Positions 1 through 64,000 of a stretch of DNA of 64,000 nucleotides are shown here, piece after piece. How positions within the stretch are numbered: the stretch's first letter is position 1; each line of letters starts with the position of its first letter. The notes under the pieces are model-generated. The model did no database searches. It had not been told where the DNA came from and saw only the letters and a program-made list of their open reading frames with translations. The translations under genes were made by a program, and so were the position numbers. Source of the DNA: Xenophilus aerolatus (GTDB lineage: Bacteria > Pseudomonadota > Gammaproteobacteria > Burkholderiales > Burkholderiaceae_C); contig QAIB01000004.1 in assembly GCA_030418545.1 (NCBI GenBank), positions 62,001-126,000 of the forward strand. Reading direction: 5' to 3'.

Positions 1-46
1 CGCCGTCGAGGCCGGGCTGTTCCTCGTGCCGAAGGTGATCGAATGA
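1..46 (+). CDS. gatC: GatC C-terminus (aspartyl/glutamyl-tRNA amidotransferase subunit C), partial
   Basis: Only the last 14 codons are in the window, ending with TGA at 44-46. The visible residues [11 protein letters not shown] match the usual GatC ending, and gatA and gatB follow in the normal gatCAB order. GatC is the small subunit that stabilises the GatA-GatB complex, which amidates Glu-tRNA(Gln) or Asp-tRNA(Asn). The call rests on this tail plus context. Confidence 0.8.
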
Positions 47-48
47 GC

Positions 49-122
49 GCCGCCGGACCGCTCCAAGGCGCGAAGGCCCCCTCGGGGGGCAGCGCAGCAG
101 ACGAAGTCGCAAGCGTGGGGGC
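49..122. repeat. GC-rich interspersed palindromic element between gatC and gatA
   Basis: The 82-bp gatC-gatA gap contains the palindromic core CCCCCTCGGGGGG followed by a CAGCGCAGCAG segment and ends in a G-run just before the gatA start. Elements of this look are scattered through Variovorax and Acidovorax genomes as I recall, and a related GC-rich element seems to lie at 38536-38630. It may be a hairpin in the polycistronic message. Function is unknown. Confidence 0.4.
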
Positions 123-128
123 CATGGA

Positions 129-1622
129 ATGAGCACGGGCAAGGATCTCCACGACAAGGGCGTCGCCGGCCTGGCCAAGGCACTGGCCGCCCGCGAGGTG
201 TCGGCCGTCGAGACGGCCCAGCACTTCCTGGCCCGCATGAAGGCGCACCAGGACCTCGCCGCCTTCGTCGCCGTCGACGAGGACGCCACGCTGGCGCAGG
301 CGCGTGCCGCCGACGCCGCCCTGGCCGCAGGCAACGCCCCGGCGCTGGCCGGCGTGCCCGTCGCGCACAAGGACATCTTCGTCACCACCGCCTTCCCGAC
401 CACCGCCGGCTCGAGGATCCTGGCCGGCTACCAGTCGCCCTTCGACGCCACCGTGGTGCGCAAGCTGGCCGACACCGGCATGGTGACTCTGGGCAAGCTC
501 AGCTGCGACGAGTTCGCCATGGGTTCGGCCAACGAGAACGTCGCCGTGCCGGCCGTGGGGGCCACGCAGGCCGCCCCGGTGCGCAACCCCTGGGACGCGG
601 CCCGCATCCCCGGCGGCTCCTCCGGCGGCAGCGCGGCCGCCGTTGCCGCCCGCCTCGCGCCCGCCGCCACCGGCACCGACACCGGCGGCTCGATCCGCCA
701 GCCCGCGAGCTTCTGCGGCGTGACCGGTATCAAGCCCACCTATGGCCGCGCCTCGCGCTACGGCATGGTGGCCTTCGCTTCCAGCCTCGACCAGGCCGGC
801 CCGATGGCGCGCTCGGCCGAGGACTGCGCGCTGCTGCTGTCGGCCATGTGCGGGCCCGACCCCGACCGCGACTCGACCTCGCTGGACCGTCCGGCCGAGG
901 ACTTCGCCCGCGAACTGAACGGCTCGCTGGAAGGCCTGCGCATCGGCGTGCCCAAGGAATTCCTCGGCGAGGGCGTCGCACCCGGCGTGCGCGCAGCGAT
1001 CGACGCGGCCCTCAAGGAGTACGAGAAGCTGGGCGCCAGACGCGTCGAAGTGAGCCTGCCGCGCACCGAGCTGTCGATCCCGGTCTACTACATCTGCGCC
1101 GCCGCGGAGGCCAGCTCCAACCTCAGCCGCTTCGACGGCGTGAAGTTCGGCCACCGCGCCGCGCAGTACAAGGACCTGGCCGACATGTACGCGAAGACGC
1201 GCGAAGAGGGCTTCGGCGACGAGGTCAAGCGGCGGATCATGATCGGCACGTACGTCCTCTCACACGGCTACTACGACGCCTACTACCTGCAGGCGCAGAA
1301 GGTGCGCCGCATGATCGCCGACGACTTCCAGAACGCCTTCAAGGACTGCGACCTGATCGCCGGCCCGGCCGCGCCCACCGTGGCCTGGAAGATCGGTGAG
1401 CACGGCGACGACCCCGTGGCCGATTACCTGGCCGACATCTTCACCCTGCCCGGCTCCCTGGCCGGCCTGCCCGGCATGAGCGTGCCCGCCGGCTTCGATG
1501 CGGGCATGCCCGTGGGCCTGCAGCTCATCGGCAACTACTTCGCCGAAGCGAAGCTGCTGAACGCGGCCCACCGCTTCCAGCAGGCCACCGACTGGCACGC
1601 GCGCGTGCCGGTCGGCTTCTGA
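129..1622 (+). CDS. gatA: Asp-tRNA(Asn)/Glu-tRNA(Gln) amidotransferase subunit A
   Basis: GatA is the glutaminase subunit of the cytoplasmic tRNA-dependent amidotransferase. It releases ammonia from glutamine, which GatB uses to convert Glu-tRNA(Gln) or Asp-tRNA(Asn). The 497-residue protein has the amidase-signature triad: Lys81 (AHKDIF), the cis-Ser in GGSSGGS at 162-168, and nucleophile Ser188 in DTGGSIR. Length is normal for GatA. It sits between the gatC end and gatB in the usual order. The start at 129 follows a short GC-rich repeat and matches the family N-terminus. Amidase-family relatives occur elsewhere in the window at 19593 and 23925, but this one has GatA context. Confidence 0.95.
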
Positions 1623-1635
1623 AGAAATACATCCG

Positions 1636-1741
1636 TACGCGAAGAGCGCGAAGGGTTCGCGAAGGACGCGAAGAAAGAGAAGAAGAAACTTCAATGAGTT
1701 TTTCGCGACTTTTGCGTGACCTTCGCGCCCTTCGCGTTCGG
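1636..1741. repeat. Long imperfect inverted repeat between gatA and gatB
   Basis: The left arm (about 1638-1674) is a run of CGCGAAG-type words. The right arm (about 1701-1737) is its imperfect reverse complement, with roughly four of five positions pairing over about 37 nt. The loop is A-rich (AAAGAGAAGAAGAAAC). The mRNA could form a long hairpin in the 139-bp gatA-gatB spacer. There is no terminal T-run, so it does not look like an intrinsic terminator. It may affect mRNA stability or be a REP-like mobile repeat. Confidence 0.6.
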
Positions 1742-1761
1742 CTGCCCGTATTCCACACGCC

Positions 1762-3246
1762 ATGAGCACCACCCCGCCCCTCGTCCAAGGCTACGAAGTC
1801 GTCATCGGCTTCGAGACCCACGCCCAGCTCTCCACCGCGAGCAAGATCTTCAGCCGCGCCAGCACGGCCTTCGGTGCCGAGCCGAACACGCAGGCCTGCG
1901 CGGTGGACCTCGCCCTGCCCGGCACGCTGCCGGTGATGAACAAGGGCGCCGTCGAGCGCGCGATCAGGCTCGGCCTGGCGCTTGGCTCGCACATCGCGCC
2001 GCGCTCGGTGTTCGCGCGCAAGAACTACTTCTACCCCGACCTGCCCAAGGGCTACCAGATCAGCCAGTACGAGATCCCCGTGGTGCAGGGCGGCTCGGTG
2101 AGCTTCTACCTGGGTGATGAACTCAAGACGGTGCGACTGGTGCGCGCACACCTGGAGGAGGACGCGGGCAAGTCGCTGCACGAGGACTTCGTCGGCATGA
2201 GCGGCATCGACCTCAACCGCGCCGGCACGCCGCTGCTGGAGATCGTGACCGAGCCCGACATGCGCTCCACCGCCGAGGCCGTGGCCTATGCGCGCGAGCT
2301 GCACAAGATCGTGACCTGGATCGGCATCTGCGACGGCAACATGCAGGAAGGCTCCTTCCGCTGCGACGCCAACGTGTCGGTGCGCAAGCCGGGCCAGCCG
2401 CTGGGCACGCGCCGCGAGATCAAGAACCTCAACAGCTTCCGCTTCATGCAGCAGGCGATCGACTTCGAGATCCGCTGGCAGATCGAGCAGCTGGAAGACG
2501 GCCACGCGATCCAGCAGGCCACCGTGCTCTTCGACCCCGACACGGGCGAGACGCGCGCCATGCGCACCAAGGAGGACGCGGCCGACTACCGCTACTTCCC
2601 CGACCCGGACCTGCCGCCGCTGGCGATCGCCGCGGAGTGGGTCGAGCGCGTGAAGAGCGAGATGCCCGAGCTGCCGCGCGCGATGGCCGCGCGCTACGTG
2701 CGCGATCACGGCCTGTCCGAGTACGACGCGACGCAGCTCACGCAGAGCCCGGCGCACGCGGCGTATTTCGAAGCGGCAGTGGCCGCGGGCGCGGCGCCCA
2801 AGCTGGCCAGCAACTGGCTGCAGGGCGAGATCTCCAAGCGCCTGAATGCCCAGGAGCTCGGCATCGAGGCCGCGCCCGTGAGCGCCGCTCAACTGGCGCA
2901 GCTCATCGGCCGCATCGCCGACGGCACGATCTCCAACAACGCCGCGCGCCAGGTCTTCGAGGCGCTGTGGAACCGGGAAGGCGCCTCCGCCGACGCGGAG
3001 GCGCGTGGCGAAGGCCAGGACGTCGACGCCCTCATCGAGGCCAAGGGCCTCAAGCAGATGAGCGACACCGGCGCGCTGGAGAAGATCGTCGACGAGGTGC
3101 TGGCGAAGAACGAGAAGAACATCGCCGAGTACCGTGCCGGCAAGGACAAGGCCTTCAACGCCCTGGTCGGCCAGGTGATGAAGGCAAGCGCCGGCAAGGC
3201 CAACCCGGCGCAGGTCAATGCGCTGATCAAGGCGAAGCTGGGCTGA
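1762..3246 (+). CDS. gatB: Asp-tRNA(Asn)/Glu-tRNA(Gln) amidotransferase subunit B
   Basis: GatB binds the misacylated tRNA, activates the Glu or Asp side chain with ATP, and transfers ammonia delivered by GatA. The 494-residue product begins with the family signature [14 protein letters not shown] and contains the [13 protein letters not shown] and [17 protein letters not shown] blocks of the catalytic domain. The C-terminal YqeY-like tail domain ends in [11 protein letters not shown] and [10 protein letters not shown]-like sequence. Length is typical. It is the last gene of the gatCAB operon and is followed by an interspersed repeat. Confidence 0.95.
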
Positions 3247-3260
3247 CCAGCCTGCCGGGC

Positions 3261-3325
3261 ACTTTCAAGCAAAAAGTGCCTCGAACGCCCGCCAGTCGGG
3301 CGCGACCAGCTATCAAAAAGTGAGC
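3261..3325. repeat. Interspersed AGCTATCAA repeat, copy A; may also act as terminator
   Basis: This copy runs from an A-rich segment (CAAGCAAAAAGTGCC) through ACGCCCGCCAG to the core CCAGCTATCAAAAAG. The same order of blocks recurs at 13209, 31431, 45080 and 63135. A stem of eight base pairs (GGCACTTT at 3258-3265 with AAAGTGCC at 3273-3280) overlaps its left edge just after gatB. It could stop gat transcription, though no long T-run follows. Confidence 0.65.
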
Positions 3326-3353
3326 AAGGGCCGGCGCGTGCCGGCCGCCGGCC

Positions 3354-4073
3354 TCACGGCGCCGGGCGCTGGGCCATGCCGCCGTTCTCGGGCGACCACA
3401 GCTGCACCAGACGCGCGCGCTCCTCGTCGAAGCGCGCGTTGACCCGGCGCTTTTCGGCGTCCTGTTCGGCAATGAAGCGGCTCTGCACCGCCACGCTCTG
3501 GTCGTTGTCGTCGACCTGGCGGCGCAGCGAGGGCGGCGCCTTGCTCGGGTCCTTCTTGTAGAACTCCATTTCGCCGTCGATCTTGCGTCGCTCCTCGGCC
3601 AGTTCGCCCAGGCGCGTACGCGCGGCGCCGATCACGGCATCGATCTGCTTCATCGCTTCGCCCCGCTCGCGGTCATGGGTCGCGGCGTTGGGGTAGCGAA
3701 CGAGCAGCGCGCGCTCGCGGCGGCGCTCCTCGCGTGCCCGCAGCGCCGCCTGCTCGACCTCGCGCTGGCGCGCCTCGCGCTGCTCCTGCTCGCGCGCCGT
3801 GTAGCGCGGCTCGATGCGACGGCGCACGGTGCCGCTGGGCGTGAGTTCGACCTGCTCGCGGTCGAAGCAGGCCGGAATGGGGCGGTCGGAGGTGAGGGTG
3901 CGGCCGCTCGCGTCCACGCAGCTGTAGATGCTGCCGGCGTTGGCCGGCCCCTGGTTCTGCTGCGCCCAGCCAGCCCCCTGGACCAGCAAGGCGCAGGCTC
4001 CCAGCGCGAGGCCGCGAACGAAGAGGACGGGTCGGGCGTGGGGCGGCACGGGGGCTCCGGGTGCGAACGGCAT
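3354..4073 (-). CDS. DUF4124-type envelope protein with coiled coil
   Basis: A 239-residue protein of unknown function. Residues about 14-37 form a hydrophobic export segment ending in WAQQ. It is followed by the DUF4124-like motif IYSCVDASGRTLTSDRPIP, common in betaproteobacterial periplasmic proteins. Residues about 90-225 are rich in Glu, Arg and Ala and look like a long coiled coil. The ATG overlaps the pyrE stop by one base (TGATG on the minus strand), which implies translational coupling to pyrE. A structural envelope role is plausible, but no enzyme motif is visible. Confidence 0.75.
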   Translation of the reverse strand: MPFAPGAPVPPHARPVLFVRGLALGACALLVQGAGWAQQNQGPANAGSIYSCVDASGRTLTSDRPIPACFDREQVELTPSGTVRRRIEPRYTAREQEQREARQREVEQAALRAREERRRERALLVRYPNAATHDRERGEAMKQIDAVIGAARTRLGELAEERRKIDGEMEFYKKDPSKAPPSLRRQVDDNDQSVAVQSRFIAEQDAEKRRVNARFDEERARLVQLWSPENGGMAQRPAP

Positions 4074-4753
4074 CAGCCCGCGCCGTAGCGCGAGCGGTAT
4101 GCCAACACTCCCTCACGGTGCGCGCGCAGTTCGTCGCTCGCGCGCTGGTCCAGATACTCTAGCAAGTCGTCCAGCGTGGCGATGGCGATCACCTGCATGC
4201 CCAGCTGATTGCGGACATATTGCACGGCACTGTGCGGGACGTCCACCCCGTTCTCGGTCGCCATCTCCTGGCGGTCCAGTGCGATGGCCACGGCATGCGG
4301 CGTGGCGCCTGCAGCGCGGATCGTCGCGATCGACTCGCGCACCGCCGTGCCGGCCGACATCACGTCGTCCACGATCAGCACCCGGCCCTGCAGCGGCGCG
4401 CCGACCAGCGTGCCGCCCTCGCCATGGTCCTTGGCTTCCTTGCGGTTGTAGGCGAAAGGCACGTTGCGGCCCCGGCGCGCCAGCTCGGCCGCCACCGTGG
4501 CGCCCAGCGGGATGCCCTTGTAGGCGGGGCCGAAGATCATGTCGAACTCGAGGCCCGAATCGATCAGGCGCGCTGCATAGAATTCCGCCAGCCGCGCGAT
4601 CCGGGCGCCGTCGTTGAACAGCCCGGCGTTGAAGAAGTACGGGCTCATGCGCCCGGCCTTGGTCTTGAACTGGCCGAAGCGCAGCACGCCGGCATCGAGC
4701 GCGAACTGCACGAAGTCCTGCGCCAGCGCCCCATCCGTTTTCACCTCAGCCAT
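4073..4753 (-). CDS. pyrE: Orotate phosphoribosyltransferase
   Basis: PyrE joins orotate to PRPP to make OMP in de novo pyrimidine synthesis. The 226-residue product has the N-terminal block FGQFKTKAGRMSPYFFNAGLF, the GPAYKGIPLG loop, and the PRPP-binding signature VLIVDDVMSAGTAV. The open frame runs far upstream, but that extension lies antisense to the exonuclease III gene and shows no family similarity. The start is therefore placed at the ATG of MAEVKTDGA. This leaves only 15 bp to the divergent exonuclease III start, so its promoter must lie within that neighbour's coding sequence. It is coupled downstream to the DUF4124 gene. Confidence 0.95.
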   Translation of the reverse strand: MAEVKTDGALAQDFVQFALDAGVLRFGQFKTKAGRMSPYFFNAGLFNDGARIARLAEFYAARLIDSGLEFDMIFGPAYKGIPLGATVAAELARRGRNVPFAYNRKEAKDHGEGGTLVGAPLQGRVLIVDDVMSAGTAVRESIATIRAAGATPHAVAIALDRQEMATENGVDVPHSAVQYVRNQLGMQVIAIATLDDLLEYLDQRASDELRAHREGVLAYRSRYGAG

Positions 4754-4768
4754 CGGGAATTCCTCGTC

Positions 4769-5575
4769 GTGTTCAAACTGACCAGCCTCAACCTCAACGG
4801 CCTGCGTTCGGCCGCCACCAAGGGCGTGGCCGACTGGGTCGCCGAAACGGCGCCGGATTGTATTTGCATGCAGGAGATCCGCGTCTCGGCCAGCGACGTG
4901 GAAGGCCGCTTCGAGGAAATGGCCGGGCTCAAGGGCCACTTCCACTTCGCCGAGAAGAAGGGCTATGCCGGCACCGCGATCTACACGAAGCACGCCCCCA
5001 GCGACGTGGTGGTCGGCTGGGGCGACGCGGAGTTCGACGCCGAGGGCCGCTACCTGGAACTGCGCTTCGACACGCCCACGCGCAAGCTGTCGATCATCAG
5101 CTGCTATTTCCCCAGCGGCAGTTCGGGCGAGGAGCGGCAGGCCGCCAAGTTCCGCTTCCTCGCCGGCTTCATGCCCTACCTCGTCGCGCTCAAGCAGGGC
5201 CGCGAGTTCATCCTGTGCGGCGACATCAACATCGCGCACAAGGAGGCCGACCTCAAGAACTGGAAGGGCAACCAGAAGAACAGCGGCTTCCTGCCCGAGG
5301 AACGCGCCTGGATGACGCGCCTGCTCGACGCCGGTGCCGAGGGCGCGGGCCTGGTCGACGTGTACCGGCACCTGCAGCCCGACACCACCGATGCCTGCTA
5401 CACGTGGTGGAGCAACCGCGGACAGGCCTACGCGAAGAACGTGGGCTGGCGGCTGGACTACCACCTGGCCACGCCGGCGCTGGCGCAGCTCGCCCGCAGC
5501 GAGCACATCTTCAAGACCATCAAGTTCAGCGACCACGCGCCGATCACGGTGGACTACGAGTTCACGCTGGCGTAG
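4769..5575 (+). CDS. Exodeoxyribonuclease III (ExoIII/AP endonuclease family)
   Basis: A Mg-dependent DNA repair enzyme with 3'-5' exonuclease and AP-endonuclease activity. The 268-residue product carries the family blocks in order: SLNLNGLR, the metal ligand Glu in CMQEIR, YFPSGS, GDINIAHKEADL, WWSNRG...WRLDY, and the terminal FSDHAPITVDY. No ATG fits the N-terminus, so a GTG at 4769 giving VFKLTSLNLNG is chosen. It is divergent from pyrE with a 15-bp gap, a pairing I recall from other Comamonadaceae. Confidence 0.92.
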   Translation: MFKLTSLNLNGLRSAATKGVADWVAETAPDCICMQEIRVSASDVEGRFEEMAGLKGHFHFAEKKGYAGTAIYTKHAPSDVVVGWGDAEFDAEGRYLELRFDTPTRKLSIISCYFPSGSSGEERQAAKFRFLAGFMPYLVALKQGREFILCGDINIAHKEADLKNWKGNQKNSGFLPEERAWMTRLLDAGAEGAGLVDVYRHLQPDTTDACYTWWSNRGQAYAKNVGWRLDYHLATPALAQLARSEHIFKTIKFSDHAPITVDYEFTLA

Positions 5576-5608
5576 GCGGCCAACACGCGGGGGCGCGCGC
5601 CCTGCGCC

Positions 5609-6535
5609 TCACGCGGCAGCCGGCGCCAGCGGTGCAAACACCTCCGTGAGGTAGTCGATGAACGCCCTGGCGTTCGGGCTTGCACGCCGGCTCTCGGGCC
5701 AGACGGCCGTGATCGGCGCCCCATCGACCGCGAATTCGCCGAGCACGGGCACCAGCAGCCCCCGCTCGACGTACGGCGCCGCAATGAACGACCCCAGCAT
5801 GCCGATGCCGCCGCCGGCGGCGAGCACTTCGGCGATCGCGTCGCTGGCATCGAGCACCAGGGCGGCGTCGGGATGGAACTCCAGGGTCCGGCTGCCCACC
5901 TGGAAGGTCCAGGCCATCACCTGGCCCGAGGTCTGGTAGCGAAAGCTCACGCAGTCGTGGCCCCTCAGGTCCGCAGGGTGCTCGGGCGCGTCCCGCCTGG
6001 ACAGGTAGGCGGGTGAGGCGAAGGCGCCGATCCGGGTGCGCGCCAGGCCGCGCGACAGCAGGTTCGAATCGGCGAGGTGGCCAATGCGCACCGCCACGTC
6101 GACACCCTCCTCCACCAGGTTGACGAAGCGGTCCCCGAGCCGCAGGTCGACGCGCAGCTTGGGGTGACGCCGATGGAAGGCGGGCAATGCGGGTGCCAGC
6201 AGCCGCACGCCGATGGGCATCGATGCCGCCACCTTCAGCACGCCGGCGGGCTCCGATCGCACCGCGGCCGCCGACTGCCCGACCTCCTCCGCGGCGCGCA
6301 GCAGGTGCAGCGCGCGGCCATGCAGCTCGCGCCCCTCGGGCGTCAGCGTCAAGGACCGGGTGGTGCGGGTGAAGAGCCGCACGCCCAGCTGCTGCTCCAG
6401 GCGCCGGACCGTCTTGCTGACGGCCGAGGGCGACACCGACAGCGACTGCGCCGCCGCGGTGAAGCTGCCGCTGGACGCCGCGCGCGCGAAGGCCACGATG
6501 CCGGTCAGCCGTTCGAGGGTGATCTGTTCCTTCAT
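5609..6535 (-). CDS. LysR-family transcriptional regulator
   Basis: A 308-residue regulator. The N-terminal winged helix-turn-helix (about residues 8-67) includes FTAAAQSLSVSPSAVSKTVRRLE and RLFTRTTRSLTLTPEG. The C-terminal effector domain has the IGHLADSNLLSRGL block typical of the subgroup that controls divergent oxidoreductase genes. The start at MKEQITLERL leaves a 151-bp divergent space before the oxidoreductase gene at 6687, its likely target. The effector is unknown. An upstream in-frame Met would overlap the promoter region and was not used. Confidence 0.9.
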   Translation of the reverse strand: MKEQITLERLTGIVAFARAASSGSFTAAAQSLSVSPSAVSKTVRRLEQQLGVRLFTRTTRSLTLTPEGRELHGRALHLLRAAEEVGQSAAAVRSEPAGVLKVAASMPIGVRLLAPALPAFHRRHPKLRVDLRLGDRFVNLVEEGVDVAVRIGHLADSNLLSRGLARTRIGAFASPAYLSRRDAPEHPADLRGHDCVSFRYQTSGQVMAWTFQVGSRTLEFHPDAALVLDASDAIAEVLAAGGGIGMLGSFIAAPYVERGLLVPVLGEFAVDGAPITAVWPESRRASPNARAFIDYLTEVFAPLAPAAA

Positions 6536-6686
6536 GGCACAAAACAATGGAGCGACAGCCTCATTATCAAATGCGCCGCCAGGATCCAGACTGTCCTTCG
6601 TGCGGTGGCCCGAGGCGGCCGCAAGCATCCTCGAGGCGCCGATGTCCGGCCGGCCCGGATGCAGACAGCAGATGGAAGGAACCCCA

Positions 6687-7706
6687 ATGAACTCTTCGAC
6701 CATGAAGGCCGTCCGGCAACATGCTTTCGGCGGCCCCGAGGTGCTGCGCTACGAGGACGCGCCCATGCCCGCGGTGGCGCCGGGCGAGGTGCGGGTGCGC
6801 GTGCATGCGGTGGGCATCAACCCGCCCGACTGGTACCTGCGCGAGGGCTACAGGATGCTGCCGCCGCAATGGCAGCCGACGGTTGCCTTTCCCCTCATCC
6901 TCGGCACGGACGTGTCCGGCGTGATCGACGCGGTGGCCGACGACGTCCGGGACTTCGGCGTCGGCGACGAGGTGTACGCGATGGTCCGCTTTCCCGAGGG
7001 CCTGGCCGGTGGCAGCCGGGCCTATGCGGAATGGGTCAGCGTGCCGGCCTGGCAGGTCGCGCGCAAGCCGCGCAGCCTCGACCATGTGCATGCGGCGGCC
7101 GCACCGATGTCGCTGCTGACCGCGTGGCAGTTCCTGGTCGAGGCCGGGCACGAGGTGCCGAACCCGCTGCAGCCCGATCCGCATGTGCCTGTGCCCCTCG
7201 AGGGCCGGACCGTGCTCGTCAATGGCGCCGCAGGCGGCGTGGGCCAGTTCGCCGTGCAGCTCGCCAAGTGGAAGGGCGCACGCGTCATCGCGGTGGCGTC
7301 CGGAAGGCACGAGGCATTCGTGCACGCGCTGGGCGCGGACCTCTTCATCGACTACACGCGGACGGCGGCGGAGTCCGTCGTGCGGGACCTCGATCTCGTC
7401 GTCGACGCCGTGGGGGGAGCGGGCGCCGCGCGCTTCCTGCCGACGCTCAGGCGCGAGGGGGCCCTGTTTCCGGTCTTCCCCCTCGGTTTCGCAGGGGCTG
7501 ACGAGGCCCAGCGGCTGGGCGTCACGGTGTCGACGACGCAGGTGCGATCGAACGGGGCGCAACTCGCGTCGCTGGCCGAACTGCTCGATGCGGGGACGGT
7601 GCGCGTCGCGATCGACAGCACCTTCGCACTGGCCGACGCACGGCGCGCCCACGAGCGCGCCAGCCGGGGCAACATCCAGGGAAAGATCGTGCTCACGGTG
7701 CGCTGA
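6687..7706 (+). CDS. MDR-family NADP-dependent alcohol dehydrogenase/quinone oxidoreductase
   Basis: A 339-residue medium-chain dehydrogenase/reductase. The N-terminal GroES-like domain begins MKAVRQHAFGGPEVLRYED. The nucleotide-binding motif VNGAAGGVGQFAVQLAKWKGARVIAV lies near residues 175-200. The catalytic zinc cysteines of true alcohol dehydrogenases are not seen, which fits the zinc-free quinone oxidoreductase branch that reduces quinones or enones with NADPH. The ATG follows a GGAAGGA ribosome-binding site. It is divergent from the LysR gene at 5609-6535, its probable regulator. The substrate cannot be read from sequence. Confidence 0.88.
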   Translation: MNSSTMKAVRQHAFGGPEVLRYEDAPMPAVAPGEVRVRVHAVGINPPDWYLREGYRMLPPQWQPTVAFPLILGTDVSGVIDAVADDVRDFGVGDEVYAMVRFPEGLAGGSRAYAEWVSVPAWQVARKPRSLDHVHAAAAPMSLLTAWQFLVEAGHEVPNPLQPDPHVPVPLEGRTVLVNGAAGGVGQFAVQLAKWKGARVIAVASGRHEAFVHALGADLFIDYTRTAAESVVRDLDLVVDAVGGAGAARFLPTLRREGALFPVFPLGFAGADEAQRLGVTVSTTQVRSNGAQLASLAELLDAGTVRVAIDSTFALADARRAHERASRGNIQGKIVLTVR

Positions 7707-7730
7707 CACGGGCGGCGGGCCCGCGCCCTG

Positions 7731-8645
7731 CTAGCGCGACAGCGCAGGCAGCGCCTTCGCCAGCGCCGCGCTGAACGTGCGCATGGCATCGGTCTCCTGC
7801 ACACCCCGCTTGGTGAGGCGATAGAAATCCAGGCCGACGCGCGGCTTCGCCAGCACCGCCGTGCGCACCTGGTGCCGGCGGCACGCAGCCATCGCGAAGG
7901 TGGGCATCACCGCGCTGCCGAAGCCCGCCTCGACCATCGAGATGAGCGTGCCGAAGAAGTTGAAGGCGCCTGCCTGCGCGGCGGCCAGCCCCAGCTCGGC
8001 GAGCTGGCGGTCGATCACCTTCTGGATCGGGTTGCCGGCCGGCAGGCCGATCAGGGGCATGCCCCGCAGCGAGGACCACGGCACCGTGGCCGCCGCTCGC
8101 CCCGTTCCGGCGCCCTCGCTCTCGCCGAGCGGCGAGACGCGCATCAGCTCGAAGCGCCCGACCGGCACCCGCTCAAGCCCCGGCCCGGCGCGGAAGAAGA
8201 AGCCCAGGCCCAGGTCGGCCTCGCCGCTGGCCACCAGCGTCTCCACGTCCCGCAGGTCGGCATCGAAGAGGCGCAGCGTGGTGCCCGGGTGCGCAGTGCG
8301 AAAGCCCGCGAAGACCTGCGGCAGCAGGTGCGAGGACACCAGCGGCGTGGCGGCCACGCGCAGGGTCTGGCGCGCGGCGTCGCCTTCGGCTCCGAGCTGT
8401 TCGGCCACGTCGTCGAGCTCGGTGACCAGCCGTTCCACCACCGGCAGCAGGCGCCGCCCGGCGGCCGTGAGGCTGACCATGCGCGTGGTGCGGTCGAACA
8501 GGCGCGTGCCGAGCTGGCGCTCCATCTCGCGGATCAGGATGCTCAGGCCGGCCTGGGTGATGTGGGCCTGCTCGGCCGCGCGCGTGAAGTTGCCCACCCG
8601 TGCGACCTCGACGAAGGCCCGCATCTGACGCGTGCTGAGGTTCAT
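7731..8645 (-). CDS. LysR-family transcriptional regulator
   Basis: A 304-residue LysR protein. The N-terminal helix-turn-helix (NFTRAAEQAHITQAGLSILIREME, then RLFDRTTRMVSLTAAG) is followed by a substrate-binding domain with ADLRDVETLVASGEADLGLG. It is transcribed away from the flavin monooxygenase gene at 8763 across an AT-rich 117-bp gap. It therefore probably controls that gene and the Bug gene behind it. The inducer is unknown. Confidence 0.9.
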   Translation of the reverse strand: MNLSTRQMRAFVEVARVGNFTRAAEQAHITQAGLSILIREMERQLGTRLFDRTTRMVSLTAAGRRLLPVVERLVTELDDVAEQLGAEGDAARQTLRVAATPLVSSHLLPQVFAGFRTAHPGTTLRLFDADLRDVETLVASGEADLGLGFFFRAGPGLERVPVGRFELMRVSPLGESEGAGTGRAAATVPWSSLRGMPLIGLPAGNPIQKVIDRQLAELGLAAAQAGAFNFFGTLISMVEAGFGSAVMPTFAMAACRRHQVRTAVLAKPRVGLDFYRLTKRGVQETDAMRTFSAALAKALPALSR

Positions 8646-8762
8646 AACGAATCATGATAAATCCATATCACATCTAAATTTCCCCTATGGCGCTTTTGCG
8701 GTCCCAATACGGGGCAGAGACATCGCCGCGCACGCCGGCGCATCGCAACGACCATTTCCGCC
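8646..8762. promoter_or_regulatory. Divergent LysR/monooxygenase control region
   Basis: The 117-bp gap between the divergent LysR and flavin monooxygenase genes is strikingly AT-rich near the LysR start (CATGATAAATCCATATCACA, 8649-8668) compared with its surroundings. This is where overlapping promoters and the LysR binding site would be expected. I cannot fix a T-N11-A operator with confidence. Confidence 0.4.
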
Positions 8763-10034
8763 ATGAACCTTTCTCCCTCCTCCAGCTTGCCGGCCGACCC
8801 ACCGGTGCTGATCCTCGGCGCCGGCATCGGCGGCCTGACCCTGGCGCTGAGCCTGCACCAGGCCGGCATCCCCTGCCGCGTGTATGAAGCGGTGCCCGAG
8901 CTGCGGCCCCTGGGTGTCGGCATCAACCTGCTGCCCCATGCCGTGCGCGAGCTGGCCGAACTGGGCCTGCTGGAGGCGCTGGATGCGGTCGGCGTGCGCA
9001 CCCGCGAATCGATCTTCTTCACCGAGCACGGGCAGCTGGTGTTTCGCGAAGCGGCCGGGCAGCACGCCGGCTACGACTGGCCGCAGTACTCGATCCACCG
9101 CGGCGACCTGCAGACGGTGCTGCTGCGCGAGACGCTCGCCCGCCTCGGCCCCGACAGCGTGGTCTGCGGCCACCGCTGCACCGGGGTCGACCAGGACGAC
9201 GGCGGCGTGACGGTGCACTTCGCCGACGGCCGCGCGCCGGTGCGCGGCGCGGTGGCGATCGGCTGCGACGGCATCCACTCGGCGCTGCGCAGGCAGCTGT
9301 ATCCGGGCGAGGGCGCGCCGCGCTATTCGGGCGTCAACATGTGGCGCGGCACGGCCGTGTGGGAGCCCTTCCTGTCGGGCGCGAGCATGGTGCGCGCGGG
9401 CTGGCTCGCCGTGGGCAAGATGGTCATCTACCCCATCCGCGACAAGGTCGACGGCCAGGGCCGGCAGCTGGTGAACTGGGTGGCGGAAATCCACGCGCCC
9501 CAGCCCGCCATGCGCGACTGGAGCCGGCCCGGCCGGCTGGAGGACTTCCTGCCGGTGTTCGCCGACTGGCACTTCGACTGGCTGGACGTGCCGGCGCTCA
9601 TCCGCGCCTCGGACACCATCCTGGAGTACCCGATGGTCGACCAGGACCCGCTGCCACGCTGGACGCACGGCCGCCTGACCCTGCTGGGCGACGCGGCCCA
9701 CCCGATGGTGCCGCGCGGCTCCAACGGCGCGGGGCAGGCGATCATCGACGCGCGGGTGCTGGCCGGCGCGCTCAAGCGCGAGGGCGTCGGTGCCGCAGCG
9801 CTGGAAAGCTACGACCGCGTGCGCGTCGAGGCGACCACGAAGGTGGTGCTCACCAACCGCACCAACCCGCCCGATGCGATCCTGCGCGAGGTGTACGAGC
9901 GATCGCGCGGCCAGCGCTTCGACGACCTCGAGGCCGTCGTGAGCCAGGCCGAACTGCAGGCCATCTCGGACAACTACAAGCGCGTGGCGGGCTATGCGCC
10001 GGCTGCCCTGCGAGAGCGGGCGTCCTACCTCTGA
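8763..10034 (+). CDS. FAD-dependent aromatic monooxygenase, PhzS/salicylate-hydroxylase type
   Basis: A 423-residue group A flavoprotein monooxygenase. The dinucleotide-binding motif GAGIGGLTLALSLH is at residues about 20-33. The internal motif GCDGIHSALR and the ribityl-binding motif GDAAHPMVPRGSNGAGQAIIDA follow near residues 160 and 300. Such enzymes hydroxylate aromatic rings using NAD(P)H and O2. The overall pattern (YSGVNMWRGTAVWEP) resembles the PhzS-like flavin-dependent oxidoreductases more than p-hydroxybenzoate hydroxylase. It lies downstream of a divergent LysR gene and 41 bp before a Bug transporter protein, which suggests catabolism of an aromatic acid. Confidence 0.88.
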   Translation: MNLSPSSSLPADPPVLILGAGIGGLTLALSLHQAGIPCRVYEAVPELRPLGVGINLLPHAVRELAELGLLEALDAVGVRTRESIFFTEHGQLVFREAAGQHAGYDWPQYSIHRGDLQTVLLRETLARLGPDSVVCGHRCTGVDQDDGGVTVHFADGRAPVRGAVAIGCDGIHSALRRQLYPGEGAPRYSGVNMWRGTAVWEPFLSGASMVRAGWLAVGKMVIYPIRDKVDGQGRQLVNWVAEIHAPQPAMRDWSRPGRLEDFLPVFADWHFDWLDVPALIRASDTILEYPMVDQDPLPRWTHGRLTLLGDAAHPMVPRGSNGAGQAIIDARVLAGALKREGVGAAALESYDRVRVEATTKVVLTNRTNPPDAILREVYERSRGQRFDDLEAVVSQAELQAISDNYKRVAGYAPAALRERASYL

Positions 10035-10075
10035 CGCGCTGCGCCCCCTTTTTCGAAGAACGGAGACAACGAACC

Positions 10076-11038
10076 ATGCGCCTTCTCGTCCGCGCGCTCG
10101 CCGCCCTCGTCACCGCCGCCGGTGCGATGGCCGCCCACGCCTGGCCCGACCAGCCGATCACGCTGGTCGTGCCCTACACGCCGGGCACCGGCATCGACCT
10201 CATCGCGCGCCAGCTCTCGGCGGAACTGCCGCAGGCGCTGGGCCAGCCGGTGGTGGTGGACAACGTCCCCGGCGCCAGCGGCAACATCGGCAGCGAGAAG
10301 GTGGCCCGCGCCAGGCCCGACGGCTACACCCTGATGGTGCAGGTCAACACGCTGGTGATGAACAAGAGCCTGTACAAGTCGCTCGCCTACGACCCGGTGG
10401 CCGACTTCACGCCCGTCACGCTCACCTCCTGGGGCACGCTGCTGCTGGTCACCAACCCGCAGGCGCAGAAGGCCACCACCCTGGCCCAGCTGGTCGCGGC
10501 GGCCAAGGCACAGCCCGGCAAGCTCACCTACGCCACGCCGGGCGTCGGCACGCCGCACCACCTGTCGATGGCGCTGCTGATGCAGGGCACGGGGACCGAG
10601 CTGCTGCACGTGCCCTACAAGGGCACGGCCGGCGCCGTGACCGACCTGCTCGGCGGCCGCATCGACGCCATGTTCCTGCCGGTGCACGTGGCGCTGCCGC
10701 ACATCCAGGCGGGCAAGCTCAAGGCCCTGGCCACGGGCAGCGCGAAGCGCCTGCCGCAGCTGCCCGAGGTGCCGACCCTGGCCGAGGCCGGCGTGGCCGT
10801 CGACAACGTCGACATGTGGTACGGCGTTCTCGCACCCAAGGGCACGCCGCCGGAGGTGGTGGCACGGCTGAACCGCGAGATCGCCGCCGTGCTCAGGCAG
10901 CCCGCGGTCGCCAAGTCCTTCGAGTCGCAGGGCATGGGGCCGGCCAGCTCGACGCCGGCCGAATTCGGCACGCTCATCCAGAAGGACACCCAGCGCTGGG
11001 CCGAGGTGGTCAGGCGCGGCAACATCATCGCCGACTGA
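10076..11038 (+). CDS. Bug-family (TctC) periplasmic solute-binding protein
   Basis: A 320-residue tripartite tricarboxylate transporter receptor. Residues 1-23 are a signal peptide ending AAHAWP. The family hallmarks are PITLVVPYTPGTGIDLIARQL, NVPGASGNIGSEKVARARPDGYTL, HVPYKGTAGAVTDLLGGRIDAM and LPQLPEVPTLAEAGV. These proteins capture small carboxylates or related metabolites in the periplasm and are often orphaned from their membrane partners in Comamonadaceae, as here. It follows the monooxygenase closely and is probably co-transcribed with it. The start after CGGAGACAACGAACC is supported by GGAG spacing. Confidence 0.9.
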   Translation: MRLLVRALAALVTAAGAMAAHAWPDQPITLVVPYTPGTGIDLIARQLSAELPQALGQPVVVDNVPGASGNIGSEKVARARPDGYTLMVQVNTLVMNKSLYKSLAYDPVADFTPVTLTSWGTLLLVTNPQAQKATTLAQLVAAAKAQPGKLTYATPGVGTPHHLSMALLMQGTGTELLHVPYKGTAGAVTDLLGGRIDAMFLPVHVALPHIQAGKLKALATGSAKRLPQLPEVPTLAEAGVAVDNVDMWYGVLAPKGTPPEVVARLNREIAAVLRQPAVAKSFESQGMGPASSTPAEFGTLIQKDTQRWAEVVRRGNIIAD

Positions 11039-11044
11039 ACGCGC

Positions 11045-11773
11045 TCAGCGGCCCGCGTGCCGCGCGAGGTGCACCTGGTGCAAGGTGATCTTGCGCACCT
11101 CGGACTGGCTGGTCTCGATGTGCGCGCGCAGCAGCATCGCGGCCTGGTCGCCGCGGTTGGCGCGGATGGCCTTGAGGATCTTGGCGTGTTCGTCGTAGGT
11201 GGCGGCGATGCGCGGCTGCTGCGTGAAGTCGAGCCGGCGGATGATGCGGATGCGCTCGGTCACGTCGCGGTGCACGCGGGCCATCTCGGCATTGCCGGCC
11301 GCCTCGACCAGCGCGCAATGAAAGGCCTCGTCCCACTGCGCCACCTGCACGCCGTCGGTGCTGCGATCGGCCACCGGCACCAGCCAGATGCCCATCAGCG
11401 AGTCCAGCAGCGCGCGGTCGATGCGGCGGTCGCTCTCGCAGAGGCGATGCACCGCGGTGGTCTCCAGCACCATGCGCAGGTCGTAGAGCTGCTCGAACTG
11501 GTCGAAGTCGAAGGGCAGCACCCGCCAGCCGCTGCGGAACAGCACCTCGACGAAGCCCTCCTGCTGCAGCCGGAAGAGCGCCTGGCGCACCGGTGTGCGC
11601 GAGACGCCCAGGCGTTCGCTGATCTCGTTCTCGGTGAAGCGGTCGCCGGGCACGAGCGTGAACTCGGCGATGTCGCGCTTGAGCTGGGCATGGACCTCGT
11701 CGGCGCGCGAGCGGAAGGCGCCGCCGTCGTCCGGGGTTGATCGGCGGGGAGGGCGCAGGACGGTGGACACCAC
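11045..11773 (-). CDS. GntR-family (FCD-type) transcriptional regulator of the ureide locus
   Basis: About 242 residues. The N-terminal GntR winged helix contains RFTENEISERLGVSRTPVRQALFRLQQEG. The C-terminal all-helical FCD domain carries the DLRMVLETTAVHRLCESD motif and His residues suited to metal or ligand binding. No ATG fits, so a GTG at 11773 or 11770 is proposed, giving VSTVLRPPRR. It is the last gene of the minus-strand cluster, 14 bp after the cysteine hydrolase. FadR/VanR-type regulators bind TTGTAT-like palindromes. The CTTG-GATA-CAAG sites at 19147 and 25683 are therefore its probable operators. Confidence 0.88.
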   Translation of the reverse strand: MVSTVLRPPRRSTPDDGGAFRSRADEVHAQLKRDIAEFTLVPGDRFTENEISERLGVSRTPVRQALFRLQQEGFVEVLFRSGWRVLPFDFDQFEQLYDLRMVLETTAVHRLCESDRRIDRALLDSLMGIWLVPVADRSTDGVQVAQWDEAFHCALVEAAGNAEMARVHRDVTERIRIIRRLDFTQQPRIAATYDEHAKILKAIRANRGDQAAMLLRAHIETSQSEVRKITLHQVHLARHAGR

Positions 11774-11787
11774 GGGATGGTACGCGC

Positions 11788-12453
11788 TCAGCCCGCGGCC
11801 AAGGCGGCATGCAGCGCGGCGCTGGGCGCCGTCCAGCCGACGATCGCGCCCTGCGCACGGATCATCTCGACCGCCGCCGCCTTGAAGTGCGGGAAGTAGC
11901 TCTCGGTGCAGTCTTCGAGCAGCAGGCCCTCGTAGCCGCGGTCGTTGGCCTCGCGCATGGAGGTCTGCACGCACACCTCGGTCGTCACGCCGCCGAACAG
12001 GAGGTGCGTGATGCCGCGCGAGCGCAGCAATTCGTGCAGGCCGGTGGCGTAGAACATGCCCTTGCCGGGCTTGTCGATGACGAGCTCGCCGGGGGCCGGC
12101 GCCAGCGCGTCGATGATCTGGTTGCCCGGCTCGCCGGCCACCAGGATGCGTCCCATGGGACCGAGGTCGCCGATGCGCAGGCTGGGATTGCCGCGCGTGC
12201 GCTTGGCGGGCGGGCAGTCCGACAGGTCGGGCCGGTGCGCCTCGCGCGTGTGCACCACCAGGCCGCCGGCCGCGCGCCAGGCCGCCAGCACCGCCTGCGT
12301 CGCGGGCACGATGGCCTCGAGCAGCGACACGTCGTTGCCCAGCGTCTCGCCGAAGCCGCCGGGCTCGATGAAGTCGCGCTGCATGTCGATCAGCACCAGC
12401 GCCGTGTGCGGCAGCTCGAACTCGTAGGCGAAGGGTTGGGCATCGATCTTCAT
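11788..12453 (-). CDS. Isochorismatase-like cysteine hydrolase, candidate triuret/biuret-type amidohydrolase
   Basis: A 221-residue cytoplasmic cysteine hydrolase. The predicted triad is Asp23 (VLIDMQRDF), Lys128 ([10 protein letters not shown]) and Cys161 ([19 protein letters not shown]). It shares the EAHRPDLSD and [11 protein letters not shown] blocks with the biuret hydrolase homologue at 14076 but is clearly divergent. The family hydrolyses ureides, including biuret (BiuH), triuret (TrtA) and ureidoacrylate (RutB). Its position in the same operon as a BiuH-like gene and allophanate genes makes triuret hydrolase an attractive guess, but specificity is unproven. Its ATG directly abuts the ABC ATPase stop. 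Confidence 0.85.
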
Positions 12454-14079
12454 TCAGTGCGCTCCTCCGCCCATGAAGGCGCCGAGCTCGTGGCGGTCCG
12501 CGGTGGCCGCGACGGTCTCGTGCACGATGCGGCCTTCGCTCATGACGACGATGCGGTCCGACAGCTCCAGCAGCTCGTCCAGGTCCTCGCTCACCAGCAG
12601 CACCGCACCGCCCTGGTTGCGCACCTGCACGATGCGGCCGTGGATCTCGGCCACGGCCGCGAAGTCCAGGCCGAACACCGGGTTGGCGGCGATGAGCACG
12701 TTGATCTCGCCGGCCAGCTCGCGCGCCAGCACCGCGCGCTGCACGTTGCCGCCCGACAGGCTCTTGATCGGCGCGCCCTCGCCCTGCGTCTTCACGCCGT
12801 ACTCGGCGATCCATTCGCGGGCGCGGCGCTTCCACTGGCCGAAGCGAAGCAGGCCGCCCGAAGCCAGCGGCGGCTGGTCGAAGTCGCGCAGCGCCATGTT
12901 TTCGGCCACGCTCAACTCGCCGACGCAGGCGTTGCGCAGCGGCTCCTCGGGCAGGCTGCGCACCTTGAGCGCGCGGTTCTCGGCGCGCTTGGCGGTGTAG
13001 GGCTGGCCCATGACGCGCACCGTGCCGCCGGCGCGCGGGCGCTGGCCCACCAGCGCCTCGACCAGCTCGCGCTGGCCGTTGCCCGACACCCCCGCCACCC
13101 CGAGGATCTCGCCCGGCCGCACCGCGAGGCTCAGGCCGTCGACAGCCAGGGTGCCGCGGTCACCCTCGGCTTTCAAGCCTTGCACGTCCAACGCGGGAGC
13201 CGCATCGTTTGCCCCTGATTTGATAGCGTCCCGCGCAGACGGGACGGGCGCTTCAGCCCGATTCGGCACCGAATCCGCAGCATGGTGCTCGGCCGCCGTC
13301 TCGCCTTCGGGCGGTGGTGCGACGCCCTCGCCCATCATGGCCTGCGCCAGGCGACGCGGGTCGGTGTCGGCCACGCGGGCATGGTGCACCGCCTTGCCCC
13401 GACGCAGCACGGTCACGGCGTCGGCATAGCCCATCACCTCGCGGAACTTGTGCGTGATGATGAGCACGGTGCACAGCCCGCTCCTGGCGAACTCGCGCAC
13501 GTGGCCCAGCACCTCGTCGGCCTCCTGCGGCGTCAGCACCGACGTCGGCTCGTCCAGGATCAAGAGGCGCGGGCGCAGGTAGAGCTGCTTGAGCAGTTCG
13601 AGCTTCTGCTTCTCGCCCGCCGCCAGCTCGGCCGGCCGGGCGTCGAGGTCGAGCGTGAAGGGCGTGGTCGCGAGGAACTCCTTCAGCCCGGCGCGCTGCG
13701 CCTTCCAGTCGATCAGCGCCGGTGTCTTGCCGCCGGCCAGCAGCAGGTTCTCGGCCACCGTCATGCCCGGTGCCAGCGTGAAGTGCTGGTAGACCATGCC
13801 GATGCCCAGCTGGCGCGCGACGATCGGGTTGGCGATGTCCTGCTCGCGCCCGTCGATGAGGATGCTGCCCTCCTCCGCGCGCTGGAAGCCGGCCACGCAT
13901 TTCACGAGCGTGCTCTTGCCCGCGCCGTTCTCGCCCAGCAGCGCGTGCACGGTGCCGGGCTCCACGTGCATCGTCACGCGGTCCATCGCGGTGAAGCTGC
14001 CGAAGCGCTTGGTCAGCTCGTAGGTGTCGAGCGCGAGCGCACCGGCGGCGCGTGCGGGGGTGGCGACGGGGGCGATCAT
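12454..14079 (-). CDS. BMP-type ABC importer ATPase (two fused nucleotide-binding domains)
   Basis: A 541-residue sugar/nucleoside-type ABC ATPase with two domains. The first has Walker [10 protein letters not shown] near residue 45 and [15 protein letters not shown]. The second has a degenerate Walker A ([16 protein letters not shown]) and signature [17 protein letters not shown]. It powers uptake with the permeases at 15893 and 16810 and the BMP protein at 17986. The ATG overlaps the upstream hydrolase stop (ATGA). The inter-domain linker, [20 protein letters not shown] and flanks, is encoded by a copy of the interspersed repeat (13209-13264) that keeps the reading frame, an unusual insertion. 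Cargo is probably a nucleobase-like or ureide compound. Confidence 0.9.
13209..13264. repeat. Interspersed AGCTATCAA repeat, copy B, inside a coding sequence
   Basis: Read on the minus strand, this stretch has AGCGCCCGTCC, a G/C-rich centre and CGCTATCAAATCAGG, the same block order as the intergenic copy D at 45080. It lies in frame within the ABC ATPase gene, between the two ATP-binding domains, and encodes roughly 18 linker residues. Nothing else in the ATPase family predicts these residues, so an insertion is the simplest reading. Confidence 0.65.
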
Positions 14080-14801
14080 GGCTGCAGGGCCGCGATCAAC
14101 GCGGTGGATGTGGCATGTGCCCCGAACACCCCACCCTGCATCGTGATCATCTTCAGCGCCGCCGCATGGTTGCCCGGGTCGGTCGCGGCCGTGCAGTCCG
14201 ACAGCAGCAGGCACTCGAAGCCGCGGTCGTTGGCGTCGCGCATCGTCGTGTGCACGCACACGTCGGTGGTGATGCCGGTGAGCACGATGTTGCGGATGCC
14301 GCGGGTGCGCAGGATCATCTCCAGGTCGGTGGCATAGAAGGAGCCCTTGCCCGGCTTGTCGATCACGATCTCGCCGTCGACGGGGGCCAGCTCGGGAATG
14401 ATCTCCCAGCCCGGCTCGCCGCGGATGAGGATGCGCCCGCAGGGCCCGTCGTCGCCGATGCCCACGCCGTCCTGCCCGATCTGGCGCGAGCGCCAGCGCT
14501 TGTTGGCCGGCAGGTCCGACAGGTCGGGCCGGTGGCCCTCGCGGGTGTGGATGATGGTGTAGCCCAGCGGCCGCATCACAGCCAGCAGGCGTCGGATGGG
14601 TTCGATCGGCGCCTGCGTGAGCGAGATGTCGTAGCCCATCACGTCGACGTACCCGCCCTTGCCGCAGAAGTCGGTCTGCATGTCGATGACGATGAGCGCC
14701 GTGTTGTCGGGCCGCAGGTCGCCGTCGTAGGGCCAGCGGTAGGGCTCGGCGGCGGCGAAGCGCGGCGCGGCGGCGGGGGTCGGTGTCGTCGTGGCGTCCA
14801 T
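14076..14801 (-). CDS. biuH: Biuret hydrolase-like cysteine hydrolase
   Basis: A 241-residue isochorismatase-superfamily amidohydrolase. BiuH converts biuret to allophanate and ammonia. The sequence agrees strongly with my memory of Rhizobium BiuH over most of its length: [72 protein letters not shown]. The triad fits Asp40, a Lys in DKPGKGSF (149 or 152) and Cys182 ([17 protein letters not shown]). It lies four bases after the amidase stop and overlaps the ATPase start by ATGA. The allophanate product would feed the AtzF-like enzyme at 23925 in the same locus. Confidence 0.87.
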
Positions 14802-14805
14802 CTTT

Positions 14806-15870
14806 TCAATCCAGCGTCTTGAGCCGTTCCTTCTCGGGCACGTCGGGCGCCGGCGGCGGCACCAGCGGGTGCGAGCCCGCGCCGCCGTACAGCCTCACCG
14901 GGGCCGGGAAGCCGCAGGACGTGCCGTCGGTGACCTGCACCTTGTCGCTCCACGGCAGCCGGTAGCGGCCGGCCGCCATGTCCTGCATGTAGGTGTAGGG
15001 GCAGTCCTGGGCGCCGCCCTTCACCGCCACGTAGCCGCGGTGGTAGAGCTGGTAGATGTTGTTCTCCACGCCCCAGCCGGTGCGCGCCTCGCGCACCAGG
15101 TCGGGCCGCAGCTCGGCGGTGATGATCTCGTCGGGCCGGCCGCCGCCCTCCACCATCACGGTGCCGTCGAAACTGCAGAACATGCCCTCGCCCATCGAGT
15201 CGAAGGTGCCGTCGCTGCCGCACATGCAGACGCTGGCGGTGTAGGCCAGGTTGCAGAAGGCGTTGGCCTGGTTGGTGATCTTCCAGGCGTGGCGGATCGG
15301 CGCCGTGTAGCCGGCGGTGCGCAGGATGATCTCGGCGCCCTTGTACGCCGCCTCGCGCGCCATCTCCGGGAACATGCCGTCGTGGCAGATGATGAGCGAC
15401 AGCTTGCTGCCGTTGGGCCCGTCGCACACCGGCACGCCCAGGTTGCCGGGCTCCCACGGCTCCACCGGCACCCAGGGGTGCAGCTTGCGGTAGTAGAGGC
15501 GGATCGCGCCCTGGTCGTCGATGACGAGGCCGCTGTTGTACGGGTTGCCGCCGGGGTTGGCCTCCATGATGGAGAAGCAGCCCCAGATGCGGTGCTCGAC
15601 ACAGGCCGCACGGAAGGCCGCCACTTCGGGGCCGTCCAGGCTGCACATGATCTCGGGGTTGGTGTCCATCGAGAGGCCGTGCAGCGAATACTCCGGGAAG
15701 ACCACCAGGTCCATGGTCTGCTGATTGCGCCGGGCCTTGCCCACCAGCTCGCAGATGCGCTGCGTCTGCGCCGCGAGCTGCTCGCGCGTGGCCACCACCG
15801 GCAGCTGCAGCTGCACCAGCCCCACCACCACGCCATTTGCCGATTTGTTGAGACCGCCCAGGCCGCTCAT
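14806..15870 (-). CDS. Formamidase/aliphatic amidase of the nitrilase superfamily
   Basis: A 354-residue C-N hydrolase that would release ammonia from a short amide. The catalytic Glu60 ([10 protein letters not shown]), Lys129 ([14 protein letters not shown]) and Cys162 ([20 protein letters not shown]) are all present. The layout is closest to AmiF formamidase, including [18 protein letters not shown] and the C-terminal DKVQVTDGT segment. A specific ureide or formamide substrate cannot be read from sequence. The start at [10 protein letters not shown] was chosen because it matches the family N-terminus. It sits between the permease and biuH-like genes in one operon, so a formyl- or carbamoyl-amide intermediate of the pathway is plausible. 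Confidence 0.88.
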
Positions 15871-15892
15871 GGGTGCATTCCTTGTGTTGTGT

Positions 15893-16813
15893 TCATCGCG
15901 TCGACGACAGCTCGCCCGGGCTGCCGGCCGCGACCTTGCCCGGCCGGCAGGTGGCCACGAGGATGACCAGCGTGAGCACGTACGGCACGGTGTTGAAAAG
16001 GTGGTAGCCCCAGCCCACGCCGATGGACTGCAGGGCCGGCCCGATGGCGCCGGCGCCGCCGAAGAGCAGCGCCGCATAGACGCAGCGCAGCGGACTCCAG
16101 CGCGCGAAGATCACCAGCGCGACCGCGATCAGGCCCTGGCCGCTGGAGATGCCCTCGTTCCAGCTGCCGGGGTAGAAGAGCGTGAGCGACGCACCGCCCA
16201 GACCGGCGATGGCGCCGCCCGCGGTCGTCGCTGCGATGCGCAGGCCCGACACCGAGTAGCCCAGCGCCCGCGTGGCGTTGGCCGAGTCGCCCGCCATGCG
16301 CACCAGCAGGCCGGCGCGCGTGCGGGCGAAGCCCCACCACAGGCCCAGCGCCAGCAGCAGGCCGATGGGCACCAGCGCGTTGACCTGCAGCGCCGCGCGC
16401 ACCGCGCTGTTGTCGCTCCAGTTGCCCAGCGCGATGGCCGGCAGCTGCGGCGCCTGCGGCTGGATCAGCGGCTTGCCCAGGTAGAAGGCCAGCCCGGTGC
16501 CCAGCAGCATCAGCGCGATGCCGGTGGCCACGTCGTTGACGCCGTTGAGCGAGCACAGCAGGCCGTGCAGCAGCGCCAGCATCGCGCCGGCGCAGGCACC
16601 CACCAGCACGCCGATCCAGGGCGAGCCGCTCCAGTAGGCACCGCCGAAGGCCGCCATGGCCGACAGCACCAGCACGCCTTCGAGGCCGAGGTTGATGCGG
16701 CCCGACTTCTCGGTCAGGCATTCGCCCAGGCTCACGAAGAGAAAAGGGGCGCCCACGCGCAGCGCGCCGCCGACGATCGCGGCGACCAGCGCCACCCATT
16801 GCTCCGCGGTCAT
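15893..16813 (-). CDS. BMP-type ABC importer permease (second subunit)
   Basis: A 306-residue integral membrane protein of the BPD_transp_2 family (about eight to nine hydrophobic segments). It has the characteristic GRINLGLEGVLVLSAMAA motif near residue 40 and GLRIAATTAGGAIAGLGGA in the coupling region. It pairs with the permease at 16810 to form the pore of the nucleoside/BMP-type importer. Its ATG overlaps the upstream permease stop by four bases. In-frame extension upstream is not needed, since MTAEQWVALVAAIVGG matches the usual N-terminus. Confidence 0.9.
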   Translation of the reverse strand: MTAEQWVALVAAIVGGALRVGAPFLFVSLGECLTEKSGRINLGLEGVLVLSAMAAFGGAYWSGSPWIGVLVGACAGAMLALLHGLLCSLNGVNDVATGIALMLLGTGLAFYLGKPLIQPQAPQLPAIALGNWSDNSAVRAALQVNALVPIGLLLALGLWWGFARTRAGLLVRMAGDSANATRALGYSVSGLRIAATTAGGAIAGLGGASLTLFYPGSWNEGISSGQGLIAVALVIFARWSPLRCVYAALLFGGAGAIGPALQSIGVGWGYHLFNTVPYVLTLVILVATCRPGKVAAGSPGELSSTR

Positions 16814-17970
16814 GCGTACACCTCCTTGCCTGACGAGGGCGCCCCGCGCCGCTGCGGCGTGCCGGCATCGGGGCCGGCCGCGCGCGGAGGCAGCTGTTCC
16901 AGTTCCTCGAAGGGCCGCGCGAAGAGCTTGGCGGCCACCGCCTTGCCGGTGGTGCCGCGCAGCGCCTCGCTGGCCAGGATCAGCACGAAGGCGATGCCCT
17001 GCAGCACCTGCACCGACGCGTCGGGCAGGCCCAGCCGGCGCTGCAGCAGGCTGCCGGCGGCGCCGAAGCCGCCGAAGAGGATGGCCACCGGGATGACGGC
17101 CAGCGGGTTCTGCCGCGCGATGAACGCGACCAGGATGCCCGCATAGCCATAGCCCGCGATCAGCGAGGCATTCGCGTTGGTGTGCACCGCCGCCACCTCG
17201 ACCGCACCCGCCAGGCCGGCGCAGGCGCCGCCCAGCGCGCAGGCCAGCAGGATCAGGCGGTTGGCCGGCAGGCCCACCAGCTGGGCGGTGCGCGGGTTGC
17301 CGCCCACCACGCGGATCGAGAAGCCCGAGGCCGTGACCCGCAGCCACAGCCCCAGGCCGATGCAGGCCACGACGCCCAGCACCAGGCCCCAGTGCACGTC
17401 CGAGCCGGCGATGCCGCCGATGCGCAGGCCCTCGGCCAGCGCATAGGTGGAGGGCTTGTTGAGGCTGGCCGGATCGCGCAGCACGCCCTCGACCAGGTGC
17501 TTGAAGATGCCGATGGCGATGTAGGCCAGCAGCAGGCTGCTGATCGTCTCGTTGATGCCGCGGTATTGCCGCAGCCAGCCAGCGAGCACGATCCACAGTG
17601 CGCCCGCCACGGCACCGGCGAGGCAGACCGCGGCGGTGCCGACGATGTTCGCGGGCAGCGGCACCAGGTAGGCCATGGCCGCGCAGGCCAGCCCGCCCAG
17701 CACCAGCGCCCCTTCGCCGCCGATGATGACCAGCCCCGCGCGTGCCGGAATGGCGACGCACAGCGCGGTGAGCATCAGCGGCGCCGCGCGCTGCAGCGTG
17801 TTCTGCCACGAGAACCAGCTGCCGAAGGCGCCCTGGAACAGCACCGACCAGGCCTCCACCGGATCGGCGCCCGCGGCGATGGCCACGAACAGGCCGAAGA
17901 TCAGCAGCGCGGCCGCGATGGCCAGCACGGGCAGCAGGGCTTCACGCAGGGCGGCGCGCATGCCGGTCAT
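16810..17970 (-). CDS. BMP-type ABC importer permease (first subunit)
   Basis: A 386-residue BPD_transp_2 permease with about nine to ten membrane segments. It contains IIGGEGALVLGGLACAAMAYL and GINETISSLLLAYIAIGI, typical of the larger permease of the NupB/YufP type. A charged C-terminal tail (residues about 355-386) is cytoplasmic. It lies between the BMP binding protein (15-bp gap) and the second permease (ATGA overlap), which completes a standard BMP-permease-permease layout with the ATPase displaced three genes downstream. Confidence 0.9.
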   Translation of the reverse strand: MTGMRAALREALLPVLAIAAALLIFGLFVAIAAGADPVEAWSVLFQGAFGSWFSWQNTLQRAAPLMLTALCVAIPARAGLVIIGGEGALVLGGLACAAMAYLVPLPANIVGTAAVCLAGAVAGALWIVLAGWLRQYRGINETISSLLLAYIAIGIFKHLVEGVLRDPASLNKPSTYALAEGLRIGGIAGSDVHWGLVLGVVACIGLGLWLRVTASGFSIRVVGGNPRTAQLVGLPANRLILLACALGGACAGLAGAVEVAAVHTNANASLIAGYGYAGILVAFIARQNPLAVIPVAILFGGFGAAGSLLQRRLGLPDASVQVLQGIAFVLILASEALRGTTGKAVAAKLFARPFEELEQLPPRAAGPDAGTPQRRGAPSSGKEVYA

Positions 17971-17985
17971 TCCGCCTGAGATCGA

Positions 17986-19098
17986 TCAACCAATCGAACC
18001 CATCACACCTTCGACCAGGTAGTTCATTTTTTCCAGTTCCAGGTCGGTCTGCTTCTGCACCTGGCCGGCGGCGATGACTTCCTTGCCCTTGTTGTCCTTG
18101 AGCGGACCCTTGAAGATGTCGAAGCTGCCCGCGATCATCCTGGCCTTGATGTCGTCGGCCTGCTTCTTGGCGGCGTCGGTCACCATGGGGCCGTAGGCGG
18201 AGGTCTTCACGTAGCCTTCCTTCAGGCCGCCGCGCAGGAAGTTCGGGTGCGGCTTGCCGGCGCGCGCCGCGTCGATGATGGTCTTGTACGCGGTGAGCCA
18301 GTTCCACTCGGCCCCGGTGAGGTAGGCGTTGGGCGCCAGCTTGGCCTGGCTGGCGTGGTAGCCGCACACCATCTTGCCGCGCTTGGCCGCCGTCTCGACC
18401 ACCACCTTGGGGCCGTCCACGTGCATGGTGAAGACGTCGCAGCCCTGGTCGGCCAGGCTGTTGGTGGCCTCGGCCTCCTTCACCGCCATCGACCAGTCGC
18501 CGGTGAAGATCACGCTGCAGGTGATGCCCGGCTTGACCGAGCGCGCGCCGAGTGTGAAGGCGTTGATGTTGCGCAGCACCTGCGGGATCGGCTTGGCCGC
18601 CACGAAGGCGATCTTGTTGCTCTTGGTCATGTGCGCCGCGACCACGCCGTTGAGGAACTGGCACTCGTCGATGTAGCCGAAGAAGCTGCCCACGTTCTTG
18701 GGGTTCTTCTCGGTCCACAGGCCGCCGCAGTGCGAGAAGCGCACGTCCGGGTTCTTCGGCGCCACGGCGAGGATGTGCGGGTCGAAGTAGCCGAAGGAGG
18801 TGGGGAACAGCAGCGATGCACCGTCCTGCTGGATCATCCCGGTCATGGTCTTCTGCACGGCCGCGGTCTCGGGCACGTTCTCTTCCTCGACCACTTTCAC
18901 GCCGGGCATCTTCTTGACCTCGGCAGCCGCCTGCGCGTGCGCCTGGTTGTAGCCGTAGTCGTCGCGCGGGCCGACGTAGATCACACCCACGGTGAGCGGC
19001 TTCTGCGCCCGCGCCAGCGGGCTGAGCATGCCGAGGCTGCCGGCCGCGCCGAGGGCGGCCAGGGACTTGAGGGAATCGCGGCGGTTGAACTGGCTCAT
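17986..19098 (-). CDS. BMP-family periplasmic substrate-binding protein
   Basis: A 370-residue binding protein of the Bmp/Med family, usually nucleoside or purine specific. The N-terminus SQFNRRDSLKSLAALGAAG resembles a Tat signal, with cleavage after ARAQ near residue 32. The mature part shows VGVIYVGPRDDYGYNQAHAQ, FPTSFGYFDPHILAVA and FFGYIDECQFLNGVVAAHM, typical of the family. It is the first gene of the lower part of the ureide locus. Its promoter region carries the CTTG-GATA-CAAG operator 49 bp upstream of the ATG. The ligand may be a ureide or purine derivative. Confidence 0.9.
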   Translation of the reverse strand: MSQFNRRDSLKSLAALGAAGSLGMLSPLARAQKPLTVGVIYVGPRDDYGYNQAHAQAAAEVKKMPGVKVVEEENVPETAAVQKTMTGMIQQDGASLLFPTSFGYFDPHILAVAPKNPDVRFSHCGGLWTEKNPKNVGSFFGYIDECQFLNGVVAAHMTKSNKIAFVAAKPIPQVLRNINAFTLGARSVKPGITCSVIFTGDWSMAVKEAEATNSLADQGCDVFTMHVDGPKVVVETAAKRGKMVCGYHASQAKLAPNAYLTGAEWNWLTAYKTIIDAARAGKPHPNFLRGGLKEGYVKTSAYGPMVTDAAKKQADDIKARMIAGSFDIFKGPLKDNKGKEVIAAGQVQKQTDLELEKMNYLVEGVMGSIG

Positions 19099-19146
19099 GG
19101 ATTGGCTCCGGAAGAAGGATGCGCCGGCGGCGCGGAACGGTTCAAT

Positions 19147-19158
19147 CTTGGATACAAG
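19147..19158. promoter_or_regulatory. Putative GntR operator upstream of the BMP binding-protein gene
   Basis: The 12-mer CTTGGATACAAG has inverted arms CTTG/CAAG. It is identical to a 12-mer at 25683-25694, upstream of the other transcription unit of the same locus. The half-sites resemble TTGTAT-type sites bound by FCD-class GntR regulators, and such a regulator is the last gene of the cluster. The site lies in the 111-bp gap between the AtzH-like gene and the BMP gene. Confidence 0.6.
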
Positions 19159-19209
19159 CCAGTACGCATAACGCGTGCCAGCTCTGGACGGCTCCTACGG
19201 GCGGCTGCT

Positions 19210-19596
19210 TCAGTCCAGCAGGCTCACATGCGCCGCCACCACGCGCCAGCCTTGTGCGGTGCGTATCCAGGCCTGGCTCTGGCGCCCCGTTCGGGTGCTG
19301 CCTTCGCGGCGGAATTCGCAGTTCGCGGTGGCGCAGTCGCGGCCGTAGGTGGTGATCTCCACGCGCAGCAGGTCGCGCATCAGCCCCTGCGCGGGGCGCG
19401 CGGCGCGAAACGCGGCGATGGCCTCGTAGCCGTAGAGGTTCTCGGTCGCGCCGTAGCGCAGGGTGTGCGGGCTGTTCCAGAACAGGGCGTCGAGGATCTC
19501 GACCTTGTTGTGCACCAGCGCGTCCTCGTAGAGCGCGAAGGCGGCGCGCACCTCGGCCAGCACGTCGGGCAGGTTGATGTCGGCGATGTCGATCAT
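19210..19596 (-). CDS. atzH: AtzH/HpxZ-like small protein (DUF3225, NTF2-like fold)
   Basis: A 128-residue protein with the DUF3225 pattern [30 protein letters not shown] and [14 protein letters not shown]...[11 protein letters not shown]. As I recall, AtzH of the s-triazine pathway decarboxylates 1,3-dicarboxyurea to allophanate, and HpxZ relatives accompany oxalurate amidases. The gene overlaps the AtzE-like gene by ATGA, which supports a common pathway step. The start [11 protein letters not shown] was taken because the overlap is exact. The alternative role is oxalurate catabolism. Confidence 0.78.
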
Positions 19597-21032
19597 GTCG
19601 GGCTCTTTTCCAGGTCGGCGACCGGCGCCTGGGTGACGCCGGCACGTTCCAGCGCCGCGGCGACGCGCAGCGCGAGGTCCTCGCGCCAGGGGGCGGCAAT
19701 CACCTGCACGCCGATGGGCAGCGCGGCATGGGCGCCCCACACAGGCACCGCGGCCACCGGCAGGCCGATGCAGGAGATGGGCTGCGTCAGCACGCCCATG
19801 TTGGGGCGCAGCGGCAGGCGCTGGCCGTCGAGCTTGAAGAACTCGGTGCCGATGGGCGTGGCGGCGCAGGGCGTGGCCGGCGCCAGCAGAATGTCGAAGC
19901 GGCCGAAGACGCGCGCCGCCTCTTCGGCGTAGCGCTGGCGCACGCGCTGCGCGCGCGCCACCCAGGCCGCCGGCAGCAGCGCACCGGCCAGGAAGCGGTC
20001 GCGCGACAGCGGCTCGAAGTCCTGCGGCCGGCGGCGCAGGTCGGGCAGGTGCAGCGCGGCGCCTTCGGCGTTGGTGATGAGGAACGCCGCCGCCCGGCCG
20101 GCCTCCACCAGCGGCAGTTCGACCATCTGCCGTGCGCCCAGCGCCTGGGCCACGATGTCGACGGCAGCGATGGCCTCGGGCTGTGCCCACTGGCGAAACC
20201 ACCCGCCCAGCACGCCGATGCGCAGGCCTTCGGCGCCGCGCTCGAGCAGCGGCGCGACGGCCTCGACCGGCCGCTGCGCGCAGCCGGGATCGCGCGGCGC
20301 GCGCATCTCGGGGCCCTGCAGGGCGTCGTAGCACAGGGCCAGGTCGCGCACGGAACGGGCGAAGGGGCCCAGGTGATCCAAGCTGGCCACGAAGGGGTAG
20401 CTGCCGGTGCGCGGCAGCCGGCCGAAGGTGGGCTTGAGGCCGTAGACGCCGTTGAGCGAGGCCGGCACGCGGATGGAGCCGTTGGTGTCGGAGCCCAGCG
20501 CCAGCGGCACCTGGCCCGCCGCCACCGCGGCGCCGGAGCCACCCGAGGAACCGCCGGCGATGCACGCCAGGTCGTGCGGGTTGCGACAGGGGCCGACGTG
20601 GCTGTTCTCGGTGGTGAAGCCGTAGGCGTACTCGTCCATGTTGAGCGCGCCGAGCAACACCGCGCCGGCCTGCTCCAGCCGCCGCACCAGCAGGCCATCG
20701 GTGCGCGCGGGCGCCGCCGTGCGCTCGATCTTCGAGCCGGCCAGCGTGGGCAGGCCGGCGACGTCGAACAGGTTCTTGACCGCGAAGGGCACGCCCAGCA
20801 GCGGCAGCGCGCGTGCCCGATCGGCCGAGGGGCCGGCCAGCGCGGCATCGACCTGCGCGGCGCGCCGCAGCGCGCGCGGCCCGACCACGTCGGTGAAGGC
20901 GTTGACGCGCGCATCGGTCGCTTCGATGCGCGAGAGCGCCGCCTCGGCCAGCGCCACGGCGCTCAGCGCGCCGCTGCGCACCGCCTCGGCCATGGCGGCC
21001 GCATCCTGGCGCAGCCACTCCGCGGGCGTCAT
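19593..21032 (-). CDS. atzE: AtzE-family amidohydrolase (1-carboxybiuret hydrolase type)
   Basis: A 479-residue amidase-signature enzyme with the triad Lys86 ([11 protein letters not shown]), cis-Ser in GGSSGGS (160-166) and nucleophile Ser186 ([22 protein letters not shown]). AtzE with its small partner AtzG hydrolyses 1-carboxybiuret to 1,3-dicarboxyurea in cyanuric acid breakdown. The [20 protein letters not shown] stretch fits that family rather than GatA. It overlaps AtzG-like and AtzH-like genes on both sides by ATGA, the same company it keeps in s-triazine degraders. No cyanuric acid hydrolase gene is visible nearby. Confidence 0.83.
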
Positions 21033-21232
21033 TCGGCGGGCTCCGGCGGCACGGGCACGAAGCTCACCGCGCTCTCGTGGTGCGGCTCGAGCGGCACCGC
21101 CTCGACCAGGGCCGCGAAGCCGGCCGCCAAACCGAAGTAGCGCAGCACGCCGGGGCGGTGGTCACTGCGCAGCGGCAGGCCCAGCGCGGCGGCGGTGGCG
21201 TCCACGTACTTCTCGGCCTCTTGCGGAGTCAT
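21029..21232 (-). CDS. atzG: AtzG/HpxX-like small subunit (DUF4089)
   Basis: A 67-residue helical protein beginning [20 protein letters not shown], then [19 protein letters not shown]. This matches the AtzG/HpxX pattern of a GatC-like helical partner that binds and completes an AtzE-type amidase. Its ATG overlaps the ABC ATPase stop and its stop overlaps the atzE ATG. A gene this small is easily missed. It is supported by exact coupling on both sides and by the family motif. Confidence 0.82.
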
Positions 21233-22062
21233 CGCCGCACCTCGCGCTGGAAGATCTCCAGGCTCAGCTTCTTCATCGCGACGAAGCTGGGCGAGCTGAG
21301 CGTCTCCAGGGTGCGCGGCCGCGCGTCGCCGTAGCGCAGGATCTCGGCCACCTTGGTCGGCCGCTTGGTCAGCAGCAGCACCTGGTCGGCCAGGTACACC
21401 GCCTCCTCGAGGTCGTGCGAGACCAGCAGCATGGTGGTGCCGGTCTGCATGAAGACCTCCTGCAGCTTCTCGCGGATGAAGAGCGTCATCTCGAAGTCGA
21501 GCGCCGAGAAGGGCTCGTCGAGGAACAGCACCTCGGGGTTGGGCGCGAGCGCCCGCATGATCGAGGCCGTCTGCTGCTGGCCGCCCGAGAGCTCGTAGGG
21601 ATAACGGTTGAGGTCGAACTTGACGTCGAAGCTGGCCACCAGCTCGGCCATGCGGCGGTCCACCTCGGCCTTGCTGCGGCCTTCGAGCTTGAGCGGGTAG
21701 GCGATGTTGTCGATGGTGCGCATCCACGGGAACATCGCTTCGCGGTAGTTCTGGAACACGTAGCCGATCTTGGTGTCCTTCAGGCTCTTGCCGTCGAACA
21801 GGATCTCGCCGCGGTCGATCGGGATCAGCCCCGCGATCATGTTGATCAGCGTCGACTTGCCGCAGCCGTTGGGGCCGAAGACCGAGACGATCGCGTGCTT
21901 GGGGATGTCGAGGTCGAAGTTCTCGTACAGCGGCCAGCCGGCGAAGTACTTGGTCAGTCCGCGGATCGTGATGTGCGTGCCGGCGGGGCCGGGCGCGAAC
22001 TTCGGCTTGGGAACGTCCGCGTAGACCGGACCGTTCAACACGATGTCTGCAGCCATTTTCAT
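21229..22062 (-). CDS. ABC importer ATPase, taurine/nitrate/sulfonate type
   Basis: A 277-residue ATPase with Walker A FGPNGCGKSTLINMIAG, Q-loop VFQNYREAMFPWMRT, signature LSGGQQQTASIMRAL and Walker B EVLFLDEPFSALD. It is the energy subunit for the permease at 22059 and the binding protein at 22890. The start MKMAADIVL at 22062 is preferred because its ATG overlaps the permease stop; MAADIVL at 22056 is the alternative. The NrtD/SsuB/TauB family imports small anionic or amide solutes, here presumably a ureide or carboxylated ureide. Confidence 0.9.
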   Translation of the reverse strand: MKMAADIVLNGPVYADVPKPKFAPGPAGTHITIRGLTKYFAGWPLYENFDLDIPKHAIVSVFGPNGCGKSTLINMIAGLIPIDRGEILFDGKSLKDTKIGYVFQNYREAMFPWMRTIDNIAYPLKLEGRSKAEVDRRMAELVASFDVKFDLNRYPYELSGGQQQTASIMRALAPNPEVLFLDEPFSALDFEMTLFIREKLQEVFMQTGTTMLLVSHDLEEAVYLADQVLLLTKRPTKVAEILRYGDARPRTLETLSSPSFVAMKKLSLEIFQREVRR

Positions 22063-22886
22063 CTTCCGCTCCAGTGGACGATCTTGCGTTCCGCGACGAG
22101 GAACAGGATGTTCAGCGCGTAACCCAGCGCACCCGCCGCGAGGATCGAGGCGTACATGCTCTTGACGTTGAGCACCTGCTGCGAATTGATGATGCGGTTG
22201 CCCAGGCCCGAGTCGGCGCCGATGAACATCTCGGCCACGATCACGATCACCAGCGCCATCGACACGGCCGAACGTAGGCCGACGAAGCTGGGCTGCAGGC
22301 TTTCCCACACCAGCACGTCGCGAAAGGTCTGCCAGCGCGTGGCGCCCATCACCTTGGCCGCCATCACGCGCTGCTTGCGCGCGTTGATCACCCCGTAGGC
22401 ACTGTTGAACACCACGATCAGCAGCGCGCCGAAGGCCGCGATGGCGACCTTGTTCACGTCCGAGGTGCCGAAGATCATGAGGAACAGCGGGATCAGCGCC
22501 GAGCTGGGCGTGGAGCGGAAGAAGTCGATCAGGAACTCCACGCTGCGGTACGCCTTCTCGTTGCTGCCCAGCAGCACGCCCAGCGGCACGCCGACGATCG
22601 CGGCGATCAGGAAGGCCTGCAGCGTGCGCCACACCGTCACCAGGAAGTCCGACAGCAGCGGCCCGCCGGCCAGGCCGGTGATGAGCGTGCTCACCGTGTC
22701 GGCCGGTGCCGGCAGCAGGATGGGCTTGATGAAGCCCAGCCGCACGACCAGGTCCCAGACGATGAAGAGTGCCACCGGCCCGATGGCCGGCAGCAGGCGC
22801 TGAAGGAGCGGGGTCTTCGGTGCGGCGCTCCCCGTGGCGGCCGGGGGCGTCCAGGGCGTGGCGGTGGTGGTGCTCGCGTCGGCCAT
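22059..22886 (-). CDS. ABC importer permease, taurine/nitrate/sulfonate type
   Basis: A 275-residue permease of the BPD_transp_1 family with about six membrane segments. The EAA-like coupling loop lies around AAKVMGATRWQTFRDVLVWESLQPS. The N-terminal 28 residues are Ala/Thr/Pro-rich and cytoplasmic. It is four bases downstream of the binding-protein stop and overlaps the ATPase start, so the three form one unit feeding the amidase genes. Confidence 0.9.
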   Translation of the reverse strand: MADASTTTATPWTPPAATGSAAPKTPLLQRLLPAIGPVALFIVWDLVVRLGFIKPILLPAPADTVSTLITGLAGGPLLSDFLVTVWRTLQAFLIAAIVGVPLGVLLGSNEKAYRSVEFLIDFFRSTPSSALIPLFLMIFGTSDVNKVAIAAFGALLIVVFNSAYGVINARKQRVMAAKVMGATRWQTFRDVLVWESLQPSFVGLRSAVSMALVIVIVAEMFIGADSGLGNRIINSQQVLNVKSMYASILAAGALGYALNILFLVAERKIVHWSGR

Positions 22887-22889
22887 GGC

Positions 22890-23876
22890 TCAGCCCTTGT
22901 ACAGAAGGCCGTCCACCGTCACCTTCTTCTCGAAGATGCCCTTCTCGGTGAACAGGTCGTAGAACTTCTGGAAGTAGGCCGCGTCGCTGGCCTTGAACTC
23001 GTTGTAGAGCATGTACGAGGCCAGCGGCACCTCGTTGGTGAGCGCGCCCTCGATGGCGGTGTAGCCCTTCATGTACTGACGTGCCTCGGCCGGCTGCGTG
23101 CGCACGAACTCCACGCCCTTGGCGTAGGCGGCGATGTACTTCTTCGCGAGCTCCGGGTTCTTCTTGATGAAGTCGGTCGTGAGGCTGGCCGCGCCGCCGT
23201 GCCAGGGCGCCATCGGGTCGCCCAGGATGTAGTGCGCCACCACGCCGGCCTCCAGCACGCGGGTGGTGCCGTTGAGGCGGCCCACGGTGCCCGTCGGTTC
23301 CAGCGTGTACACGGCATCGACCTGGCCGGCCGCCAGCGCCGCCACGTGCTGGCCGATGGGCAGCTCGGTCACGGCGATGGTGCCGGCACCGGCACGCTCC
23401 AGCATGGTCTTGGCCAGCGTCACGTTCTGGATGCCGGGGCCGGAGGCGACCTTCTTGCCCTTGAGCTCGGCCACGCTCTTGATCGGGCTGTCCTTGGGCA
23501 CCAGGAACTCCTCCAGCACGAACTTCGCGTTGCTCGGGTTGGTGCAGAAGATCTTGAACAGGCCGGGCTGCGCGATCTCGCCGATGGCCAGGTTGGCCGA
23601 GCCGGTGCCGTTGGCGCTGCCGTCGCCGCGGCCGGAGAGCATCGCCTCCATGACCTGCTGAGCACCCGCGAACTTCAGCGGCTCGACGTCCAGGCCCGCC
23701 TCCTTGAAGAAGCCCTTCTCGACCGCGGCGAAGAAGGGCAGTCCGGCGGCCACGGGCCAGTAGCCGATGCGGATCTTGGTCGCCTGCGCGCGCACGATGG
23801 CGGGCGCGGCGAGCACGGCCAGCGCGGCGCTGCCGGTCTGCAGCAGTTGCCGGCGCGAAGGACGGGAAAGGGACAT
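22890..23876 (-). CDS. ABC importer periplasmic binding protein, SsuA/TauA-like
   Basis: A 328-residue solute-binding protein. The N-terminus SLSRPSRRQLLQTGSAALAV looks like a twin-arginine signal, cleaved near AIVRAQ at residue 31. The mature domain shows IRIGYWPVAAGLPFFAAVEKGFFKEAGLDVEPL and SVAELKGKKVASGPG, typical of the NMT1/SsuA group. It is located between the allophanate hydrolase gene (48-bp gap) and the permease. Its ligand is probably the substrate of the linked amidases rather than a sulfonate. Confidence 0.88.
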   Translation of the reverse strand: MSLSRPSRRQLLQTGSAALAVLAAPAIVRAQATKIRIGYWPVAAGLPFFAAVEKGFFKEAGLDVEPLKFAGAQQVMEAMLSGRGDGSANGTGSANLAIGEIAQPGLFKIFCTNPSNAKFVLEEFLVPKDSPIKSVAELKGKKVASGPGIQNVTLAKTMLERAGAGTIAVTELPIGQHVAALAAGQVDAVYTLEPTGTVGRLNGTTRVLEAGVVAHYILGDPMAPWHGGAASLTTDFIKKNPELAKKYIAAYAKGVEFVRTQPAEARQYMKGYTAIEGALTNEVPLASYMLYNEFKASDAAYFQKFYDLFTEKGIFEKKVTVDGLLYKG

Positions 23877-23924
23877 GGCAAGGACTCCTGTACGTCTGCG
23901 TTTGGAAAAGAAGAAGGCGGTGCC

Positions 23925-25667
23925 TCAGCCGGCAGTCCGGCTGCGCATGTAGGCGCGCCAGCCGCCGTGGTGGGTGATGTCCTGTGCGCCCGCGAGGGCC
24001 TGCGCTTCGCAGAGGAAGCCCTGCACCGTCGAGCCGTCGGCCAGCGTCAGCGTCCCGATGCCCAGCGGCGCCGGGATGAGCGCGACGAAGCTGCCGTAGT
24101 GCGCGGCGGGCAGCTCCCACACCTCCAGCGCAATGGCGGCGCCCTCGCCCGCCGCGGCGCGGATCAGGCCGGGCTTGGGCGGCGTCGTGCCGGGCAGCGC
24201 GAAGAGGCGGTAGTCGGGCGCGGTGTGCGTGGCCTGCAGCAGGCGGCCGCCGCGCTCCTGCAGCTGCACGTTCAGCGGCATGCCCGACAGGTGCGCGCCG
24301 ACCACGGCCACGCGCACCGTCGGCCCCTGGACCGGCGGCTGCGGCAGCGCCTGCGCCGGCGGCAGCGGCTGGCCGGTGGCGCCCAGCGGCAGCCCGCTGG
24401 CCTGGTGGTAGCGCTGGCCCAATGCGGCGAGCGCGAAGTCGCTGCCGGCCGGGCCGATGAAGGTCACGCCGAAGGGCAGCCCGTCGGGACGCAGGCTGGA
24501 CGGCACCGAGATCGCGGCGTAGTCCAGCAGGTTGACGAAGTTGGTGTACACGCCCATGCGGCTGTTGCGCGCCACCGGGTCGGCCTGCATGTCGGCGATG
24601 GTGCAGTGCGTGGGCGCCGTGGGCACCATCAGCACGTCGATGCCGTCCCACATGCCGGCCGCCTGCTGGCCCAGCGCGCGCAGGCGCGTCAGCGCAGCGA
24701 CATGATCGGCGGCGCCGTAGCCGGTGCCCTGGGCGAGGATGCCGCGCACCGGCTCCATCACCGCCTCCGGATGCGCGTCGAAGAAGGGGCGCACGGCGGC
24801 GTAGCGCTCGGCCACCAGCGCACTGTCGTAGAGCAGCGCCGCGGCCTCGGCCAGCGGCGCGTAGTCGATCTCCACCGGCGTGCCGCCCAGCGCCTGCAAC
24901 TGCTCGATGGCCGCGTCCCACGCCGCCTCGGCCTGCGCGTCGCCGAAGAAGGCGCGCAGCGAAGGCACGCCGAAGCGAAAGCGCGCGGGCCAGTGCGCCG
25001 GTGCCAGTGCAAGCGTGCGCGAATAGGGGTCGCCCGCATCGGGCCCCAGGGCTGCGGCCAGCACCTGCGCGGCCAGCTCGACCGTGCGCGCGAAGATGGA
25101 CACGCAGTCCACGCTCTGCGCCGCCGGCACCACGCCGCGCGCGCTCAGCAGGCCGCGCGTCGGCTTGATGCCGACGATGTTGTTCAGCCCCGCCGGCACG
25201 CGGCCCGAACCGGCCGTGTCGGTGCCCAGGGCGAAGTCGACCTCGCCGGTCGCGACGACGTAGGCCGAGCCGGAGCTGGACCCGCCCGACACGTAACGCG
25301 CGTCGAAGCTGTTGGGCACGGCGCCGTAGGGCGAGCGCGTGCCGTTCAGGCCGCAGGCGAACTGGTCGAGGTTGGTCTTGCCGGCGACCGACGCACCGGC
25401 GTCCAGCAGTCGCTGCACCACCGTGGCGTGGGTCGGCGCCAGGTAGGCGAAGGCCGGACACGCCGCCGTGGTCGGCAGGCCGGCGACGTCGATGTTGTCC
25501 TTGACGCCGAAGCGCAGGCCGGCGAGCGGACCCGAGGCTGCGCCGGCGATGGGAGCGGCCGGGCGGCTGATCCACGCCGCCTCGGGGCGACCGTCGCGCG
25601 AGACATCGGGAACAGGGACCGACGCAGGCATCGGCTTCGCGGCGGGGAGAGGGAGTTCGTGCACCAT
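23925..25667 (-). CDS. atzF: Allophanate hydrolase (AtzF/DUR1-type)
   Basis: A 580-residue two-domain protein. The amidase-signature domain (about 1-420) has Lys56 (FGVKDNIDVAGLPTTA), GGSSSGS at 128-134 and nucleophile Ser154 (GTDTAGSGR). The C-terminal domain (about 450-580) contains VAVVGAHLSGMPLN and YGSFVALIPAPLGIGTLTLADG, the cyclotransferase-like domain of AtzF that finishes decarboxylation. The reaction is allophanate to two ammonia and CO2. It is the first gene of the upper transcription unit and has the CTTG-GATA-CAAG operator 16 bp upstream of the ATG. The ribosome-binding site is weak. Confidence 0.92.
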   Translation of the reverse strand: MVHELPLPAAKPMPASVPVPDVSRDGRPEAAWISRPAAPIAGAASGPLAGLRFGVKDNIDVAGLPTTAACPAFAYLAPTHATVVQRLLDAGASVAGKTNLDQFACGLNGTRSPYGAVPNSFDARYVSGGSSSGSAYVVATGEVDFALGTDTAGSGRVPAGLNNIVGIKPTRGLLSARGVVPAAQSVDCVSIFARTVELAAQVLAAALGPDAGDPYSRTLALAPAHWPARFRFGVPSLRAFFGDAQAEAAWDAAIEQLQALGGTPVEIDYAPLAEAAALLYDSALVAERYAAVRPFFDAHPEAVMEPVRGILAQGTGYGAADHVAALTRLRALGQQAAGMWDGIDVLMVPTAPTHCTIADMQADPVARNSRMGVYTNFVNLLDYAAISVPSSLRPDGLPFGVTFIGPAGSDFALAALGQRYHQASGLPLGATGQPLPPAQALPQPPVQGPTVRVAVVGAHLSGMPLNVQLQERGGRLLQATHTAPDYRLFALPGTTPPKPGLIRAAAGEGAAIALEVWELPAAHYGSFVALIPAPLGIGTLTLADGSTVQGFLCEAQALAGAQDITHHGGWRAYMRSRTAG

Positions 25668-25682
25668 ATCAATGCATCCAGA

Positions 25683-25694
25683 CTTGGATACAAG
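25683..25694. promoter_or_regulatory. Putative GntR operator upstream of allophanate hydrolase
   Basis: CTTGGATACAAG, identical to the site at 19147-19158. It lies 16 bp before the start codon, so a bound repressor would cover the transcription start or block early elongation. Finding the same 12-mer at the heads of both transcription units is the main evidence. Confidence 0.62.
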
Positions 25695-25844
25695 ATGCGA
25701 TGCAAGCGGCGTGCCATGCCCGGCCGCTGCGCGTGGCCGGCTCTTCCCTGCCGAACCGTTGCGCCCCGCCCCGCCCCGGCACCCGGCGGATCGGTGATGG
25801 TGCCGATGCCCTGGCGTCTCGCCCGCAGGGCGCGGCGCAGGCGA

Positions 25845-26834
25845 TCAGTCCAGCTTCACGCCTGCAGCCCGGACCACCTTGCCCCACATCGCGCGGTCGG
25901 CCTGGATGAAGGCGGTGAACTCGGCCGGCGTGTTGCAGCGCAGTTCGCCGCCGTAGTCGCGCCACTTCTTCGCCAGCTCGGGCGACTGGCAGACCTTGGC
26001 CATGGCGCCGCTGAGCTTCTCCAGGATGGCCGGCGCGGTGCCGGCCGGTGCCAGCAGGCCCTGCCAGGCGATGGGCGTGTAGTCGGGCAGCCCCTGCTCG
26101 GCGAAGGTGGGCACGCTGGGGAAGCTCGGGTGCCGCTCGCGCCCGGTGATGCCCAGCAGCTTGAGCTTGCCGGCCTGCACGTTGCTGGCCGCCGCGGGCA
26201 GCCCGTCGAACATGAGCTGGATCTGGCCGGCCAGCAGGTCGGCGTAGGGACTGTTGCTGTTGTAGGGCACCAGGTTCGACTTCACGCCCGCCACGCTGTT
26301 GAACCACACGGCCGACAGGTGCGAGTAGCTGCCGATGCCCGCCGTGGCCACCGTGACCGAATCGGGCTTCGCCTTGAGCTGGGCGACCAGTTCGCGCGCG
26401 TCCCTGGCCGCCACCGAGGGCGTGGCGATGAGGCCGGTGTTGAGCACGCCCAGCAGGCTGATCGGCGCGAAGTCGCGCTCGGCGTTGAAGGGCAGCTTGC
26501 CGTAGAGGTGCGGCACGACCGACAGCGAGCTGGTGGTGCCGATGTAGAGCGAGTAGCCGTCGTTGGGCGCCTTGGCCGCCACCTCGGTGCCGATGATGTT
26601 CGAGGCGCCGGGCCGGTTCTCCACGTAGAAGGACTGGCCCAGGATCTTCGTCAGCTCCGCCGCCAGCTCGCGGGCGTTGGCGTCGGGGCCGCTGCCCGCG
26701 GGGAAGGGGGCAACGATGCGCACCGGCTTGGTGGGGTAATCGGGCTGCGCGCCCGCAGCGGTGGGCGCCAGGGCCAGGGCCGCCGCGAGCGGCAGGGCGG
26801 CCGCGCCGGCGGCGAGCCTCTTGAGGGTATTCAT
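25845..26834 (-). CDS. Bug-family (TctC) periplasmic solute-binding protein
   Basis: A 329-residue receptor with a signal peptide (MNTLKRLAAGAAALPLAAA, cleavage near TAAGAQ at residue 30) and Bug motifs KPVRIVAPFPAGSGPDANARELA, NRPGASNIIGTEVAAKAPNDGYSL and ERHPSFPSVPTFAEQGLPDY. It is divergent from the VOC/MhpA-like operon and shares a back-to-back promoter region with it. It therefore probably captures the aromatic acid that those enzymes degrade. A 150-bp gap separates it from the ureide-locus operator region. Confidence 0.9.
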   Translation of the reverse strand: MNTLKRLAAGAAALPLAAALALAPTAAGAQPDYPTKPVRIVAPFPAGSGPDANARELAAELTKILGQSFYVENRPGASNIIGTEVAAKAPNDGYSLYIGTTSSLSVVPHLYGKLPFNAERDFAPISLLGVLNTGLIATPSVAARDARELVAQLKAKPDSVTVATAGIGSYSHLSAVWFNSVAGVKSNLVPYNSNSPYADLLAGQIQLMFDGLPAAASNVQAGKLKLLGITGRERHPSFPSVPTFAEQGLPDYTPIAWQGLLAPAGTAPAILEKLSGAMAKVCQSPELAKKWRDYGGELRCNTPAEFTAFIQADRAMWGKVVRAAGVKLD

Positions 26835-26877
26835 GAATGTCTCCGTTTGCGAACGCGTGCCGATTGCACGGGGTCGA

Positions 26878-26905
26878 ATCATACGAATACATTGTTTATT
26901 GTCAA
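26878..26905 (-). promoter_or_regulatory. Sigma-70 promoter for the Bug gene
   Basis: On the minus strand a consensus -35 TTGACA (26905-26900) is followed after 16 bp by TATGAT (26883-26878). The start codon of the Bug gene is about 45 bp further on. The region is strongly AT-rich compared with its surroundings. The -35 overlaps that of the divergent promoter. Confidence 0.65.
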
Positions 26906-26927
26906 AATACGATTATGGCGATAAGAT
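26899..26927 (+). promoter_or_regulatory. Sigma-70 promoter for the aromatic operon
   Basis: TTGTCA at 26899-26904, a 17-bp spacer and TAAGAT at 26922-26927 make a near-consensus promoter facing the VOC gene. Transcription would begin near 26934. That rules out the ATG at 26928 and supports the TTG start at 26979. The two divergent -35 boxes overlap, so one bound regulator, for example the IclR protein at 29053, could control both directions. Confidence 0.62.
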
Positions 26928-26978
26928 TTGCCCCGATCGAACAATGCGCGAGGCAGCCGTTCTCGCCTGGAGACAAAG

Positions 26979-27536
26979 TTGAAGCCCCTCCAACCCTTGC
27001 AACTGCAGTTCAGCCACATCGGGCTGTACGTCACCGACCTCGCCCGCATGGCCGGCTTCTACAAAGAGGCGCTGCGCTTCACCCAGACCGACGCGGGCGA
27101 CCTGGGCCCGGTGCAACTGGTCTTCCTGAGCCGCGACCCGAACGAGCACCACCAGCTGGTGCTGGCCACCGGCCGGCCGGCGGACATGGCCTTCAACGTG
27201 GTCAACCAGCTGTCCTTCCGCGTGCCCGACCTCGCGACCCTGCGCGCGTTTCACGACCGACTGCTGGCCGAGGGCGCGAGCGAGATGCTTCCGGTGACGC
27301 ACGGCAACGCCGTCTCCGTCTACTGCCGCGATCCGGAGGGCAACCGGCTTGAGCTCTTCATGGACACGCCCTGGTACTGCGACCAGCCGCTGCGCGAGCC
27401 CATCGACCTTGCGCAGTCCGACGAGGCCATCCTGGCGCAGGCCGAGGCCATCGCGAAGCGCTTCCCCAAGTTCATGAGCCGCGCCCAGTGGCAGGCCGAG
27501 GTCGCCCGCCGCATGCAGGAAGACCAGCGTGTCTGA
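26979..27536 (+). CDS. VOC-family protein, probable extradiol dioxygenase-like enzyme
   Basis: A 185-residue single vicinal-oxygen-chelate domain protein. It starts QFSHIGLYVTDLARMAGFYKEALRF and ends the fold with VYCRDPEGNRLELFMDTPW. The His of FSHIGL and the Glu of NRLELF are the expected metal ligands. Family members cleave catechols or isomerise related compounds. A TTG start at 26979 with GGAGA five bases upstream is chosen over the ATG at 26928, which would lie at the promoter. It overlaps the hydroxylase gene by eight bases, supporting sequential hydroxylation and ring opening. Confidence 0.8.
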   Translation: MKPLQPLQLQFSHIGLYVTDLARMAGFYKEALRFTQTDAGDLGPVQLVFLSRDPNEHHQLVLATGRPADMAFNVVNQLSFRVPDLATLRAFHDRLLAEGASEMLPVTHGNAVSVYCRDPEGNRLELFMDTPWYCDQPLREPIDLAQSDEAILAQAEAIAKRFPKFMSRAQWQAEVARRMQEDQRV

Positions 27537-29028
27537 CCGGTCGCACGTCTACGACGTGGCCATCGTGGGCCTGGGCCCCACCGGCGCCACGCTGGCCAAC
27601 CTGCTGGGCGCCGCCGGGCACTCGGTGCTGGTGGTCGAGAAGGAAGCTGGGGTCTTCCCGCTGCCCCGGGCCATCCACTACGACGGCGAGGTGCTGCGCA
27701 TCTTCCAGGCCGCGGGCCTGCGCGAGCAGGTGCTGGCCATCTCGCGGCCCGGCACGCAGGGCATGCATTTCGTCAATGCCGCCGGCCAGACGCTGCTGAT
27801 CCGCGGCGGCACCGCCGCGCTCGGGCCGCACGGTTGCGCCAACAACTACTACTTCCACCAGCCCGAGCTGGAGGCCGTGCTGCGCGAGGGCCTGGCGCGC
27901 TTTTCGAACGTGGACGTGCGGCTCGAGACCGCCGTGTCGGCCGCCCGGCAGGATGCCGAGGGCGCCACCCTGTCCTGTGAGTGCACCGCCAACGGCACGC
28001 GCTTCCAGGCCCGTTCCCGCTGGGTGGTGGGCTGCGACGGTGCCCGCTCGCCCGTGCGCCAGCACATGGGCAGCCCGATGGTGGACCTGGGCCTGCGCCA
28101 GCCCTGGCTGGTGTTCGACGTGGTGCTGACCGAGCCGGTGGACCTGCCGCCGCACACCGTGCAGCACTGCGACCCGCGCCGGCCCATGACCTACTGCAAC
28201 GTGGTGGGCAACCGCCGCCGCTGGGAGATCATGGTGCTGCCCGGCGACGACCGCGAAGCGCTGGTGCGGCCCGAGACCCTGTGGAAGCTGGTCGCGCCCT
28301 GGGTGCGGCCCGACCAGGCCCGGCTGGAACGCGCCGCCATCTACACCTTCCATTCGGTGATCGCCGAGGGCTGGCGACAGCGCCGGCTGCTGCTGGCCGG
28401 CGATGCCTGCCACCAGACGCCGCCCTTCCTGGGCCAGGGCATGTGCGCGGGCATCCGCGATGCGTCCAACCTGGCCTGGAAGCTGGACGCCGTGCTCGCC
28501 GGCCGCGCGCCCGAGGCGCTGCTCGACACCTACGAGTCCGAGCGCAAGCCCCACGTGCGCGCCCTGATCGAGCTGGCCGTGCGCCTGGGCGGCATCATCC
28601 AGACCACCGACGCGGCCGCCGCGGCAGAGCGCGACGCCCGCTTCGCAGGCGGTGCACCCGAGGTCTTCGAACTGCCGCCGCAGCTGCTGGGCGAAGGCGC
28701 CTTCGATGCCCGTCAGCAGGACCTGGCGGGCCGGCCCTTTCCGCAGCCGCGGCTGGCCGACGGGCGCCTGCTGGACGAATTGCTGGGCCGCCGCAGCGCG
28801 GTGATCGGCCAGCGCGAGCTGCTGGCTGCCGCCGCGCCCGGCACCGCCGAGCGCTGGGCCCGCAGCCAGGCGCTGGTCATCGACGAGCCCGATGCGCCGC
28901 TGGCGGCGTGGCTGCGCAGCCACCGAGCGGGCGCCGTGATACTACGGCCCGACCGCTACATCGTCGGCGTGGCGCGCACGGGTGCCGAGCTGGACCGCAT
29001 CTCCCAGTACCTCCCGGTGGCGCCATGA
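27529..29028 (+). CDS. MhpA-like FAD-dependent aromatic hydroxylase
   Basis: A 499-residue group A flavoprotein monooxygenase. Motifs are VAIVGLGPTGATLANLLGAAGHSV at the N-terminus, GCDGARSPVRQHMG near residue 170 and AGDACHQTPPFLGQGMCAGIRDASNLAWKL near residues 290-320. The last of these is characteristic of the 3-(3-hydroxyphenyl)propionate hydroxylase group, with a C-terminal thioredoxin-like domain. It hydroxylates a phenolic acid with NADH and O2 to a catechol. A GTG start is used (VSDRSHVYDVAIVG). The gene is coupled to the VOC gene upstream and followed by an IclR regulator. Confidence 0.88.
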   Translation: MSDRSHVYDVAIVGLGPTGATLANLLGAAGHSVLVVEKEAGVFPLPRAIHYDGEVLRIFQAAGLREQVLAISRPGTQGMHFVNAAGQTLLIRGGTAALGPHGCANNYYFHQPELEAVLREGLARFSNVDVRLETAVSAARQDAEGATLSCECTANGTRFQARSRWVVGCDGARSPVRQHMGSPMVDLGLRQPWLVFDVVLTEPVDLPPHTVQHCDPRRPMTYCNVVGNRRRWEIMVLPGDDREALVRPETLWKLVAPWVRPDQARLERAAIYTFHSVIAEGWRQRRLLLAGDACHQTPPFLGQGMCAGIRDASNLAWKLDAVLAGRAPEALLDTYESERKPHVRALIELAVRLGGIIQTTDAAAAAERDARFAGGAPEVFELPPQLLGEGAFDARQQDLAGRPFPQPRLADGRLLDELLGRRSAVIGQRELLAAAAPGTAERWARSQALVIDEPDAPLAAWLRSHRAGAVILRPDRYIVGVARTGAELDRISQYLPVAP

Positions 29029-29052
29029 CGACCCACACCCCGGGGAGCCGCC

Positions 29053-29808
29053 TTGTCCGAACCTTCGTCCTCGTCCAGCCTGGAACGCATGCTGGGCGTG
29101 CTCGACCTCTTCGACGACCACCACATCACGCGCACGGCGGAGGACATCGCCAAGGCGCTGGACGTCTCGCTGCCCACCAGCTACCGCTATGTGCGGCAGC
29201 TGCTGCAGGTGGGGCTGCTGCAGCGCGTGGAGGATTCGCACTACGCGCTGGGGCCGCGCATCATCCTGCTGGACCACTACATCCGCCGCGCCGACCCCGT
29301 GCTGCGGGTCGGCCTGCCCGTGCTGCGCGAGCTGGTCGATGCCACCGGTTTCGACTGCGTGGTGACCGAGGCCTTCGGCCAGCAGGTACTGGACACGCAC
29401 CGCGAGATGGGCGGCGCGCCCGCCACGCTGGCCTACACGCGCGGCCGGCCGCGCCCGCTGTTCCAGGGCGCCGCGCCCAAGGTGCTGCTGTCCACGCTGG
29501 GCACGGCCCCGCTGAAGAAGACCTTCGACGCACGGCGCGACGAGGCCGTGCGCTGCGGGCTGCCCGGCGACTGGCCCGAATTCCGGCGCTACTTCGCGGC
29601 CGTGCGCAAGGCGGGCCACTACATCTCCAAGGGCGAGCTGGAGCCGCAGCTGGCGGCCGTGGCCGCGCCCGTCCTCAAGTCGGATGGCGGCGCCTGGGCC
29701 GCCATCTCCCTCGTGTTCGATACCTCGCGCCTGGCGATCGTCGACCTTGAAAAGATGGTCCGTCTGATCACCGAGGCCGCAACGCGGATCGGAGGTCGGC
29801 TGGCCTAG
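29053..29808 (+). CDS. IclR-family transcriptional regulator
   Basis: A 251-residue regulator. The N-terminal winged helix (about 10-70) includes LERMLGVLDLFDDHHITRTAEDIAKALDVSLPTSYRYVRQL. The C-terminal ligand domain shows the GRPRPLFQGAAPKVLLS block of the family. The start is a TTG (LSEPSSSSS). It lies between the hydroxylase and the FAH hydrolase genes, so it is likely the local pathway regulator acting on the divergent promoters at 26878-26927. The effector is unknown. Confidence 0.9.
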   Translation: MSEPSSSSSLERMLGVLDLFDDHHITRTAEDIAKALDVSLPTSYRYVRQLLQVGLLQRVEDSHYALGPRIILLDHYIRRADPVLRVGLPVLRELVDATGFDCVVTEAFGQQVLDTHREMGGAPATLAYTRGRPRPLFQGAAPKVLLSTLGTAPLKKTFDARRDEAVRCGLPGDWPEFRRYFAAVRKAGHYISKGELEPQLAAVAAPVLKSDGGAWAAISLVFDTSRLAIVDLEKMVRLITEAATRIGGRLA

Positions 29809-29860
29809 GGCCTGTGAACAGGCCCTCCCCCACCCTCCCTCTCCTTCCCAAGGAATCACC

Positions 29861-30709
29861 ATGAGACTCATCAGCTACCAGTACAACGGCCAGCACGGCT
29901 ATGGCGCCGTCGTCGGCGACCGCGTGGTCGACCTGCGCGCGGCGTTCGGCGCGCAGGCGCCGGACCTCAAGGCCTTCATCGCCGCCGGCTTGGCAGCGCA
30001 GGCGACGGCCCACGTCGAAGCCGCCCGCGCCACGCTGCCGCTGTCGGAGGTGAAGCTGCTGCCGGTGATTCCCAACCCGGGCAAGATCTTCTGCATCGGC
30101 CTGAACTACGGCGAGCACATCCGCGAGACCGGCAAGGAAGTGACCGAGAAGCCGGTGATCTTCCTGCGCGTGGCCGACTCGCAGCTGGCCCATGGCGAGG
30201 ACATCGTGCGGCCCAAGGCCTCCGAGCGCCTGGACTACGAAGGCGAGATCGCCGTCGTCATCGGCAAGGCCGGCCGCCACATCAGCGAGGCGGATTCCTG
30301 GTCGCACATCGCCGGCTACAGCTGCTACAACGACGGCAGCGTGCGCGACTGGCAGCTGCACACCTCGCAGTGGGCGCCGGGCAAGAACTTCTGGAAGACG
30401 GGCGCCTTCGGTCCCTGGATGGTCACCGCCGACGAGATCGCGCCCGACCAGAAAATGACGCTCGTCACCCGCCTCAATGGCCAGGAGATGCAGCGCGCCA
30501 CCACCGACATGATGGTGCACAGCATCCCGCGCCAGATCGCCTACATCTCCGCCTTCATCCCGCTGGAGCCGGGCGACGTGATCGTCACCGGCACGCCCGG
30601 CGGCGTGGGCAACAAGCGCACCCCGCCCGTGTTCATGAAACCCGGCGACGTGTGCGAGATCGAGGTCGACGCCATCGGCGTGCTTAGCAACGGCATCCGC
30701 GACGAGTGA
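29861..30709 (+). CDS. Fumarylacetoacetate hydrolase-family protein
   Basis: A 282-residue FAH-fold enzyme. It shows FCIGLNYGEHIRETGKE, the metal-binding DYEGEIAVVIGKAGRHI, YSCYNDGSVRDWQ and the closing VIVTGTPGGVGNKRTPP. Members hydrolyse C-C bonds in ring-cleavage products, decarboxylate oxaloacetate-like compounds, or hydrate dienoates. Downstream of a hydroxylase and a VOC dioxygenase it would process the ring-opened keto acid. It begins with a good AAGGAATCACC ribosome-binding site. It is the last clear gene of the aromatic cluster. Confidence 0.9.
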   Translation: MRLISYQYNGQHGYGAVVGDRVVDLRAAFGAQAPDLKAFIAAGLAAQATAHVEAARATLPLSEVKLLPVIPNPGKIFCIGLNYGEHIRETGKEVTEKPVIFLRVADSQLAHGEDIVRPKASERLDYEGEIAVVIGKAGRHISEADSWSHIAGYSCYNDGSVRDWQLHTSQWAPGKNFWKTGAFGPWMVTADEIAPDQKMTLVTRLNGQEMQRATTDMMVHSIPRQIAYISAFIPLEPGDVIVTGTPGGVGNKRTPPVFMKPGDVCEIEVDAIGVLSNGIRDE

Positions 30710-30771
30710 GGGCTGCGCGCGGTCGTGCCGGTCGCGACAATGGCCGGCTTCGATCCCCGCAAGCCCTTGCC

Positions 30772-31410
30772 ATGCTGAAGTACCAGACCGTTCCCGTCAC
30801 CCCCTTCCAGCAGAACTGCTCCATCCTCTGGTGCGACCGGACGATGAAGGCCGCCGTGGTCGATCCCGGCGGCGAGCTTGACCGGCTGATCGCCGCGGCG
30901 CAGGCGCTGGGCGTGTCGCTCGAGCAGATCTGGCTCACGCACGCCCACATCGACCACGCGGGCGGCACCGGCGAGCTGGCGCGGCGGCTCGCGCTGCCGA
31001 TCGTCGGCCCGCATCCGGGCGACCAGTTCTGGATCGACGGCCTGGTGCAGCAGAGCGCCATGTTCGGCTTCCCGCCGGCCGAGCCCTTCACGCCCACGCG
31101 CTGGCTGCACGACGGCGACACCGTCACCCTGGGCGAAGAGACGCTCACGGTGCGCCACTGCCCGGGCCACACGCCGGGCCACGTGGTCTTCCATTCGGCG
31201 ACGGCCGGGCGCGCCTTCGTCGGCGACGTGCTGTTCTCCGGCAGCATCGGGCGCACGGACTTTCCGGGCGGCAACCACGAGCAGCTGATCGCCAGCATCA
31301 CCGAGCGGCTCTGGCCCATGGGCGACGCGACCGTGTTCATCCCCGGCCACGGGCCCGAGAGCAGCTTCGGGCGCGAGCGGCGCAGCAATCCCTACGTGGC
31401 GGGGACCTGA
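30772..31410 (+). CDS. MBL-fold metallo-hydrolase, YcbL/GloB-like
   Basis: A 212-residue zinc hydrolase of the glyoxalase II-like group. It has the metal motif THAHIDHAGG, then CPGHTPGHVVF, GDVLFSGSIGRTDFPGG and a terminal GHGPESSFGRERRSNPY. That ending is typical of the YcbL branch, which has no C-terminal glyoxalase domain. The substrate is probably a glutathione thioester or related compound. It stands alone between the FAH gene and the rhodanese gene. An ATG at 30772 gives the family start MLKYQTVPVTPFQQNCSI. Confidence 0.9.
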   Translation: MLKYQTVPVTPFQQNCSILWCDRTMKAAVVDPGGELDRLIAAAQALGVSLEQIWLTHAHIDHAGGTGELARRLALPIVGPHPGDQFWIDGLVQQSAMFGFPPAEPFTPTRWLHDGDTVTLGEETLTVRHCPGHTPGHVVFHSATAGRAFVGDVLFSGSIGRTDFPGGNHEQLIASITERLWPMGDATVFIPGHGPESSFGRERRSNPYVAGT

Positions 31411-31430
31411 GCGCCACGGCACGAGGTCTT

Positions 31431-31490
31431 AAGCCAAATCGGGCCACAGCGCCCGACCTGCCTGCGCGAGCAGCTATCGAATCAGTAGCA
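31431..31490. repeat. Interspersed AGCTATCAA repeat, copy C
   Basis: AAGCCAAATCGGGCC, then AGCGCCCGACC, a G/C centre and GAGCAGCTATCGAATCAGTAGCA. The order and spacing match copies B and D. Its right end overlaps the last codons and stop of the rhodanese-like gene, so the repeat supplies the end of that reading frame. Confidence 0.65.
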
Positions 31491-32555
31491 ATCCGACCTC
31501 AGATGACGCGGAAGTGGTGCGTCGGACAGCACGATGCGCGCGCCGCGCACCGGCACGTGGTGGTCGGTCTCCTGCACCAGCTGGCCGCCGGGCGCGCTGG
31601 CGAAGCCGGGCCGGTGCCCGGCGGCGTATTCCTCCGGCGTGCGCACGTCGAAGCGGTACACGGTGCGGCCGGGCTCGCGCAAGGCGGCCAGCGCATCCGC
31701 ATCGAGCCAGCGCACGCCGGCGCGCTCGGCCACGCGGCGGGCGTCGGCCTGCGCCTGCGCGCGCACGGCCGGGTCCACGTCCGGCGGCGCGCGGCGGTCG
31801 GCGCCGTGGTCCAGCGCCTGGCCGGCCAGCGTCCAGCCGATGGTGCCGTTGCGCAGCGCGGCGATGGGGTTGGGCAGGCCCGCGTTCACCAGCGACTGCG
31901 TGCCGATGATGCTGCGCGTGCGGCCGGCGCAGTTGACGACGATGCGCGTGCGCGGATCGGGCGCCAGCGCACGCGCCCGCAGCACCAGCTCGGCGCCCGG
32001 CACGCTGGTGGCGGTGGGGATGCTCATCGTCTGGTACTCGTCGAAGCGACGCGCGTCGAGCACCACCACGTCGGCCTTCGCATCGATCAGCGCCTGGACT
32101 TCCTCGGCCGGCAGCGAGGGCGTGTGCCGCTCGTGCTCCACCAGTTCACCGAAGGCCTTGCTGGGCACATTGACGTCGCGGAACAGCTCGCCACCGGCGG
32201 CCCGCCAGCCATCCAGCCCGCCTTCCAGCGCATGCACCTGCGTGTAGCCCAGGCGTTGCAGCACGGCAGCGGCACGCGGCGCGAGGTCTTCGCCCGCGTG
32301 CTCGCCGAAGAGCACGATGCGCGTGTCGCGGCGCGGGATGCGGCGCCAGGCTTCGAGTTCGATGCGCGACAGCGGCAGGTTGGCGGCCCACAGCGGATGG
32401 GCCTGCGCGTAGGGGTCTTCCTCGCGCACGTCGAGCAGCGCGATCTCGGTGTCGCGCGCCAGCAGGTGCGCACGCACCTGGGCAGCGCTCAGGGTGGGCA
32501 GATCGGATTTCGCGGCCTGCGAGGCAGGGCGCGTGGCGAACAGGGTGTCGGTCAT
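31482..32555 (-). CDS. Multi-domain rhodanese-like sulfurtransferase, probably 3'-truncated
   Basis: A 357-residue protein with three rhodanese-like segments. Domain 1 (about 22-125) has LLDVREEDPYAQ but no Cys in its active loop. Domain 2 (about 145-250) has the Cys209 loop NCAGRTR. Domain 3 starts at about 281 with YRFDVRTPEEYAAGH and stops after ARIVLSD, before its active loop. Relatives I recall next to cysteine dioxygenase genes are around 530 residues. The last residues PLPRHLRSDCY and the stop come from or adjoin repeat C, which suggests loss of the C-terminal third. Its ATG overlaps the cysteine dioxygenase stop. Confidence 0.8.
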   Translation of the reverse strand: MTDTLFATRPASQAAKSDLPTLSAAQVRAHLLARDTEIALLDVREEDPYAQAHPLWAANLPLSRIELEAWRRIPRRDTRIVLFGEHAGEDLAPRAAAVLQRLGYTQVHALEGGLDGWRAAGGELFRDVNVPSKAFGELVEHERHTPSLPAEEVQALIDAKADVVVLDARRFDEYQTMSIPTATSVPGAELVLRARALAPDPRTRIVVNCAGRTRSIIGTQSLVNAGLPNPIAALRNGTIGWTLAGQALDHGADRRAPPDVDPAVRAQAQADARRVAERAGVRWLDADALAALREPGRTVYRFDVRTPEEYAAGHRPGFASAPGGQLVQETDHHVPVRGARIVLSDAPLPRHLRSDCY

Positions 32556-33148
32556 TCGGCGGCGGACCGCAGCTCGGCGCTGCGGTCCCAGAGATTGGGC
32601 AGAAGGGTGTTGGAGTAGCCCGAGACGAACAGGCGCCGTCCACCCTCGGGCGGGTAAGTATGGCGCCGCACGGCGCCGATGTTGGCGCCATAGACGTGGA
32701 TGCTGATCGACACGCGGTCGTCGAAGGCATTGCGCACGCGGTGCACGTCGCCGATGCGCGGCGACACCGCCTCCACGTCGCCGGGCTGCAGCCGCACGGC
32801 CTCGCCCTCGGGCACCCAGGCGCCCTCGCGCTCCACGTAGCCCTGGCTGAACTCGCTGCCGCGCAGCATGCCGATCAGGCCCCACACCGTGTGGTCGTGC
32901 ACCGGCGTGGCCTGGCCCGGCCCCCACACGAAGCTCACCACAGAGAAGCGCTCGGTCGAATCGGCATGCAGCAGGTATTGCCGGTAGTACTCCGGGTGCG
33001 GCTCGGCGAAGGCCTCGGGCAGCCAGTCGTCGCGCGCGACCAGCGTGCGCAGCAGCGCACCGCCCTGCGCCAGCAGCTGCGGCTCCTCGGGACGGGTGTA
33101 CAGCAGCAGGCCGAAGGCATGGACGAACTCGCGCAGCGGCCGCGTCAT
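32552..33148 (-). CDS. Cysteine dioxygenase
   Basis: A 198-residue cupin enzyme that oxidises cysteine (or a related thiol such as 3-mercaptopropionate) to the sulfinate. The Fe ligands fit His84, His86 (TPVHDHTVWGLIGML) and His136 (GDVHRVRNAF). GGRRLFVSGYSN ends the fold. The frame extends upstream, but the ATG at 33148 gives the expected start and overlaps the binding-protein stop by ATGA. It is in one operon with a sulfurtransferase and a sulfonate-type binding protein, consistent with sulfur assimilation. Confidence 0.9.
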   Translation of the reverse strand: MTRPLREFVHAFGLLLYTRPEEPQLLAQGGALLRTLVARDDWLPEAFAEPHPEYYRQYLLHADSTERFSVVSFVWGPGQATPVHDHTVWGLIGMLRGSEFSQGYVEREGAWVPEGEAVRLQPGDVEAVSPRIGDVHRVRNAFDDRVSISIHVYGANIGAVRRHTYPPEGGRRLFVSGYSNTLLPNLWDRSAELRSAAE

Positions 33149-34119
33149 GCCGGCCTGCGCCACAGCGTGGCGTCGGTGATGGCGCGCACGTCCACCCGCT
33201 GCGGCAGGATGCCGTCGCGTGCGGCGCGGTCGGCCACGCGCTGCAACGCCGTGACGTCTTCCTCGCTCACCGGCCGGGCCGCGACGGCGGCGTTCGCGGT
33301 GATGGCGCGTGCCGACTCGATCGGCAGGCGCGACAGGCCGGCGTAGACCTGCGCGTAGGCCTCCGGGTGCGCCTGCGCCCATTCGCCGGCGCGTGCCAGC
33401 CGGTCCAGGAACTGCACGATCGCGGCACGCCGCGCCGGGTCGGCCAGGGCCTGCTCGCTGGCGGTGATGAAGCCCAGCGCCGTGTTGATGCCGCGCCCGT
33501 CGCGCAGCACGCGGCCGCCGTGCTGACGCGCCACCGTGTAGTAGGGGTCGAAGGTGGCCCAGGCCTCGATCTGGCGCGAGGCGAAGGCGGTGGCCGCATC
33601 GGTCGGCAGCACGAAGCGCACCGTGACTTCGGCGAGCGGCACGCCCGCCTCTTCCAGCGCGCCATAGAGCTGGTACTGCGAGATGCTGCCGCGCGCGGAC
33701 GAGACGATCACCGTCTTGCCGCGCAGGTCGGCCACCCGCTGCAGGGCGGAGTCGGGCTGCACCACAATGCCCAGCGACTCGGGCCGGCCGGCGCGCGTGG
33801 CGACGATCTTCAGCGGCGTGCGCCCGACGGCCGCCGCGAGCACCGGCAGGTCGCCGGCGACGGCCGTGTCCACCGCACCGCTGCGCTGCGCCTCGAAGAG
33901 CGGTGCCGCGCCCTGGAAGTTGGCCCAGCGGAAATCGAAGGGCGCGTCCTTCAACGAGCCCGCCGCCTCGAACAGGGCGCTCAAGCCACGCGCCTGGTCG
34001 CCGAGCACGAGCGCGGTGCGGGACTGGGCCTGCACGGTGGGCCACAGCCAGGCGGCCGCAAGCGCCGCACCGCCGTGGAGCCACTGCCGGCGGCTCGACC
34101 GCAACAGCACCCCGCTCAT
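33145..34119 (-). CDS. Sulfonate/taurine-type ABC periplasmic binding protein
   Basis: A 324-residue SsuA-like protein. The N-terminus has LRSSRRQWLHGGAALAAAW, a twin-arginine-like signal with cleavage near VQAQ at residue 32. The mature domain includes LVLGDQARGLSALFEAAG, VADLRGKTVIVSSARGSISQYQ and AWATFDPYYTVARQHGG, typical of the aliphatic sulfonate binding group. It has no permease or ATPase of its own here. It probably shares those encoded at 38725 and 39771. It is coupled by ATGA on both sides. Confidence 0.87.
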   Translation of the reverse strand: MSGVLLRSSRRQWLHGGAALAAAWLWPTVQAQSRTALVLGDQARGLSALFEAAGSLKDAPFDFRWANFQGAAPLFEAQRSGAVDTAVAGDLPVLAAAVGRTPLKIVATRAGRPESLGIVVQPDSALQRVADLRGKTVIVSSARGSISQYQLYGALEEAGVPLAEVTVRFVLPTDAATAFASRQIEAWATFDPYYTVARQHGGRVLRDGRGINTALGFITASEQALADPARRAAIVQFLDRLARAGEWAQAHPEAYAQVYAGLSRLPIESARAITANAAVAARPVSEEDVTALQRVADRAARDGILPQRVDVRAITDATLWRRPA

Positions 34120-35348
34120 GACCTCACCTCGGCCAGCGCACGCCGGCCGGCGGCCACCAGCACCGCATCGTTCTGCGGCGTATGGATGCGGCTGCACAGC
34201 ACGTCGCGGTGGTGGCGCTGCAGGGGGTTGCGGCGCGACAGGCCGTGGTTGCCGCTCAGCTGCAGCGCGATCTCCACGGCGCGAATCGCCTGGGTGGTCA
34301 CGCTGTACTTCACCAGGGCACTGTCGGCCGGCGGCGGCGCGCGGCCGGCGTCGACGTCGGCGGCGAGGGCGTCGAGCTGCACCCGGTTGCTGCGCAGCAG
34401 CGCCTCGATCTCGCCGACGGCCTCCTGCACGCGCGGCAGGCCGGCCAGCGGCGCGCCCAGGCTGCCGGGCGCGCGCGTGCGCAGGAAGTCCAGCAGCCAG
34501 TCGCGCGCGGCCTGCGCCACGGCGTCGTAGAGGCTGCCCAGCAGCGCCACCATCCAGGCCTGTTGGTTCGCATGGGCATCGATGTCGGTCTGGCTGCCCG
34601 CGTCCGGGGCCCAGTCGGCCGGCGCGCGCAGGTCGACGGCGTGCTCGAGCGGGATGCGCACGTCCTCGAACACCGCCTCGTGGCTGCCCGAGGCCCGCAG
34701 GCCCAGGTGGTCCCAGCTCTCGATCACGCGCAGGCCGGCGGCCTCGCGCGGCACCAGGAACACGCCGGTGCGCGGCGCGGGCTCGTCGGTCCGGCCCCAC
34801 ACGGCGAGCCAGCTCAGGCCCTCGATGCCGGTGGTGTAGAGCTTGTGGCCCGAGATCACCCAGGACTCGCCCTCGCGCCGCGCCACCGTGCCCGGCAGGC
34901 CGCCGCGCGCCGGCGACCCGAGCGCCGGCTCCACGCGCAGTGAATTGATGAGCGCTCCATGCGCCACCGCGTCGCGCACCACCTGCTCGGCCAGGTGGCG
35001 CGGCCAGCGGCTGCCGGGTCGGGCCAGGCCCTGGTGCTGCAGGTAGGTCATGACCAGGATGAGCGCGGTGGCCGGCTCGCCACGCGCCACGGCCGTGATC
35101 ACCGCGCGCGCCTGCGCGAGCGTGGCGCCGCCGCCGCCCCAGGCGGCCGGCGCCACCAGGGCCACCAGCCCGGCAGCCTGCAGGGCGCGGAAGTTGGCGT
35201 GCGGAAAGGCGCCGCTCGCGTCCAGTTCGTCCGCCGTAGCAGCGAACTCGCGCGTCAGTCGGGCAAGCAGCGCGCGATCCGGCAGCGCCGCGCCGGATGC
35301 CGGCGCATGGGTGGACGGGAACGAAAGGGAATGGGCAAGCACACGCAT
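34116..35348 (-). CDS. SfnB/DszC-like acyl-CoA dehydrogenase-family flavoprotein
   Basis: A 410-residue flavoprotein of the acyl-CoA dehydrogenase fold. It shows [31 protein letters not shown], then YTTGIEGLSWLAVWGRTDE and LSGNHGLSRRNPLQRHHRDVL at the C-terminus. The NPLQRHHRD ending matches the SfnB/DszC-type monooxygenase branch rather than fatty-acid dehydrogenases. Such enzymes use reduced flavin to oxidise organosulfur compounds. It is the first gene of the minus-strand sulfur operon, divergent from the SsuD-like gene. The start at MRVLAHSLSF was preferred over a longer frame that would cover the divergent promoter. Confidence 0.85.
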   Translation of the reverse strand: MRVLAHSLSFPSTHAPASGAALPDRALLARLTREFAATADELDASGAFPHANFRALQAAGLVALVAPAAWGGGGATLAQARAVITAVARGEPATALILVMTYLQHQGLARPGSRWPRHLAEQVVRDAVAHGALINSLRVEPALGSPARGGLPGTVARREGESWVISGHKLYTTGIEGLSWLAVWGRTDEPAPRTGVFLVPREAAGLRVIESWDHLGLRASGSHEAVFEDVRIPLEHAVDLRAPADWAPDAGSQTDIDAHANQQAWMVALLGSLYDAVAQAARDWLLDFLRTRAPGSLGAPLAGLPRVQEAVGEIEALLRSNRVQLDALAADVDAGRAPPPADSALVKYSVTTQAIRAVEIALQLSGNHGLSRRNPLQRHHRDVLCSRIHTPQNDAVLVAAGRRALAEVRS

Positions 35349-35510
35349 GCCGCACACCTTAGGCGCCCGGCGCTGCGCAGTGAACGACGCAAGCCGCATA
35401 TGCAAGCACGTTTTTCTACGTTCACGACGGCGGGCGCGGACTTTACGGTGACGCTCCCTTTGCCAGGCGGGCGCCACACGCGCCGGCCCCTCATCCACAA
35501 GGAATCAGCA

Positions 35511-36620
35511 ATGAGCCAGAACGACGTCGAATTCATCGGCATGATCCAGGGCCAGAAGGTCTCGGAGATCCATGCCCCACGCGGCCCGGTGTTCGACCCC
35601 GCGTACGTCCGCGCCTTCGCGCAGGCCCACGAGGCGGCGGGCTTCGACCGCATCCTGGTGCCGCACCACTCGACCATCCCCGATGCCACGCTCACCGTGG
35701 CGCATGCGGCGGCCGTCACCGAGCGCATCCACTTCATGCTGGCGCACCGGCCGGGCTTCGTCGCGCCCACGCTGGCGGCGCGGCAGTTCGCCACGCTGGA
35801 CCAGCTCAGCGGCGGGCGCCTGGCGGTGCACTACATCTCGGGCGGCTCCGACGAGGAGCAGCGCCGCGACGGCGACTGGCTGGACCACGACCAGCGCTAC
35901 GCCCGCACCGACGAGTACCTGGACGTGCTGCGCAAGGTCTGGACGGCCGAGAAGCCCTTCGACCACGAAGGTACGCACTACCGCGCGCAGGGCGCCTTCT
36001 CCGAGATCAAGCCGCTGCAGACGCAGGGCGGCAAGCCGCACGTGCCGGTGTACTTCGGCGGCGCGTCCGAAGCCGCCATCCCGGTGGCCGGCAAGCATGC
36101 CGACGTGTATGCGCTGTGGGGCGAATCGCTCGACCAGGCACGCGAGCTCACGGCCCGCGTGCGCGCCGAGGCGGCCAAGCATGGGCGCAGCGTGCGCTTC
36201 TCGGTCTCGTTCCGGCCCATCCTGGCCGACACCGAGGAAGCCGCCTGGGCGCGGGCCGACCGCATCCTGGAAGAAACGCGCCGCCTGCGCGTGGTGGCCG
36301 GCTACGCACGCGGCGGCCCGCAGCAGAGCGAAGGCGCCCGCCGCCTGCTGGCCGCGGCCGACAAGGGGCCGCGCGTGGACAAGCGCCTGTGGACCGCCAT
36401 CGCGCAGGAGACGGGCGGCCGCTCCAACAGCACCGCGCTGGTGGGCACGCCCGAACAGGTGGCCGACGCGCTGCTCGACTACTGGGACCTGGGCGTGAGC
36501 ACCTTCCTGATCCGCGGCTTCGACCCGCTGGAGGACGCCACCGACTACGGCCGTGCGCTCATCCCGCGCACCCGCGAGCTGGTCGCCCAGCGCATCGCCG
36601 GCCAGCGCCGCGCCGCCTGA
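35511..36620 (+). CDS. SsuD-like FMNH2-dependent alkanesulfonate monooxygenase
   Basis: A 369-residue luciferase-like monooxygenase that would cleave C-S bonds of sulfonates with reduced flavin and O2. Features are VEFIGMIQGQKVSEI at the start, LAHRPGFVAPTLAARQFATLDQLSGGR, HYISGGSDEEQRRDGDWLDHDQRYARTDEYL and FGGASEAAIPVAGKHADVYALWGE. These follow the SsuD/MsuD pattern closely. The ATG follows an AAGGAATCAGCA ribosome-binding site. It is divergent from the SfnB-like gene across 162 bp and heads the plus-strand sulfur operon. Confidence 0.88.
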   Translation: MSQNDVEFIGMIQGQKVSEIHAPRGPVFDPAYVRAFAQAHEAAGFDRILVPHHSTIPDATLTVAHAAAVTERIHFMLAHRPGFVAPTLAARQFATLDQLSGGRLAVHYISGGSDEEQRRDGDWLDHDQRYARTDEYLDVLRKVWTAEKPFDHEGTHYRAQGAFSEIKPLQTQGGKPHVPVYFGGASEAAIPVAGKHADVYALWGESLDQARELTARVRAEAAKHGRSVRFSVSFRPILADTEEAAWARADRILEETRRLRVVAGYARGGPQQSEGARRLLAAADKGPRVDKRLWTAIAQETGGRSNSTALVGTPEQVADALLDYWDLGVSTFLIRGFDPLEDATDYGRALIPRTRELVAQRIAGQRRAA

Positions 36621-36655
36621 GCCCGATGCACCCGCAAGCCCTCCGGAAGACACGC

Positions 36656-37507
36656 ATGAGCGCCATCCTGTCCATCGAACGCCCTGCCAGCGCGCCGCGC
36701 GGCCTGCGCGAACGCTTCAACGCCGCGCCGCGCCAGCACTTCTGGTTCGAGCCACCGCCGGCCCGCCCGAGCGTGGAGGCCGAGCGCCGGCATCGCCAGG
36801 AGCGCTTGGCCGGCGCCTTCCGCCTCTTCGCGCGCTTCGGCTTCGCGCAGGGCCTGGCCGGGCACATCACGGCGCGCGACCCCGAGCTTACCGACCACTT
36901 CTGGGTCAACCCGCTGGGCGTGCACTTCTCGCGCATCAAGGTGTCGGACCTGCTGCTGGTCAACGCGCGCGGCGAGACGGTGATCGGCCAGCGCCCACTC
37001 AACAAGGCCGCCTTCGCGATCCATGCCGCGATCCACGAGCGCCACCCCGGCGTGGTCGCCGCCGCGCACACGCATTCGACCTTCGGCAAGGCCTTCTCCA
37101 CACTGGGCCAGCCGCTCGCAACGCTCACGCAGGACAGCTGCGTGTTCCACGGCGACGTGGCGCTGTTCGACGACTTCACCGGCATGGTGGTCGACACCAG
37201 CGAGGGCGATCGCATCGCGCATGCGCTGGCCAAGGACGACGGCGACGTGGCCAAGGGCGCGATCCTGAAGAACCACGGCATCCTCACCGCAGGGCCCACG
37301 GTGGAGGCCGCGGCGTGGTGGTACATCGCGCTCGACAACGCCTGCCACACGCAGCTGCTGGCGCAGGCCGCCGGCACGCCCCAGCCCATCGACGAGGCCA
37401 CGGCCCGCCACACGCACGGCCAGATCGGCGGCCCCGAGGGGGCGCTGCATGCCTTCGAGAGCCTGTACGAAGGCCTCGTGCAGGCCGAGCCCGATCTGCT
37501 CGATTGA
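36656..37507 (+). CDS. Class II aldolase/adducin-family protein
   Basis: A 283-residue protein of the aldolase II fold. It shows FARFGFAQGLAGHITARDPELTDHFWVNPLG, with zinc ligands in AAHTHSTFGKAF and KNHGILTAG. Members are aldolases, dehydratases or epimerases acting on sugar phosphates or sulfo-sugars. In this sulfonate cluster it could cleave or dehydrate a sulfonated carbon skeleton, but that is inference. The ATG at 36656 with GGAAGA upstream is preferred; an in-frame ATG at 36626 is the alternative. Confidence 0.85.
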   Translation: MSAILSIERPASAPRGLRERFNAAPRQHFWFEPPPARPSVEAERRHRQERLAGAFRLFARFGFAQGLAGHITARDPELTDHFWVNPLGVHFSRIKVSDLLLVNARGETVIGQRPLNKAAFAIHAAIHERHPGVVAAAHTHSTFGKAFSTLGQPLATLTQDSCVFHGDVALFDDFTGMVVDTSEGDRIAHALAKDDGDVAKGAILKNHGILTAGPTVEAAAWWYIALDNACHTQLLAQAAGTPQPIDEATARHTHGQIGGPEGALHAFESLYEGLVQAEPDLLD

Positions 37508-37530
37508 TTCACCCCTCTCGCCCTACGACC

Positions 37531-38532
37531 ATGACCCACCCGACCCTCAACCGCCGCGGCGCCCTGCGCCTTGCCGGCGCCGCCGCCACCGTGGCCGCCA
37601 GCGGCCTGCTCGCCTCGCGCGCCTGGTCGCAGCCGCGCAAGCTCACCTTCGCCTGGAACGCCAGCGCCTTCTGCCTGTCGCCGGTGGTGGTGGCACAGGA
37701 ACGCGGCATCTTCGAGAAGAACGGCCTGCAGGTCGATCTCATCAACTACACCGGCTCCACCGACCAGCTGCTCGAATCGCTGGCCACGGCCAAGGCCGAC
37801 GCGGCCGTGGGCATGATCCACCGCTGGCTCAAGCCGCTGGAGTCGGGCTTCGACGTCAAGATCGTCGGCAGCTCGCACGGCGGCTGCGTGCGGATGGTGG
37901 GCGTGAACGAGGCCGGCGTGACCAGCCTGCAGCAGCTCAAGGGCAAGACCATCGGTGTGTCGGACATCGCCAGCCCCGGCAAGAACTTCTTCTCGATCCT
38001 GCTCAAGAAGAACGGCATCGACGCCGACAAGGACGTGCAGTGGCGCCAGTACCCGGCCGACCTGCTCGACGTGGCGGTGAACAAGGGCGAGATCCAGGCG
38101 ATTGCCGACGGCGACCCGACGCTCTACCTGATCGAGAAGCGCAACAAGGGCCGCTTCACCGAACTCGCGACCAACCTCTCGGGCGAATACAAGGACAAGG
38201 TCTGCTGCATCGTCGGCGCGCGCGGCGAACTGGTGCGCAAGGACAGGCCCACCGTGGCCGCACTCGTGCGGTCGATCGTGCAGGCCTCCGACTACGTGGC
38301 CGAGAACCCGAACGAGTCGGCCAAGCTCTTCGCCAAGTACTCGCCCAAGGTGCCGGTCGAGGACCTGCAGGCGCTGCTGGGCACGCTGACGCACCAGCAC
38401 CATCCCGTGGGCAGGAACCTGCGCGACGAGGTCGAGTTCTACGCCCGCGACTTCCGCTCGGTGGGCGTGCTCAAGTCCTCCACCGACCCGGCGCGCCTCG
38501 CGAACCACGTGTCGGTGGACGTGCTGGCGTGA
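37531..38532 (+). CDS. ABC periplasmic binding protein, NrtA/SsuA-like
   Basis: A 333-residue binding protein. The signal PTLNRRGALRLAGAAATVAA is twin-arginine-like with cleavage near RAWSQ at residue 34. The mature part has VVVAQERGIFEKNGLQVDLINYTGSTDQLLESLATAKADAAVGM and LKGKTIGVSDIASPGKNFFSILL. It precedes the permease and ATPase genes in the same direction and so is the likely cognate receptor. Two other sulfonate-type receptors, at 33145 and 41773, belong to the same cluster. Confidence 0.88.
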   Translation: MTHPTLNRRGALRLAGAAATVAASGLLASRAWSQPRKLTFAWNASAFCLSPVVVAQERGIFEKNGLQVDLINYTGSTDQLLESLATAKADAAVGMIHRWLKPLESGFDVKIVGSSHGGCVRMVGVNEAGVTSLQQLKGKTIGVSDIASPGKNFFSILLKKNGIDADKDVQWRQYPADLLDVAVNKGEIQAIADGDPTLYLIEKRNKGRFTELATNLSGEYKDKVCCIVGARGELVRKDRPTVAALVRSIVQASDYVAENPNESAKLFAKYSPKVPVEDLQALLGTLTHQHHPVGRNLRDEVEFYARDFRSVGVLKSSTDPARLANHVSVDVLA

Positions 38533-38535
38533 GAT

Positions 38536-38630
38536 GAAACACCCCCCAAGCCGCTTCGCGTCTCCCCCGTCTCTCGCCTTCGGCGGGAGGGGGGCGCACC
38601 CAGCGGCCTGGCCAAGCCAGTTCCGCGGCT
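38536..38630. repeat. GC-rich palindromic interspersed element
   Basis: The 192-bp gap between the binding-protein and permease genes starts with CACCCCCCAAGCCGCTTCGCG and continues with runs of C, CTTCGGCGGGAGGGGGGCGC and CCTGGCCAAGCCAG (self-complementary). The composition and palindromic words resemble the element at 49-122. It could fold into hairpins between the receptor and membrane genes and lower permease expression. Confidence 0.45.
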
Positions 38631-38724
38631 GCCCTGAGGGCATCGCTTCGCTTGCCGTCTGGCCTGAACCGCACGCGACGCCAGCGGCCACCACGCACGA
38701 TTTCTGCACGGAGGCACTTCCCGC

Positions 38725-39777
38725 ATGACTGCCATCGACGGCGCACTTGCGTCCCCCTACACACCCGACACGGCGAGCGCGGCGCTCGTCTCCTCCCAAG
38801 CCGCCAGTGCTGCGCGCCCACACCGCATGTGGCGCACGGGCCTTGCCTCGGCCGCTGCCTGGGCGGGCCTGGGCGCGCTCACGCTCGCCTGGCCCAACCG
38901 CGAGGTGGGCTTCTCGGACTGGAACTTCACCACCGAGTTCGGCGTGCTCGCTTTCGGCATCGCGGCAGCGGTGCTGGCCTGGGCGCTGGCCGGCCCGCGC
39001 AGCGGGCGCCTCGCGCAGGCCCTGCACCGCGCGGGCCAATGGCTGGTGGCCGCGCCGCTGCTGCTCGCGCTGTGGGAGCTGCTCACGGCCAAGCTGGGTG
39101 CGCTGCCGCCGCCCTTCTTCGCGCCGCCGCAGAGCCTGATCGACGTGGCCTACGAGGACTGGGCACGCCTGGGCCTGTCGACGGCGCATTCGGTGCGCCT
39201 GCTGGCGCACGGCTTCGTGCTGGGCGCGCTGGTGGGCTTCGCCACCGGGGTGTGGATCGGCTGGTCGCGCATCGCCGGCTACTGGGTGCACCCGCTGCTG
39301 CGCTTCCTCGGGCCGGTGCCGGCCTCGGCGCTGTTGCCGCTGGCCTTCTTCTTCGCGCCGTCGAGCTACGCGGCGGCGGTGTTCCTGATCGGCCTGGCGA
39401 CCTTCTTCCCGGTGGCGGTGCTGTCGTGGTCGGGCGTGGCCTCGGTGCACAAGAGCTACTACGACGTGGCGCGCACGCTGGGCGCGAGCGAATGGTTCCT
39501 GGTGTGGCGCGTCGCCGTCCCGGCCGCCCTGCCGCAGGTCTTCGTCGGCCTCTTCATGGGCCTGGGCGCCTCGTTCTCCGTGCTGGTGACGGCCGAGATG
39601 ATGGGCGTGAAGGCCGGCCTCGGCTGGTACCTGCAATGGGCCCAGGGCTGGGCCGCCTACGCCAACATGTACGCCGCGCTGCTGGTGATGGCGGTGCTGT
39701 GCTCGGGCCTGATCACGCTGCTCTTCACGGTGCGCGACCGCGTGCTGTCGTGGCAGAAGGGGACGGTGAAATGGTGA
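38725..39777 (+). CDS. ABC permease, sulfonate/taurine type
   Basis: A 350-residue BPD_transp_1 permease with about seven to eight membrane segments, longer than the usual 260 residues because of an extra N-terminal portion (about 1-110) with two to three additional hydrophobic stretches. The EAA-like loop is DVARTLGASEWFLVWRVAVPAALPQ and the core includes LGPVPASALLPLAFFFAPSS. The stop overlaps the ATPase start by seven bases (ATGGTGA). It works with the receptors at 37531, 41773 or 33145. Confidence 0.88.
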   Translation: MTAIDGALASPYTPDTASAALVSSQAASAARPHRMWRTGLASAAAWAGLGALTLAWPNREVGFSDWNFTTEFGVLAFGIAAAVLAWALAGPRSGRLAQALHRAGQWLVAAPLLLALWELLTAKLGALPPPFFAPPQSLIDVAYEDWARLGLSTAHSVRLLAHGFVLGALVGFATGVWIGWSRIAGYWVHPLLRFLGPVPASALLPLAFFFAPSSYAAAVFLIGLATFFPVAVLSWSGVASVHKSYYDVARTLGASEWFLVWRVAVPAALPQVFVGLFMGLGASFSVLVTAEMMGVKAGLGWYLQWAQGWAAYANMYAALLVMAVLCSGLITLLFTVRDRVLSWQKGTVKW

Positions 39778-40568
39778 ACGCGGCCCTGCAAGCCGCGCCG
39801 GCCGCCGCCGCGGGCGGCGCACGCATCGGCATCCAGGGCGTGAGCCACTGGTTCGGCAGCGCGTCCGCGCCGCTGCAGGTGCTCGACGACATCGACCTGG
39901 AGGTCGCGCCCGGCGAGTTCGTCGCATTGCTCGGGCCCAGCGGCTGCGGCAAGTCGACGCTGCTGCGCCTGGTCGCGGGGCTGGAGCCGGCGACCGCCGG
40001 GCGCCTCACCCAGGACGGAGCACCGATCACGCACCCCGACCCCTCGCGCATCGTCGTCTTCCAGGACCCGACCCTCTACCCCTGGCGCAGCGTGCGCGAC
40101 AACGTGGCGCTCGGGCTCCAGGCGCGCGGCGTGCTGAAGACCCAGGGGCACCGCGTCGACGAGGCACTGCAGCGCGTGGGCCTTTCGGACTTTGCCAAGG
40201 CCTTCCCGCACCAGCTCTCGGGCGGCATGGCACAGCGCGTGGCGCTGGCCCGTGCGCTGGTCAACGACCCGCGCCTCTTGGTGCTCGACGAGCCGCTGGG
40301 CAAGCTCGATTCGCTCACCCGCATCGCGATGCAGAGCGAGCTGGTCGCCCTGTGGCAGCGCAGCGGCTTCTCGACCCTGCTGGTCACGCACGACGTGGAA
40401 GAGGCGCTGTTCCTCGCCAACCGCGTGATCGTGCTCAGCGACCGCCCGGCCCGCGTGGTGGCCGAGCTCACGGTCGACCTGCCCTACCCGCGGCACCGTG
40501 GCCACCCGCGCCTGGCCGAGCTGCGCCACGAAGCGCTGCGCCACCTCGGGCTGGATGCGAGCTGGTGA
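39771..40568 (+). CDS. ABC ATPase, sulfonate/taurine type
   Basis: A 265-residue SsuB/TauB-like ATPase. It shows Walker A LLGPSGCGKSTLLRLVAG, Q-loop VFQDPTLYPWRSV, signature LSGGMAQRVALARALV, Walker B LLVLDEPLGKLD and H-loop LLVTHDVEEALFLANR. It is coupled to the permease upstream and followed three bases later by the cytochrome c gene. Confidence 0.92.
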   Translation: MVNAALQAAPAAAAGGARIGIQGVSHWFGSASAPLQVLDDIDLEVAPGEFVALLGPSGCGKSTLLRLVAGLEPATAGRLTQDGAPITHPDPSRIVVFQDPTLYPWRSVRDNVALGLQARGVLKTQGHRVDEALQRVGLSDFAKAFPHQLSGGMAQRVALARALVNDPRLLVLDEPLGKLDSLTRIAMQSELVALWQRSGFSTLLVTHDVEEALFLANRVIVLSDRPARVVAELTVDLPYPRHRGHPRLAELRHEALRHLGLDASW

Positions 40569-40571
40569 ACG

Positions 40572-41729
40572 GTGGAGGCCGCGATCGAGGCGCAATGGCT
40601 GCAGGCGCTGATCGCCGGCCTGCAGTCGGCGCAGCTCGCCCTGCTGCGGGCGCTGCACGCGCTGGGCCTCGTCGGCGACGTTCACGGGCAGCCGGCCTGG
40701 CCCTGGGCCTGGCGGCTGTCGGGCGACAACCTGCTGATCGAACTGGGGCAGGCGCTGCGCCTGGCCGCGGCGCTGGCCTTCGTCGCTGTCGCGCTGCTGG
40801 CACTGGCCGTGGCCTGGGCATGGCGGCGCGGGCGCTGGTACCTGCTGGCCATGCTGCCGCTGGCGGCGATCGCCGTGCCCTGGCCCGACGCGTCGGCCCT
40901 GCGCGTGCCCGCGACGCCGGCCAGCTTCCACCTGCCGCCCGGCCCGCCCACCGCCGCCGGCGTGGTGCGCGGGCAGGCGCTCTATGCGCAGCACTGCGTG
41001 CAGTGCCACGGCACGGACGGCCGTGGGCAGGGCCCGCAGGCCGCGTCGCTCGCCGTCTTGCCGCCGAACCTGGCCGGGCCGCTGCTGTGGCGCCGCGCCG
41101 ACGGCGACCTGCTGTGGCACCTGCAGCACGGCCTTCGCGACGCGCAGGGCCGGCCCACCATGCCCGCCTTTGGCGATCGGCTGAGCGATGCCGACGCCTG
41201 GGCGCTGATCGACGCCATGAAGGCCCAGGCCGCGGGCGAGATGCTGCGCGCCACCGGCCAGTGGGGCCGCCCGGTGCGGCTGGCCGATGCGCCGGTGCAG
41301 TGCGCCGACGGCCGCACGCGGCTGCTGTCGAGCTGGCGCGGCCAGCGGCTGCGGCTGGTCGCAGCGGACAAGGGCATGCAGCTCCCGTCCGAGGACCCGC
41401 GCCTGGTCACGGTGCGGGTGCGTCCCGGCGACGGCCCGGTGACCGAGGGCTGCGAAGCCCGCAGCCCCGAGGCCTGGCAGGCGCTGGCGCTGGTGGCCGG
41501 GACCGATTCGCCGGCCGGCCTGCAGTTCATCGTGGACCGCGACGGCTACCTGCGCGCGCGCAGCAGCCCCACGCGCAGCGAGTGGTCCGACGACGACCTG
41601 CTGTGCCGCAGCGACGCGCCGCCGACCTCCGCCGCGGCGTCAGCCGCACCGGCCGACGGCCTGGGTGCGCTCATCGCCCGCATGGATGCGCAACCGGTGC
41701 GCTTCGTCAAGGGCGGCTTCATCCACTGA
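40572..41729 (+). CDS. Membrane-anchored cytochrome c with thioredoxin-like C-terminal domain
   Basis: A 385-residue protein. Hydrophobic segments lie at about 62-84 and 88-103. A periplasmic cytochrome c domain has the haem motif CVQCH at 142-146 and a likely Met ligand in RPTMPAFGD. The C-terminal 140 residues contain LQFIVDRDGYLRARSSP, resembling a thioredoxin-fold or copper-chaperone-like domain, plus two further Cys. A GTG start is used. It lies three bases after the transporter ATPase, an unusual place for a cytochrome. It may accept electrons from a sulfite or organosulfur dehydrogenase, but no such enzyme is visible. Confidence 0.82.
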   Translation: MEAAIEAQWLQALIAGLQSAQLALLRALHALGLVGDVHGQPAWPWAWRLSGDNLLIELGQALRLAAALAFVAVALLALAVAWAWRRGRWYLLAMLPLAAIAVPWPDASALRVPATPASFHLPPGPPTAAGVVRGQALYAQHCVQCHGTDGRGQGPQAASLAVLPPNLAGPLLWRRADGDLLWHLQHGLRDAQGRPTMPAFGDRLSDADAWALIDAMKAQAAGEMLRATGQWGRPVRLADAPVQCADGRTRLLSSWRGQRLRLVAADKGMQLPSEDPRLVTVRVRPGDGPVTEGCEARSPEAWQALALVAGTDSPAGLQFIVDRDGYLRARSSPTRSEWSDDDLLCRSDAPPTSAAASAAPADGLGALIARMDAQPVRFVKGGFIH

Positions 41730-41772
41730 CCTTCGTCCTTTCTCTTCTTCCCGCACGACTCCAGGAGCTCCC

Positions 41773-42747
41773 ATGTCGACTCGTCACCTTTCTTCCCTCA
41801 GCCGCCGCCGCCTGATCGCGGGCGCGGGCCTCGGCGCCGCCGGCCTGGCGTTGCCGGCCATCGGCCTGCACGCGCAGGGCCGCCCGGTGCTCAAGGCCGG
41901 CGACCAGAAGGGCGGCCTGCGCGCGCTGCTCGAGGCCGCCGATGCGCTGCAGGGCCTGAGCTACGACATCCAGTGGTCGGAATTCCCGGCTGCCGCGCCG
42001 CTGGCCGAGGCGCTCAACGCCAACGCGGTGGACAGCGGCCCCATCGGCGATGCGCCGCTGATCTTCGCGCTCGCCGCAGGCACCAAGGTCAAGGCCATCG
42101 GCGCCAACCGCAGCGACGCCTACGGCACCGCGGTGCTGGTGCGGCCCGACTCGCCGCTCAAGTCCGCGGCCGACCTCAAGGGCCGCAGCGTGGCGACCAA
42201 CCGCGGCTCGATCGGCCACTTCGTCACGCTCAAGGCGATCACCGCCGCCGGCCTGAAGCCCGAGGACGTGAACCTGCGCTTCCTCGCGCCGGCCGATGCG
42301 AAGCTGGCGCTCACGCAGGGCTCGGTCGACGCCTGGGCGACCTGGGAACCCTACACCGCGCTGGCCGAGACCAGTGGCCATGCACGCGTGCTGGCCAGCG
42401 GCCGCGGCCTGCTGCCCGGCCTGAGCTACCTGGCCGCGACCGATGCCGCCATCGCCGCCAAGCGGCCGGTGCTGCAGGACTTCCTGCAGCGCGTGGTGCG
42501 CGCGCAGGCCTGGTCGTACCGCAACGTGGACGCTTTTTCGGCCACGCTGGCGCGCATCATCGGCATCCCGCCCGAGGCGGCGAAGCTGCAGTTCGAGCGC
42601 CGCCAGCAGAAGTGGGTGCCGATCGACGCGGCCGTGATCGCCGACCAGCAGCGCACGGCGGACTTCTACCGCGAGGTGGGCCTGATCCGGCAGCCGCTGC
42701 AGGTGGCCGCCACCTTCGATACCGCATTCACCGCCACCGCGGGCTGA
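41773..42747 (+). CDS. Sulfonate/taurine-type ABC periplasmic binding protein
   Basis: A 324-residue SsuA-like receptor. The signal contains LSRRRLIAGAGLGAAGLALPA, twin-arginine-like with cleavage near LHAQ at residue 36. The mature part begins LKAGDQKGGLRALLEAADALQGLSYDIQWSEFPAAAPLAEALNANAVD and has AADLKGRSVATNRGSIGHFVTLKAI and VDAWATWEPYTALAE. This is close to the aliphatic sulfonate receptor family. It follows the cytochrome c gene in the same direction. It is related to the receptor at 33145 and is probably a paralogue with different specificity. Confidence 0.9.
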   Translation: MSTRHLSSLSRRRLIAGAGLGAAGLALPAIGLHAQGRPVLKAGDQKGGLRALLEAADALQGLSYDIQWSEFPAAAPLAEALNANAVDSGPIGDAPLIFALAAGTKVKAIGANRSDAYGTAVLVRPDSPLKSAADLKGRSVATNRGSIGHFVTLKAITAAGLKPEDVNLRFLAPADAKLALTQGSVDAWATWEPYTALAETSGHARVLASGRGLLPGLSYLAATDAAIAAKRPVLQDFLQRVVRAQAWSYRNVDAFSATLARIIGIPPEAAKLQFERRQQKWVPIDAAVIADQQRTADFYREVGLIRQPLQVAATFDTAFTATAG

Positions 42748-42812
42748 TCCGGGCGCCACGCACGCGGCAGCGGTGCTAGTCTCCATGCAACCTTTTGTTG
42801 CAAGGAGCGGCC

Positions 42813-44006
42813 TTGAAGTATTTCGGCAGGAAGCGCGAGAGCTACAGCCGTTTCCGGCGCCATCGCAGCCGGCGCAGCCGCCGGCGCGCGTGGATCCGTG
42901 GCGCGGCGTTCGCGGTGCTGGTGCTCGCGATCGGCGCCATCGCCTGGTACTTCGCCGAGTCACCGCCCGAAAGCGCGCCACGCCTCGCGCAGGCCGATGC
43001 GCCCAGGCCCGCGGCGAAGCCCACGCCGGTGCCGGGCGAGCGCACCGCCGCCCTGCCGCCGCTGAACCTGCCCGCCGACGAGGCGCCGCACGGCTCGGCG
43101 ATGGAGTGGTGGTACTACAACGGCATCCTCGAAGCCGACGGCGGGCCGCGCTATGCCTTCCATGTGGCGGTCTTCGTCGCCAGCAGCCTGGTGCGGCACA
43201 CGGTGATGCACGTGGCGCTGACCGACCTGCGCACCGGCAAGCGCTACGACGGCCAGTACAAGACGGCCGGCGTCGCCAGCACTGCCGTGCGCGACGGCTT
43301 CGATTTCCGCCAGGGCAACTGGCGCTTCGCCAGCCTGGGCGGCACGCACGTGCTGCAGGCCGGCCTGGACGGCGGCGCGGCCTTCGCGCTGGACCTCGCC
43401 GACGCGCCGCCCCTGGTGGCGCACCGCGCGGCCGAGTCGGCCACGCCGGGGCTGCTGGACTTCGGCAGCAGCGGCATCAGCTACTACTACTCGCGCCCGC
43501 GCCTGCCGGCCACCGGCACCGTGGCCATCGGCGGGCAGAGCACACAGGTGCGCGGCACCGTCTGGTTCGACCACCAGTGGGGCGAGTTCGACGTGCTGGA
43601 GCTGGGCTGGAACTGGTTCGCGCTGCACCTCTCGGACGGCTCCGACCTCATGATCTACGAGCTGTTCGACCGCGTGGGCCGCCCGGTGATGACCGCCGGC
43701 ACGCACACGCAAGCCGACGGCACGTCGACGCCGCTCACGCGCGAGTCCGTGCAGCTGCAGCCCGTGCGGCAATGGACCAGCCCGGCCACGGGCATCAAGT
43801 ACCCGGTGGCCTGGCGGGTGCAGGTGCCGGCCGGCACGCTGGACGTCGAGCCCTTCGTGCCCAACGCCGAGTTCGACGCCGGCACCACCAGCGCCAACGT
43901 GTACTGGGAAGGCGCCGTGAAGGCCAGCGGCGCGCTCACGGGCCAGGGCTTCCTCGAACTGAGCGGCTACGAGCGGCTCAAGGGCCTGCCGGCGCGCACG
44001 CCCTGA
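42813..44006 (+). CDS. CrtC/AttH-type lipocalin-like hydrolase, membrane anchored
   Basis: A 397-residue protein. The N-terminus is very Arg-rich (residues 4-29), followed by one membrane segment at about 28-47 and a Pro/Ala linker. The rest is a two-lobed lipocalin-like domain with the family motifs MEWWYYNGILEADGG and TVWFDHQWGEFD, and a final EGAVKASGALTGQGFLELSGYE. The family includes carotenoid 1,2-hydratase and AttH-like proteins of uncertain function. A TTG start at 42813 with AAGGAG seven bases upstream is preferred. It lies at the end of the sulfur cluster, and its link to sulfur use is unclear. Confidence 0.82.
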   Translation: MKYFGRKRESYSRFRRHRSRRSRRRAWIRGAAFAVLVLAIGAIAWYFAESPPESAPRLAQADAPRPAAKPTPVPGERTAALPPLNLPADEAPHGSAMEWWYYNGILEADGGPRYAFHVAVFVASSLVRHTVMHVALTDLRTGKRYDGQYKTAGVASTAVRDGFDFRQGNWRFASLGGTHVLQAGLDGGAAFALDLADAPPLVAHRAAESATPGLLDFGSSGISYYYSRPRLPATGTVAIGGQSTQVRGTVWFDHQWGEFDVLELGWNWFALHLSDGSDLMIYELFDRVGRPVMTAGTHTQADGTSTPLTRESVQLQPVRQWTSPATGIKYPVAWRVQVPAGTLDVEPFVPNAEFDAGTTSANVYWEGAVKASGALTGQGFLELSGYERLKGLPARTP

Positions 44007-44140
44007 GCCGGGCCCAAGGCCCCAAAGACAGTTTGCTCATGAGCAACGAGCGAAACGGTCGTTCCCGTGCAGGACGCCGCTTCGCACAATGGCGGCCCGG
44101 CAGCCGCGCCCTGCGCTGCCGTGTCGATCGCGTTGCCACC

Positions 44141-45079
44141 ATGAACTTCCAGCAGCTGCGCTCGGTCCGCGAGGCCGTGCGCTGCAACTTCAACCTCACC
44201 GACGTCGCCCAGGCGCTGCACACCTCGCAGCCCGGCGTGAGCCGCCAGATCCGCGAGCTCGAGCAGGAACTGGGCATCGAGCTCTTCGTGCGCGCGGGCA
44301 AGCGCCTCACCGGGCTGACCGAGCCGGGCGGCCACGTGCTGCCCATCATCGAGCGCGTGCTCATGGAAAGCAGCAACCTGCGGCTGGCCGGCGAGGAGTT
44401 CGCCGCGCAGCAGACCGGCGTGCTGTCGATCGCCGCCACGCATTCGCAGGCGCGCTATGCGCTGCCGGTGGCGGTGCAGGAGTTCTGGGAGCGCTTCCCG
44501 CAGGTCAAGCTCAACCTGCACCAGGGCTCGCCGCGGCAGATCGCACAGATGCTGCTCGACGGCGAGGCCGACGTGGGCATCGCCACCGAGGCGCTGGCCG
44601 ACATCCCGCAGCTCGTCGCCCTGCCCTGCTATCGGTGGACGCATGCGGTGGTCGTGCCGCCGGGCCATGCGCTGCTGCAGGCGCCGCTCACGCTGCAGGC
44701 GCTGGCCGCGCACCCGCTCATCACCTACGACGCCGGCTTCACCGGCCGCACGCGCATCGACGCGGCCTTCGCCGAGGCCGGGCTGGAGCCGAACATCACC
44801 CTCGCCGCGATGGATGCCGACGTCATCAAGACCTACGTGCAGCTGGGCATGGGCGTGGGCATCGTCGCCAGCGTGGCCTACGAGGCCGAGCGCGACACCG
44901 CCCTGCGCGCCATCGATGCCGGCCACCTCTTCGGCATCAACGAGACCAAGCTGGCCGTGAGGCGCGGCGGCTATCTGCGCAAGTACGTCTATGCCTTCAT
45001 CGAGTCCTTCGCGCCCACGCTGACGCAGGACGTGATCGAGCAGGCGCTGGCGCAGGCCGACGTCGCGGCCGAACCCTGA
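44141..45079 (+). CDS. CysB/Cbl-like LysR regulator of sulfur assimilation
   Basis: A 312-residue LysR protein of the CysB group. The start MNFQQLRSVREAVRCNFNLTDVAQALHTSQPGVSRQIRELE is the CysB-type helix-turn-helix. GLTEPGGHVLPIIERVL and LAAMDADVIKTYVQLGMGVGIVASVAYE are group markers. In enterics CysB and Cbl activate sulfonate and sulfate genes under sulfur limitation. Its position at the end of the organosulfur cluster fits control of that cluster. A longer upstream frame has no similarity and was ignored. Confidence 0.92.
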   Translation: MNFQQLRSVREAVRCNFNLTDVAQALHTSQPGVSRQIRELEQELGIELFVRAGKRLTGLTEPGGHVLPIIERVLMESSNLRLAGEEFAAQQTGVLSIAATHSQARYALPVAVQEFWERFPQVKLNLHQGSPRQIAQMLLDGEADVGIATEALADIPQLVALPCYRWTHAVVVPPGHALLQAPLTLQALAAHPLITYDAGFTGRTRIDAAFAEAGLEPNITLAAMDADVIKTYVQLGMGVGIVASVAYEAERDTALRAIDAGHLFGINETKLAVRRGGYLRKYVYAFIESFAPTLTQDVIEQALAQADVAAEP

Positions 45080-45144
45080 TGCTCCTGAATTGATAGCTGC
45101 CTGCGCCCGCTGGACGGGCGCTGCGGCCGCTTTTGGCTTGAAAC
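45080..45144. repeat. Interspersed AGCTATCAA repeat, copy D
   Basis: Read on the plus strand: TGCTCCTGAATTGATAGCTG, a G/C-rich centre with CGCTGGACGGGCGCT, then GCGGCCGCTTTTGGCTTGAAA. It is the clearest copy in the window, in the opposite orientation to copies A, C and E. It starts immediately after the cysB-like stop codon. The palindromic centre may allow terminator function. Confidence 0.7.
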
Positions 45145-45223
45145 CCATCACAGCCGGATCGTGCTGTGCCGATCCAACTTCATCATCATGCGGAGCACCC
45201 GCGTTGTCCCGCAAATGAATGCG

Positions 45224-46156
45224 TCACCGTGCGGCGGTGGGGGCAGCAGCGCTGAGCGTCCGCGCCGCCGCATCGCCTTCGCGCAAGGCGTCGACGATGA
45301 GGCGTGCGCACACCTGAGCGGCCCCGCCGAGCGCGCGTCCGCGCAGGGTCACGACGCAGATCTTGCGACTCGGGATGCGCGGCCGCAGGGGTACGACCTG
45401 GTAAGCGTCGTTCGGTCCGGGTGGCACACAGATCGTCGGCAGTACGGTCACGCCCAGACCGGCGGCCACCATGTTGAGCAGCGTCTGGTGGTGCGCCACC
45501 TCGATGACGGGGTGGAAGTCGAAACCCCTGCTGCGGAAGACGTCCTCGACGGTGGTGCGCACGGCGGTATCTGCGGGCTGGGCCAACTGCGGGTGACGGG
45601 CCAGCTCCGCCAGGGTGATGCCGCGGGCACCGACGGAGATCGCCCTGGGAAGAATCGCCACCAGGGGGTCGGACAGCACCGGATCGAGTGCCAGGTCTTT
45701 CTGCGATCCGAACTCCGGTGCGATCGCGAAGTCCGTCACGCGCTCGCGCAGGTCGTCATGGATGCGGCTGACCGAGCCTTCGTGCAGCTCCAGGGTGATG
45801 CCTGGGTGCAGCGCCTTGAATGCCGCCAGCGCGTGCGGCAGGCGATGGCTGGACACCGACGGCACCGTGCCGATCGACACGTGGCCGGATTTGAGCTGCG
45901 AGCGTTCCACCATCTCGCGGCTCACGTCGTCGAGTTCGGTCATCACCACCCGGCAGCGAGCCAGCAGGATGCGGCCTTCGGGCGTGAGCGCGACGCGGCG
46001 CGTCGTGCGCTCCAGCAGGCGCACACCCAAGCCAGCCTCGAGCTTCTGCACATGCGTGCTGACCGCCGCCTGTGAGCGGTGCAGCCGTGCCGCGGCGGCC
46101 GAGAAGCTGCCGAGCTCGGCAATGACCATGAAGGTCTCCAGTTGCCGCAGGTCCAT
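45224..46156 (-). CDS. LysR-family transcriptional regulator
   Basis: A 310-residue LysR protein. The helix-turn-helix contains LGSFSAAAARLHRSQAAVSTHVQKLE and RLLERTTRRVALTPEG. The ligand domain has VSRIHDDLRERVTDFAIAPEF. It is divergent from the TauD-family dioxygenase gene across 88 bp, its likely target. That gap includes AT-rich inverted arms GATAA (46171) and TTATC (46195) that could be part of the operator. The inducer is unknown. Confidence 0.9.
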   Translation of the reverse strand: MDLRQLETFMVIAELGSFSAAAARLHRSQAAVSTHVQKLEAGLGVRLLERTTRRVALTPEGRILLARCRVVMTELDDVSREMVERSQLKSGHVSIGTVPSVSSHRLPHALAAFKALHPGITLELHEGSVSRIHDDLRERVTDFAIAPEFGSQKDLALDPVLSDPLVAILPRAISVGARGITLAELARHPQLAQPADTAVRTTVEDVFRSRGFDFHPVIEVAHHQTLLNMVAAGLGVTVLPTICVPPGPNDAYQVVPLRPRIPSRKICVVTLRGRALGGAAQVCARLIVDALREGDAAARTLSAAAPTAAR

Positions 46157-46244
46157 TGTTCACTCTGTCGGATAAATGCTTTCGATATTACCGATTATCA
46201 AAAGTACCGCCGCGTGCTCGAATGCGCCGCAGAAGGAGACACCC

Positions 46245-47111
46245 ATGCCCATCGAGTTCAGACCGCTGTCCTACGCGCTCGGCGCGGAAGTGCTCGGCGT
46301 CGACCTGCGCGAGCCCTGCCCGCCCGATACGTGGACGGCCATCCACGCCGCCTACCTGCAGCACGGCGTGCTGCTGTTCCGCGGCCAGAAGATCAGCCGC
46401 GAACAGCACATCGCCTTCAGTCGCCTCTTCGGCGAGCTGGACCGGCACGACTCGCTGCCGATGGACCGCGACGCGACGCACCCCGAGCTGCTGATGGTGA
46501 CCAACGACGCCAAGCCCGACGGCAGCCCGTCGAACTCGAAGTACACGGGCCAGATGTGGCATTCGGACATGTCGTTCACGCTGGCGCCCGCGCTTGGCTC
46601 GCTGCTGCGCGGCGTGGCGGTGCCGCCGGTGGGCGGCGACACCTTGTTCTCGAACATGTACCTGGCCTACGACGCCCTGTCGGCGAAGATGAAGGCGCTG
46701 ATCGCCGACCTGCACGGCGTGCACCATGCCGAGCGCAAGAACGCCGGCATGTCGGCCCAGTGGGAGGCCGAGAACCGACGCCTGAACCCGCCGGTGGCAC
46801 AGCCGCTGGTGCGCGTGCATCCCGAGACCGGACGCAAGGCGCTGTACATCGGCGAGAAGGTCAAGCAGATCGAAGGCATGACCGTCGAGGAGAGCCAGCC
46901 GCTGGTCGACTTCCTGGTGCGCCACGCCACGCGCCCGCACTTCACCTACCGCCACCAGTGGCGCAACGACGACCTGCTCATCTGGGACAACCGCTGCACG
47001 TCGCACCTCGCCATGGGCGACTACGACCCGCAGTATCGGCGCCATCTCGAACGCACCACCGTGCTCGGCACACCCTCGGGGCATGTGGCCGAGCTGGAGG
47101 TGAGCGCATGA
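46245..47111 (+). CDS. TauD/TfdA-family Fe(II)/2-oxoglutarate dioxygenase
   Basis: A 288-residue dioxygenase. The iron ligands fit His106 and Asp108 (MWHSDMSF) and His254 (NRCTSHLAMGDYD), and Arg266 binds 2-oxoglutarate. VLLFRGQKISREQHIAFSRLFGELDRH is the typical N-terminal block. Family members hydroxylate taurine, 2,4-D, sulfate esters or other acids next to the heteroatom. The ATG follows AGAAGGAGACACCC. It overlaps the Bug gene by ATGA and is divergent from a LysR gene. The substrate could be a sulfonate or an aryloxy acid. Confidence 0.9.
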   Translation: MPIEFRPLSYALGAEVLGVDLREPCPPDTWTAIHAAYLQHGVLLFRGQKISREQHIAFSRLFGELDRHDSLPMDRDATHPELLMVTNDAKPDGSPSNSKYTGQMWHSDMSFTLAPALGSLLRGVAVPPVGGDTLFSNMYLAYDALSAKMKALIADLHGVHHAERKNAGMSAQWEAENRRLNPPVAQPLVRVHPETGRKALYIGEKVKQIEGMTVEESQPLVDFLVRHATRPHFTYRHQWRNDDLLIWDNRCTSHLAMGDYDPQYRRHLERTTVLGTPSGHVAELEVSA

Positions 47112-48094
47112 CACGGCTGTCGCGCCGCGCCGTGCTGGCCCGGGGGCTGGCGGCGGCCGGCGCGCTGTCGCTCGGCTCGGCCCGGGCTCAAGACTTTCCG
47201 TCGAAGCCGCTGCGCATCGTCGTGCCCTTCGCGCCGGGCGGGTCGACCGACCTGCTGGCGCGCATCGTTGCCGTCCCGCTCGGCGAGCGACTGAAGCAGC
47301 CCGTGGTGGTGGAGAACCGCACCGGCGCAGGCGGCAACATCGCCGCCGACCTGGTCGCCAAGTCGGCACCCGACGGCCACACGCTGGTGATGGGCTCCAT
47401 CGGCACGCACGCCACCAACGCGTTGATCTACACCACCATGCCTTACGACCCGGTGAAGGACTTCGCCCCGGTCAAGCTGGTCGGCGTGGCCACGCTGGTG
47501 CTGGTGGTGCACCCGTCGCTGCCGGCGAAGAACGTGAAGGAGCTGATCGAGCTGCTGCGCCAGAAGCCCGAGGGCTACAGCTACGCATCGGGCGGCGTGG
47601 GTGCGTCACAGCACCTGGCTGCGGAGATGTTCAAGCACCTGACCAGGACGCAGATGCAGCACGTGCCCTACAAGGGCAGCGCCGGCGCCCTGGCCGACCT
47701 GATGGGCGGCCGCGTGCCGATCATGTTTGCCGACCTGCCCCTGGTGCTGCAGCACATCCAGAGCGGCGCCCTGCGCCTGCTCGCCGTCGCCGACCCCGAG
47801 CGCACCCCGCTGCTGCCCGATGTGCCGACCGTGGCCGAGGCCGGCGTGCCCGGCTACGCCGCCACCGCCTGGTATGGCCTCTTCGCGCCGGCGCGCACGC
47901 CGGCGCCTGCACTGCAGCGGCTGGAGAGCGAGCTGGGCGAGATCCTGGCCGACGGCGGGGTGCGCAAGGCGATCTCCGACCTGGGTGCGCGGCCGGGTGG
48001 GCCTGCAGGCGCAGAGTTCAAGCGCTTTCAGCAGTCGGAGATCAAGCGCTGGGGTGAGGTGGTGAAGGCGGCGCAGATCAAGATGGATGGTTGA
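47108..48094 (+). CDS. Bug-family (TctC) periplasmic solute-binding protein
   Basis: A 328-residue receptor with a twin-arginine-like leader (RLSRRAVLARGLAAAGALS, cleavage near ARAQ at residue 28) and the Bug motifs PLRIVVPFAPGGSTDLLARIV, NRTGAGGNIAADLVAKSAPDGHTL and LLPDVPTVAEAGVPGYAATAWYG. It is translationally coupled to the dioxygenase gene, so it probably binds the same substrate. It is the last backbone gene before the accessory region starting near 48.1 kb. Confidence 0.9.
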   Translation: MTRLSRRAVLARGLAAAGALSLGSARAQDFPSKPLRIVVPFAPGGSTDLLARIVAVPLGERLKQPVVVENRTGAGGNIAADLVAKSAPDGHTLVMGSIGTHATNALIYTTMPYDPVKDFAPVKLVGVATLVLVVHPSLPAKNVKELIELLRQKPEGYSYASGGVGASQHLAAEMFKHLTRTQMQHVPYKGSAGALADLMGGRVPIMFADLPLVLQHIQSGALRLLAVADPERTPLLPDVPTVAEAGVPGYAATAWYGLFAPARTPAPALQRLESELGEILADGGVRKAISDLGARPGGPAGAEFKRFQQSEIKRWGEVVKAAQIKMDG

Positions 48095-48147
48095 GGTGCG
48101 CCGCGGCTAAGGCTCGGCCACCAGGATTCGTTCGTACGCCGCAGCCT

Positions 48148-48410
48148 AGGTGCCAACCGCTCCTCCTGCCATCCTCTCGGGCCTTCAGATCGGCTGGGCC
48201 TTCGCCTGGCGTACCCTCATCGCCGCCGAACTCGTCTTCGACGCCAGCTCCGGCAAGGGCGGGCTGGGGTGGTACATCTTCCAGAACCGGAACGAGCTCT
48301 ACACAGATCGCGTGTTTGCGGGGTTGGCGCTGGTGGTGTTGATCGGGTTGGCGGTGGAGAGTCTGGCGTTTGCGACGCTGGAACGCGTCACCGTGAGACG
48401 TTGGGGCAGC
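48148..48410 (+). pseudogene. ABC permease 3' fragment, copy 1 (direct repeat)
   Basis: Only the last part of a permease is left: LSGLQIGWAFAWRTLIAAEL to LVVLIGLAVESL. It matches the fragment at 50375-50633 with a constant offset of 2225 bp and few substitutions. It has no start or upstream membrane segments. The two copies bracket the PAAR effector cassette as direct repeats. The natural source is a sulfonate/taurine-type permease gene. Confidence 0.85.
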
Positions 48411-48540
48411 GACGCTAAAGGACACGTGAGCTCGCCGGTTCTGCCGGACCGAATGCGGTATCGGGTACGTAGAATTCCGCCTGCTGGGGATACCAAGACG
48501 CGCAAAGCGTCGCTCCTTGCTGAGCTGTCCACAGCCCTCC

Positions 48541-48562
48541 AGCCCCCTAGTGGGGCTTTTTG
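48541..48562 (+). terminator. Rho-independent terminator before the effector gene
   Basis: AGCCCC (48541-48546), a five-base loop and GGGGCT (48552-48557) form a six-pair G/C-rich stem followed by a T-run. It would stop transcription entering from the permease fragment and insulate the effector gene at 48610. Confidence 0.75.
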
Positions 48563-48609
48563 ATAGGCCGACTGTCACCGGCCTCGTGGTTTCGAAGGGA
48601 GAGTAATGC

Positions 48610-49620
48610 ATGCACAGAAGAATCCTCGTGGTGGGAGACCCGCCAGTGCCCGGCGGTCACGTCCTCCCCTACAGCGGGCCCGAGTTCACCATCCATGGAC
48701 ATCAAGTGGCCCTCATTGGCGGGCGCGCCTACTGCGAGGGATGCAACAGCGTCGGCATCATCGCGAAAGCTGGTGGCCCACGCCGCAATGGCCTCTACGA
48801 GGCCGAAGTGGCACTGGAAGGCGACGTGGTCATCTGTCGTTGCCCGGTCCCGCCGCTGATCCTGTCGACTCTGCAGACGACGTCATACGTCGATGACCTG
48901 GGCGGCGGCAGTCGGGAGTTCGAGGTGAACATGGCCGGCAGCGATTGGTACACCCCGAATCATCAGGAAGAAGCCGCAAGCAAGAAGATCGTCGATGACT
49001 TCGTCGACCATCCGCCAGAAGCGGAGTCGACAGAGAACATCTGCCCGAACATGACGAACAAGGAGTTCGCCACCCTGGCGATGAGGCTGCGCGACATGGC
49101 ACTCGACTGCATCACCAAGAAGCGGATCCCCGAGCTGGATCGCTGGGACAGACCGGCGCAGGCCCGGGTGAAATTGTGGTTCGGCGTGGCCGATCAGGGC
49201 ACCCGCGAGCATCTGCAAAAGGGATTGACCTCATGCGCTCGCGTGCTCCAAGGACTGGAGCCCAAGAATTTTGTGCGGTACATCGGTGGCGGCAAGTTGG
49301 CGACTTGCGTTCTGGAGGCTGACCGTGGCACCGCGGCTGCGGCGTGCAAGCCCGACACAGCCACGCACACCATTGCCATCGCGTTGGAATTCTGTAGCTT
49401 TCGATACGACAACAGGGTCAACTTCGAGACCGGCGAAGCGCTCGATGGCGACTCCCGCCTCCTGACCCTGATCCATGAGGTCACCCACTTCGATGACACA
49501 TTCGGATCGTTCGATCACTGGTACGGCACCCGGAATTCGAGGGCTCACGCGAAAGACTCGAAATCGCAGATGAACGCCGACAGTCTTGCGTCATACATCC
49601 TGGGCGTTGTGGGGGACTGA
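48610..49620 (+). CDS. PAAR-domain type VI secretion effector with M35-like metallopeptidase domain
   Basis: A 336-residue protein. Residues about 1-85 fit a PAAR-like tip domain (VVGDPPVPGGHVLPYSG, then VALIGGRAYCEGCNSVGIIAKAGGPRRNG and EGDVVICRC). The C-terminal half ends in LLTLIHEVTHFDDTFGSFDH. HEVTH at 289-293 and Asp302 match the HExxH plus GxxD zinc motif of the M35/aspzincin peptidases. A PAAR-peptidase fusion is a typical cargo effector that sharpens the T6SS spike and attacks the recipient. The ATG at 48610 follows AAGGGAGAG. G+C is lower than in the flanks, and no T6SS core genes are in the window. Confidence 0.82.
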   Translation: MHRRILVVGDPPVPGGHVLPYSGPEFTIHGHQVALIGGRAYCEGCNSVGIIAKAGGPRRNGLYEAEVALEGDVVICRCPVPPLILSTLQTTSYVDDLGGGSREFEVNMAGSDWYTPNHQEEAASKKIVDDFVDHPPEAESTENICPNMTNKEFATLAMRLRDMALDCITKKRIPELDRWDRPAQARVKLWFGVADQGTREHLQKGLTSCARVLQGLEPKNFVRYIGGGKLATCVLEADRGTAAAACKPDTATHTIAIALEFCSFRYDNRVNFETGEALDGDSRLLTLIHEVTHFDDTFGSFDHWYGTRNSRAHAKDSKSQMNADSLASYILGVVGD

Positions 49621-49625
49621 GCGCC

Positions 49626-50111
49626 ATGTGGAACTTTGGGCGTCCCCTTATCCATTGGCTACTGCTACCGACGGTCGCGCTTGGGCCAGGTGGTGTGCTT
49701 GCATGCAGTCCGATCAAGTCCATCGCGGTGACCTTCTATCCCAACTCGTCGGTGGTGCCTGCCGACCAGGTTCTGAAGTTGGCAAGCTGGATGGCAGAGC
49801 TGGAAGAAAGGTACCCCAACCATGAATCGATCGATGTGGAGGCTTCGGTAGAGCCGCGGGAGCGCGACCACAGGCCTGATGGGCTCGGCTTGGAGCGCGG
49901 GCGGAATGTCGTTCGCGTCCTCAAGCAGAACCTGCAGTTCAAGGCCCGAATCGATCTCCCGAGAAGAAGCTACGTCGTGATGCCGAGTTCTTCGGCAGCA
50001 GCGACGAGCGAGAGCGAGCGCGTAGTGGGTGTGCAACTCGACTTCTTGCCGGCATGTCCGCACGAGTGCCCCTGCCAGGTGGGTGACCCGCTCTACCGGT
50101 CGCGGCAATAA
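49626..50111 (+). CDS. Putative lipoprotein, candidate immunity protein for the PAAR effector
   Basis: A 161-residue protein I do not recognise. The N-terminus LIHWLLLPTVALGPGGVLAC has a hydrophobic stretch and a lipobox-like VLAC with Cys27, so it is probably an envelope lipoprotein. The remainder is soluble and mixed in composition, with no known motif. It starts six bases after the effector stop. Immunity proteins are normally encoded next to T6SS effectors and localise where the toxin acts. The role is therefore inferred from position and export signal only. Confidence 0.6.
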   Translation: MWNFGRPLIHWLLLPTVALGPGGVLACSPIKSIAVTFYPNSSVVPADQVLKLASWMAELEERYPNHESIDVEASVEPRERDHRPDGLGLERGRNVVRVLKQNLQFKARIDLPRRSYVVMPSSSAAATSESERVVGVQLDFLPACPHECPCQVGDPLYRSRQ

Positions 50112-50173
50112 GGCTGCGGGTTCACAGCCTCGGCCGATACACATCCATAGGCTCCCCAACGTTAGGACGACGG

Positions 50174-50644
50174 CGAAGCGCAACTACCGCTTGCTCTTCG
50201 CGCTGCTGTGGATCGGCCTGGGCCGGGCAGCCCCGCGCTTGCGTTCTCATCCACTCGGTGCTGTGGCCGCTGGCGCTGAACGCCTACGCGGGCTTTCAGG
50301 GCGTGCCCGAGACCCTGCGCATGGCCGGTCGCAACTACGGCCTGACCAGCCTGCGCTACGTGCTGCAGATCCTGGTCCCCGCCGCCCTGCCCGCCATCCT
50401 GTCGGGCCTGAAGATCGGCTGGGCCTTTGCCTGGCGTACCCTCATCGCCGCCGAACTCGTCTTCGGCGCCAGCTCCGGCAAGGCCGGGCTGGGGTGGTAC
50501 ATCTTCCAGAACCGGAATGAGCTCTACACCGACCGCGTGTTTGCGGGGTTGGCGCTGGTGGTGTTGATTGGGTTGGCGGTGGAGAGTCTGGGGTTGGCGA
50601 CGGTGGAGTGGATGACGGTCAGGAGGTGGGGACAGCAGAGGTAA
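50174..50644 (+). pseudogene. ABC permease remnant, copy 2, frameshifted
   Basis: Starts inside a membrane segment (YRLLFALLWIGLGRA) and then loses the frame near 50215-50255. It resumes as VLWPLALNAYAGFQGVPETLRMAGRNYGL and ends after VESLGLATVEWMTVRRWG. The first part of the gene is missing. Compared with copy 1 it extends about 200 bp further upstream, so it is probably closer to the original gene. It marks the right edge of the PAAR cassette and the left edge of the recombinase island. Confidence 0.85.
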
Positions 50645-50703
50645 CGCAGACTGAGCGGCAGCTTTGCCTCGTGAGCGCAGTGCAAACAATACGCCGCGAA
50701 AGC

Positions 50704-51582
50704 TCACGCATCGATTGAAGTGAGCTCAACCAGCTTAGAGAACTCCTCGAGAATCTCTGGATAGTTCTTCTGCATGTAGTGCATGACTCGCTCGTTGTCC
50801 ATCATCTTCACAACGTAGCCTCTTGCCAGCATCAAGTTCAACACATCTTCACCGTGCGACTGCTCCGCGAGCTTGTACTGCCCCAACAAGTTGGACATCT
50901 CTGTCTCCATTCGGACGAGCTGCTCCTGCGACAGAGCCATGCGGGAAAGAGGTCTCTTTCCCGCGACGAGCAGCTCAGGTGGGGTTGCGGCGAGAAGGGC
51001 GCGCGCATAGGAGTTCGTTACGCTGTTAGCCGAGACCATGAGTTCCGCGCACTCAATCTGGCGAGTCGGCTTCATGCGTCGCAGAGCGGCCGGGATTTCG
51101 GTCGAGAAGTTGAAGTCCTTAAGAATGGCCACGACCTCTTCACAGATCCCATCTAACAGCGTGCTCTTCTTCTGGAGAAGACTCACATCAATTGAGAGTC
51201 CCTTGGCGAGCTTGACCGCAGAGATGCCCCGATCCATTGCTCGGCGAAACATCAGATGCTCTTGAATGGTCGAAAGTCTGTTCACTCGGTTGTTGTATGT
51301 GAATGTCTCGTCGTCGATTGCCATCAAGCAAGGAACTTCCGTCAGCTGCAGTTCTTTCATTGCCTCCAGCCTTAGATGGCCATCCAAGAGAAGATGTCGC
51401 CCAGTCTTCCTGTCTACTGCAGATACCGACAGCGGCTCAATCAAGCCGATCTCTTGAATGGATTCGCGTATCTGTCGGTACTTGTGCGCCGACTTGATCT
51501 GTGGATCAAGCTTGGCTGACGGAAGCAGCGCGCTGACAGAAATCATCAGCGGCTTTGGGATGAAGCCTAGGGGTGTCGTCAT
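50704..51582 (-). CDS. RepB-like partition protein (RepB C-terminal domain)
   Basis: A 292-residue protein. The N-terminal ParB-like nuclease fold includes SIQEIGLIEPLSVSAVD and LLDGHLRLEAMKELQLTEVPC. A helix-turn-helix middle follows, then a long helical C-terminus (about 180-290) typical of RepB-C. It is the third gene of a recombinase-ParB-RepB operon, and its ATG overlaps the upstream stop. No ParA ATPase or parS cluster is visible, so plasmid partition in the strict sense is unlikely. A DNA-binding role in mobility or regulation of the element is the better guess. Confidence 0.8.
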   Translation of the reverse strand: MTTPLGFIPKPLMISVSALLPSAKLDPQIKSAHKYRQIRESIQEIGLIEPLSVSAVDRKTGRHLLLDGHLRLEAMKELQLTEVPCLMAIDDETFTYNNRVNRLSTIQEHLMFRRAMDRGISAVKLAKGLSIDVSLLQKKSTLLDGICEEVVAILKDFNFSTEIPAALRRMKPTRQIECAELMVSANSVTNSYARALLAATPPELLVAGKRPLSRMALSQEQLVRMETEMSNLLGQYKLAEQSHGEDVLNLMLARGYVVKMMDNERVMHYMQKNYPEILEEFSKLVELTSIDA

Positions 51583-52481
51583 ATTGGCCCGCCCATGCGC
51601 ACAACGCGCTCCGCGAGATAGGCTGGCAGCGTGTCCAGGCCCTCAAGGCGCAGCACGTTCACAAGGTTCTCGTCAGCGAACATTTTTCTAAGGGCGCCAA
51701 GGATGAAGAACAGCCGCTGCTGCGCCAGCGATGACTTGCGCACCATCAGGCGCTGTCTCTCAACCTCTTTCTGATATGCCCGGACCAGACTTGAGCTGCT
51801 TACGTCAGCCTTCCGCCGCGGTGGAGCCCTCGCGTTGCTGCGACCAAGAAATTGCCGCCTCTCGACCAGCTTTTTGGCGTACATAAGCTGAGGTCCGCGA
51901 AGCTGACCAGACTCGTACGAGTCCTGCATTGCCATCTGGACCGCCCTGTCGTCATCGCCGGCACTGACTATGAGAATGGCAACAGTTAACGGGATTTTTC
52001 CTCTCCCAACAGCAACGAGCAAACGCTCCTCGCCTTTGTCCGCTAGATCGAGAATCTGCCGAACATATCCTTCGTGCAGCCCGACTCGACGACCAATCTC
52101 CTTTGCAGAGCATCCACGATCGCGCAAGATCACTATGCCGTTAAGCAACTCCATGGGCGTGTGGCGGCGTCTAGCAATGTTCTCAGTCAAACTCATCACG
52201 AAGGCGTCTTCATCCGAAACCGTCGCCACAAGCGCCGGGATGGTTGATTCGCCTAGACGCCGAAAGGCTTTGAGCCGACCTTCGCCACAGATGAGCACAT
52301 AGCGCTCAGCCCCATCTGCACCGGGGCGTGGAGTGACGGTCACAGGTTTTTTCAGGCCAACTGCACCGATGTTTTCTACGATCGTGTCGAATTTCCGCTG
52401 ATCTCTCTCACGAGGATTCAGCACATCTATCCGATCCATGGGAATCATCCGCAACTCCGGTAGCGCAAGCTTCTTCGTCAT
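51579..52481 (-). CDS. ParB/RepB/Spo0J-family DNA-binding protein
   Basis: A 300-residue ParB-like protein. It shows RIDVLNPRERDQRKFDTIVENIGAVGLKKPVTV, the CTPase-like box VLICGEGRLKAFRRLG, then SLTENIARRRHTPMELL and a helix-turn-helix (KEIGRRVGLHEGYVRQILDLA). The basic C-terminus (about 215-260) may bind DNA. It overlaps the recombinase stop and the RepB-like start by ATGA, so all three are made together. It probably acts with the recombinase rather than in chromosome segregation. Confidence 0.82.
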   Translation of the reverse strand: MTKKLALPELRMIPMDRIDVLNPRERDQRKFDTIVENIGAVGLKKPVTVTPRPGADGAERYVLICGEGRLKAFRRLGESTIPALVATVSDEDAFVMSLTENIARRRHTPMELLNGIVILRDRGCSAKEIGRRVGLHEGYVRQILDLADKGEERLLVAVGRGKIPLTVAILIVSAGDDDRAVQMAMQDSYESGQLRGPQLMYAKKLVERRQFLGRSNARAPPRRKADVSSSSLVRAYQKEVERQRLMVRKSSLAQQRLFFILGALRKMFADENLVNVLRLEGLDTLPAYLAERVVRMGGPI

Positions 52482-54040
52482 GCGGCCCTCTTAAGCCGCG
52501 TGCGCGCGGCCATCCTGTAGAAGTAGTCGAGATTCTCAAATCGATAGCTCTCAAGCTCTATCGGATTTCGCTCTCCTAGCCGGATTCGCGGTCCTGCGAT
52601 GTCGATTCGAGGCAATAGGTAGTAGTCAAGCGCTGACCTGTTTTCCGGCGTCAGGCGAACCGCTACTGTGAGGTCGGGGAAAAGATCGGAATCCAATCTA
52701 ATTTTCCAGAATAAGTTGCCATTGGTCAGGCGTTGGCATCTCGCAAGTACTAGGGACACGTCGAACTCATCATTTATTCGAAGCAAGTCCGTGTCGCCGT
52801 GCCGTCGTACCTTGCCACCGAGCGCCTCCATCTGTGATTCCGTATCGCTCACCACAGTCGGATGAAGTTGTCTGAGTAGACGGTTTATCTCGATATATTG
52901 GTAGTCACGCGCCGGCGTATACCCAACCAGCCGGTACGCGCGAACCAAGCTGCCGAATCGCGATGCATAAACCGACGACGACGGCATTCCCTCCGTCGAA
53001 TTGATGATTAGTCCAGAAAGCGCTTGACATCGCTCATACAAGCTCTTCAGGCGAGAGATCAATTCCTCGTCGGAGAATCGACGAGATCGTGCGCGGATGA
53101 TTCCCTGCGCCGTATAGAAGATGTCCTTGGCCACAATCGGCGCGAACGCGTCATCTTTTCGGATCCACATCTCTGCGGGATTGACGACTCGCAGTTTGCG
53201 GAGTTTGAACGACACGCGGTTATATACATTGCTCCCAACGTACTTCTCGTTAATGAGGACACCGTGTACGGTTGCTCGCGACCAAGACCGTCCCAAGTCG
53301 GTAACTGCTCCCGAGGAGTTGAGGCGATTCGCGATGTGCGTCTCTGAGAGGCCGTCGTTGACAAACCAGTTGTAGATTGTCCGGACCAACTGGACTTCAC
53401 TCTCAGGCCCCGGCGTCAGAATCACTCGATCGGTTTGAAGGCTTTTCTGCTCGCCTCGTTCTAGCTGTCCCTTTGTTTGACCATGTTGATCGATGAGCTG
53501 GCGGCGCAATCCAAATCCCGCCGGCCCACCTTGTCGAAAGCCTTCCTCGATCAAGCGGCATTGACCCGCGAAGACCTTTGCAGATAGTTCCCTGCTGTAT
53601 TCGCCGGCCATCGCGCGCTTAACGCCTTTGACAATGGTTGAAACCGGCGAGCCGTCGTTCTCAAACTGCTCCGCGCAGTAGACGATCTGGATACCCGCTC
53701 GCTTGCAGATGTACTCGTAGTACGCGCTCTCATCCGCATCTTGAAAGCGACCCCATCGGCTGACATCGTAGACAAGCACCATGGAGAACTCGGCACCGCC
53801 CGATTCGACATCCTTGATAAGTTGTTGAAGGGCGATACGCCCGGCGATGCGGAGTCCACTCTTTCCCTCATCTGCATAGGTCTTCACAACGACGATCCCA
53901 CGCTGGCGGGCGTATTCACGAATCCGTTCTGTCTGATTTTGAGTGGAGTACTGCTGATGCTCGGTCGACATGCGCACGTACTCCGCTGCGCGCAGCCCGG
54001 TCGAGGAACTATTCGGAGTTGGGGCTGGATCTGTTTCCAT
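52478..54040 (-). CDS. Large serine recombinase
   Basis: A 520-residue site-specific recombinase. The N-terminal resolvase domain has the nucleophile Ser25 in AAEYVRMSTEHQQYS and VLVYDVSRWGRFQDADESAYYEYICK. The recombinase domain follows with EGFRQGGPAGFGLRR and TVHGVLINEKYVGSNVYNRVS. The C-terminus is mixed, and the zinc-ribbon found in many phage integrases is not obvious. It would integrate, excise or invert DNA. It is the first of three overlapping genes and lies 98 bp from the zinc-ribbon gene. Codon use and G+C differ from the backbone. Attachment sites were not identified. Confidence 0.9.
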   Translation of the reverse strand: METDPAPTPNSSSTGLRAAEYVRMSTEHQQYSTQNQTERIREYARQRGIVVVKTYADEGKSGLRIAGRIALQQLIKDVESGGAEFSMVLVYDVSRWGRFQDADESAYYEYICKRAGIQIVYCAEQFENDGSPVSTIVKGVKRAMAGEYSRELSAKVFAGQCRLIEEGFRQGGPAGFGLRRQLIDQHGQTKGQLERGEQKSLQTDRVILTPGPESEVQLVRTIYNWFVNDGLSETHIANRLNSSGAVTDLGRSWSRATVHGVLINEKYVGSNVYNRVSFKLRKLRVVNPAEMWIRKDDAFAPIVAKDIFYTAQGIIRARSRRFSDEELISRLKSLYERCQALSGLIINSTEGMPSSSVYASRFGSLVRAYRLVGYTPARDYQYIEINRLLRQLHPTVVSDTESQMEALGGKVRRHGDTDLLRINDEFDVSLVLARCQRLTNGNLFWKIRLDSDLFPDLTVAVRLTPENRSALDYYLLPRIDIAGPRIRLGERNPIELESYRFENLDYFYRMAARTRLKRAA

Positions 54041-54138
54041 CCTTGAATTCCTTCAGCCATCGTCATCGAGCTGAGTCTCGATGCGCACGCAAAGTAGCAG
54101 GAGTCAGTAGGAAACTCGATCAAGTCTTCTCTTTGCAA

Positions 54139-54573
54139 TCACGGTGTCGCAGCGGAAACTGGCGTCAGATGCACGATGCAAACCTGCGGAGAAGCAGGCG
54201 AACTGCGAAGGGCGATCAACCAGAACAGGCCCTGCAATGAGGGCCAATCTGATGACACGTCGTTCTTTGCAAGCAGGGCAGGCCGCGTTCGCTGCCGACG
54301 CCTGTTGCGCACCTTCTGCTGCTCTCTGTTGGCTTCAACATACTCCGGATGCTTTTGCCGATAGTCTTTCCAGTACTCGTGATTCTTGTCTCGCCAAGCC
54401 AGCTGTGCCTCTAGCTGACTCTGGTGGTAATCGGGATCGGTCCGCCGCTTCGTTCTCTGCCACAACAGCTTGCGAGCCTTCTGGCATTCCGCATTCGAGC
54501 AATATGTCTGTCGTGGCGACTGCGGGCTTGGCTCGTAGGGTCTGCCACAGGCACTGCACCAGCGCTTCTCCAT
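54139..54573 (-). CDS. Small zinc-ribbon protein of the recombinase module
   Basis: A 144-residue protein. The N-terminus has four Cys (6, 9, 25, 30: CSACGRPYEPSP then TYCSNAEC) as a zinc ribbon. A highly basic helical stretch with repeated aromatic-Tyr units follows (LWQRTKRRTDPDYHQSQ, HEYWKDYRQKHPEYVEANRE). I recall similar small proteins beside serine recombinase/ParB/RepB triads in other proteobacteria, but no assigned function. The start is supported by AAGGAGAG five bases upstream. It probably binds DNA or RNA and may be a regulator or accessory factor of recombination. Confidence 0.75.
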   Translation of the reverse strand: MEKRWCSACGRPYEPSPQSPRQTYCSNAECQKARKLLWQRTKRRTDPDYHQSQLEAQLAWRDKNHEYWKDYRQKHPEYVEANREQQKVRNRRRQRTRPALLAKNDVSSDWPSLQGLFWLIALRSSPASPQVCIVHLTPVSAATP

Positions 54574-54737
54574 AGGTTCTCTCCTTTCGCACCGAAGCCG
54601 CGTTCAAACTTGGACGAGCCCCGGCGAACATGCTGCCTAGATTGCTCGCGCGCGACGATTGATACGCGGCAAATCCAATGTCTCCCTGGTCGATCGAGCT
54701 GCCACTCAATCTATTGGCTCTGCTAACCTGATCCGCC

Positions 54738-56726
54738 ATGTCACAAGTCCCAGCCCCACTTCTCCAACGTGCGTGGTATGCCGCGCGCTTCCCGAAGTTC
54801 ATTGCCGACTCCGAGGACGAAGTGATAGGACAGTTGACCAACAACAGCAACCGGGGCGTGGAGCTCGAACAGCGTGACGCATGGCGAATGCAGATCGAGC
54901 TTCTAAAGAATTGGCTTCTCGGGCGCTCTGGGACAGTGCTTCTAGAGTTCAACATCCCGCGAATGGGCCTTCGCGCCGACGCGGTTCTGGTGACAGCTGG
55001 CTGTGTGATCGTGCTTGAGTTCAAGGTCGGTGAGACGGCCGCTACGCGAGCGGCGCTAGCGCAGGTTTGGCAGTACGCACTGGACACGAAGAACTTTCAC
55101 GAGACAAGTCATTCCTTGCCAGTAGTGCCTGTTCTTATCCCGACAAGGCGTACCGTTTGGCAGTCATTTGCGAAGCCTTACAGCAATGACGGTGTTCGGG
55201 AGCCTGTCGCTGTCGCGCCGGACCAGTTCCCTGTCCTTCTTGATGAGCTTGTCCGCGACTTTCCCGACCCGATCGATGCGCACCTATGGATAGGAGGTCG
55301 CTACCGTCCCACGCCCACGATCGTCGAGGCGGCACGCCACCTCTATGCGCAGCACGACGTCAGAGAGATCATTCGTACTGAGGCTGATGTCACCAATCTC
55401 ACTGACACGGCTCAACGACTTGAATCAGTAATTGCAGAGGCTCGAATGTCTGGGACCAAGCACATATGCTTTGTCACAGGAGTGCCAGGTGCAGGGAAGA
55501 CGCTGGTGGGCTTAAACCTCGCCGCGTTACACCGCGGGAGCGGAGACTCCCATGCGGTTTTTCTCTCAGGCAATGGGCCCTTGGTCTCTGTGTTGTGCGA
55601 GGCGCTTACCAGAGACGACGTCATTCGTCGTAGACGCAGAGGCGAGTCCATCACAAAGGTCAATGCGTCGAAGCCGGTGAAAGCCTTCATTCAGAACGTC
55701 CATCACTTTCGTGATGAGGCGCTGCGAGACCCAACTCCACCAATAGACCGCATCGTCATCTTCGACGAGGCTCAGCGCGCCTGGAATCGTGCCAAGACCG
55801 CTATGTTCATGCGGCAGAAGAAGGGGAGACCTGATTTCAGTCAGTCAGAACCGGAATTTCTTATTGAGACGATGGATCGACATGACGGCTGGGCGGTGGT
55901 CGTCTGTCTTGTGGGCGGCGGCCAAGAGATCCACACCGGTGAGGCTGGTATCGGCGCTTGGGTGGACGCGTGCGTCAATCGTTTTCCGCACTGGAAGATT
56001 TGCATGTCTGACCGCTTGATCGAGGCTGAGTATGGCGGCGGAGACCCGCTGTCGCATGCCGCCACAAAGCGAGACACACGCCTCTTTCCTGACCTCCATC
56101 TCACGGTCTCATTGCGCTCATTTCGGGCTGACAAAGTGTCGTCTTTTGTCAAGGCGATGCTTGACATGGATCGGGCGACCGCACGGCAGACGTTTGCTGA
56201 GTTCAGCGAAAGGTATCCTGTCGTTGTCACTCGCGACCTCTCAATGGCCAAGCGTTGGGTCAGAAGCAGATCTCGCGGCAATGAGCGGTTCGGCCTGCTC
56301 GGTTCGTCCAAAGCGATGCGGCTCCGGCCCCATTCAGTCGAGGTACGACTGGCCGCTGATCCTATTCACTACTTCCTAGCCGAGCCTGACGATGTGCGAT
56401 CGAGTTTTTATCTCGAAGAGTGCGCGACTGAGTTCCAAGTTCAAGGTCTCGAGTTGGATTGGGCTTGCGTGGCGTGGGACGCTGATCTGCGCATGGGTCC
56501 TGACGGATGGGGTTACCACGATTTCAGCGGCAGCAAGTGGAAGAACATCCACAGCCCCGAGAACAAGAGAAATCTCAAGAACGCCTACCGCGTCCTGCTC
56601 ACACGGGCCCGCCAAGGTATGGCGATTTTTGTGCCACCAGGTGATCCCGAGGATCCAACCCGATCCCCAGCGTTCTATGACTGGACCTTCGAGTACCTAC
56701 GGGATTTAGGCCTCAACGTTATTTGA
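54738..56726 (+). CDS. PD-(D/E)XK nuclease-SF1 helicase fusion (DUF2075 type), candidate defence protein
   Basis: A 662-residue protein. An N-terminal nuclease-like region holds Asp81 and Glu94-Phe-Lys96 (ADAVLVTAGCVIVLEFKVGE), a PD-(D/E)XK pattern. The helicase core has Walker A GVPGAGKTL (248-256), Walker B RIVIFDEAQ (338-346), motif III LVGGGQEI and the C-terminal YRVLLTRARQGM with Arg624. This matches DUF2075/Schlafen-group-3-like ATPases. Such nuclease-helicase fusions often protect against phages or plasmids. It is divergent from the zinc-ribbon/recombinase operon and may be its cargo. No partner gene is visible. Confidence 0.85.
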   Translation: MSQVPAPLLQRAWYAARFPKFIADSEDEVIGQLTNNSNRGVELEQRDAWRMQIELLKNWLLGRSGTVLLEFNIPRMGLRADAVLVTAGCVIVLEFKVGETAATRAALAQVWQYALDTKNFHETSHSLPVVPVLIPTRRTVWQSFAKPYSNDGVREPVAVAPDQFPVLLDELVRDFPDPIDAHLWIGGRYRPTPTIVEAARHLYAQHDVREIIRTEADVTNLTDTAQRLESVIAEARMSGTKHICFVTGVPGAGKTLVGLNLAALHRGSGDSHAVFLSGNGPLVSVLCEALTRDDVIRRRRRGESITKVNASKPVKAFIQNVHHFRDEALRDPTPPIDRIVIFDEAQRAWNRAKTAMFMRQKKGRPDFSQSEPEFLIETMDRHDGWAVVVCLVGGGQEIHTGEAGIGAWVDACVNRFPHWKICMSDRLIEAEYGGGDPLSHAATKRDTRLFPDLHLTVSLRSFRADKVSSFVKAMLDMDRATARQTFAEFSERYPVVVTRDLSMAKRWVRSRSRGNERFGLLGSSKAMRLRPHSVEVRLAADPIHYFLAEPDDVRSSFYLEECATEFQVQGLELDWACVAWDADLRMGPDGWGYHDFSGSKWKNIHSPENKRNLKNAYRVLLTRARQGMAIFVPPGDPEDPTRSPAFYDWTFEYLRDLGLNVI

Positions 56727-56822
56727 AGCCTGTGCGCCGGTCGCGATACGTCGCAGCCGCAGTCGCGCAGCTTGGGAATTGCGCGGCTTCAGCCTGTTAT
56801 CGCTGTATGACAGCAGCGTTCA

Positions 56823-57197
56823 CCGTGGCTCAGTCAACACCTCACACCCCTCCCCCGTCACCGCCACCATGTGCTCCCACTGCGCCGACAGCGACCGGTC
56901 CTTGGTGACCACGGTCCAGCCGTCGGGCAGGTGGCGGATGTCGCGGGCGCCGGCGTTGAGCATGGGCTCGATGGTGAAGACCATGCCGGGCTCGAGCACG
57001 AGGCCTTCGCCGCGGCGGCCGTAGTGCAGCACGTTGGGTTCGTCGTGGTAGATGCGGCCGATGCCGTGGCCGCAGAACTCGCGCACGACGCTGAAGTGCT
57101 TGCGCTGCGCGACCGACTGGATGGCGTGGCCCACGTCGCCCAGGGTGGCGCCGGGGCGCACCTGGGCGATGCCGGCCATCATGGCTTCATGGGTCAG
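56823..57197 (-). pseudogene. Methionine aminopeptidase 3' fragment (duplicate of map)
   Basis: The segment from MAGIAQVRPGATLGDVGHAI to GEGCEVLTE repeats the 3' half of the full map gene at 58628-59470 with a constant offset of 1877 bp over about 363 bp and only about six to seven base changes. The 5' half, with two metal-binding Asp residues, is missing. The fragment ends in its own short tail PR-stop. At the right edge the match stops near 57193, followed by AGCCGGCAAAC. Confidence 0.88.
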
Positions 57198-57282
57198 CCG
57201 GCAAACCGGCCTTCGACGCCGGCTTTTGGATGCTCTAACCGGTGGCCGCGCGCTCGACTGCAAGGCGACGTCCCAAGAATGA

Positions 57283-58182
57283 TCAGGGCTCTCGGGTCAA
57301 AGTACCCCACGCGAAGCCGCCGTTGCCTCCCACGCGGAACATCTCGACCACGCCCGTCGGCCGCATGCGATACGCCACACGCAAGCCGCCCACACGAAGC
57401 CGGAGCTCGTCTCCCACGAATTCCGCGTCGCGGACGGTCGCTACGGGCTTCGCGCTTTCGGAAGCAAACAGCTGGATGATCCGTGCACGCTGGTCGGTCA
57501 CACTCAACACGGCCAGCTTGACGTCACAAAGGGCGCCCCCGCAGGCACTACCCGACCACTTGCCCAGCCACTTCTGCCGCTCGCCCTGAGCCCCACCCAC
57601 CGCGCGGTCGGTGTCCAGGCCCTCGGGCCAAGCAGCCTTTTCCGCGCCGGTCGATGCCCGCGGCTCCATGCGGTCGATGCCGAGGGGCCAATAGGTAGGC
57701 GGCTCCTCGGACTTGTAGGGCTGGGCAGGCATCGGAATGCGCTTGAGCGTGCCCTTCATCACATAACTGCCCTGCCGGCTCTCAAGGGATAGCTCGTCGT
57801 TGGATTCAAGGCGATACGTGACGGTCGTAGAGCCCAGATAGGCCACCAACCTGTCTTCGGCAAGTCGACCCGGCACGCGCACCCACTCCGCCGTGCCGCT
57901 TGCGCCGCCCGTGCCGCGAAAGAGCCCCGATGACCAAACCAACCATGCAATACGTGGCTCGAGTCTTTCGACAACCAGGGTGTGTTCGCGCTGGCCGTAC
58001 TGCCCGACCAAGACGCCCGACCACTTGCCGGCGAATGCTCTCTGGTTCGCGGGCACGCTGGCGGGCGCCTCGGTCACGAAGACGTCTGGCGGCAGCGGCG
58101 CGTCGAAAAGATCGGCGCGCGCATCGACGATACGAAATGCAAGAAGTCCGCAAACGGCAAGACGCACCAGCGAGTCGAGCAT
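57283..58182 (-). CDS. Secreted protein of unknown function with two GKWSG repeats
   Basis: A 299-residue protein I do not recognise. Residues 1-23 are a signal peptide ending VDARA. Two similar beta-rich units follow: GKWSGVLVGQ from residue 52 ending GTLKRI, and GKWSGSACGG from residue 207 ending GTLTRE. Each also has a VTYRLES or VAYRMRP strand in the same place. A GGAGG ribbon is four bases before the ATG. It sits between partial copies of hemolysin III and map. Periplasmic or surface location is likely. It could be an immunity or lipid-binding protein, but nothing decides this. Confidence 0.65.
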   Translation of the reverse strand: MLDSLVRLAVCGLLAFRIVDARADLFDAPLPPDVFVTEAPASVPANQRAFAGKWSGVLVGQYGQREHTLVVERLEPRIAWLVWSSGLFRGTGGASGTAEWVRVPGRLAEDRLVAYLGSTTVTYRLESNDELSLESRQGSYVMKGTLKRIPMPAQPYKSEEPPTYWPLGIDRMEPRASTGAEKAAWPEGLDTDRAVGGAQGERQKWLGKWSGSACGGALCDVKLAVLSVTDQRARIIQLFASESAKPVATVRDAEFVGDELRLRVGGLRVAYRMRPTGVVEMFRVGGNGGFAWGTLTREP

Positions 58183-58247
58183 GAGACCTCCATTTGTCGA
58201 GCAGCGCTTCCGCGCGCATCCGATGATGGCAGCGCCGACCGGACCGC

Positions 58248-58652
58248 TCAAGCCGCCGAATGCCACAACGCCGCAAAGAAGTGGCCCGTGCTCCCGCCCA
58301 GCACGAACAGGTGCCACACGAAGTGCGCATACCGCACCCGTGAATCGAGCAGGAACACCACCGCCCCCAGCGTGTACGACACGCCCCGGCCAGCAGCCAC
58401 CAGAGCCCCGCGGCCGACATGCGCTCGATGAGCGGCACCGCGGCCACCAAGGCGACCCAGCCCATGGCCACGTACAGGCCAGACCACAGCGGGTGCTTCA
58501 GCCGGTCGAGCAGCATCGCGCCCACGCCGATGGCGGCGGCGGACCACACGATGGCGAACAGCGACCAGCCCCACGCGCCCTTGAGCACGCCCAGCGCGAA
58601 GGGCATGTAGCTGCCGGCGATGAAGAGCTAGATCGACGCGTGGTCGAGCCGG
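58248..58652 (-). pseudogene. Hemolysin III-family 3' fragment (duplicate)
   Basis: Matches the 3' part of the intact gene at 59929-60585 with an offset of 1680-1685 bp. A TAG replaces the Tyr codon of SIYLFIAG, and a single-base loss near 58388 shifts the frame (AGACRTRWG in place of AGGVSYTLG). The 5' half is absent. It is therefore a decayed duplicate. Its right edge ends at GAGCCGG followed by CAAAC, the same word seen at the map fragment edge. Confidence 0.88.
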
Positions 58653-59470
58653 CAAACACGCTGATTCCGGGTTTTGGCGCGCCCTGGCAGTCGACGTTCG
58701 AGCAGTTCAGTCAACACCTCACACCCCTCCCCCGTCACAGCCACCATGTGCTCCCACTGCGCCGACAGCGACCGGTCCTTGGTGACCACGGTCCAGCCGT
58801 CGGGCAGGTGGCGGATGTCGCGGGCGCCGGCGTTGAGCATGGGCTCGATGGTGAAGACCATGCCGGGCTCGAGCACGAGGCCTTCGCCGCGGCGGCCGTA
58901 GTGCAGCACGTTGGGTTCGTCGTGGTAGATGCGGCCGATGCCGTGGCCGCAGAACTCGCGCACGATGCTGAAGCGCTCGCGCTGCGCCACCGACTGGATG
59001 GCGTGGCCCACGTCGCCCAGGGTGGCGCCGGGGCGCACCTGGGCGATGCCGGCCGTCATGGCTTCGTGCGTGGTCTCGACCAGCCGGCGGGCCAGCACGC
59101 CGGGCGTGCCCACGTAGTACATGCGGCTGGTGTCGCCGAACCAGCCTTCGTGGTTCACGGCGACGTCGATGTTCACGATGTCGCCCTTCTTCAGGATCTT
59201 GTCGGGCGACGGGATGCCGTGGCACACCACCTGGTTGACCGACGTGAGGATGGTCTTGGGGTAGCCCTGGTACCCCAGGTTGGCGGGGATGGTGCGCTGC
59301 ACGTTCACGATGTGGTCGTGGCAGATGCGGTCCAGCGCGTCGGTGCTCACGCCGGGCACGACGTGCGGCTCGATCATGGCCAGCACCTCGGCCGCGAGCT
59401 GGCCGGCGCGGCGTGCCATGGCGATCTCTTCGGGCGTCTTGATGGAGACGCCGTGGCGGGTGGCCGTCAT
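58628..59470 (-). CDS. map: Methionine aminopeptidase type I, with altered C-terminus
   Basis: Removes initiator Met from new proteins. The catalytic ligands align with those of the E. coli enzyme: Asp102, Asp113 (NHEGWFGDTSRMYYV), His176 (EFCGHGIG), Glu209 (TIEPML) and Glu240 (SAQWEHMVAVT). The start MTATRHGVSIKT is normal. The homologous part ends near residue 255 (GEGCEVLTE). The last 25 residues run into junction DNA and the decayed hemolysin III fragment, where a TAG stops translation. The core is complete, so activity is likely. It is 23 bp after the ParD-like gene. Confidence 0.9.
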   Translation of the reverse strand: MTATRHGVSIKTPEEIAMARRAGQLAAEVLAMIEPHVVPGVSTDALDRICHDHIVNVQRTIPANLGYQGYPKTILTSVNQVVCHGIPSPDKILKKGDIVNIDVAVNHEGWFGDTSRMYYVGTPGVLARRLVETTHEAMTAGIAQVRPGATLGDVGHAIQSVAQRERFSIVREFCGHGIGRIYHDEPNVLHYGRRGEGLVLEPGMVFTIEPMLNAGARDIRHLPDGWTVVTKDRSLSAQWEHMVAVTGEGCEVLTELLERRLPGRAKTRNQRVCRLDHASI

Positions 59471-59493
59471 GCTGGCTGCGCGCCCTTCTTCCT

Positions 59494-59781
59494 TCAATGC
59501 TTGCGGGCCGTGGCGGCGCCGCGGGCCTTGCTGCCGGTGGCGTTGCTGCTGCTGGCGGCGGTCGCCGGTGGGGCGACGGCGGCGGCCAGGTCCAGCCCGC
59601 CGGCCAGCTCCGCCTGCACCAGCATGCGGGCGATCTCGCGGTGGTCCAGCTCGGGGTGCATCTCGGCCAGCATGCCGACGCGCATCCAGTGCTCGGCCTG
59701 GGCGTTGATCGAGCGGCTGAGCGCATTGCCCGCCACGCGCAGGTTCTCGTGCATCTGGTCGGAAATCTTGACGATGCCCAT
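59494..59781 (-). CDS. ParD-like antitoxin-family protein linked to map
   Basis: A 95-residue protein starting MGIVKISDQMHENLRVAGNALSRSINAQAEHWMRVGMLAEMHPELD, the ParD-like family that resembles ribbon-helix-helix antitoxins. A low-complexity Ala/Thr/Ser tail follows (about 70-95). No ParE toxin gene is adjacent; map follows instead. A large palindrome lies directly upstream, which fits autoregulation by a dimeric repressor. The ATG at 59781 was chosen over an upstream one that would lie across the palindrome. Confidence 0.8.
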   Translation of the reverse strand: MGIVKISDQMHENLRVAGNALSRSINAQAEHWMRVGMLAEMHPELDHREIARMLVQAELAGGLDLAAAVAPPATAASSSNATGSKARGAATARKH

Positions 59782-59791
59782 GGCCAATCTC

Positions 59792-59828
59792 CATATGAAA
59801 CGTATACACAGTGTATTCGTTTCGTATG
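59792..59828. promoter_or_regulatory. Near-perfect 37-bp palindromic operator upstream of the ParD-like gene
   Basis: Inverted arms CATA-T-GAAACG-T-ATACAC around a central A at 59810 mirror GTGTAT-T-CGTTTC-G-TATG. Only the single bases at the separators fail to pair. It ends 11 bp before the ATG and stands out as AT-rich in a GC-rich setting. It probably holds the promoter and binding site of the ParD-like regulator and would then control map as well. Confidence 0.75.
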
Positions 59829-59928
59829 GTCCCACCGCGGGCATGGCCATGACCCCGGCCAAAGACCGGGCGCTGCGCGATGGCGAAGGTCGGGTGGGCG
59901 GCCTGACGAGCCGACGTGGCGGCCGCCC

Positions 59929-60585
59929 TCAGGCCGCCGAATGCCACAACGCCGCGAAGAAGTGGCAGGTGCTACCGCCCAGCACGAACAGGTGCCACAC
60001 GAAGTGCGCATACCGCACCCGTGAATCGAGCAGGAACACCACCGCCCCCAGCGTGTACGACACGCCCCCGGCCAGCAGCCACCACAGGCCCGCGGCCGAC
60101 ATGCGCTCGATGAGCGGCACGGCGGCCACCACGGCCACCCAGCCCATGGCGACGTAGAGGCCGGTGGACCACAGCGGGTGCTTCAGCCGATCCAACAGCT
60201 TGGCGCCCACGCCGAGGGCGGCGGCGGCCCACACGATGGCGAACAGCGACCAGCCCCACGCGCCCTTGAGCACGCCCAGCACATAGGGCATGTAGCTGCC
60301 GGCGATGAAGAGGTAGATCGACGCGTGGTCGAGCCGGTTGAACCACAGCTTGGCGCGGCCGGCCGGCAGCGCGTGGTACAGCGTAGAGACGAGGTACAGC
60401 AGGATGGCCGTGCCCGCGAAGACGCTGGCGGCGACGACCTGCGCCGGGTCGCCGCGCTGCGCCGCGTGCTGCACGAGGATGGGCAGCGACGCGATGGCCA
60501 GCAGACAGCCCAGGCCGTGGCTGATGGCGTTGGCGATTTCTTCGCCGAGGGTCTGATCGCGGATGGTGGTGATGGAGGCGGCCAT
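59929..60585 (-). CDS. Hemolysin III/PAQR-family membrane protein (TrhA/YqfA-like)
   Basis: A 218-residue protein with seven hydrophobic segments. The PAQR-family motifs are GEEIANAISHGLGC near the N-terminus, STLYHALPAGRAKLWFNRLDHASIYLFIAGSYMP in the middle, and the terminal DSRVRYAHFVWHLFVLGGSTCHFFAALWH. His residues in these motifs form the likely zinc site. The bacterial TrhA homologues regulate membrane energetics or lipid order. The start MAASITTIRDQ is used. A decayed 3' copy lies at 58248. Confidence 0.9.
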   Translation of the reverse strand: MAASITTIRDQTLGEEIANAISHGLGCLLAIASLPILVQHAAQRGDPAQVVAASVFAGTAILLYLVSTLYHALPAGRAKLWFNRLDHASIYLFIAGSYMPYVLGVLKGAWGWSLFAIVWAAAALGVGAKLLDRLKHPLWSTGLYVAMGWVAVVAAVPLIERMSAAGLWWLLAGGVSYTLGAVVFLLDSRVRYAHFVWHLFVLGGSTCHFFAALWHSAA

Positions 60586-60700
60586 GGCAGGAAGACGGGC
60601 GGGCGGGTGCGTGTTGCAAGCTGGCAAGCAACACGCGGGCCATGCCCGTGCGGCTGCGGCGGGATGGCCGATGCTAGCGGGGCGGCGTGACAGGCGGGCG

Positions 60701-61582
60701 TCAGCCCTTGCCGGTGGCGGCGCGGTACAGGCCCTCGACCTTGGGCACGTTGGCTTCCAGCCGCTTGATGCGGTCGGGGCCGGTGGGGTGGGTCGACAAA
60801 AAGCTCAGCGCGCCGGGCGTGCCCTTGCCGTTGCCGACCTGGGCCATCTTGTTCCACAGGCTGACGGAGGCCTTGGGGTCGTAGCCGGCGCGCGCGGCGA
60901 GTTCCAGGCCGACCAGGTCGGCCTCGGTCTCGTCGTCGCGGCTGAACTTGAGCGCCAGCAGCTGCGAGCCGCCGCGTGCGGCCAGGTCGCCCCACTGGCC
61001 CAGGCCCAGCATGGCGGCGCCCATCTGCAGGGCGGTGCTGGTGCCGGTGGTCTTGGCCAGGCGCTCGCGGGCGTGCTCGCGCAGGGCGTGAGCCATTTCG
61101 TGGCCCATGACCATGGCGATCTCGTCGTCGCTGAGCTTCAGCTGGTCGAGGATGCCGGTGAAGAAGGCGATCTTGCCGCCAGGCATGCAGAAGGCATTAA
61201 CCTGCTGGCTGCCGATGAGGTTGACCTCCCACTTCCACCCCGCGGCGCGCTCGTTCCACTTGGCGGCGAAGGGGATCATCTTCTTGGCGATGGCGCGCAG
61301 CTTCTGCAGCTGGGCATTGCTCTCGGGCGCCAGGGCCTTCTTGGCCTGGGCCTGCTGCAGCAGCTGGCCGTACTGCTGGACGGCGGCCTTCTCCAATGCG
61401 TCGGCCGGGACGAGGGTGCGGGTCATCGACGGCTTGCCGACGTCGACCTGGGCCAGTGCGGGGCCGGTGGCGGCCATCGCTGCGGCCGCGAGCAGGAAGG
61501 CGCGGCGGGACTGCCAGGGTGCGGCCGGGTCGGCAGAAGAGGACGACAGGAAGAAAGATGAGGAGGCGCAGCGTTGGCACAT
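60701..61582 (-). CDS. M48-family metallopeptidase, exported
   Basis: A 293-residue zinc peptidase. The leader WQSRRAFLLAAAAMAATGPALAQ looks twin-arginine-like with cleavage near residue 45. The catalytic motif HEMAH (161-165) and the third ligand Glu218 in SRDDETEADLVG are present, as is STHPTGPDRIKRLE near the end. It resembles the YggG/LoiP and BepA-type periplasmic proteases that handle misfolded envelope proteins. The start at MCQRCASSS is uncertain, since in-frame Mets lie further upstream. Confidence 0.87.
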   Translation of the reverse strand: MCQRCASSSFFLSSSSADPAAPWQSRRAFLLAAAAMAATGPALAQVDVGKPSMTRTLVPADALEKAAVQQYGQLLQQAQAKKALAPESNAQLQKLRAIAKKMIPFAAKWNERAAGWKWEVNLIGSQQVNAFCMPGGKIAFFTGILDQLKLSDDEIAMVMGHEMAHALREHARERLAKTTGTSTALQMGAAMLGLGQWGDLAARGGSQLLALKFSRDDETEADLVGLELAARAGYDPKASVSLWNKMAQVGNGKGTPGALSFLSTHPTGPDRIKRLEANVPKVEGLYRAATGKG

Positions 61583-61770
61583 GGCCGGGAAGATAGAGGC
61601 GGCTGCGGCAAAACCCAAGCGATGGCGGCGGGCGGCCAAGGTCATTTTGCTGGGCCGGTGCTTGTGCGCAGGCCGCGTGCCCTCACCCGGGCCCTCTCCC
61701 GGCGGGACAGGGAGCAATACCGGACGCGCGTCAGTCTGAAGGCCGCACGGCTCGGGGAGAATGGCGGCCC

Positions 61771-63153
61771 ATGTCCGTTCCCCCACGCAGCGCTGCCGAC
61801 ACGGCGGCCTCACGCGCCGAGCCGGCCGCATCCGCCGACGCGCCGGCCAGGCTCCCCTGGCACGAAACGCTCAAGGTGTATCTCGAACCCGCGACGCTGC
61901 GGATGTTCGCGCTGGGCTTCGCGGCGGGGCTGCCGCTGCTGCTGGTGCTGGGCACGCTGAGCTTTCGCCTGCGCGAGGCAGGCATCGACCGCGCCACCAT
62001 CGGCTACCTGAGCTGGGTGGGCCTGGCCTACGGCTTCAAGTGGGTGTGGGCGCCGCTGGTCGACCGGCTGCCGCTGCCGCCGCTGACCACGTTACTGGGG
62101 CGTCGGCGCGGCTGGCTGCTCTTTGCCCAGGCGATGGTCATCGTCGGGCTGGCGGGCATGGCGATGAACGACCCGCGCGCGGGGCTGGAGCCGCTGGTGT
62201 GGTGCGCGCTGCTGGTGGCCTTCGGCTCGGCCACGCAGGACATCGCGCTGGACGCCTTTCGCATCGAGTCGGCCGAATCGCGCAAGCAGGCGGCGCTGGC
62301 CGCGGCCTACCAGACGGGCTACCGGCTCGCGATGATCTGGGCCGGCGCGGGCGTGCTGTGGGTGGCGGCCTGGGCAGAGGCGTCGGCCGCCCCGGCCACC
62401 GCCGCCGGCTACCAGGACGGCGCCTGGCGCACGGCCTACCTGGTGATGGCCGCGTCGATGGCGGTGGGCGTGCTGACGGTGCTGCTGTCGCCAGAGCCCG
62501 CGCGGCGCGAACTGCCGCCGGCGAAGAACGCGGCCGACTGGCTGCGCAGCGCGCTGGTGGAGCCCTTTGCCGACTTCATCCGCCGCTACCGCTGGCAGGC
62601 GGCGCTGATCCTGGCGTTGATCGCCATCTACCGCATCAGCGACGTGGTGATGGGCATCATGGCCAACCCCTTCTACGTGGACATGGGCTTCACCAAGGAC
62701 GAGGTGGCCACGGTCAGCAAGATCTACGGCGTGGTGATGACGCTGGTGGGTGCCTTCGTGGGCGGCGTGCTGTCGATGCGCCTGGGCGTGATGCGGGTGC
62801 TGATGCTGGGCGCCGTGCTCAGCGCCGCCACCAACCTGCTCTATGCCTGGCTGGGCACGCGCGGGCACGACGTGTCGGCGCTGGTGGCGGTGGTGTCGGC
62901 CGACAACCTGGCCGGCGGCATCGCGTCGGCGGCCTTCATCGCCTACCTGTCGAGCCTCACGAACGTGAGCTATTCGGCCACGCAGTACGCGCTCTTCAGC
63001 TCGATGATGCTGCTGCTGCCCAAATTCATCGCGGGCTACTCCGGCGCCTTCGTTGATGCTTTTGGTTACCAGATGTTCTTCACCGCCACCGCGCTCCTGG
63101 GCGTGCCGGTGCTGGTGTTGGTGGCCCTGGCCTCTCGAGCCAAAAAGGCCTGA
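61771..63153 (+). CDS. AmpG-like MFS transporter (muropeptide permease family)
   Basis: A 460-residue transporter with about 12-14 membrane segments. The motifs FALGFAAGLPLLLVLGTLSFRLREAGI, GFKWVWAPLVDR, GRRRGWLLFAQ and ALDAFRIESAESRKQAALAAAYQTGYRL are AmpG hallmarks. AmpG imports anhydromuropeptides for cell-wall recycling and links to beta-lactamase induction. The last codons (SRAKKA-stop) lie within repeat E, so the repeat supplies the stop. It is divergent from the M48 peptidase gene. Confidence 0.9.
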   Translation: MSVPPRSAADTAASRAEPAASADAPARLPWHETLKVYLEPATLRMFALGFAAGLPLLLVLGTLSFRLREAGIDRATIGYLSWVGLAYGFKWVWAPLVDRLPLPPLTTLLGRRRGWLLFAQAMVIVGLAGMAMNDPRAGLEPLVWCALLVAFGSATQDIALDAFRIESAESRKQAALAAAYQTGYRLAMIWAGAGVLWVAAWAEASAAPATAAGYQDGAWRTAYLVMAASMAVGVLTVLLSPEPARRELPPAKNAADWLRSALVEPFADFIRRYRWQAALILALIAIYRISDVVMGIMANPFYVDMGFTKDEVATVSKIYGVVMTLVGAFVGGVLSMRLGVMRVLMLGAVLSAATNLLYAWLGTRGHDVSALVAVVSADNLAGGIASAAFIAYLSSLTNVSYSATQYALFSSMMLLLPKFIAGYSGAFVDAFGYQMFFTATALLGVPVLVLVALASRAKKA

Positions 63154-63200
63154 AACGCCCGCCAGCCGGGGCCGAGCAGCTATCGATCCGATAGCGTTTT
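63135..63200. repeat. Interspersed AGCTATCAA repeat, copy E
   Basis: CGAGCCAAAAAGGCCTGAAA, then ACGCCCGCCAGCCGGGGCC and GAGCAGCTATCGATCCGATAGCG. It is closest to copy A and in the same orientation. The short palindrome CTATCGATCCGATAG follows the core. It overlaps the end of the transporter gene. Confidence 0.68.
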
Positions 63201-63297
63201 GGCGCGCTGTGCTTTGCGCTGTGCACCGACAGCCGGCGGCAGGCGGGCTGGTACGCTCGCGGCTCCCCCTCCCGGCCACATTCCTGACACATCGATC

Positions 63298-64000
63298 GTG
63301 CCCCAGCGAATCCCTCCCCTGAAGATCAGCGCCTTCACGGCCACCACCGCCCTGGGCACCGGCAAGGCCGCGCTGCTCGAGGGGCTCGAACAATCCCGAA
63401 GCGGCCTGCGCGCCAACGATTTCGGCGAACCCGCCGAGCAGCGCCTGGCCACCTTCATCGGCCGCGTCGACGGCGTGGAAGACGTCACGCTGCCGCCCGA
63501 GCTGGCCACCTGGGACTGCCGCAACAACCGCCTGGCCTGGAAGGGCCTGAACGCCGACGGCTTCATCGAGGCGGCACGCGCCGCCCGCGAGCGCTACGGC
63601 GCGCACCGCGTGGCGGTGATCGTGGGCACCTCCACCTCCAGCATCGGCGACACCGAGCTGGCGTACACCCAGATCGACGCCGAAGGGCGCTTCCCCGAAC
63701 GCATGCGGCACAGCGAGCTGCACACCACGCACTCGCTGGGCCTGTTCGTGGCGGCGGCGCTGGGCCTGGAAGGGCCGAACGAGACGCTGTCGACGGCCTG
63801 CTCGTCCAGCGCCAAGGTCTTCGCGTCGGCCGAGCGGCTGATGCGCCTGGGCCTGATCGACGCGGCCGTGGTCGGCGGCGTAGACACGCTGTGCGGCAGC
63901 GTGCTCTTCGGCTTCAACTCGCTGGAGCTGGTGTCGAACAAGCCCTGCCAGCCCTTCGACGTGGACCGCGGCGGGATCTCGCTGGGCGAGGCTGCGGGCT
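63298..64000 (+). CDS. Beta-ketoacyl-ACP synthase, partial (runs off the window)
   Basis: The frame opens with a GTG at 63298 and stays open to the window end (about 234 residues). ETLSTACSSSAKVFASAERLMRLGLIDAAVVGGVDTLCGS carries the catalytic Cys of the thiolase fold, and FNSLELVSNKPCQPFDVDRGGISLGEAAG the following conserved block. VAVIVGTSTSSIGDTELAY and HSLGLFVAAALGL are family-like. Such enzymes in arylpolyene-type clusters have this divergent N-terminus (LKISAFTATTALGTG), so the gene may open such a cluster. Downstream genes are outside the window. Confidence 0.88.
   Translation, partial: MPQRIPPLKISAFTATTALGTGKAALLEGLEQSRSGLRANDFGEPAEQRLATFIGRVDGVEDVTLPPELATWDCRNNRLAWKGLNADGFIEAARAARERYGAHRVAVIVGTSTSSIGDTELAYTQIDAEGRFPERMRHSELHTTHSLGLFVAAALGLEGPNETLSTACSSSAKVFASAERLMRLGLIDAAVVGGVDTLCGSVLFGFNSLELVSNKPCQPFDVDRGGISLGEAAG

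Follow-up and report, generated by a model that had tools for sequence, protein, structure and literature searches.

We read fifteen minus-strand genes, occupying 25667-11045 in a window of the Xenophilus aerolatus genome (the window being the whole stretch of DNA analysed, 64,000 nucleotides), as an operon for using triuret and biuret under nitrogen starvation. With functions predicted from the gene sequences, we put the probability of this reading at about 80%. The first-pass annotation of this DNA had proposed a pathway from triuret- and biuret-type compounds to ammonia, by way of the known chemistry of BiuH, AtzE/G, AtzH and AtzF, and had thought the regulon new. The predicted pathway is well supported by sequence. 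The novelty is not, since trtA-biuH-atzF operons and a similar layout already appear in print (PMC7948467, PMC6219798, PMC12625717). The core, then, is known; what look like new details are the wiring of the promoters, a formamidase that travels with the genes, and the apparent specificity switch of one enzyme.

The genes run in the order AtzF, an SsuABC-type importer, AtzG, AtzE and AtzH, then the genes of a BMP/Nup-type importer interleaved with AmiF, BiuH and TrtA, and then GntR (Table 1). As had been claimed, AtzE/G/H/F, a formamidase-like amidase and the cysteine hydrolases all lie on this one strand, and two different ABC importers—one of SsuABC/NMT1 type and one of BMP-NupABC type—are both present. 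The description of the junctions as mostly ATGA overlaps was overstated, because only 6 of the 14 overlap by 4 bp; the remaining eight gaps measure 0, 3, 4, 15, 17, 22, 48 and 111 bp. A TctC gene (26834-25845) was considered as a further member and set aside: it sits 177 bp upstream, past the promoter-like site, and no TctC gene was seen directly before AtzF in related loci with that side in view. Neither a tRNA nor an Rfam match reaching gathering score occurs in the window.

Table 1. Genes and promoter-like sites of the proposed operon
Feature	Position	Strand	Basis
Sigma-54-like (-24/-12) promoter TGGCACGCCGCTTGC with GntR-type operator CTTGTATCCAAG, before atzF	25683..25716	-	0 mismatches to pattern
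AtzF, allophanate hydrolase, 580 aa	23925..25667	-	TIGR02713 765 bits (cut-off 511), residues 44-574; best PDB match 4gyr
Importer 1, SsuA/NMT1-type substrate-binding protein	22890..23876	-	PF09084 above cut-off; SsuA_fam below cut-off
Importer 1, SsuC-type permease	22059..22886	-	Below cut-off for SaoP, SsuC and TauC, to which it is related
Importer 1, SsuB-type ATPase	21229..22062	-	Named by motifs alone: Walker A (GPNGCGKST) and LSGGQ in open frame
AtzG, carboxybiuret hydrolase small subunit, 67 aa	21029..21232	-	PF13318 AtzG-like 47.6 bits (cut-off 24)
AtzE, amidase subunit, 479 aa	19593..21032	-	Best PDB match 6c62, E 6.8e-163; both AtzE family models above cut-off
AtzH, DUF3225 enzyme, 128 aa	19210..19596	-	Best PDB match 6bjt; PF11533 200 bits
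Second sigma-54-like site with identical operator, before BMP gene	19147..19180	-	1 mismatch
Importer 2, BMP-family substrate-binding protein	17986..19098	-	PF02608; best PDB match AtzT 6pi5
Importer 2, NupB-type permease	16810..17970	-	PF02653
Importer 2, NupC-type permease	15893..16813	-	PF02653
AmiF, formamidase, 354 aa	14806..15870	-	NF009803 571 bits (cut-off 406); best PDB match 5g3o, formamidase
BiuH, biuret hydrolase, 241 aa	14076..14801	-	NF050097 421 bits (cut-off 370); 74.9% identical to 6AZO
Importer 2, NupA-type ATPase, between biuH and trtA	12454..14079	-	PF00005
TrtA, triuret hydrolase, 221 aa	11788..12453	-	Best PDB match 6XIX, 67.9% identical; signature residues
GntR/FCD regulator, candidate reader of both operators	11045..11770	-	PF00392 and PF07729

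Both cysteine hydrolases had been described as of the biuret-hydrolase type. Judged by model, residues and closest structure, one is indeed BiuH; the other is TrtA, an enzyme that the first-pass annotation had mentioned only among the sequences to compare. The BiuH equivalog model, which the first passes, gives the second 257 bits, below its cut-off. The second has the catalytic Asp24, Lys129 and Cys162 of TrtA, its substrate-binding Glu72, Lys132 and Gln202, and, among six residues that mark the TrtA type, Phe35, Asn41, Glu160, Tyr187 and Ile205. The sixth, Ala134, is Met here versus Ala in 51 of 54 fetched TrtA rows; an A134S variant is harmless (PMC7948467). The window's BiuH carries the BiuH-type Tyr, Tyr, Asp, Thr, Val and Ser at all six of these separating places. 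RutB, a third comparison that had been suggested, fits neither protein: they score 106 and 126 bits, and its cut-off is 378.

In the proposed pathway, ureides would be taken up by the BMP-type importer, and perhaps also by the SsuABC-type one. TrtA would deaminate triuret to 1-carboxybiuret, in keeping with the chemistry of the characterised enzyme, whose product has a lifetime of ~20 min (PMC7948467). AtzEG, an AtzE-family amidase with an AtzG-like partner gene adjoining it, would deaminate carboxybiuret before this decays; the product would be 1,3-dicarboxyurea, which AtzH would decarboxylate to allophanate, and AtzF would release the last ammonia. BiuH would handle imported biuret as well as biuret from the spontaneous decarboxylation of carboxybiuret, and there should thus be no dead-end intermediate. 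AmiF most likely recovers nitrogen from formamide that is released once formylated ureides are fed into this pathway. Entry by way of cyanuric acid can be discarded: in agreement with the earlier claim, a profile search of the genome (47 contigs) for the cyanuric acid hydrolase family AtzD/TrzD gave no match, and the same search detects 2 of 2 records that hold AtzD. The ligands of the importers are guesses. The pocket of the window's BMP protein keeps Tyr45, Ser97, Phe98 and Trp194, as in AtzT; the other guanine contacts of AtzT are replaced. In their place stand Gln165, His218 and Asp220 (AtzT numbering), found respectively in 91, 97 and 97 of 98 BiuH-linked BMPs.

Relatives were compared in 132 TrtA loci: 52 stretches from genomes of one order, and 80 contigs that are the best 80 of at least 578 relatives. 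Because two sources are mixed and the best 80 were selected, some species may enter the count twice, and the sample leans towards close relatives. Many loci end at contig ends or at 10-20 kb limits, and counts of absent genes are therefore upper bounds. BiuH is also held by 94 of the 132 (52 plus the best 80 of at least 578), and the conserved core is BMP-NupB-NupC-(AmiF)-BiuH-NupA-TrtA. In these trtA+biuH loci, from a sample that includes the best 80 of at least 578 relatives, NupA lies between biuH and trtA every time (94 of 94) and a BMP gene accompanies them in 88; AtzE is not seen in 53, some of them cut, and is therefore often dispensable. The association figure, 2.6e-17, assumes independent genomes, an assumption that does not hold here. 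Close variants of the window operon recur in Variovorax and its relatives. The host bacterium is related to soil Variovorax.

The two promoter-like sites are built alike, the operator starting exactly 22 bp from the promoter's first base at both. At the cut-off applied to the 132 loci (52 plus the best 80 of at least 578 relatives), just 19 of them hold this composite. It occurs at 21 sites, 20 of which precede atzF or BMP, compared with 0, 1, 0, 0 and 0 sites in five Markov-resampled controls. The sigma-54 pattern alone is not rare: the window, both strands included, holds 7 sites with at most 1 mismatch and 60 with at most 2. Two sigma-54 promoters, one ahead of atzF and one ahead of the BMP gene, would drive transcription, with a GntR operator overlying the expected start site at each. 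Expression should therefore need low nitrogen and relief from GntR, perhaps the GntR of the locus itself.

The natural substrates might be other ureides—N-formylurea, N-formylbiuret or oxidised purine products—with activity on triuret and biuret incidental. The linkage of AmiF to BiuH would fit this, as would the allantoate amidohydrolase genes found between AmiF and BMP in two related loci (L195 and L198), and among the alternative substrates that PMC7948467 lists for TrtA, formylurea ranks first, at 0.3% of triuret. Characterised TrtA is, however, ~340 times more active on triuret (24 U/mg) than on formylurea (0.07 U/mg; PMC7948467), and the residues for triuret and biuret specificity are conserved, with few exceptions, across 54 TrtA and 24 BiuH rows; we think such substrates improbable. 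A more serious rival concerns AmiF, which could be a passenger, an independent formamide scavenger kept near since both belong to nitrogen-starvation regulons. No enzyme of the block is known to us to make formamide from triuret or biuret themselves, and of the 94 trtA+biuH loci (some cut, the sample including the best 80 of at least 578 relatives), 54 show no AmiF. Where AmiF does occur, though, BiuH is seldom far away: within 2.5 kb in 16 of the 17 AmiF genomes among 399 of the order. In a 299-genome sample of the phylum, all 13 AmiF genomes have BiuH, 12 of them on the same contig within 9 kb, in differing gene orders, and 7 directly adjacent. AmiF's Glu-Lys-Cys, which with its numbering we take to be the formamidase triad, is present in 54 of 54 sequences, window included. 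On balance a passenger seems rather unlikely, and a part in the operon's own chemistry the better reading.

The AtzG-AtzE-AtzH set could also be an oxalurate module (HpxXYZ) inside a triuret/biuret operon, two purine-derived substrates being processed in parallel. The HpxZ model, with a cut-off of 135 bits, gives the window's AtzH 204 bits, and the oxalurate-type HpxY of Klebsiella and Serratia falls among triuret-linked AtzEs, grouping with three of them (99/97); the AtzE trees are compatible with either substrate. Against this, the pADP-1 record likewise calls its AtzH HpxZ, and the pADP-1 AtzE, named carboxybiuret hydrolase and with assays in print, falls with the AtzEs of triuret operons. 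The first AtzE tree was biased because it was sampled mostly through TrtA; a later one added TrtA-independent AtzEs and that of pADP-1. Each gene of the operon has another identity, leaving no room for HpxW, and to our knowledge AtzF has no use in oxalurate breakdown. An oxalurate module thus strikes us as a shade less probable even than the other ureides, and carboxybiuret as the likelier substrate.

AtzH of the window has Tyr22, Arg46, Arg63, Arg66, Arg73, Arg96, Gln106 and Gln108. In the loci sample, which includes the best 80 of at least 578 relatives, Arg66 is present in 53 of 53 AtzE-adjacent AtzHs, window included, and missing from 32 of 34 without AtzE beside them. The exceptions are L145, whose stretch ends within ~0.5 kb of AtzH, and L193, whose AtzE is ~5 kb away; both are left out of the tree of 53 and 32 sequences. 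The AtzH trees, of 131 columns, have many open forks, and the bootstrap of the 53/32 tree had not settled. Arg66 variants do not figure among those for which PMC6219798 gives a reduced effect in its coupled assay.

These threads may belong together, and we offer the following tentatively, as possible and somewhat short of probable. Arg66 would mark two designs of triuret cluster, interchangeable and distinguished by this one residue. In one, AtzGE is present, Arg66 is kept, and the DUF3225 enzyme would decarboxylate the doubly charged 1,3-dicarboxyurea (AtzH); in the other, without AtzGE, Arg66 would have been lost repeatedly, and the enzyme would decarboxylate carboxybiuret (TrtB). The formamidase would belong integrally to biuret catabolism, a role not noticed before, and formyl-ureides would therefore be natural substrates, derived for instance from 5-azapyrimidine or from oxonate-type oxidised purines. 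The atrazine plasmid, finally, would have taken atzGE, and probably atzH, from a triuret operon. Triuret and biuret are fertiliser by-products that reach soils with urea fertiliser; the natural sources of triuret are called unknown in PMC7948467. Arg66 would offer a testable rule to tell the two routes apart in a given bacterium, and the linked formamidase a specific hint to natural substrates. Under the regulatory model the genes would respond to nitrogen starvation, and there would be a candidate donor group for part of the atrazine-degrading plasmid operon, itself much studied.

Several known systems resemble this one in part. TrtA, BiuH and AtzF are encoded together, as in the window, in single operons of Herbaspirillum sp. 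BH-1 and R. leguminosarum 3841 (Tassoulas et al. 2020, PMC7948467). A relative from Herbaspirillum frisingense (L169) reads AtzF-SsuABC-BMP-NupBC-BiuH-NupA-TrtA, then an AtzH-like gene and GntR; no AtzE is seen there, and the AtzH-like protein, encoded directly after trtA, has Cys at Arg66, whereas the window has AtzGEH and AmiF. The clusters of Comamonadaceae and other Burkholderiales, atzF-ABC-atzGEH followed by ABC transporters and amidases, match the window in gene-type order, strand and bacterial group (Esquirol et al. 2018, PMC6219798); in the description given there, the amidases are not named TrtA, BiuH or AmiF, and regulation does not figure. Contigs of ammonia oxidisers, with trtA-biuH-trtB-atzF and bmpA-nupABC, share TrtA, BiuH, AtzF and the BmpA-NupABC importer with the window, and GntR is given in the legend to Figure 6 (PMC12625717). 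Carboxybiuret is assigned there to TrtB, and in the passages on these genes no AtzGE or AmiF adjoins them; 'formamid' occurs 0 times in the main text.

The atzDGEHF operon of pADP-1 (Pseudomonas sp. ADP) has AtzG, AtzE, AtzH, AtzF and a BMP-type importer, as in the window. It differs in that it begins from cyanuric acid (AtzD), has a LysR-type regulator where the window has GntR, and lacks BiuH and TrtA within the 11-kb stretch examined. Both operons of the plasmid have sigma-54-dependent promoters (PMC6834077). A common source for its AtzF is unsupported, the eight best matches being 48-54% identical and the window's 54%. The pairing of its AtzE with that of Ramlibacter monticola (L134) as sisters (99/86) vanished once L106 and L110 were added, and the claim to an exact donor is therefore withdrawn. 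Its AtzE and AtzH are 59% and 67% identical to the window's, and the wider clade of this AtzE with those of triuret operons holds after the same two additions.

The operon comprises 15 co-directional genes in the order given in the Table. Neighboring genes overlap by 4 bp at six of the 14 junctions; overlaps are thus present, but the 'mostly ATGA overlaps' of the first-pass annotation overstates them. The largest gap, 111 bp between AtzH and BMP, contains a promoter-like site. Genes for TctC/Bug-type receptors flank the operon on both sides. The monooxygenase near its 3' end resembles urate hydroxylase HpxO distantly, at 159 bits where the cut-off is 500, and so we do not name it a urate enzyme. 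The low-GC stretch, which also holds two ParB-like ORFs named by eye, looks like an integrated mobile element.

Table. Features of the window, and one of plasmid pADP-1
Feature	Coordinates	Strand	Remarks
Operon, in gene order	25667 -> 11045	minus	AtzF, SsuA, SsuC, SsuB, AtzG, AtzE, AtzH, BMP, NupB, NupC, AmiF, BiuH, NupA, TrtA, GntR
FAD-dependent monooxygenase	8763-10034	plus	near operon 3' end
TctC/Bug-type receptor gene	frame ending at 11038	plus	by eye
TctC/Bug-type receptor gene	25845-26834	minus	PF03401
Low-GC stretch	50704-54040	minus	GC 0.56-0.60, against ~0.70
Serine-recombinase-like ORF	52478-54040	minus	named by eye; in low-GC stretch
Second, short AtzD-family match, pADP-1 (NC_004956)	27041-27346

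Only one of the two cysteine hydrolases, both at first taken for the biuret-hydrolase type, keeps that name. The 241-aa protein shares 74.9% identity with Rhizobium biuret hydrolase, BiuH (structure 6AZO), scores above the cut-off of the curated BiuH model, and carries BiuH states at all six positions chosen by Tassoulas et al. (PMC7948467) to discriminate triuret hydrolase, TrtA, from BiuH. The 221-aa protein falls under that cut-off, shares 67.9% identity with Herbaspirillum TrtA (6XIX) and 50.0% with 6AZO, and has TrtA states at five of the six positions, the exception being Met at 134; it is of the TrtA type. Among fetched homologs (54 TrtA rows, 24 BiuH rows) these states split almost perfectly. 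One odd row (locus L088) also lacks the catalytic cysteine, two (L090) look like pieces of a single TrtA split between frames, and L069, L078 and L087 each differ at position 134 alone.

AtzF, AtzE, AtzG and AtzH were identified from family models and structures. TrtA converts triuret to carboxybiuret, the lifetime of which is given as ~20 min (PMC7948467), and the chemistry of carboxybiuret hydrolase (AtzEG) and of AtzH, which forms allophanate from dicarboxyurea, is described for the atrazine plasmid pADP-1 (PMC6219798). From this published chemistry two onward routes are predicted: carboxybiuret would pass to AtzEG and then to AtzH, or would decarboxylate spontaneously and pass to BiuH. The window has the gene sets for both, and so the ureide ladder to ammonia proposed earlier stands for its enzymes, their activities being predicted. 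The reported absence of cyanuric acid hydrolase was borne out, too: none was found in the genome's contigs by a search whose positive control worked. The genome has one AtzH-like gene only, and hence no second copy able to act as the carboxybiuret decarboxylase, TrtB.

Of 399 genomes in the order, 58 have matches to the window's TrtA, BiuH-type proteins included (E <= 1e-40). We sampled 132 loci through TrtA: 52 stretches from genomes of the order and 80 named contigs, the best 80 of at least 578 relatives. BiuH is also present in 94, and in every one of these NupA lies between BiuH and TrtA. BMP accompanies them in 88 of the 94 and AtzE in 41; 30 have an AtzH-like gene without AtzE, and 23 have neither. 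From SsuB or SsuC to GntR, AmiF included, the order is that of the window in Variovorax (L107, L109, L126), Xenophilus (L098) and Pseudorhodoferax (L132), where the stored flanks stop short of AtzF. In Hydrogenophaga (L103) and in Ramlibacter (L134) the order is AtzF-AtzGEH-BMP-NupBC-AmiF-BiuH-NupA-TrtA-GntR, without SsuABC. No fetched stretch holds all 15 genes together, mainly because of flank length. Since the order is repeated across these genera, the operon is of a recurrent type, not a one-off. L082 and L087 have TrtA, AtzE and AtzH (L087 also AtzF), with no BiuH found in their 20-kb stretches or among those genomes' TrtA-type matches in the order sample; they may represent a triuret route that bypasses biuret altogether.

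Among 87 AtzH-like proteins, numbered as pADP-1 AtzH, Arg66 is present in all 53 that adjoin AtzE, the window's included, and missing from 32 of the 34 without adjacent AtzE; one exceptional locus (L145) ends just past AtzH, and the other (L193) has AtzE ~5 kb off. Further columns, such as 71 and 53, split the two groups, none as sharply, and catalytic Tyr22 and Arg46 are present in all 87. With both exceptions left out of the tree, the label switches five times (bootstrap range 3–5), at least three of the switches being required by well supported branches, so that Arg66 was lost more than once—within Variovorax, too (L092, L099). Arg66 belongs to an arginine pocket docked to dicarboxyurea (PMC6219798), and in our reading its loss might reflect a lost grip on the second carboxylate once the substrate is carboxybiuret. 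Counting against this, Arg66 variants were made in that study, yet its account of the coupled assay does not place them among those with reduced effect. The Arg66-less genes would be TrtB, because the gene directly after trtA in Herbaspirillum (L169) is AtzH-like and lacks Arg66, and because the abstract of PMC12625717 names trtA, biuH and atzH where its text says trtB.

The formamidase gene, AmiF, keeps close company with BiuH. It occurs in 17 of the 399 genomes of the order (E <= 1e-100), within 2.5 kb of BiuH in 16; the lone exception (G286) has a copy with an internal stop codon. In a phylum sample of 299 genomes, AmiF occurs in 13 (E <= 1e-80; four genomes are shared between the two AmiF samples), every one of which belongs to the 22 whose BiuH reaches 72% identity; the two genes share a contig, no more than 9 kb apart, in 12 of the 13 and are directly adjacent in seven. 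AmiF is present in 40 of the 94 loci with trtA and biuH, no more than 200 bp from BiuH in 38; that it was not seen in the other 54 speaks against an obligate role. Its position varies: mostly it lies between NupC and BiuH, and in L195–L198 upstream of BMP, from which an allantoate amidohydrolase gene separates it in L195 and L198. In L202 (genome G119) it follows NupA and precedes an Arg66-less AtzH-like gene, in the slot that is usually TrtA's. Formyl-ureides may arise from 5-azapyrimidines or oxonate. Attack on them by BiuH- or TrtA-type enzymes would leave formamide, the substrate of AmiF, and we infer that AmiF permits use of this formamide. TrtA has slight activity on formylurea (PMC7948467); formylurea, formamidase and biuret were combined in no paper among the matches listed in our literature search.

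The region upstream of AtzF contains TGGCACGCCGCTTGC, which agrees at every position with the sigma-54 pattern applied here; 22 bp from its first base comes CTTGTATCCAAG, a putative operator. The AtzH–BMP gap has a sigma-54-like site with one mismatch and the identical operator, also at 22 bp. Taken by itself, the sigma-54 pattern carries little weight, since seven sites with no more than one mismatch occur on the two strands of the window. Nineteen of the 132 loci carry the composite, in 21 copies: 15 directly before BMP, five before AtzF, and one without an assigned gene (L045); L042 and L044 have two divergent units, each with a copy. Of five Markov-resampled sets, one yielded a single composite and the other four none; with the spacing set to each of the 16 other values between 14 and 30 bp, the 132 loci yielded 0 to 6. 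Transcription from a sigma-54 promoter would be expected to start within the operator, as for a repressor's binding site, and the GntR/FCD protein at the operon's end is the obvious candidate to read these operators. GntR genes in such clusters appear in a figure legend of PMC12625717; a link between triuret and sigma-54 was absent among the matches listed in our literature search.

The closest solved relative of the window's BMP protein is AtzT, a guanine binder. In alignment, Tyr45, Ser97, Phe98 and Trp194 are retained, and Glu165, Asn218 and Asn220 are replaced by Gln, His and Asp. Among 98 BiuH-linked BMPs, Gln165 occurs in 91, and His218 and Asp220 in 97 each; Asp220 alone is frequent also in the few distant BMPs compared. 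Such a pocket would fit a flat, smaller ligand, biuret or triuret, for example. As for the SsuABC-type importer, SsuB/SsuC-type genes lie beside AtzE in L236, L239 and L240; TrtA was not seen in these 4.4-kb stretches, and their genomes (G152, G138 and G237) gave no TrtA-type match in the 399-genome search.

Triuret-operon AtzEs from Comamonadaceae and related Burkholderiales form, together with the AtzE of pADP-1, a clade with 100/100 support. In the enlarged tree 15 of the clade's rows are triuret-linked and two are AtzD-linked; of these two, P. putida (L173) splits first and pADP-1 lies among the remainder (92/94). The plasmid's atzGE probably came from a triuret-operon source, the direction of transfer not being proven because the other AtzD-linked row is basal. 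A sister relationship with Ramlibacter monticola L134 (99/86 in the first tree) was gone once two rows were added; L134 is highest in identity to pADP-1 (AtzE 79%, AtzG 63%), and L106 has the top bit score for AtzE and AtzH. The window's AtzE belongs to a neighboring Variovorax clade, and so the pADP-1 grouping is no proof of its substrate. An origin of atzGEH before the cyanuric acid operon had been suggested in PMC6219798, and the AtzE tree sharpens this proposal. Worth testing are the Arg66 rule, the tie between formamidase and BiuH, the paired sigma-54/operator sites and the link to the plasmid. Two importers with two cysteine hydrolases, which had looked new, prove to be of a known kind, the same order recurring in Variovorax and relatives: the operon is real and well preserved, a combined variant of that kind, and its enzymes are ordinary.
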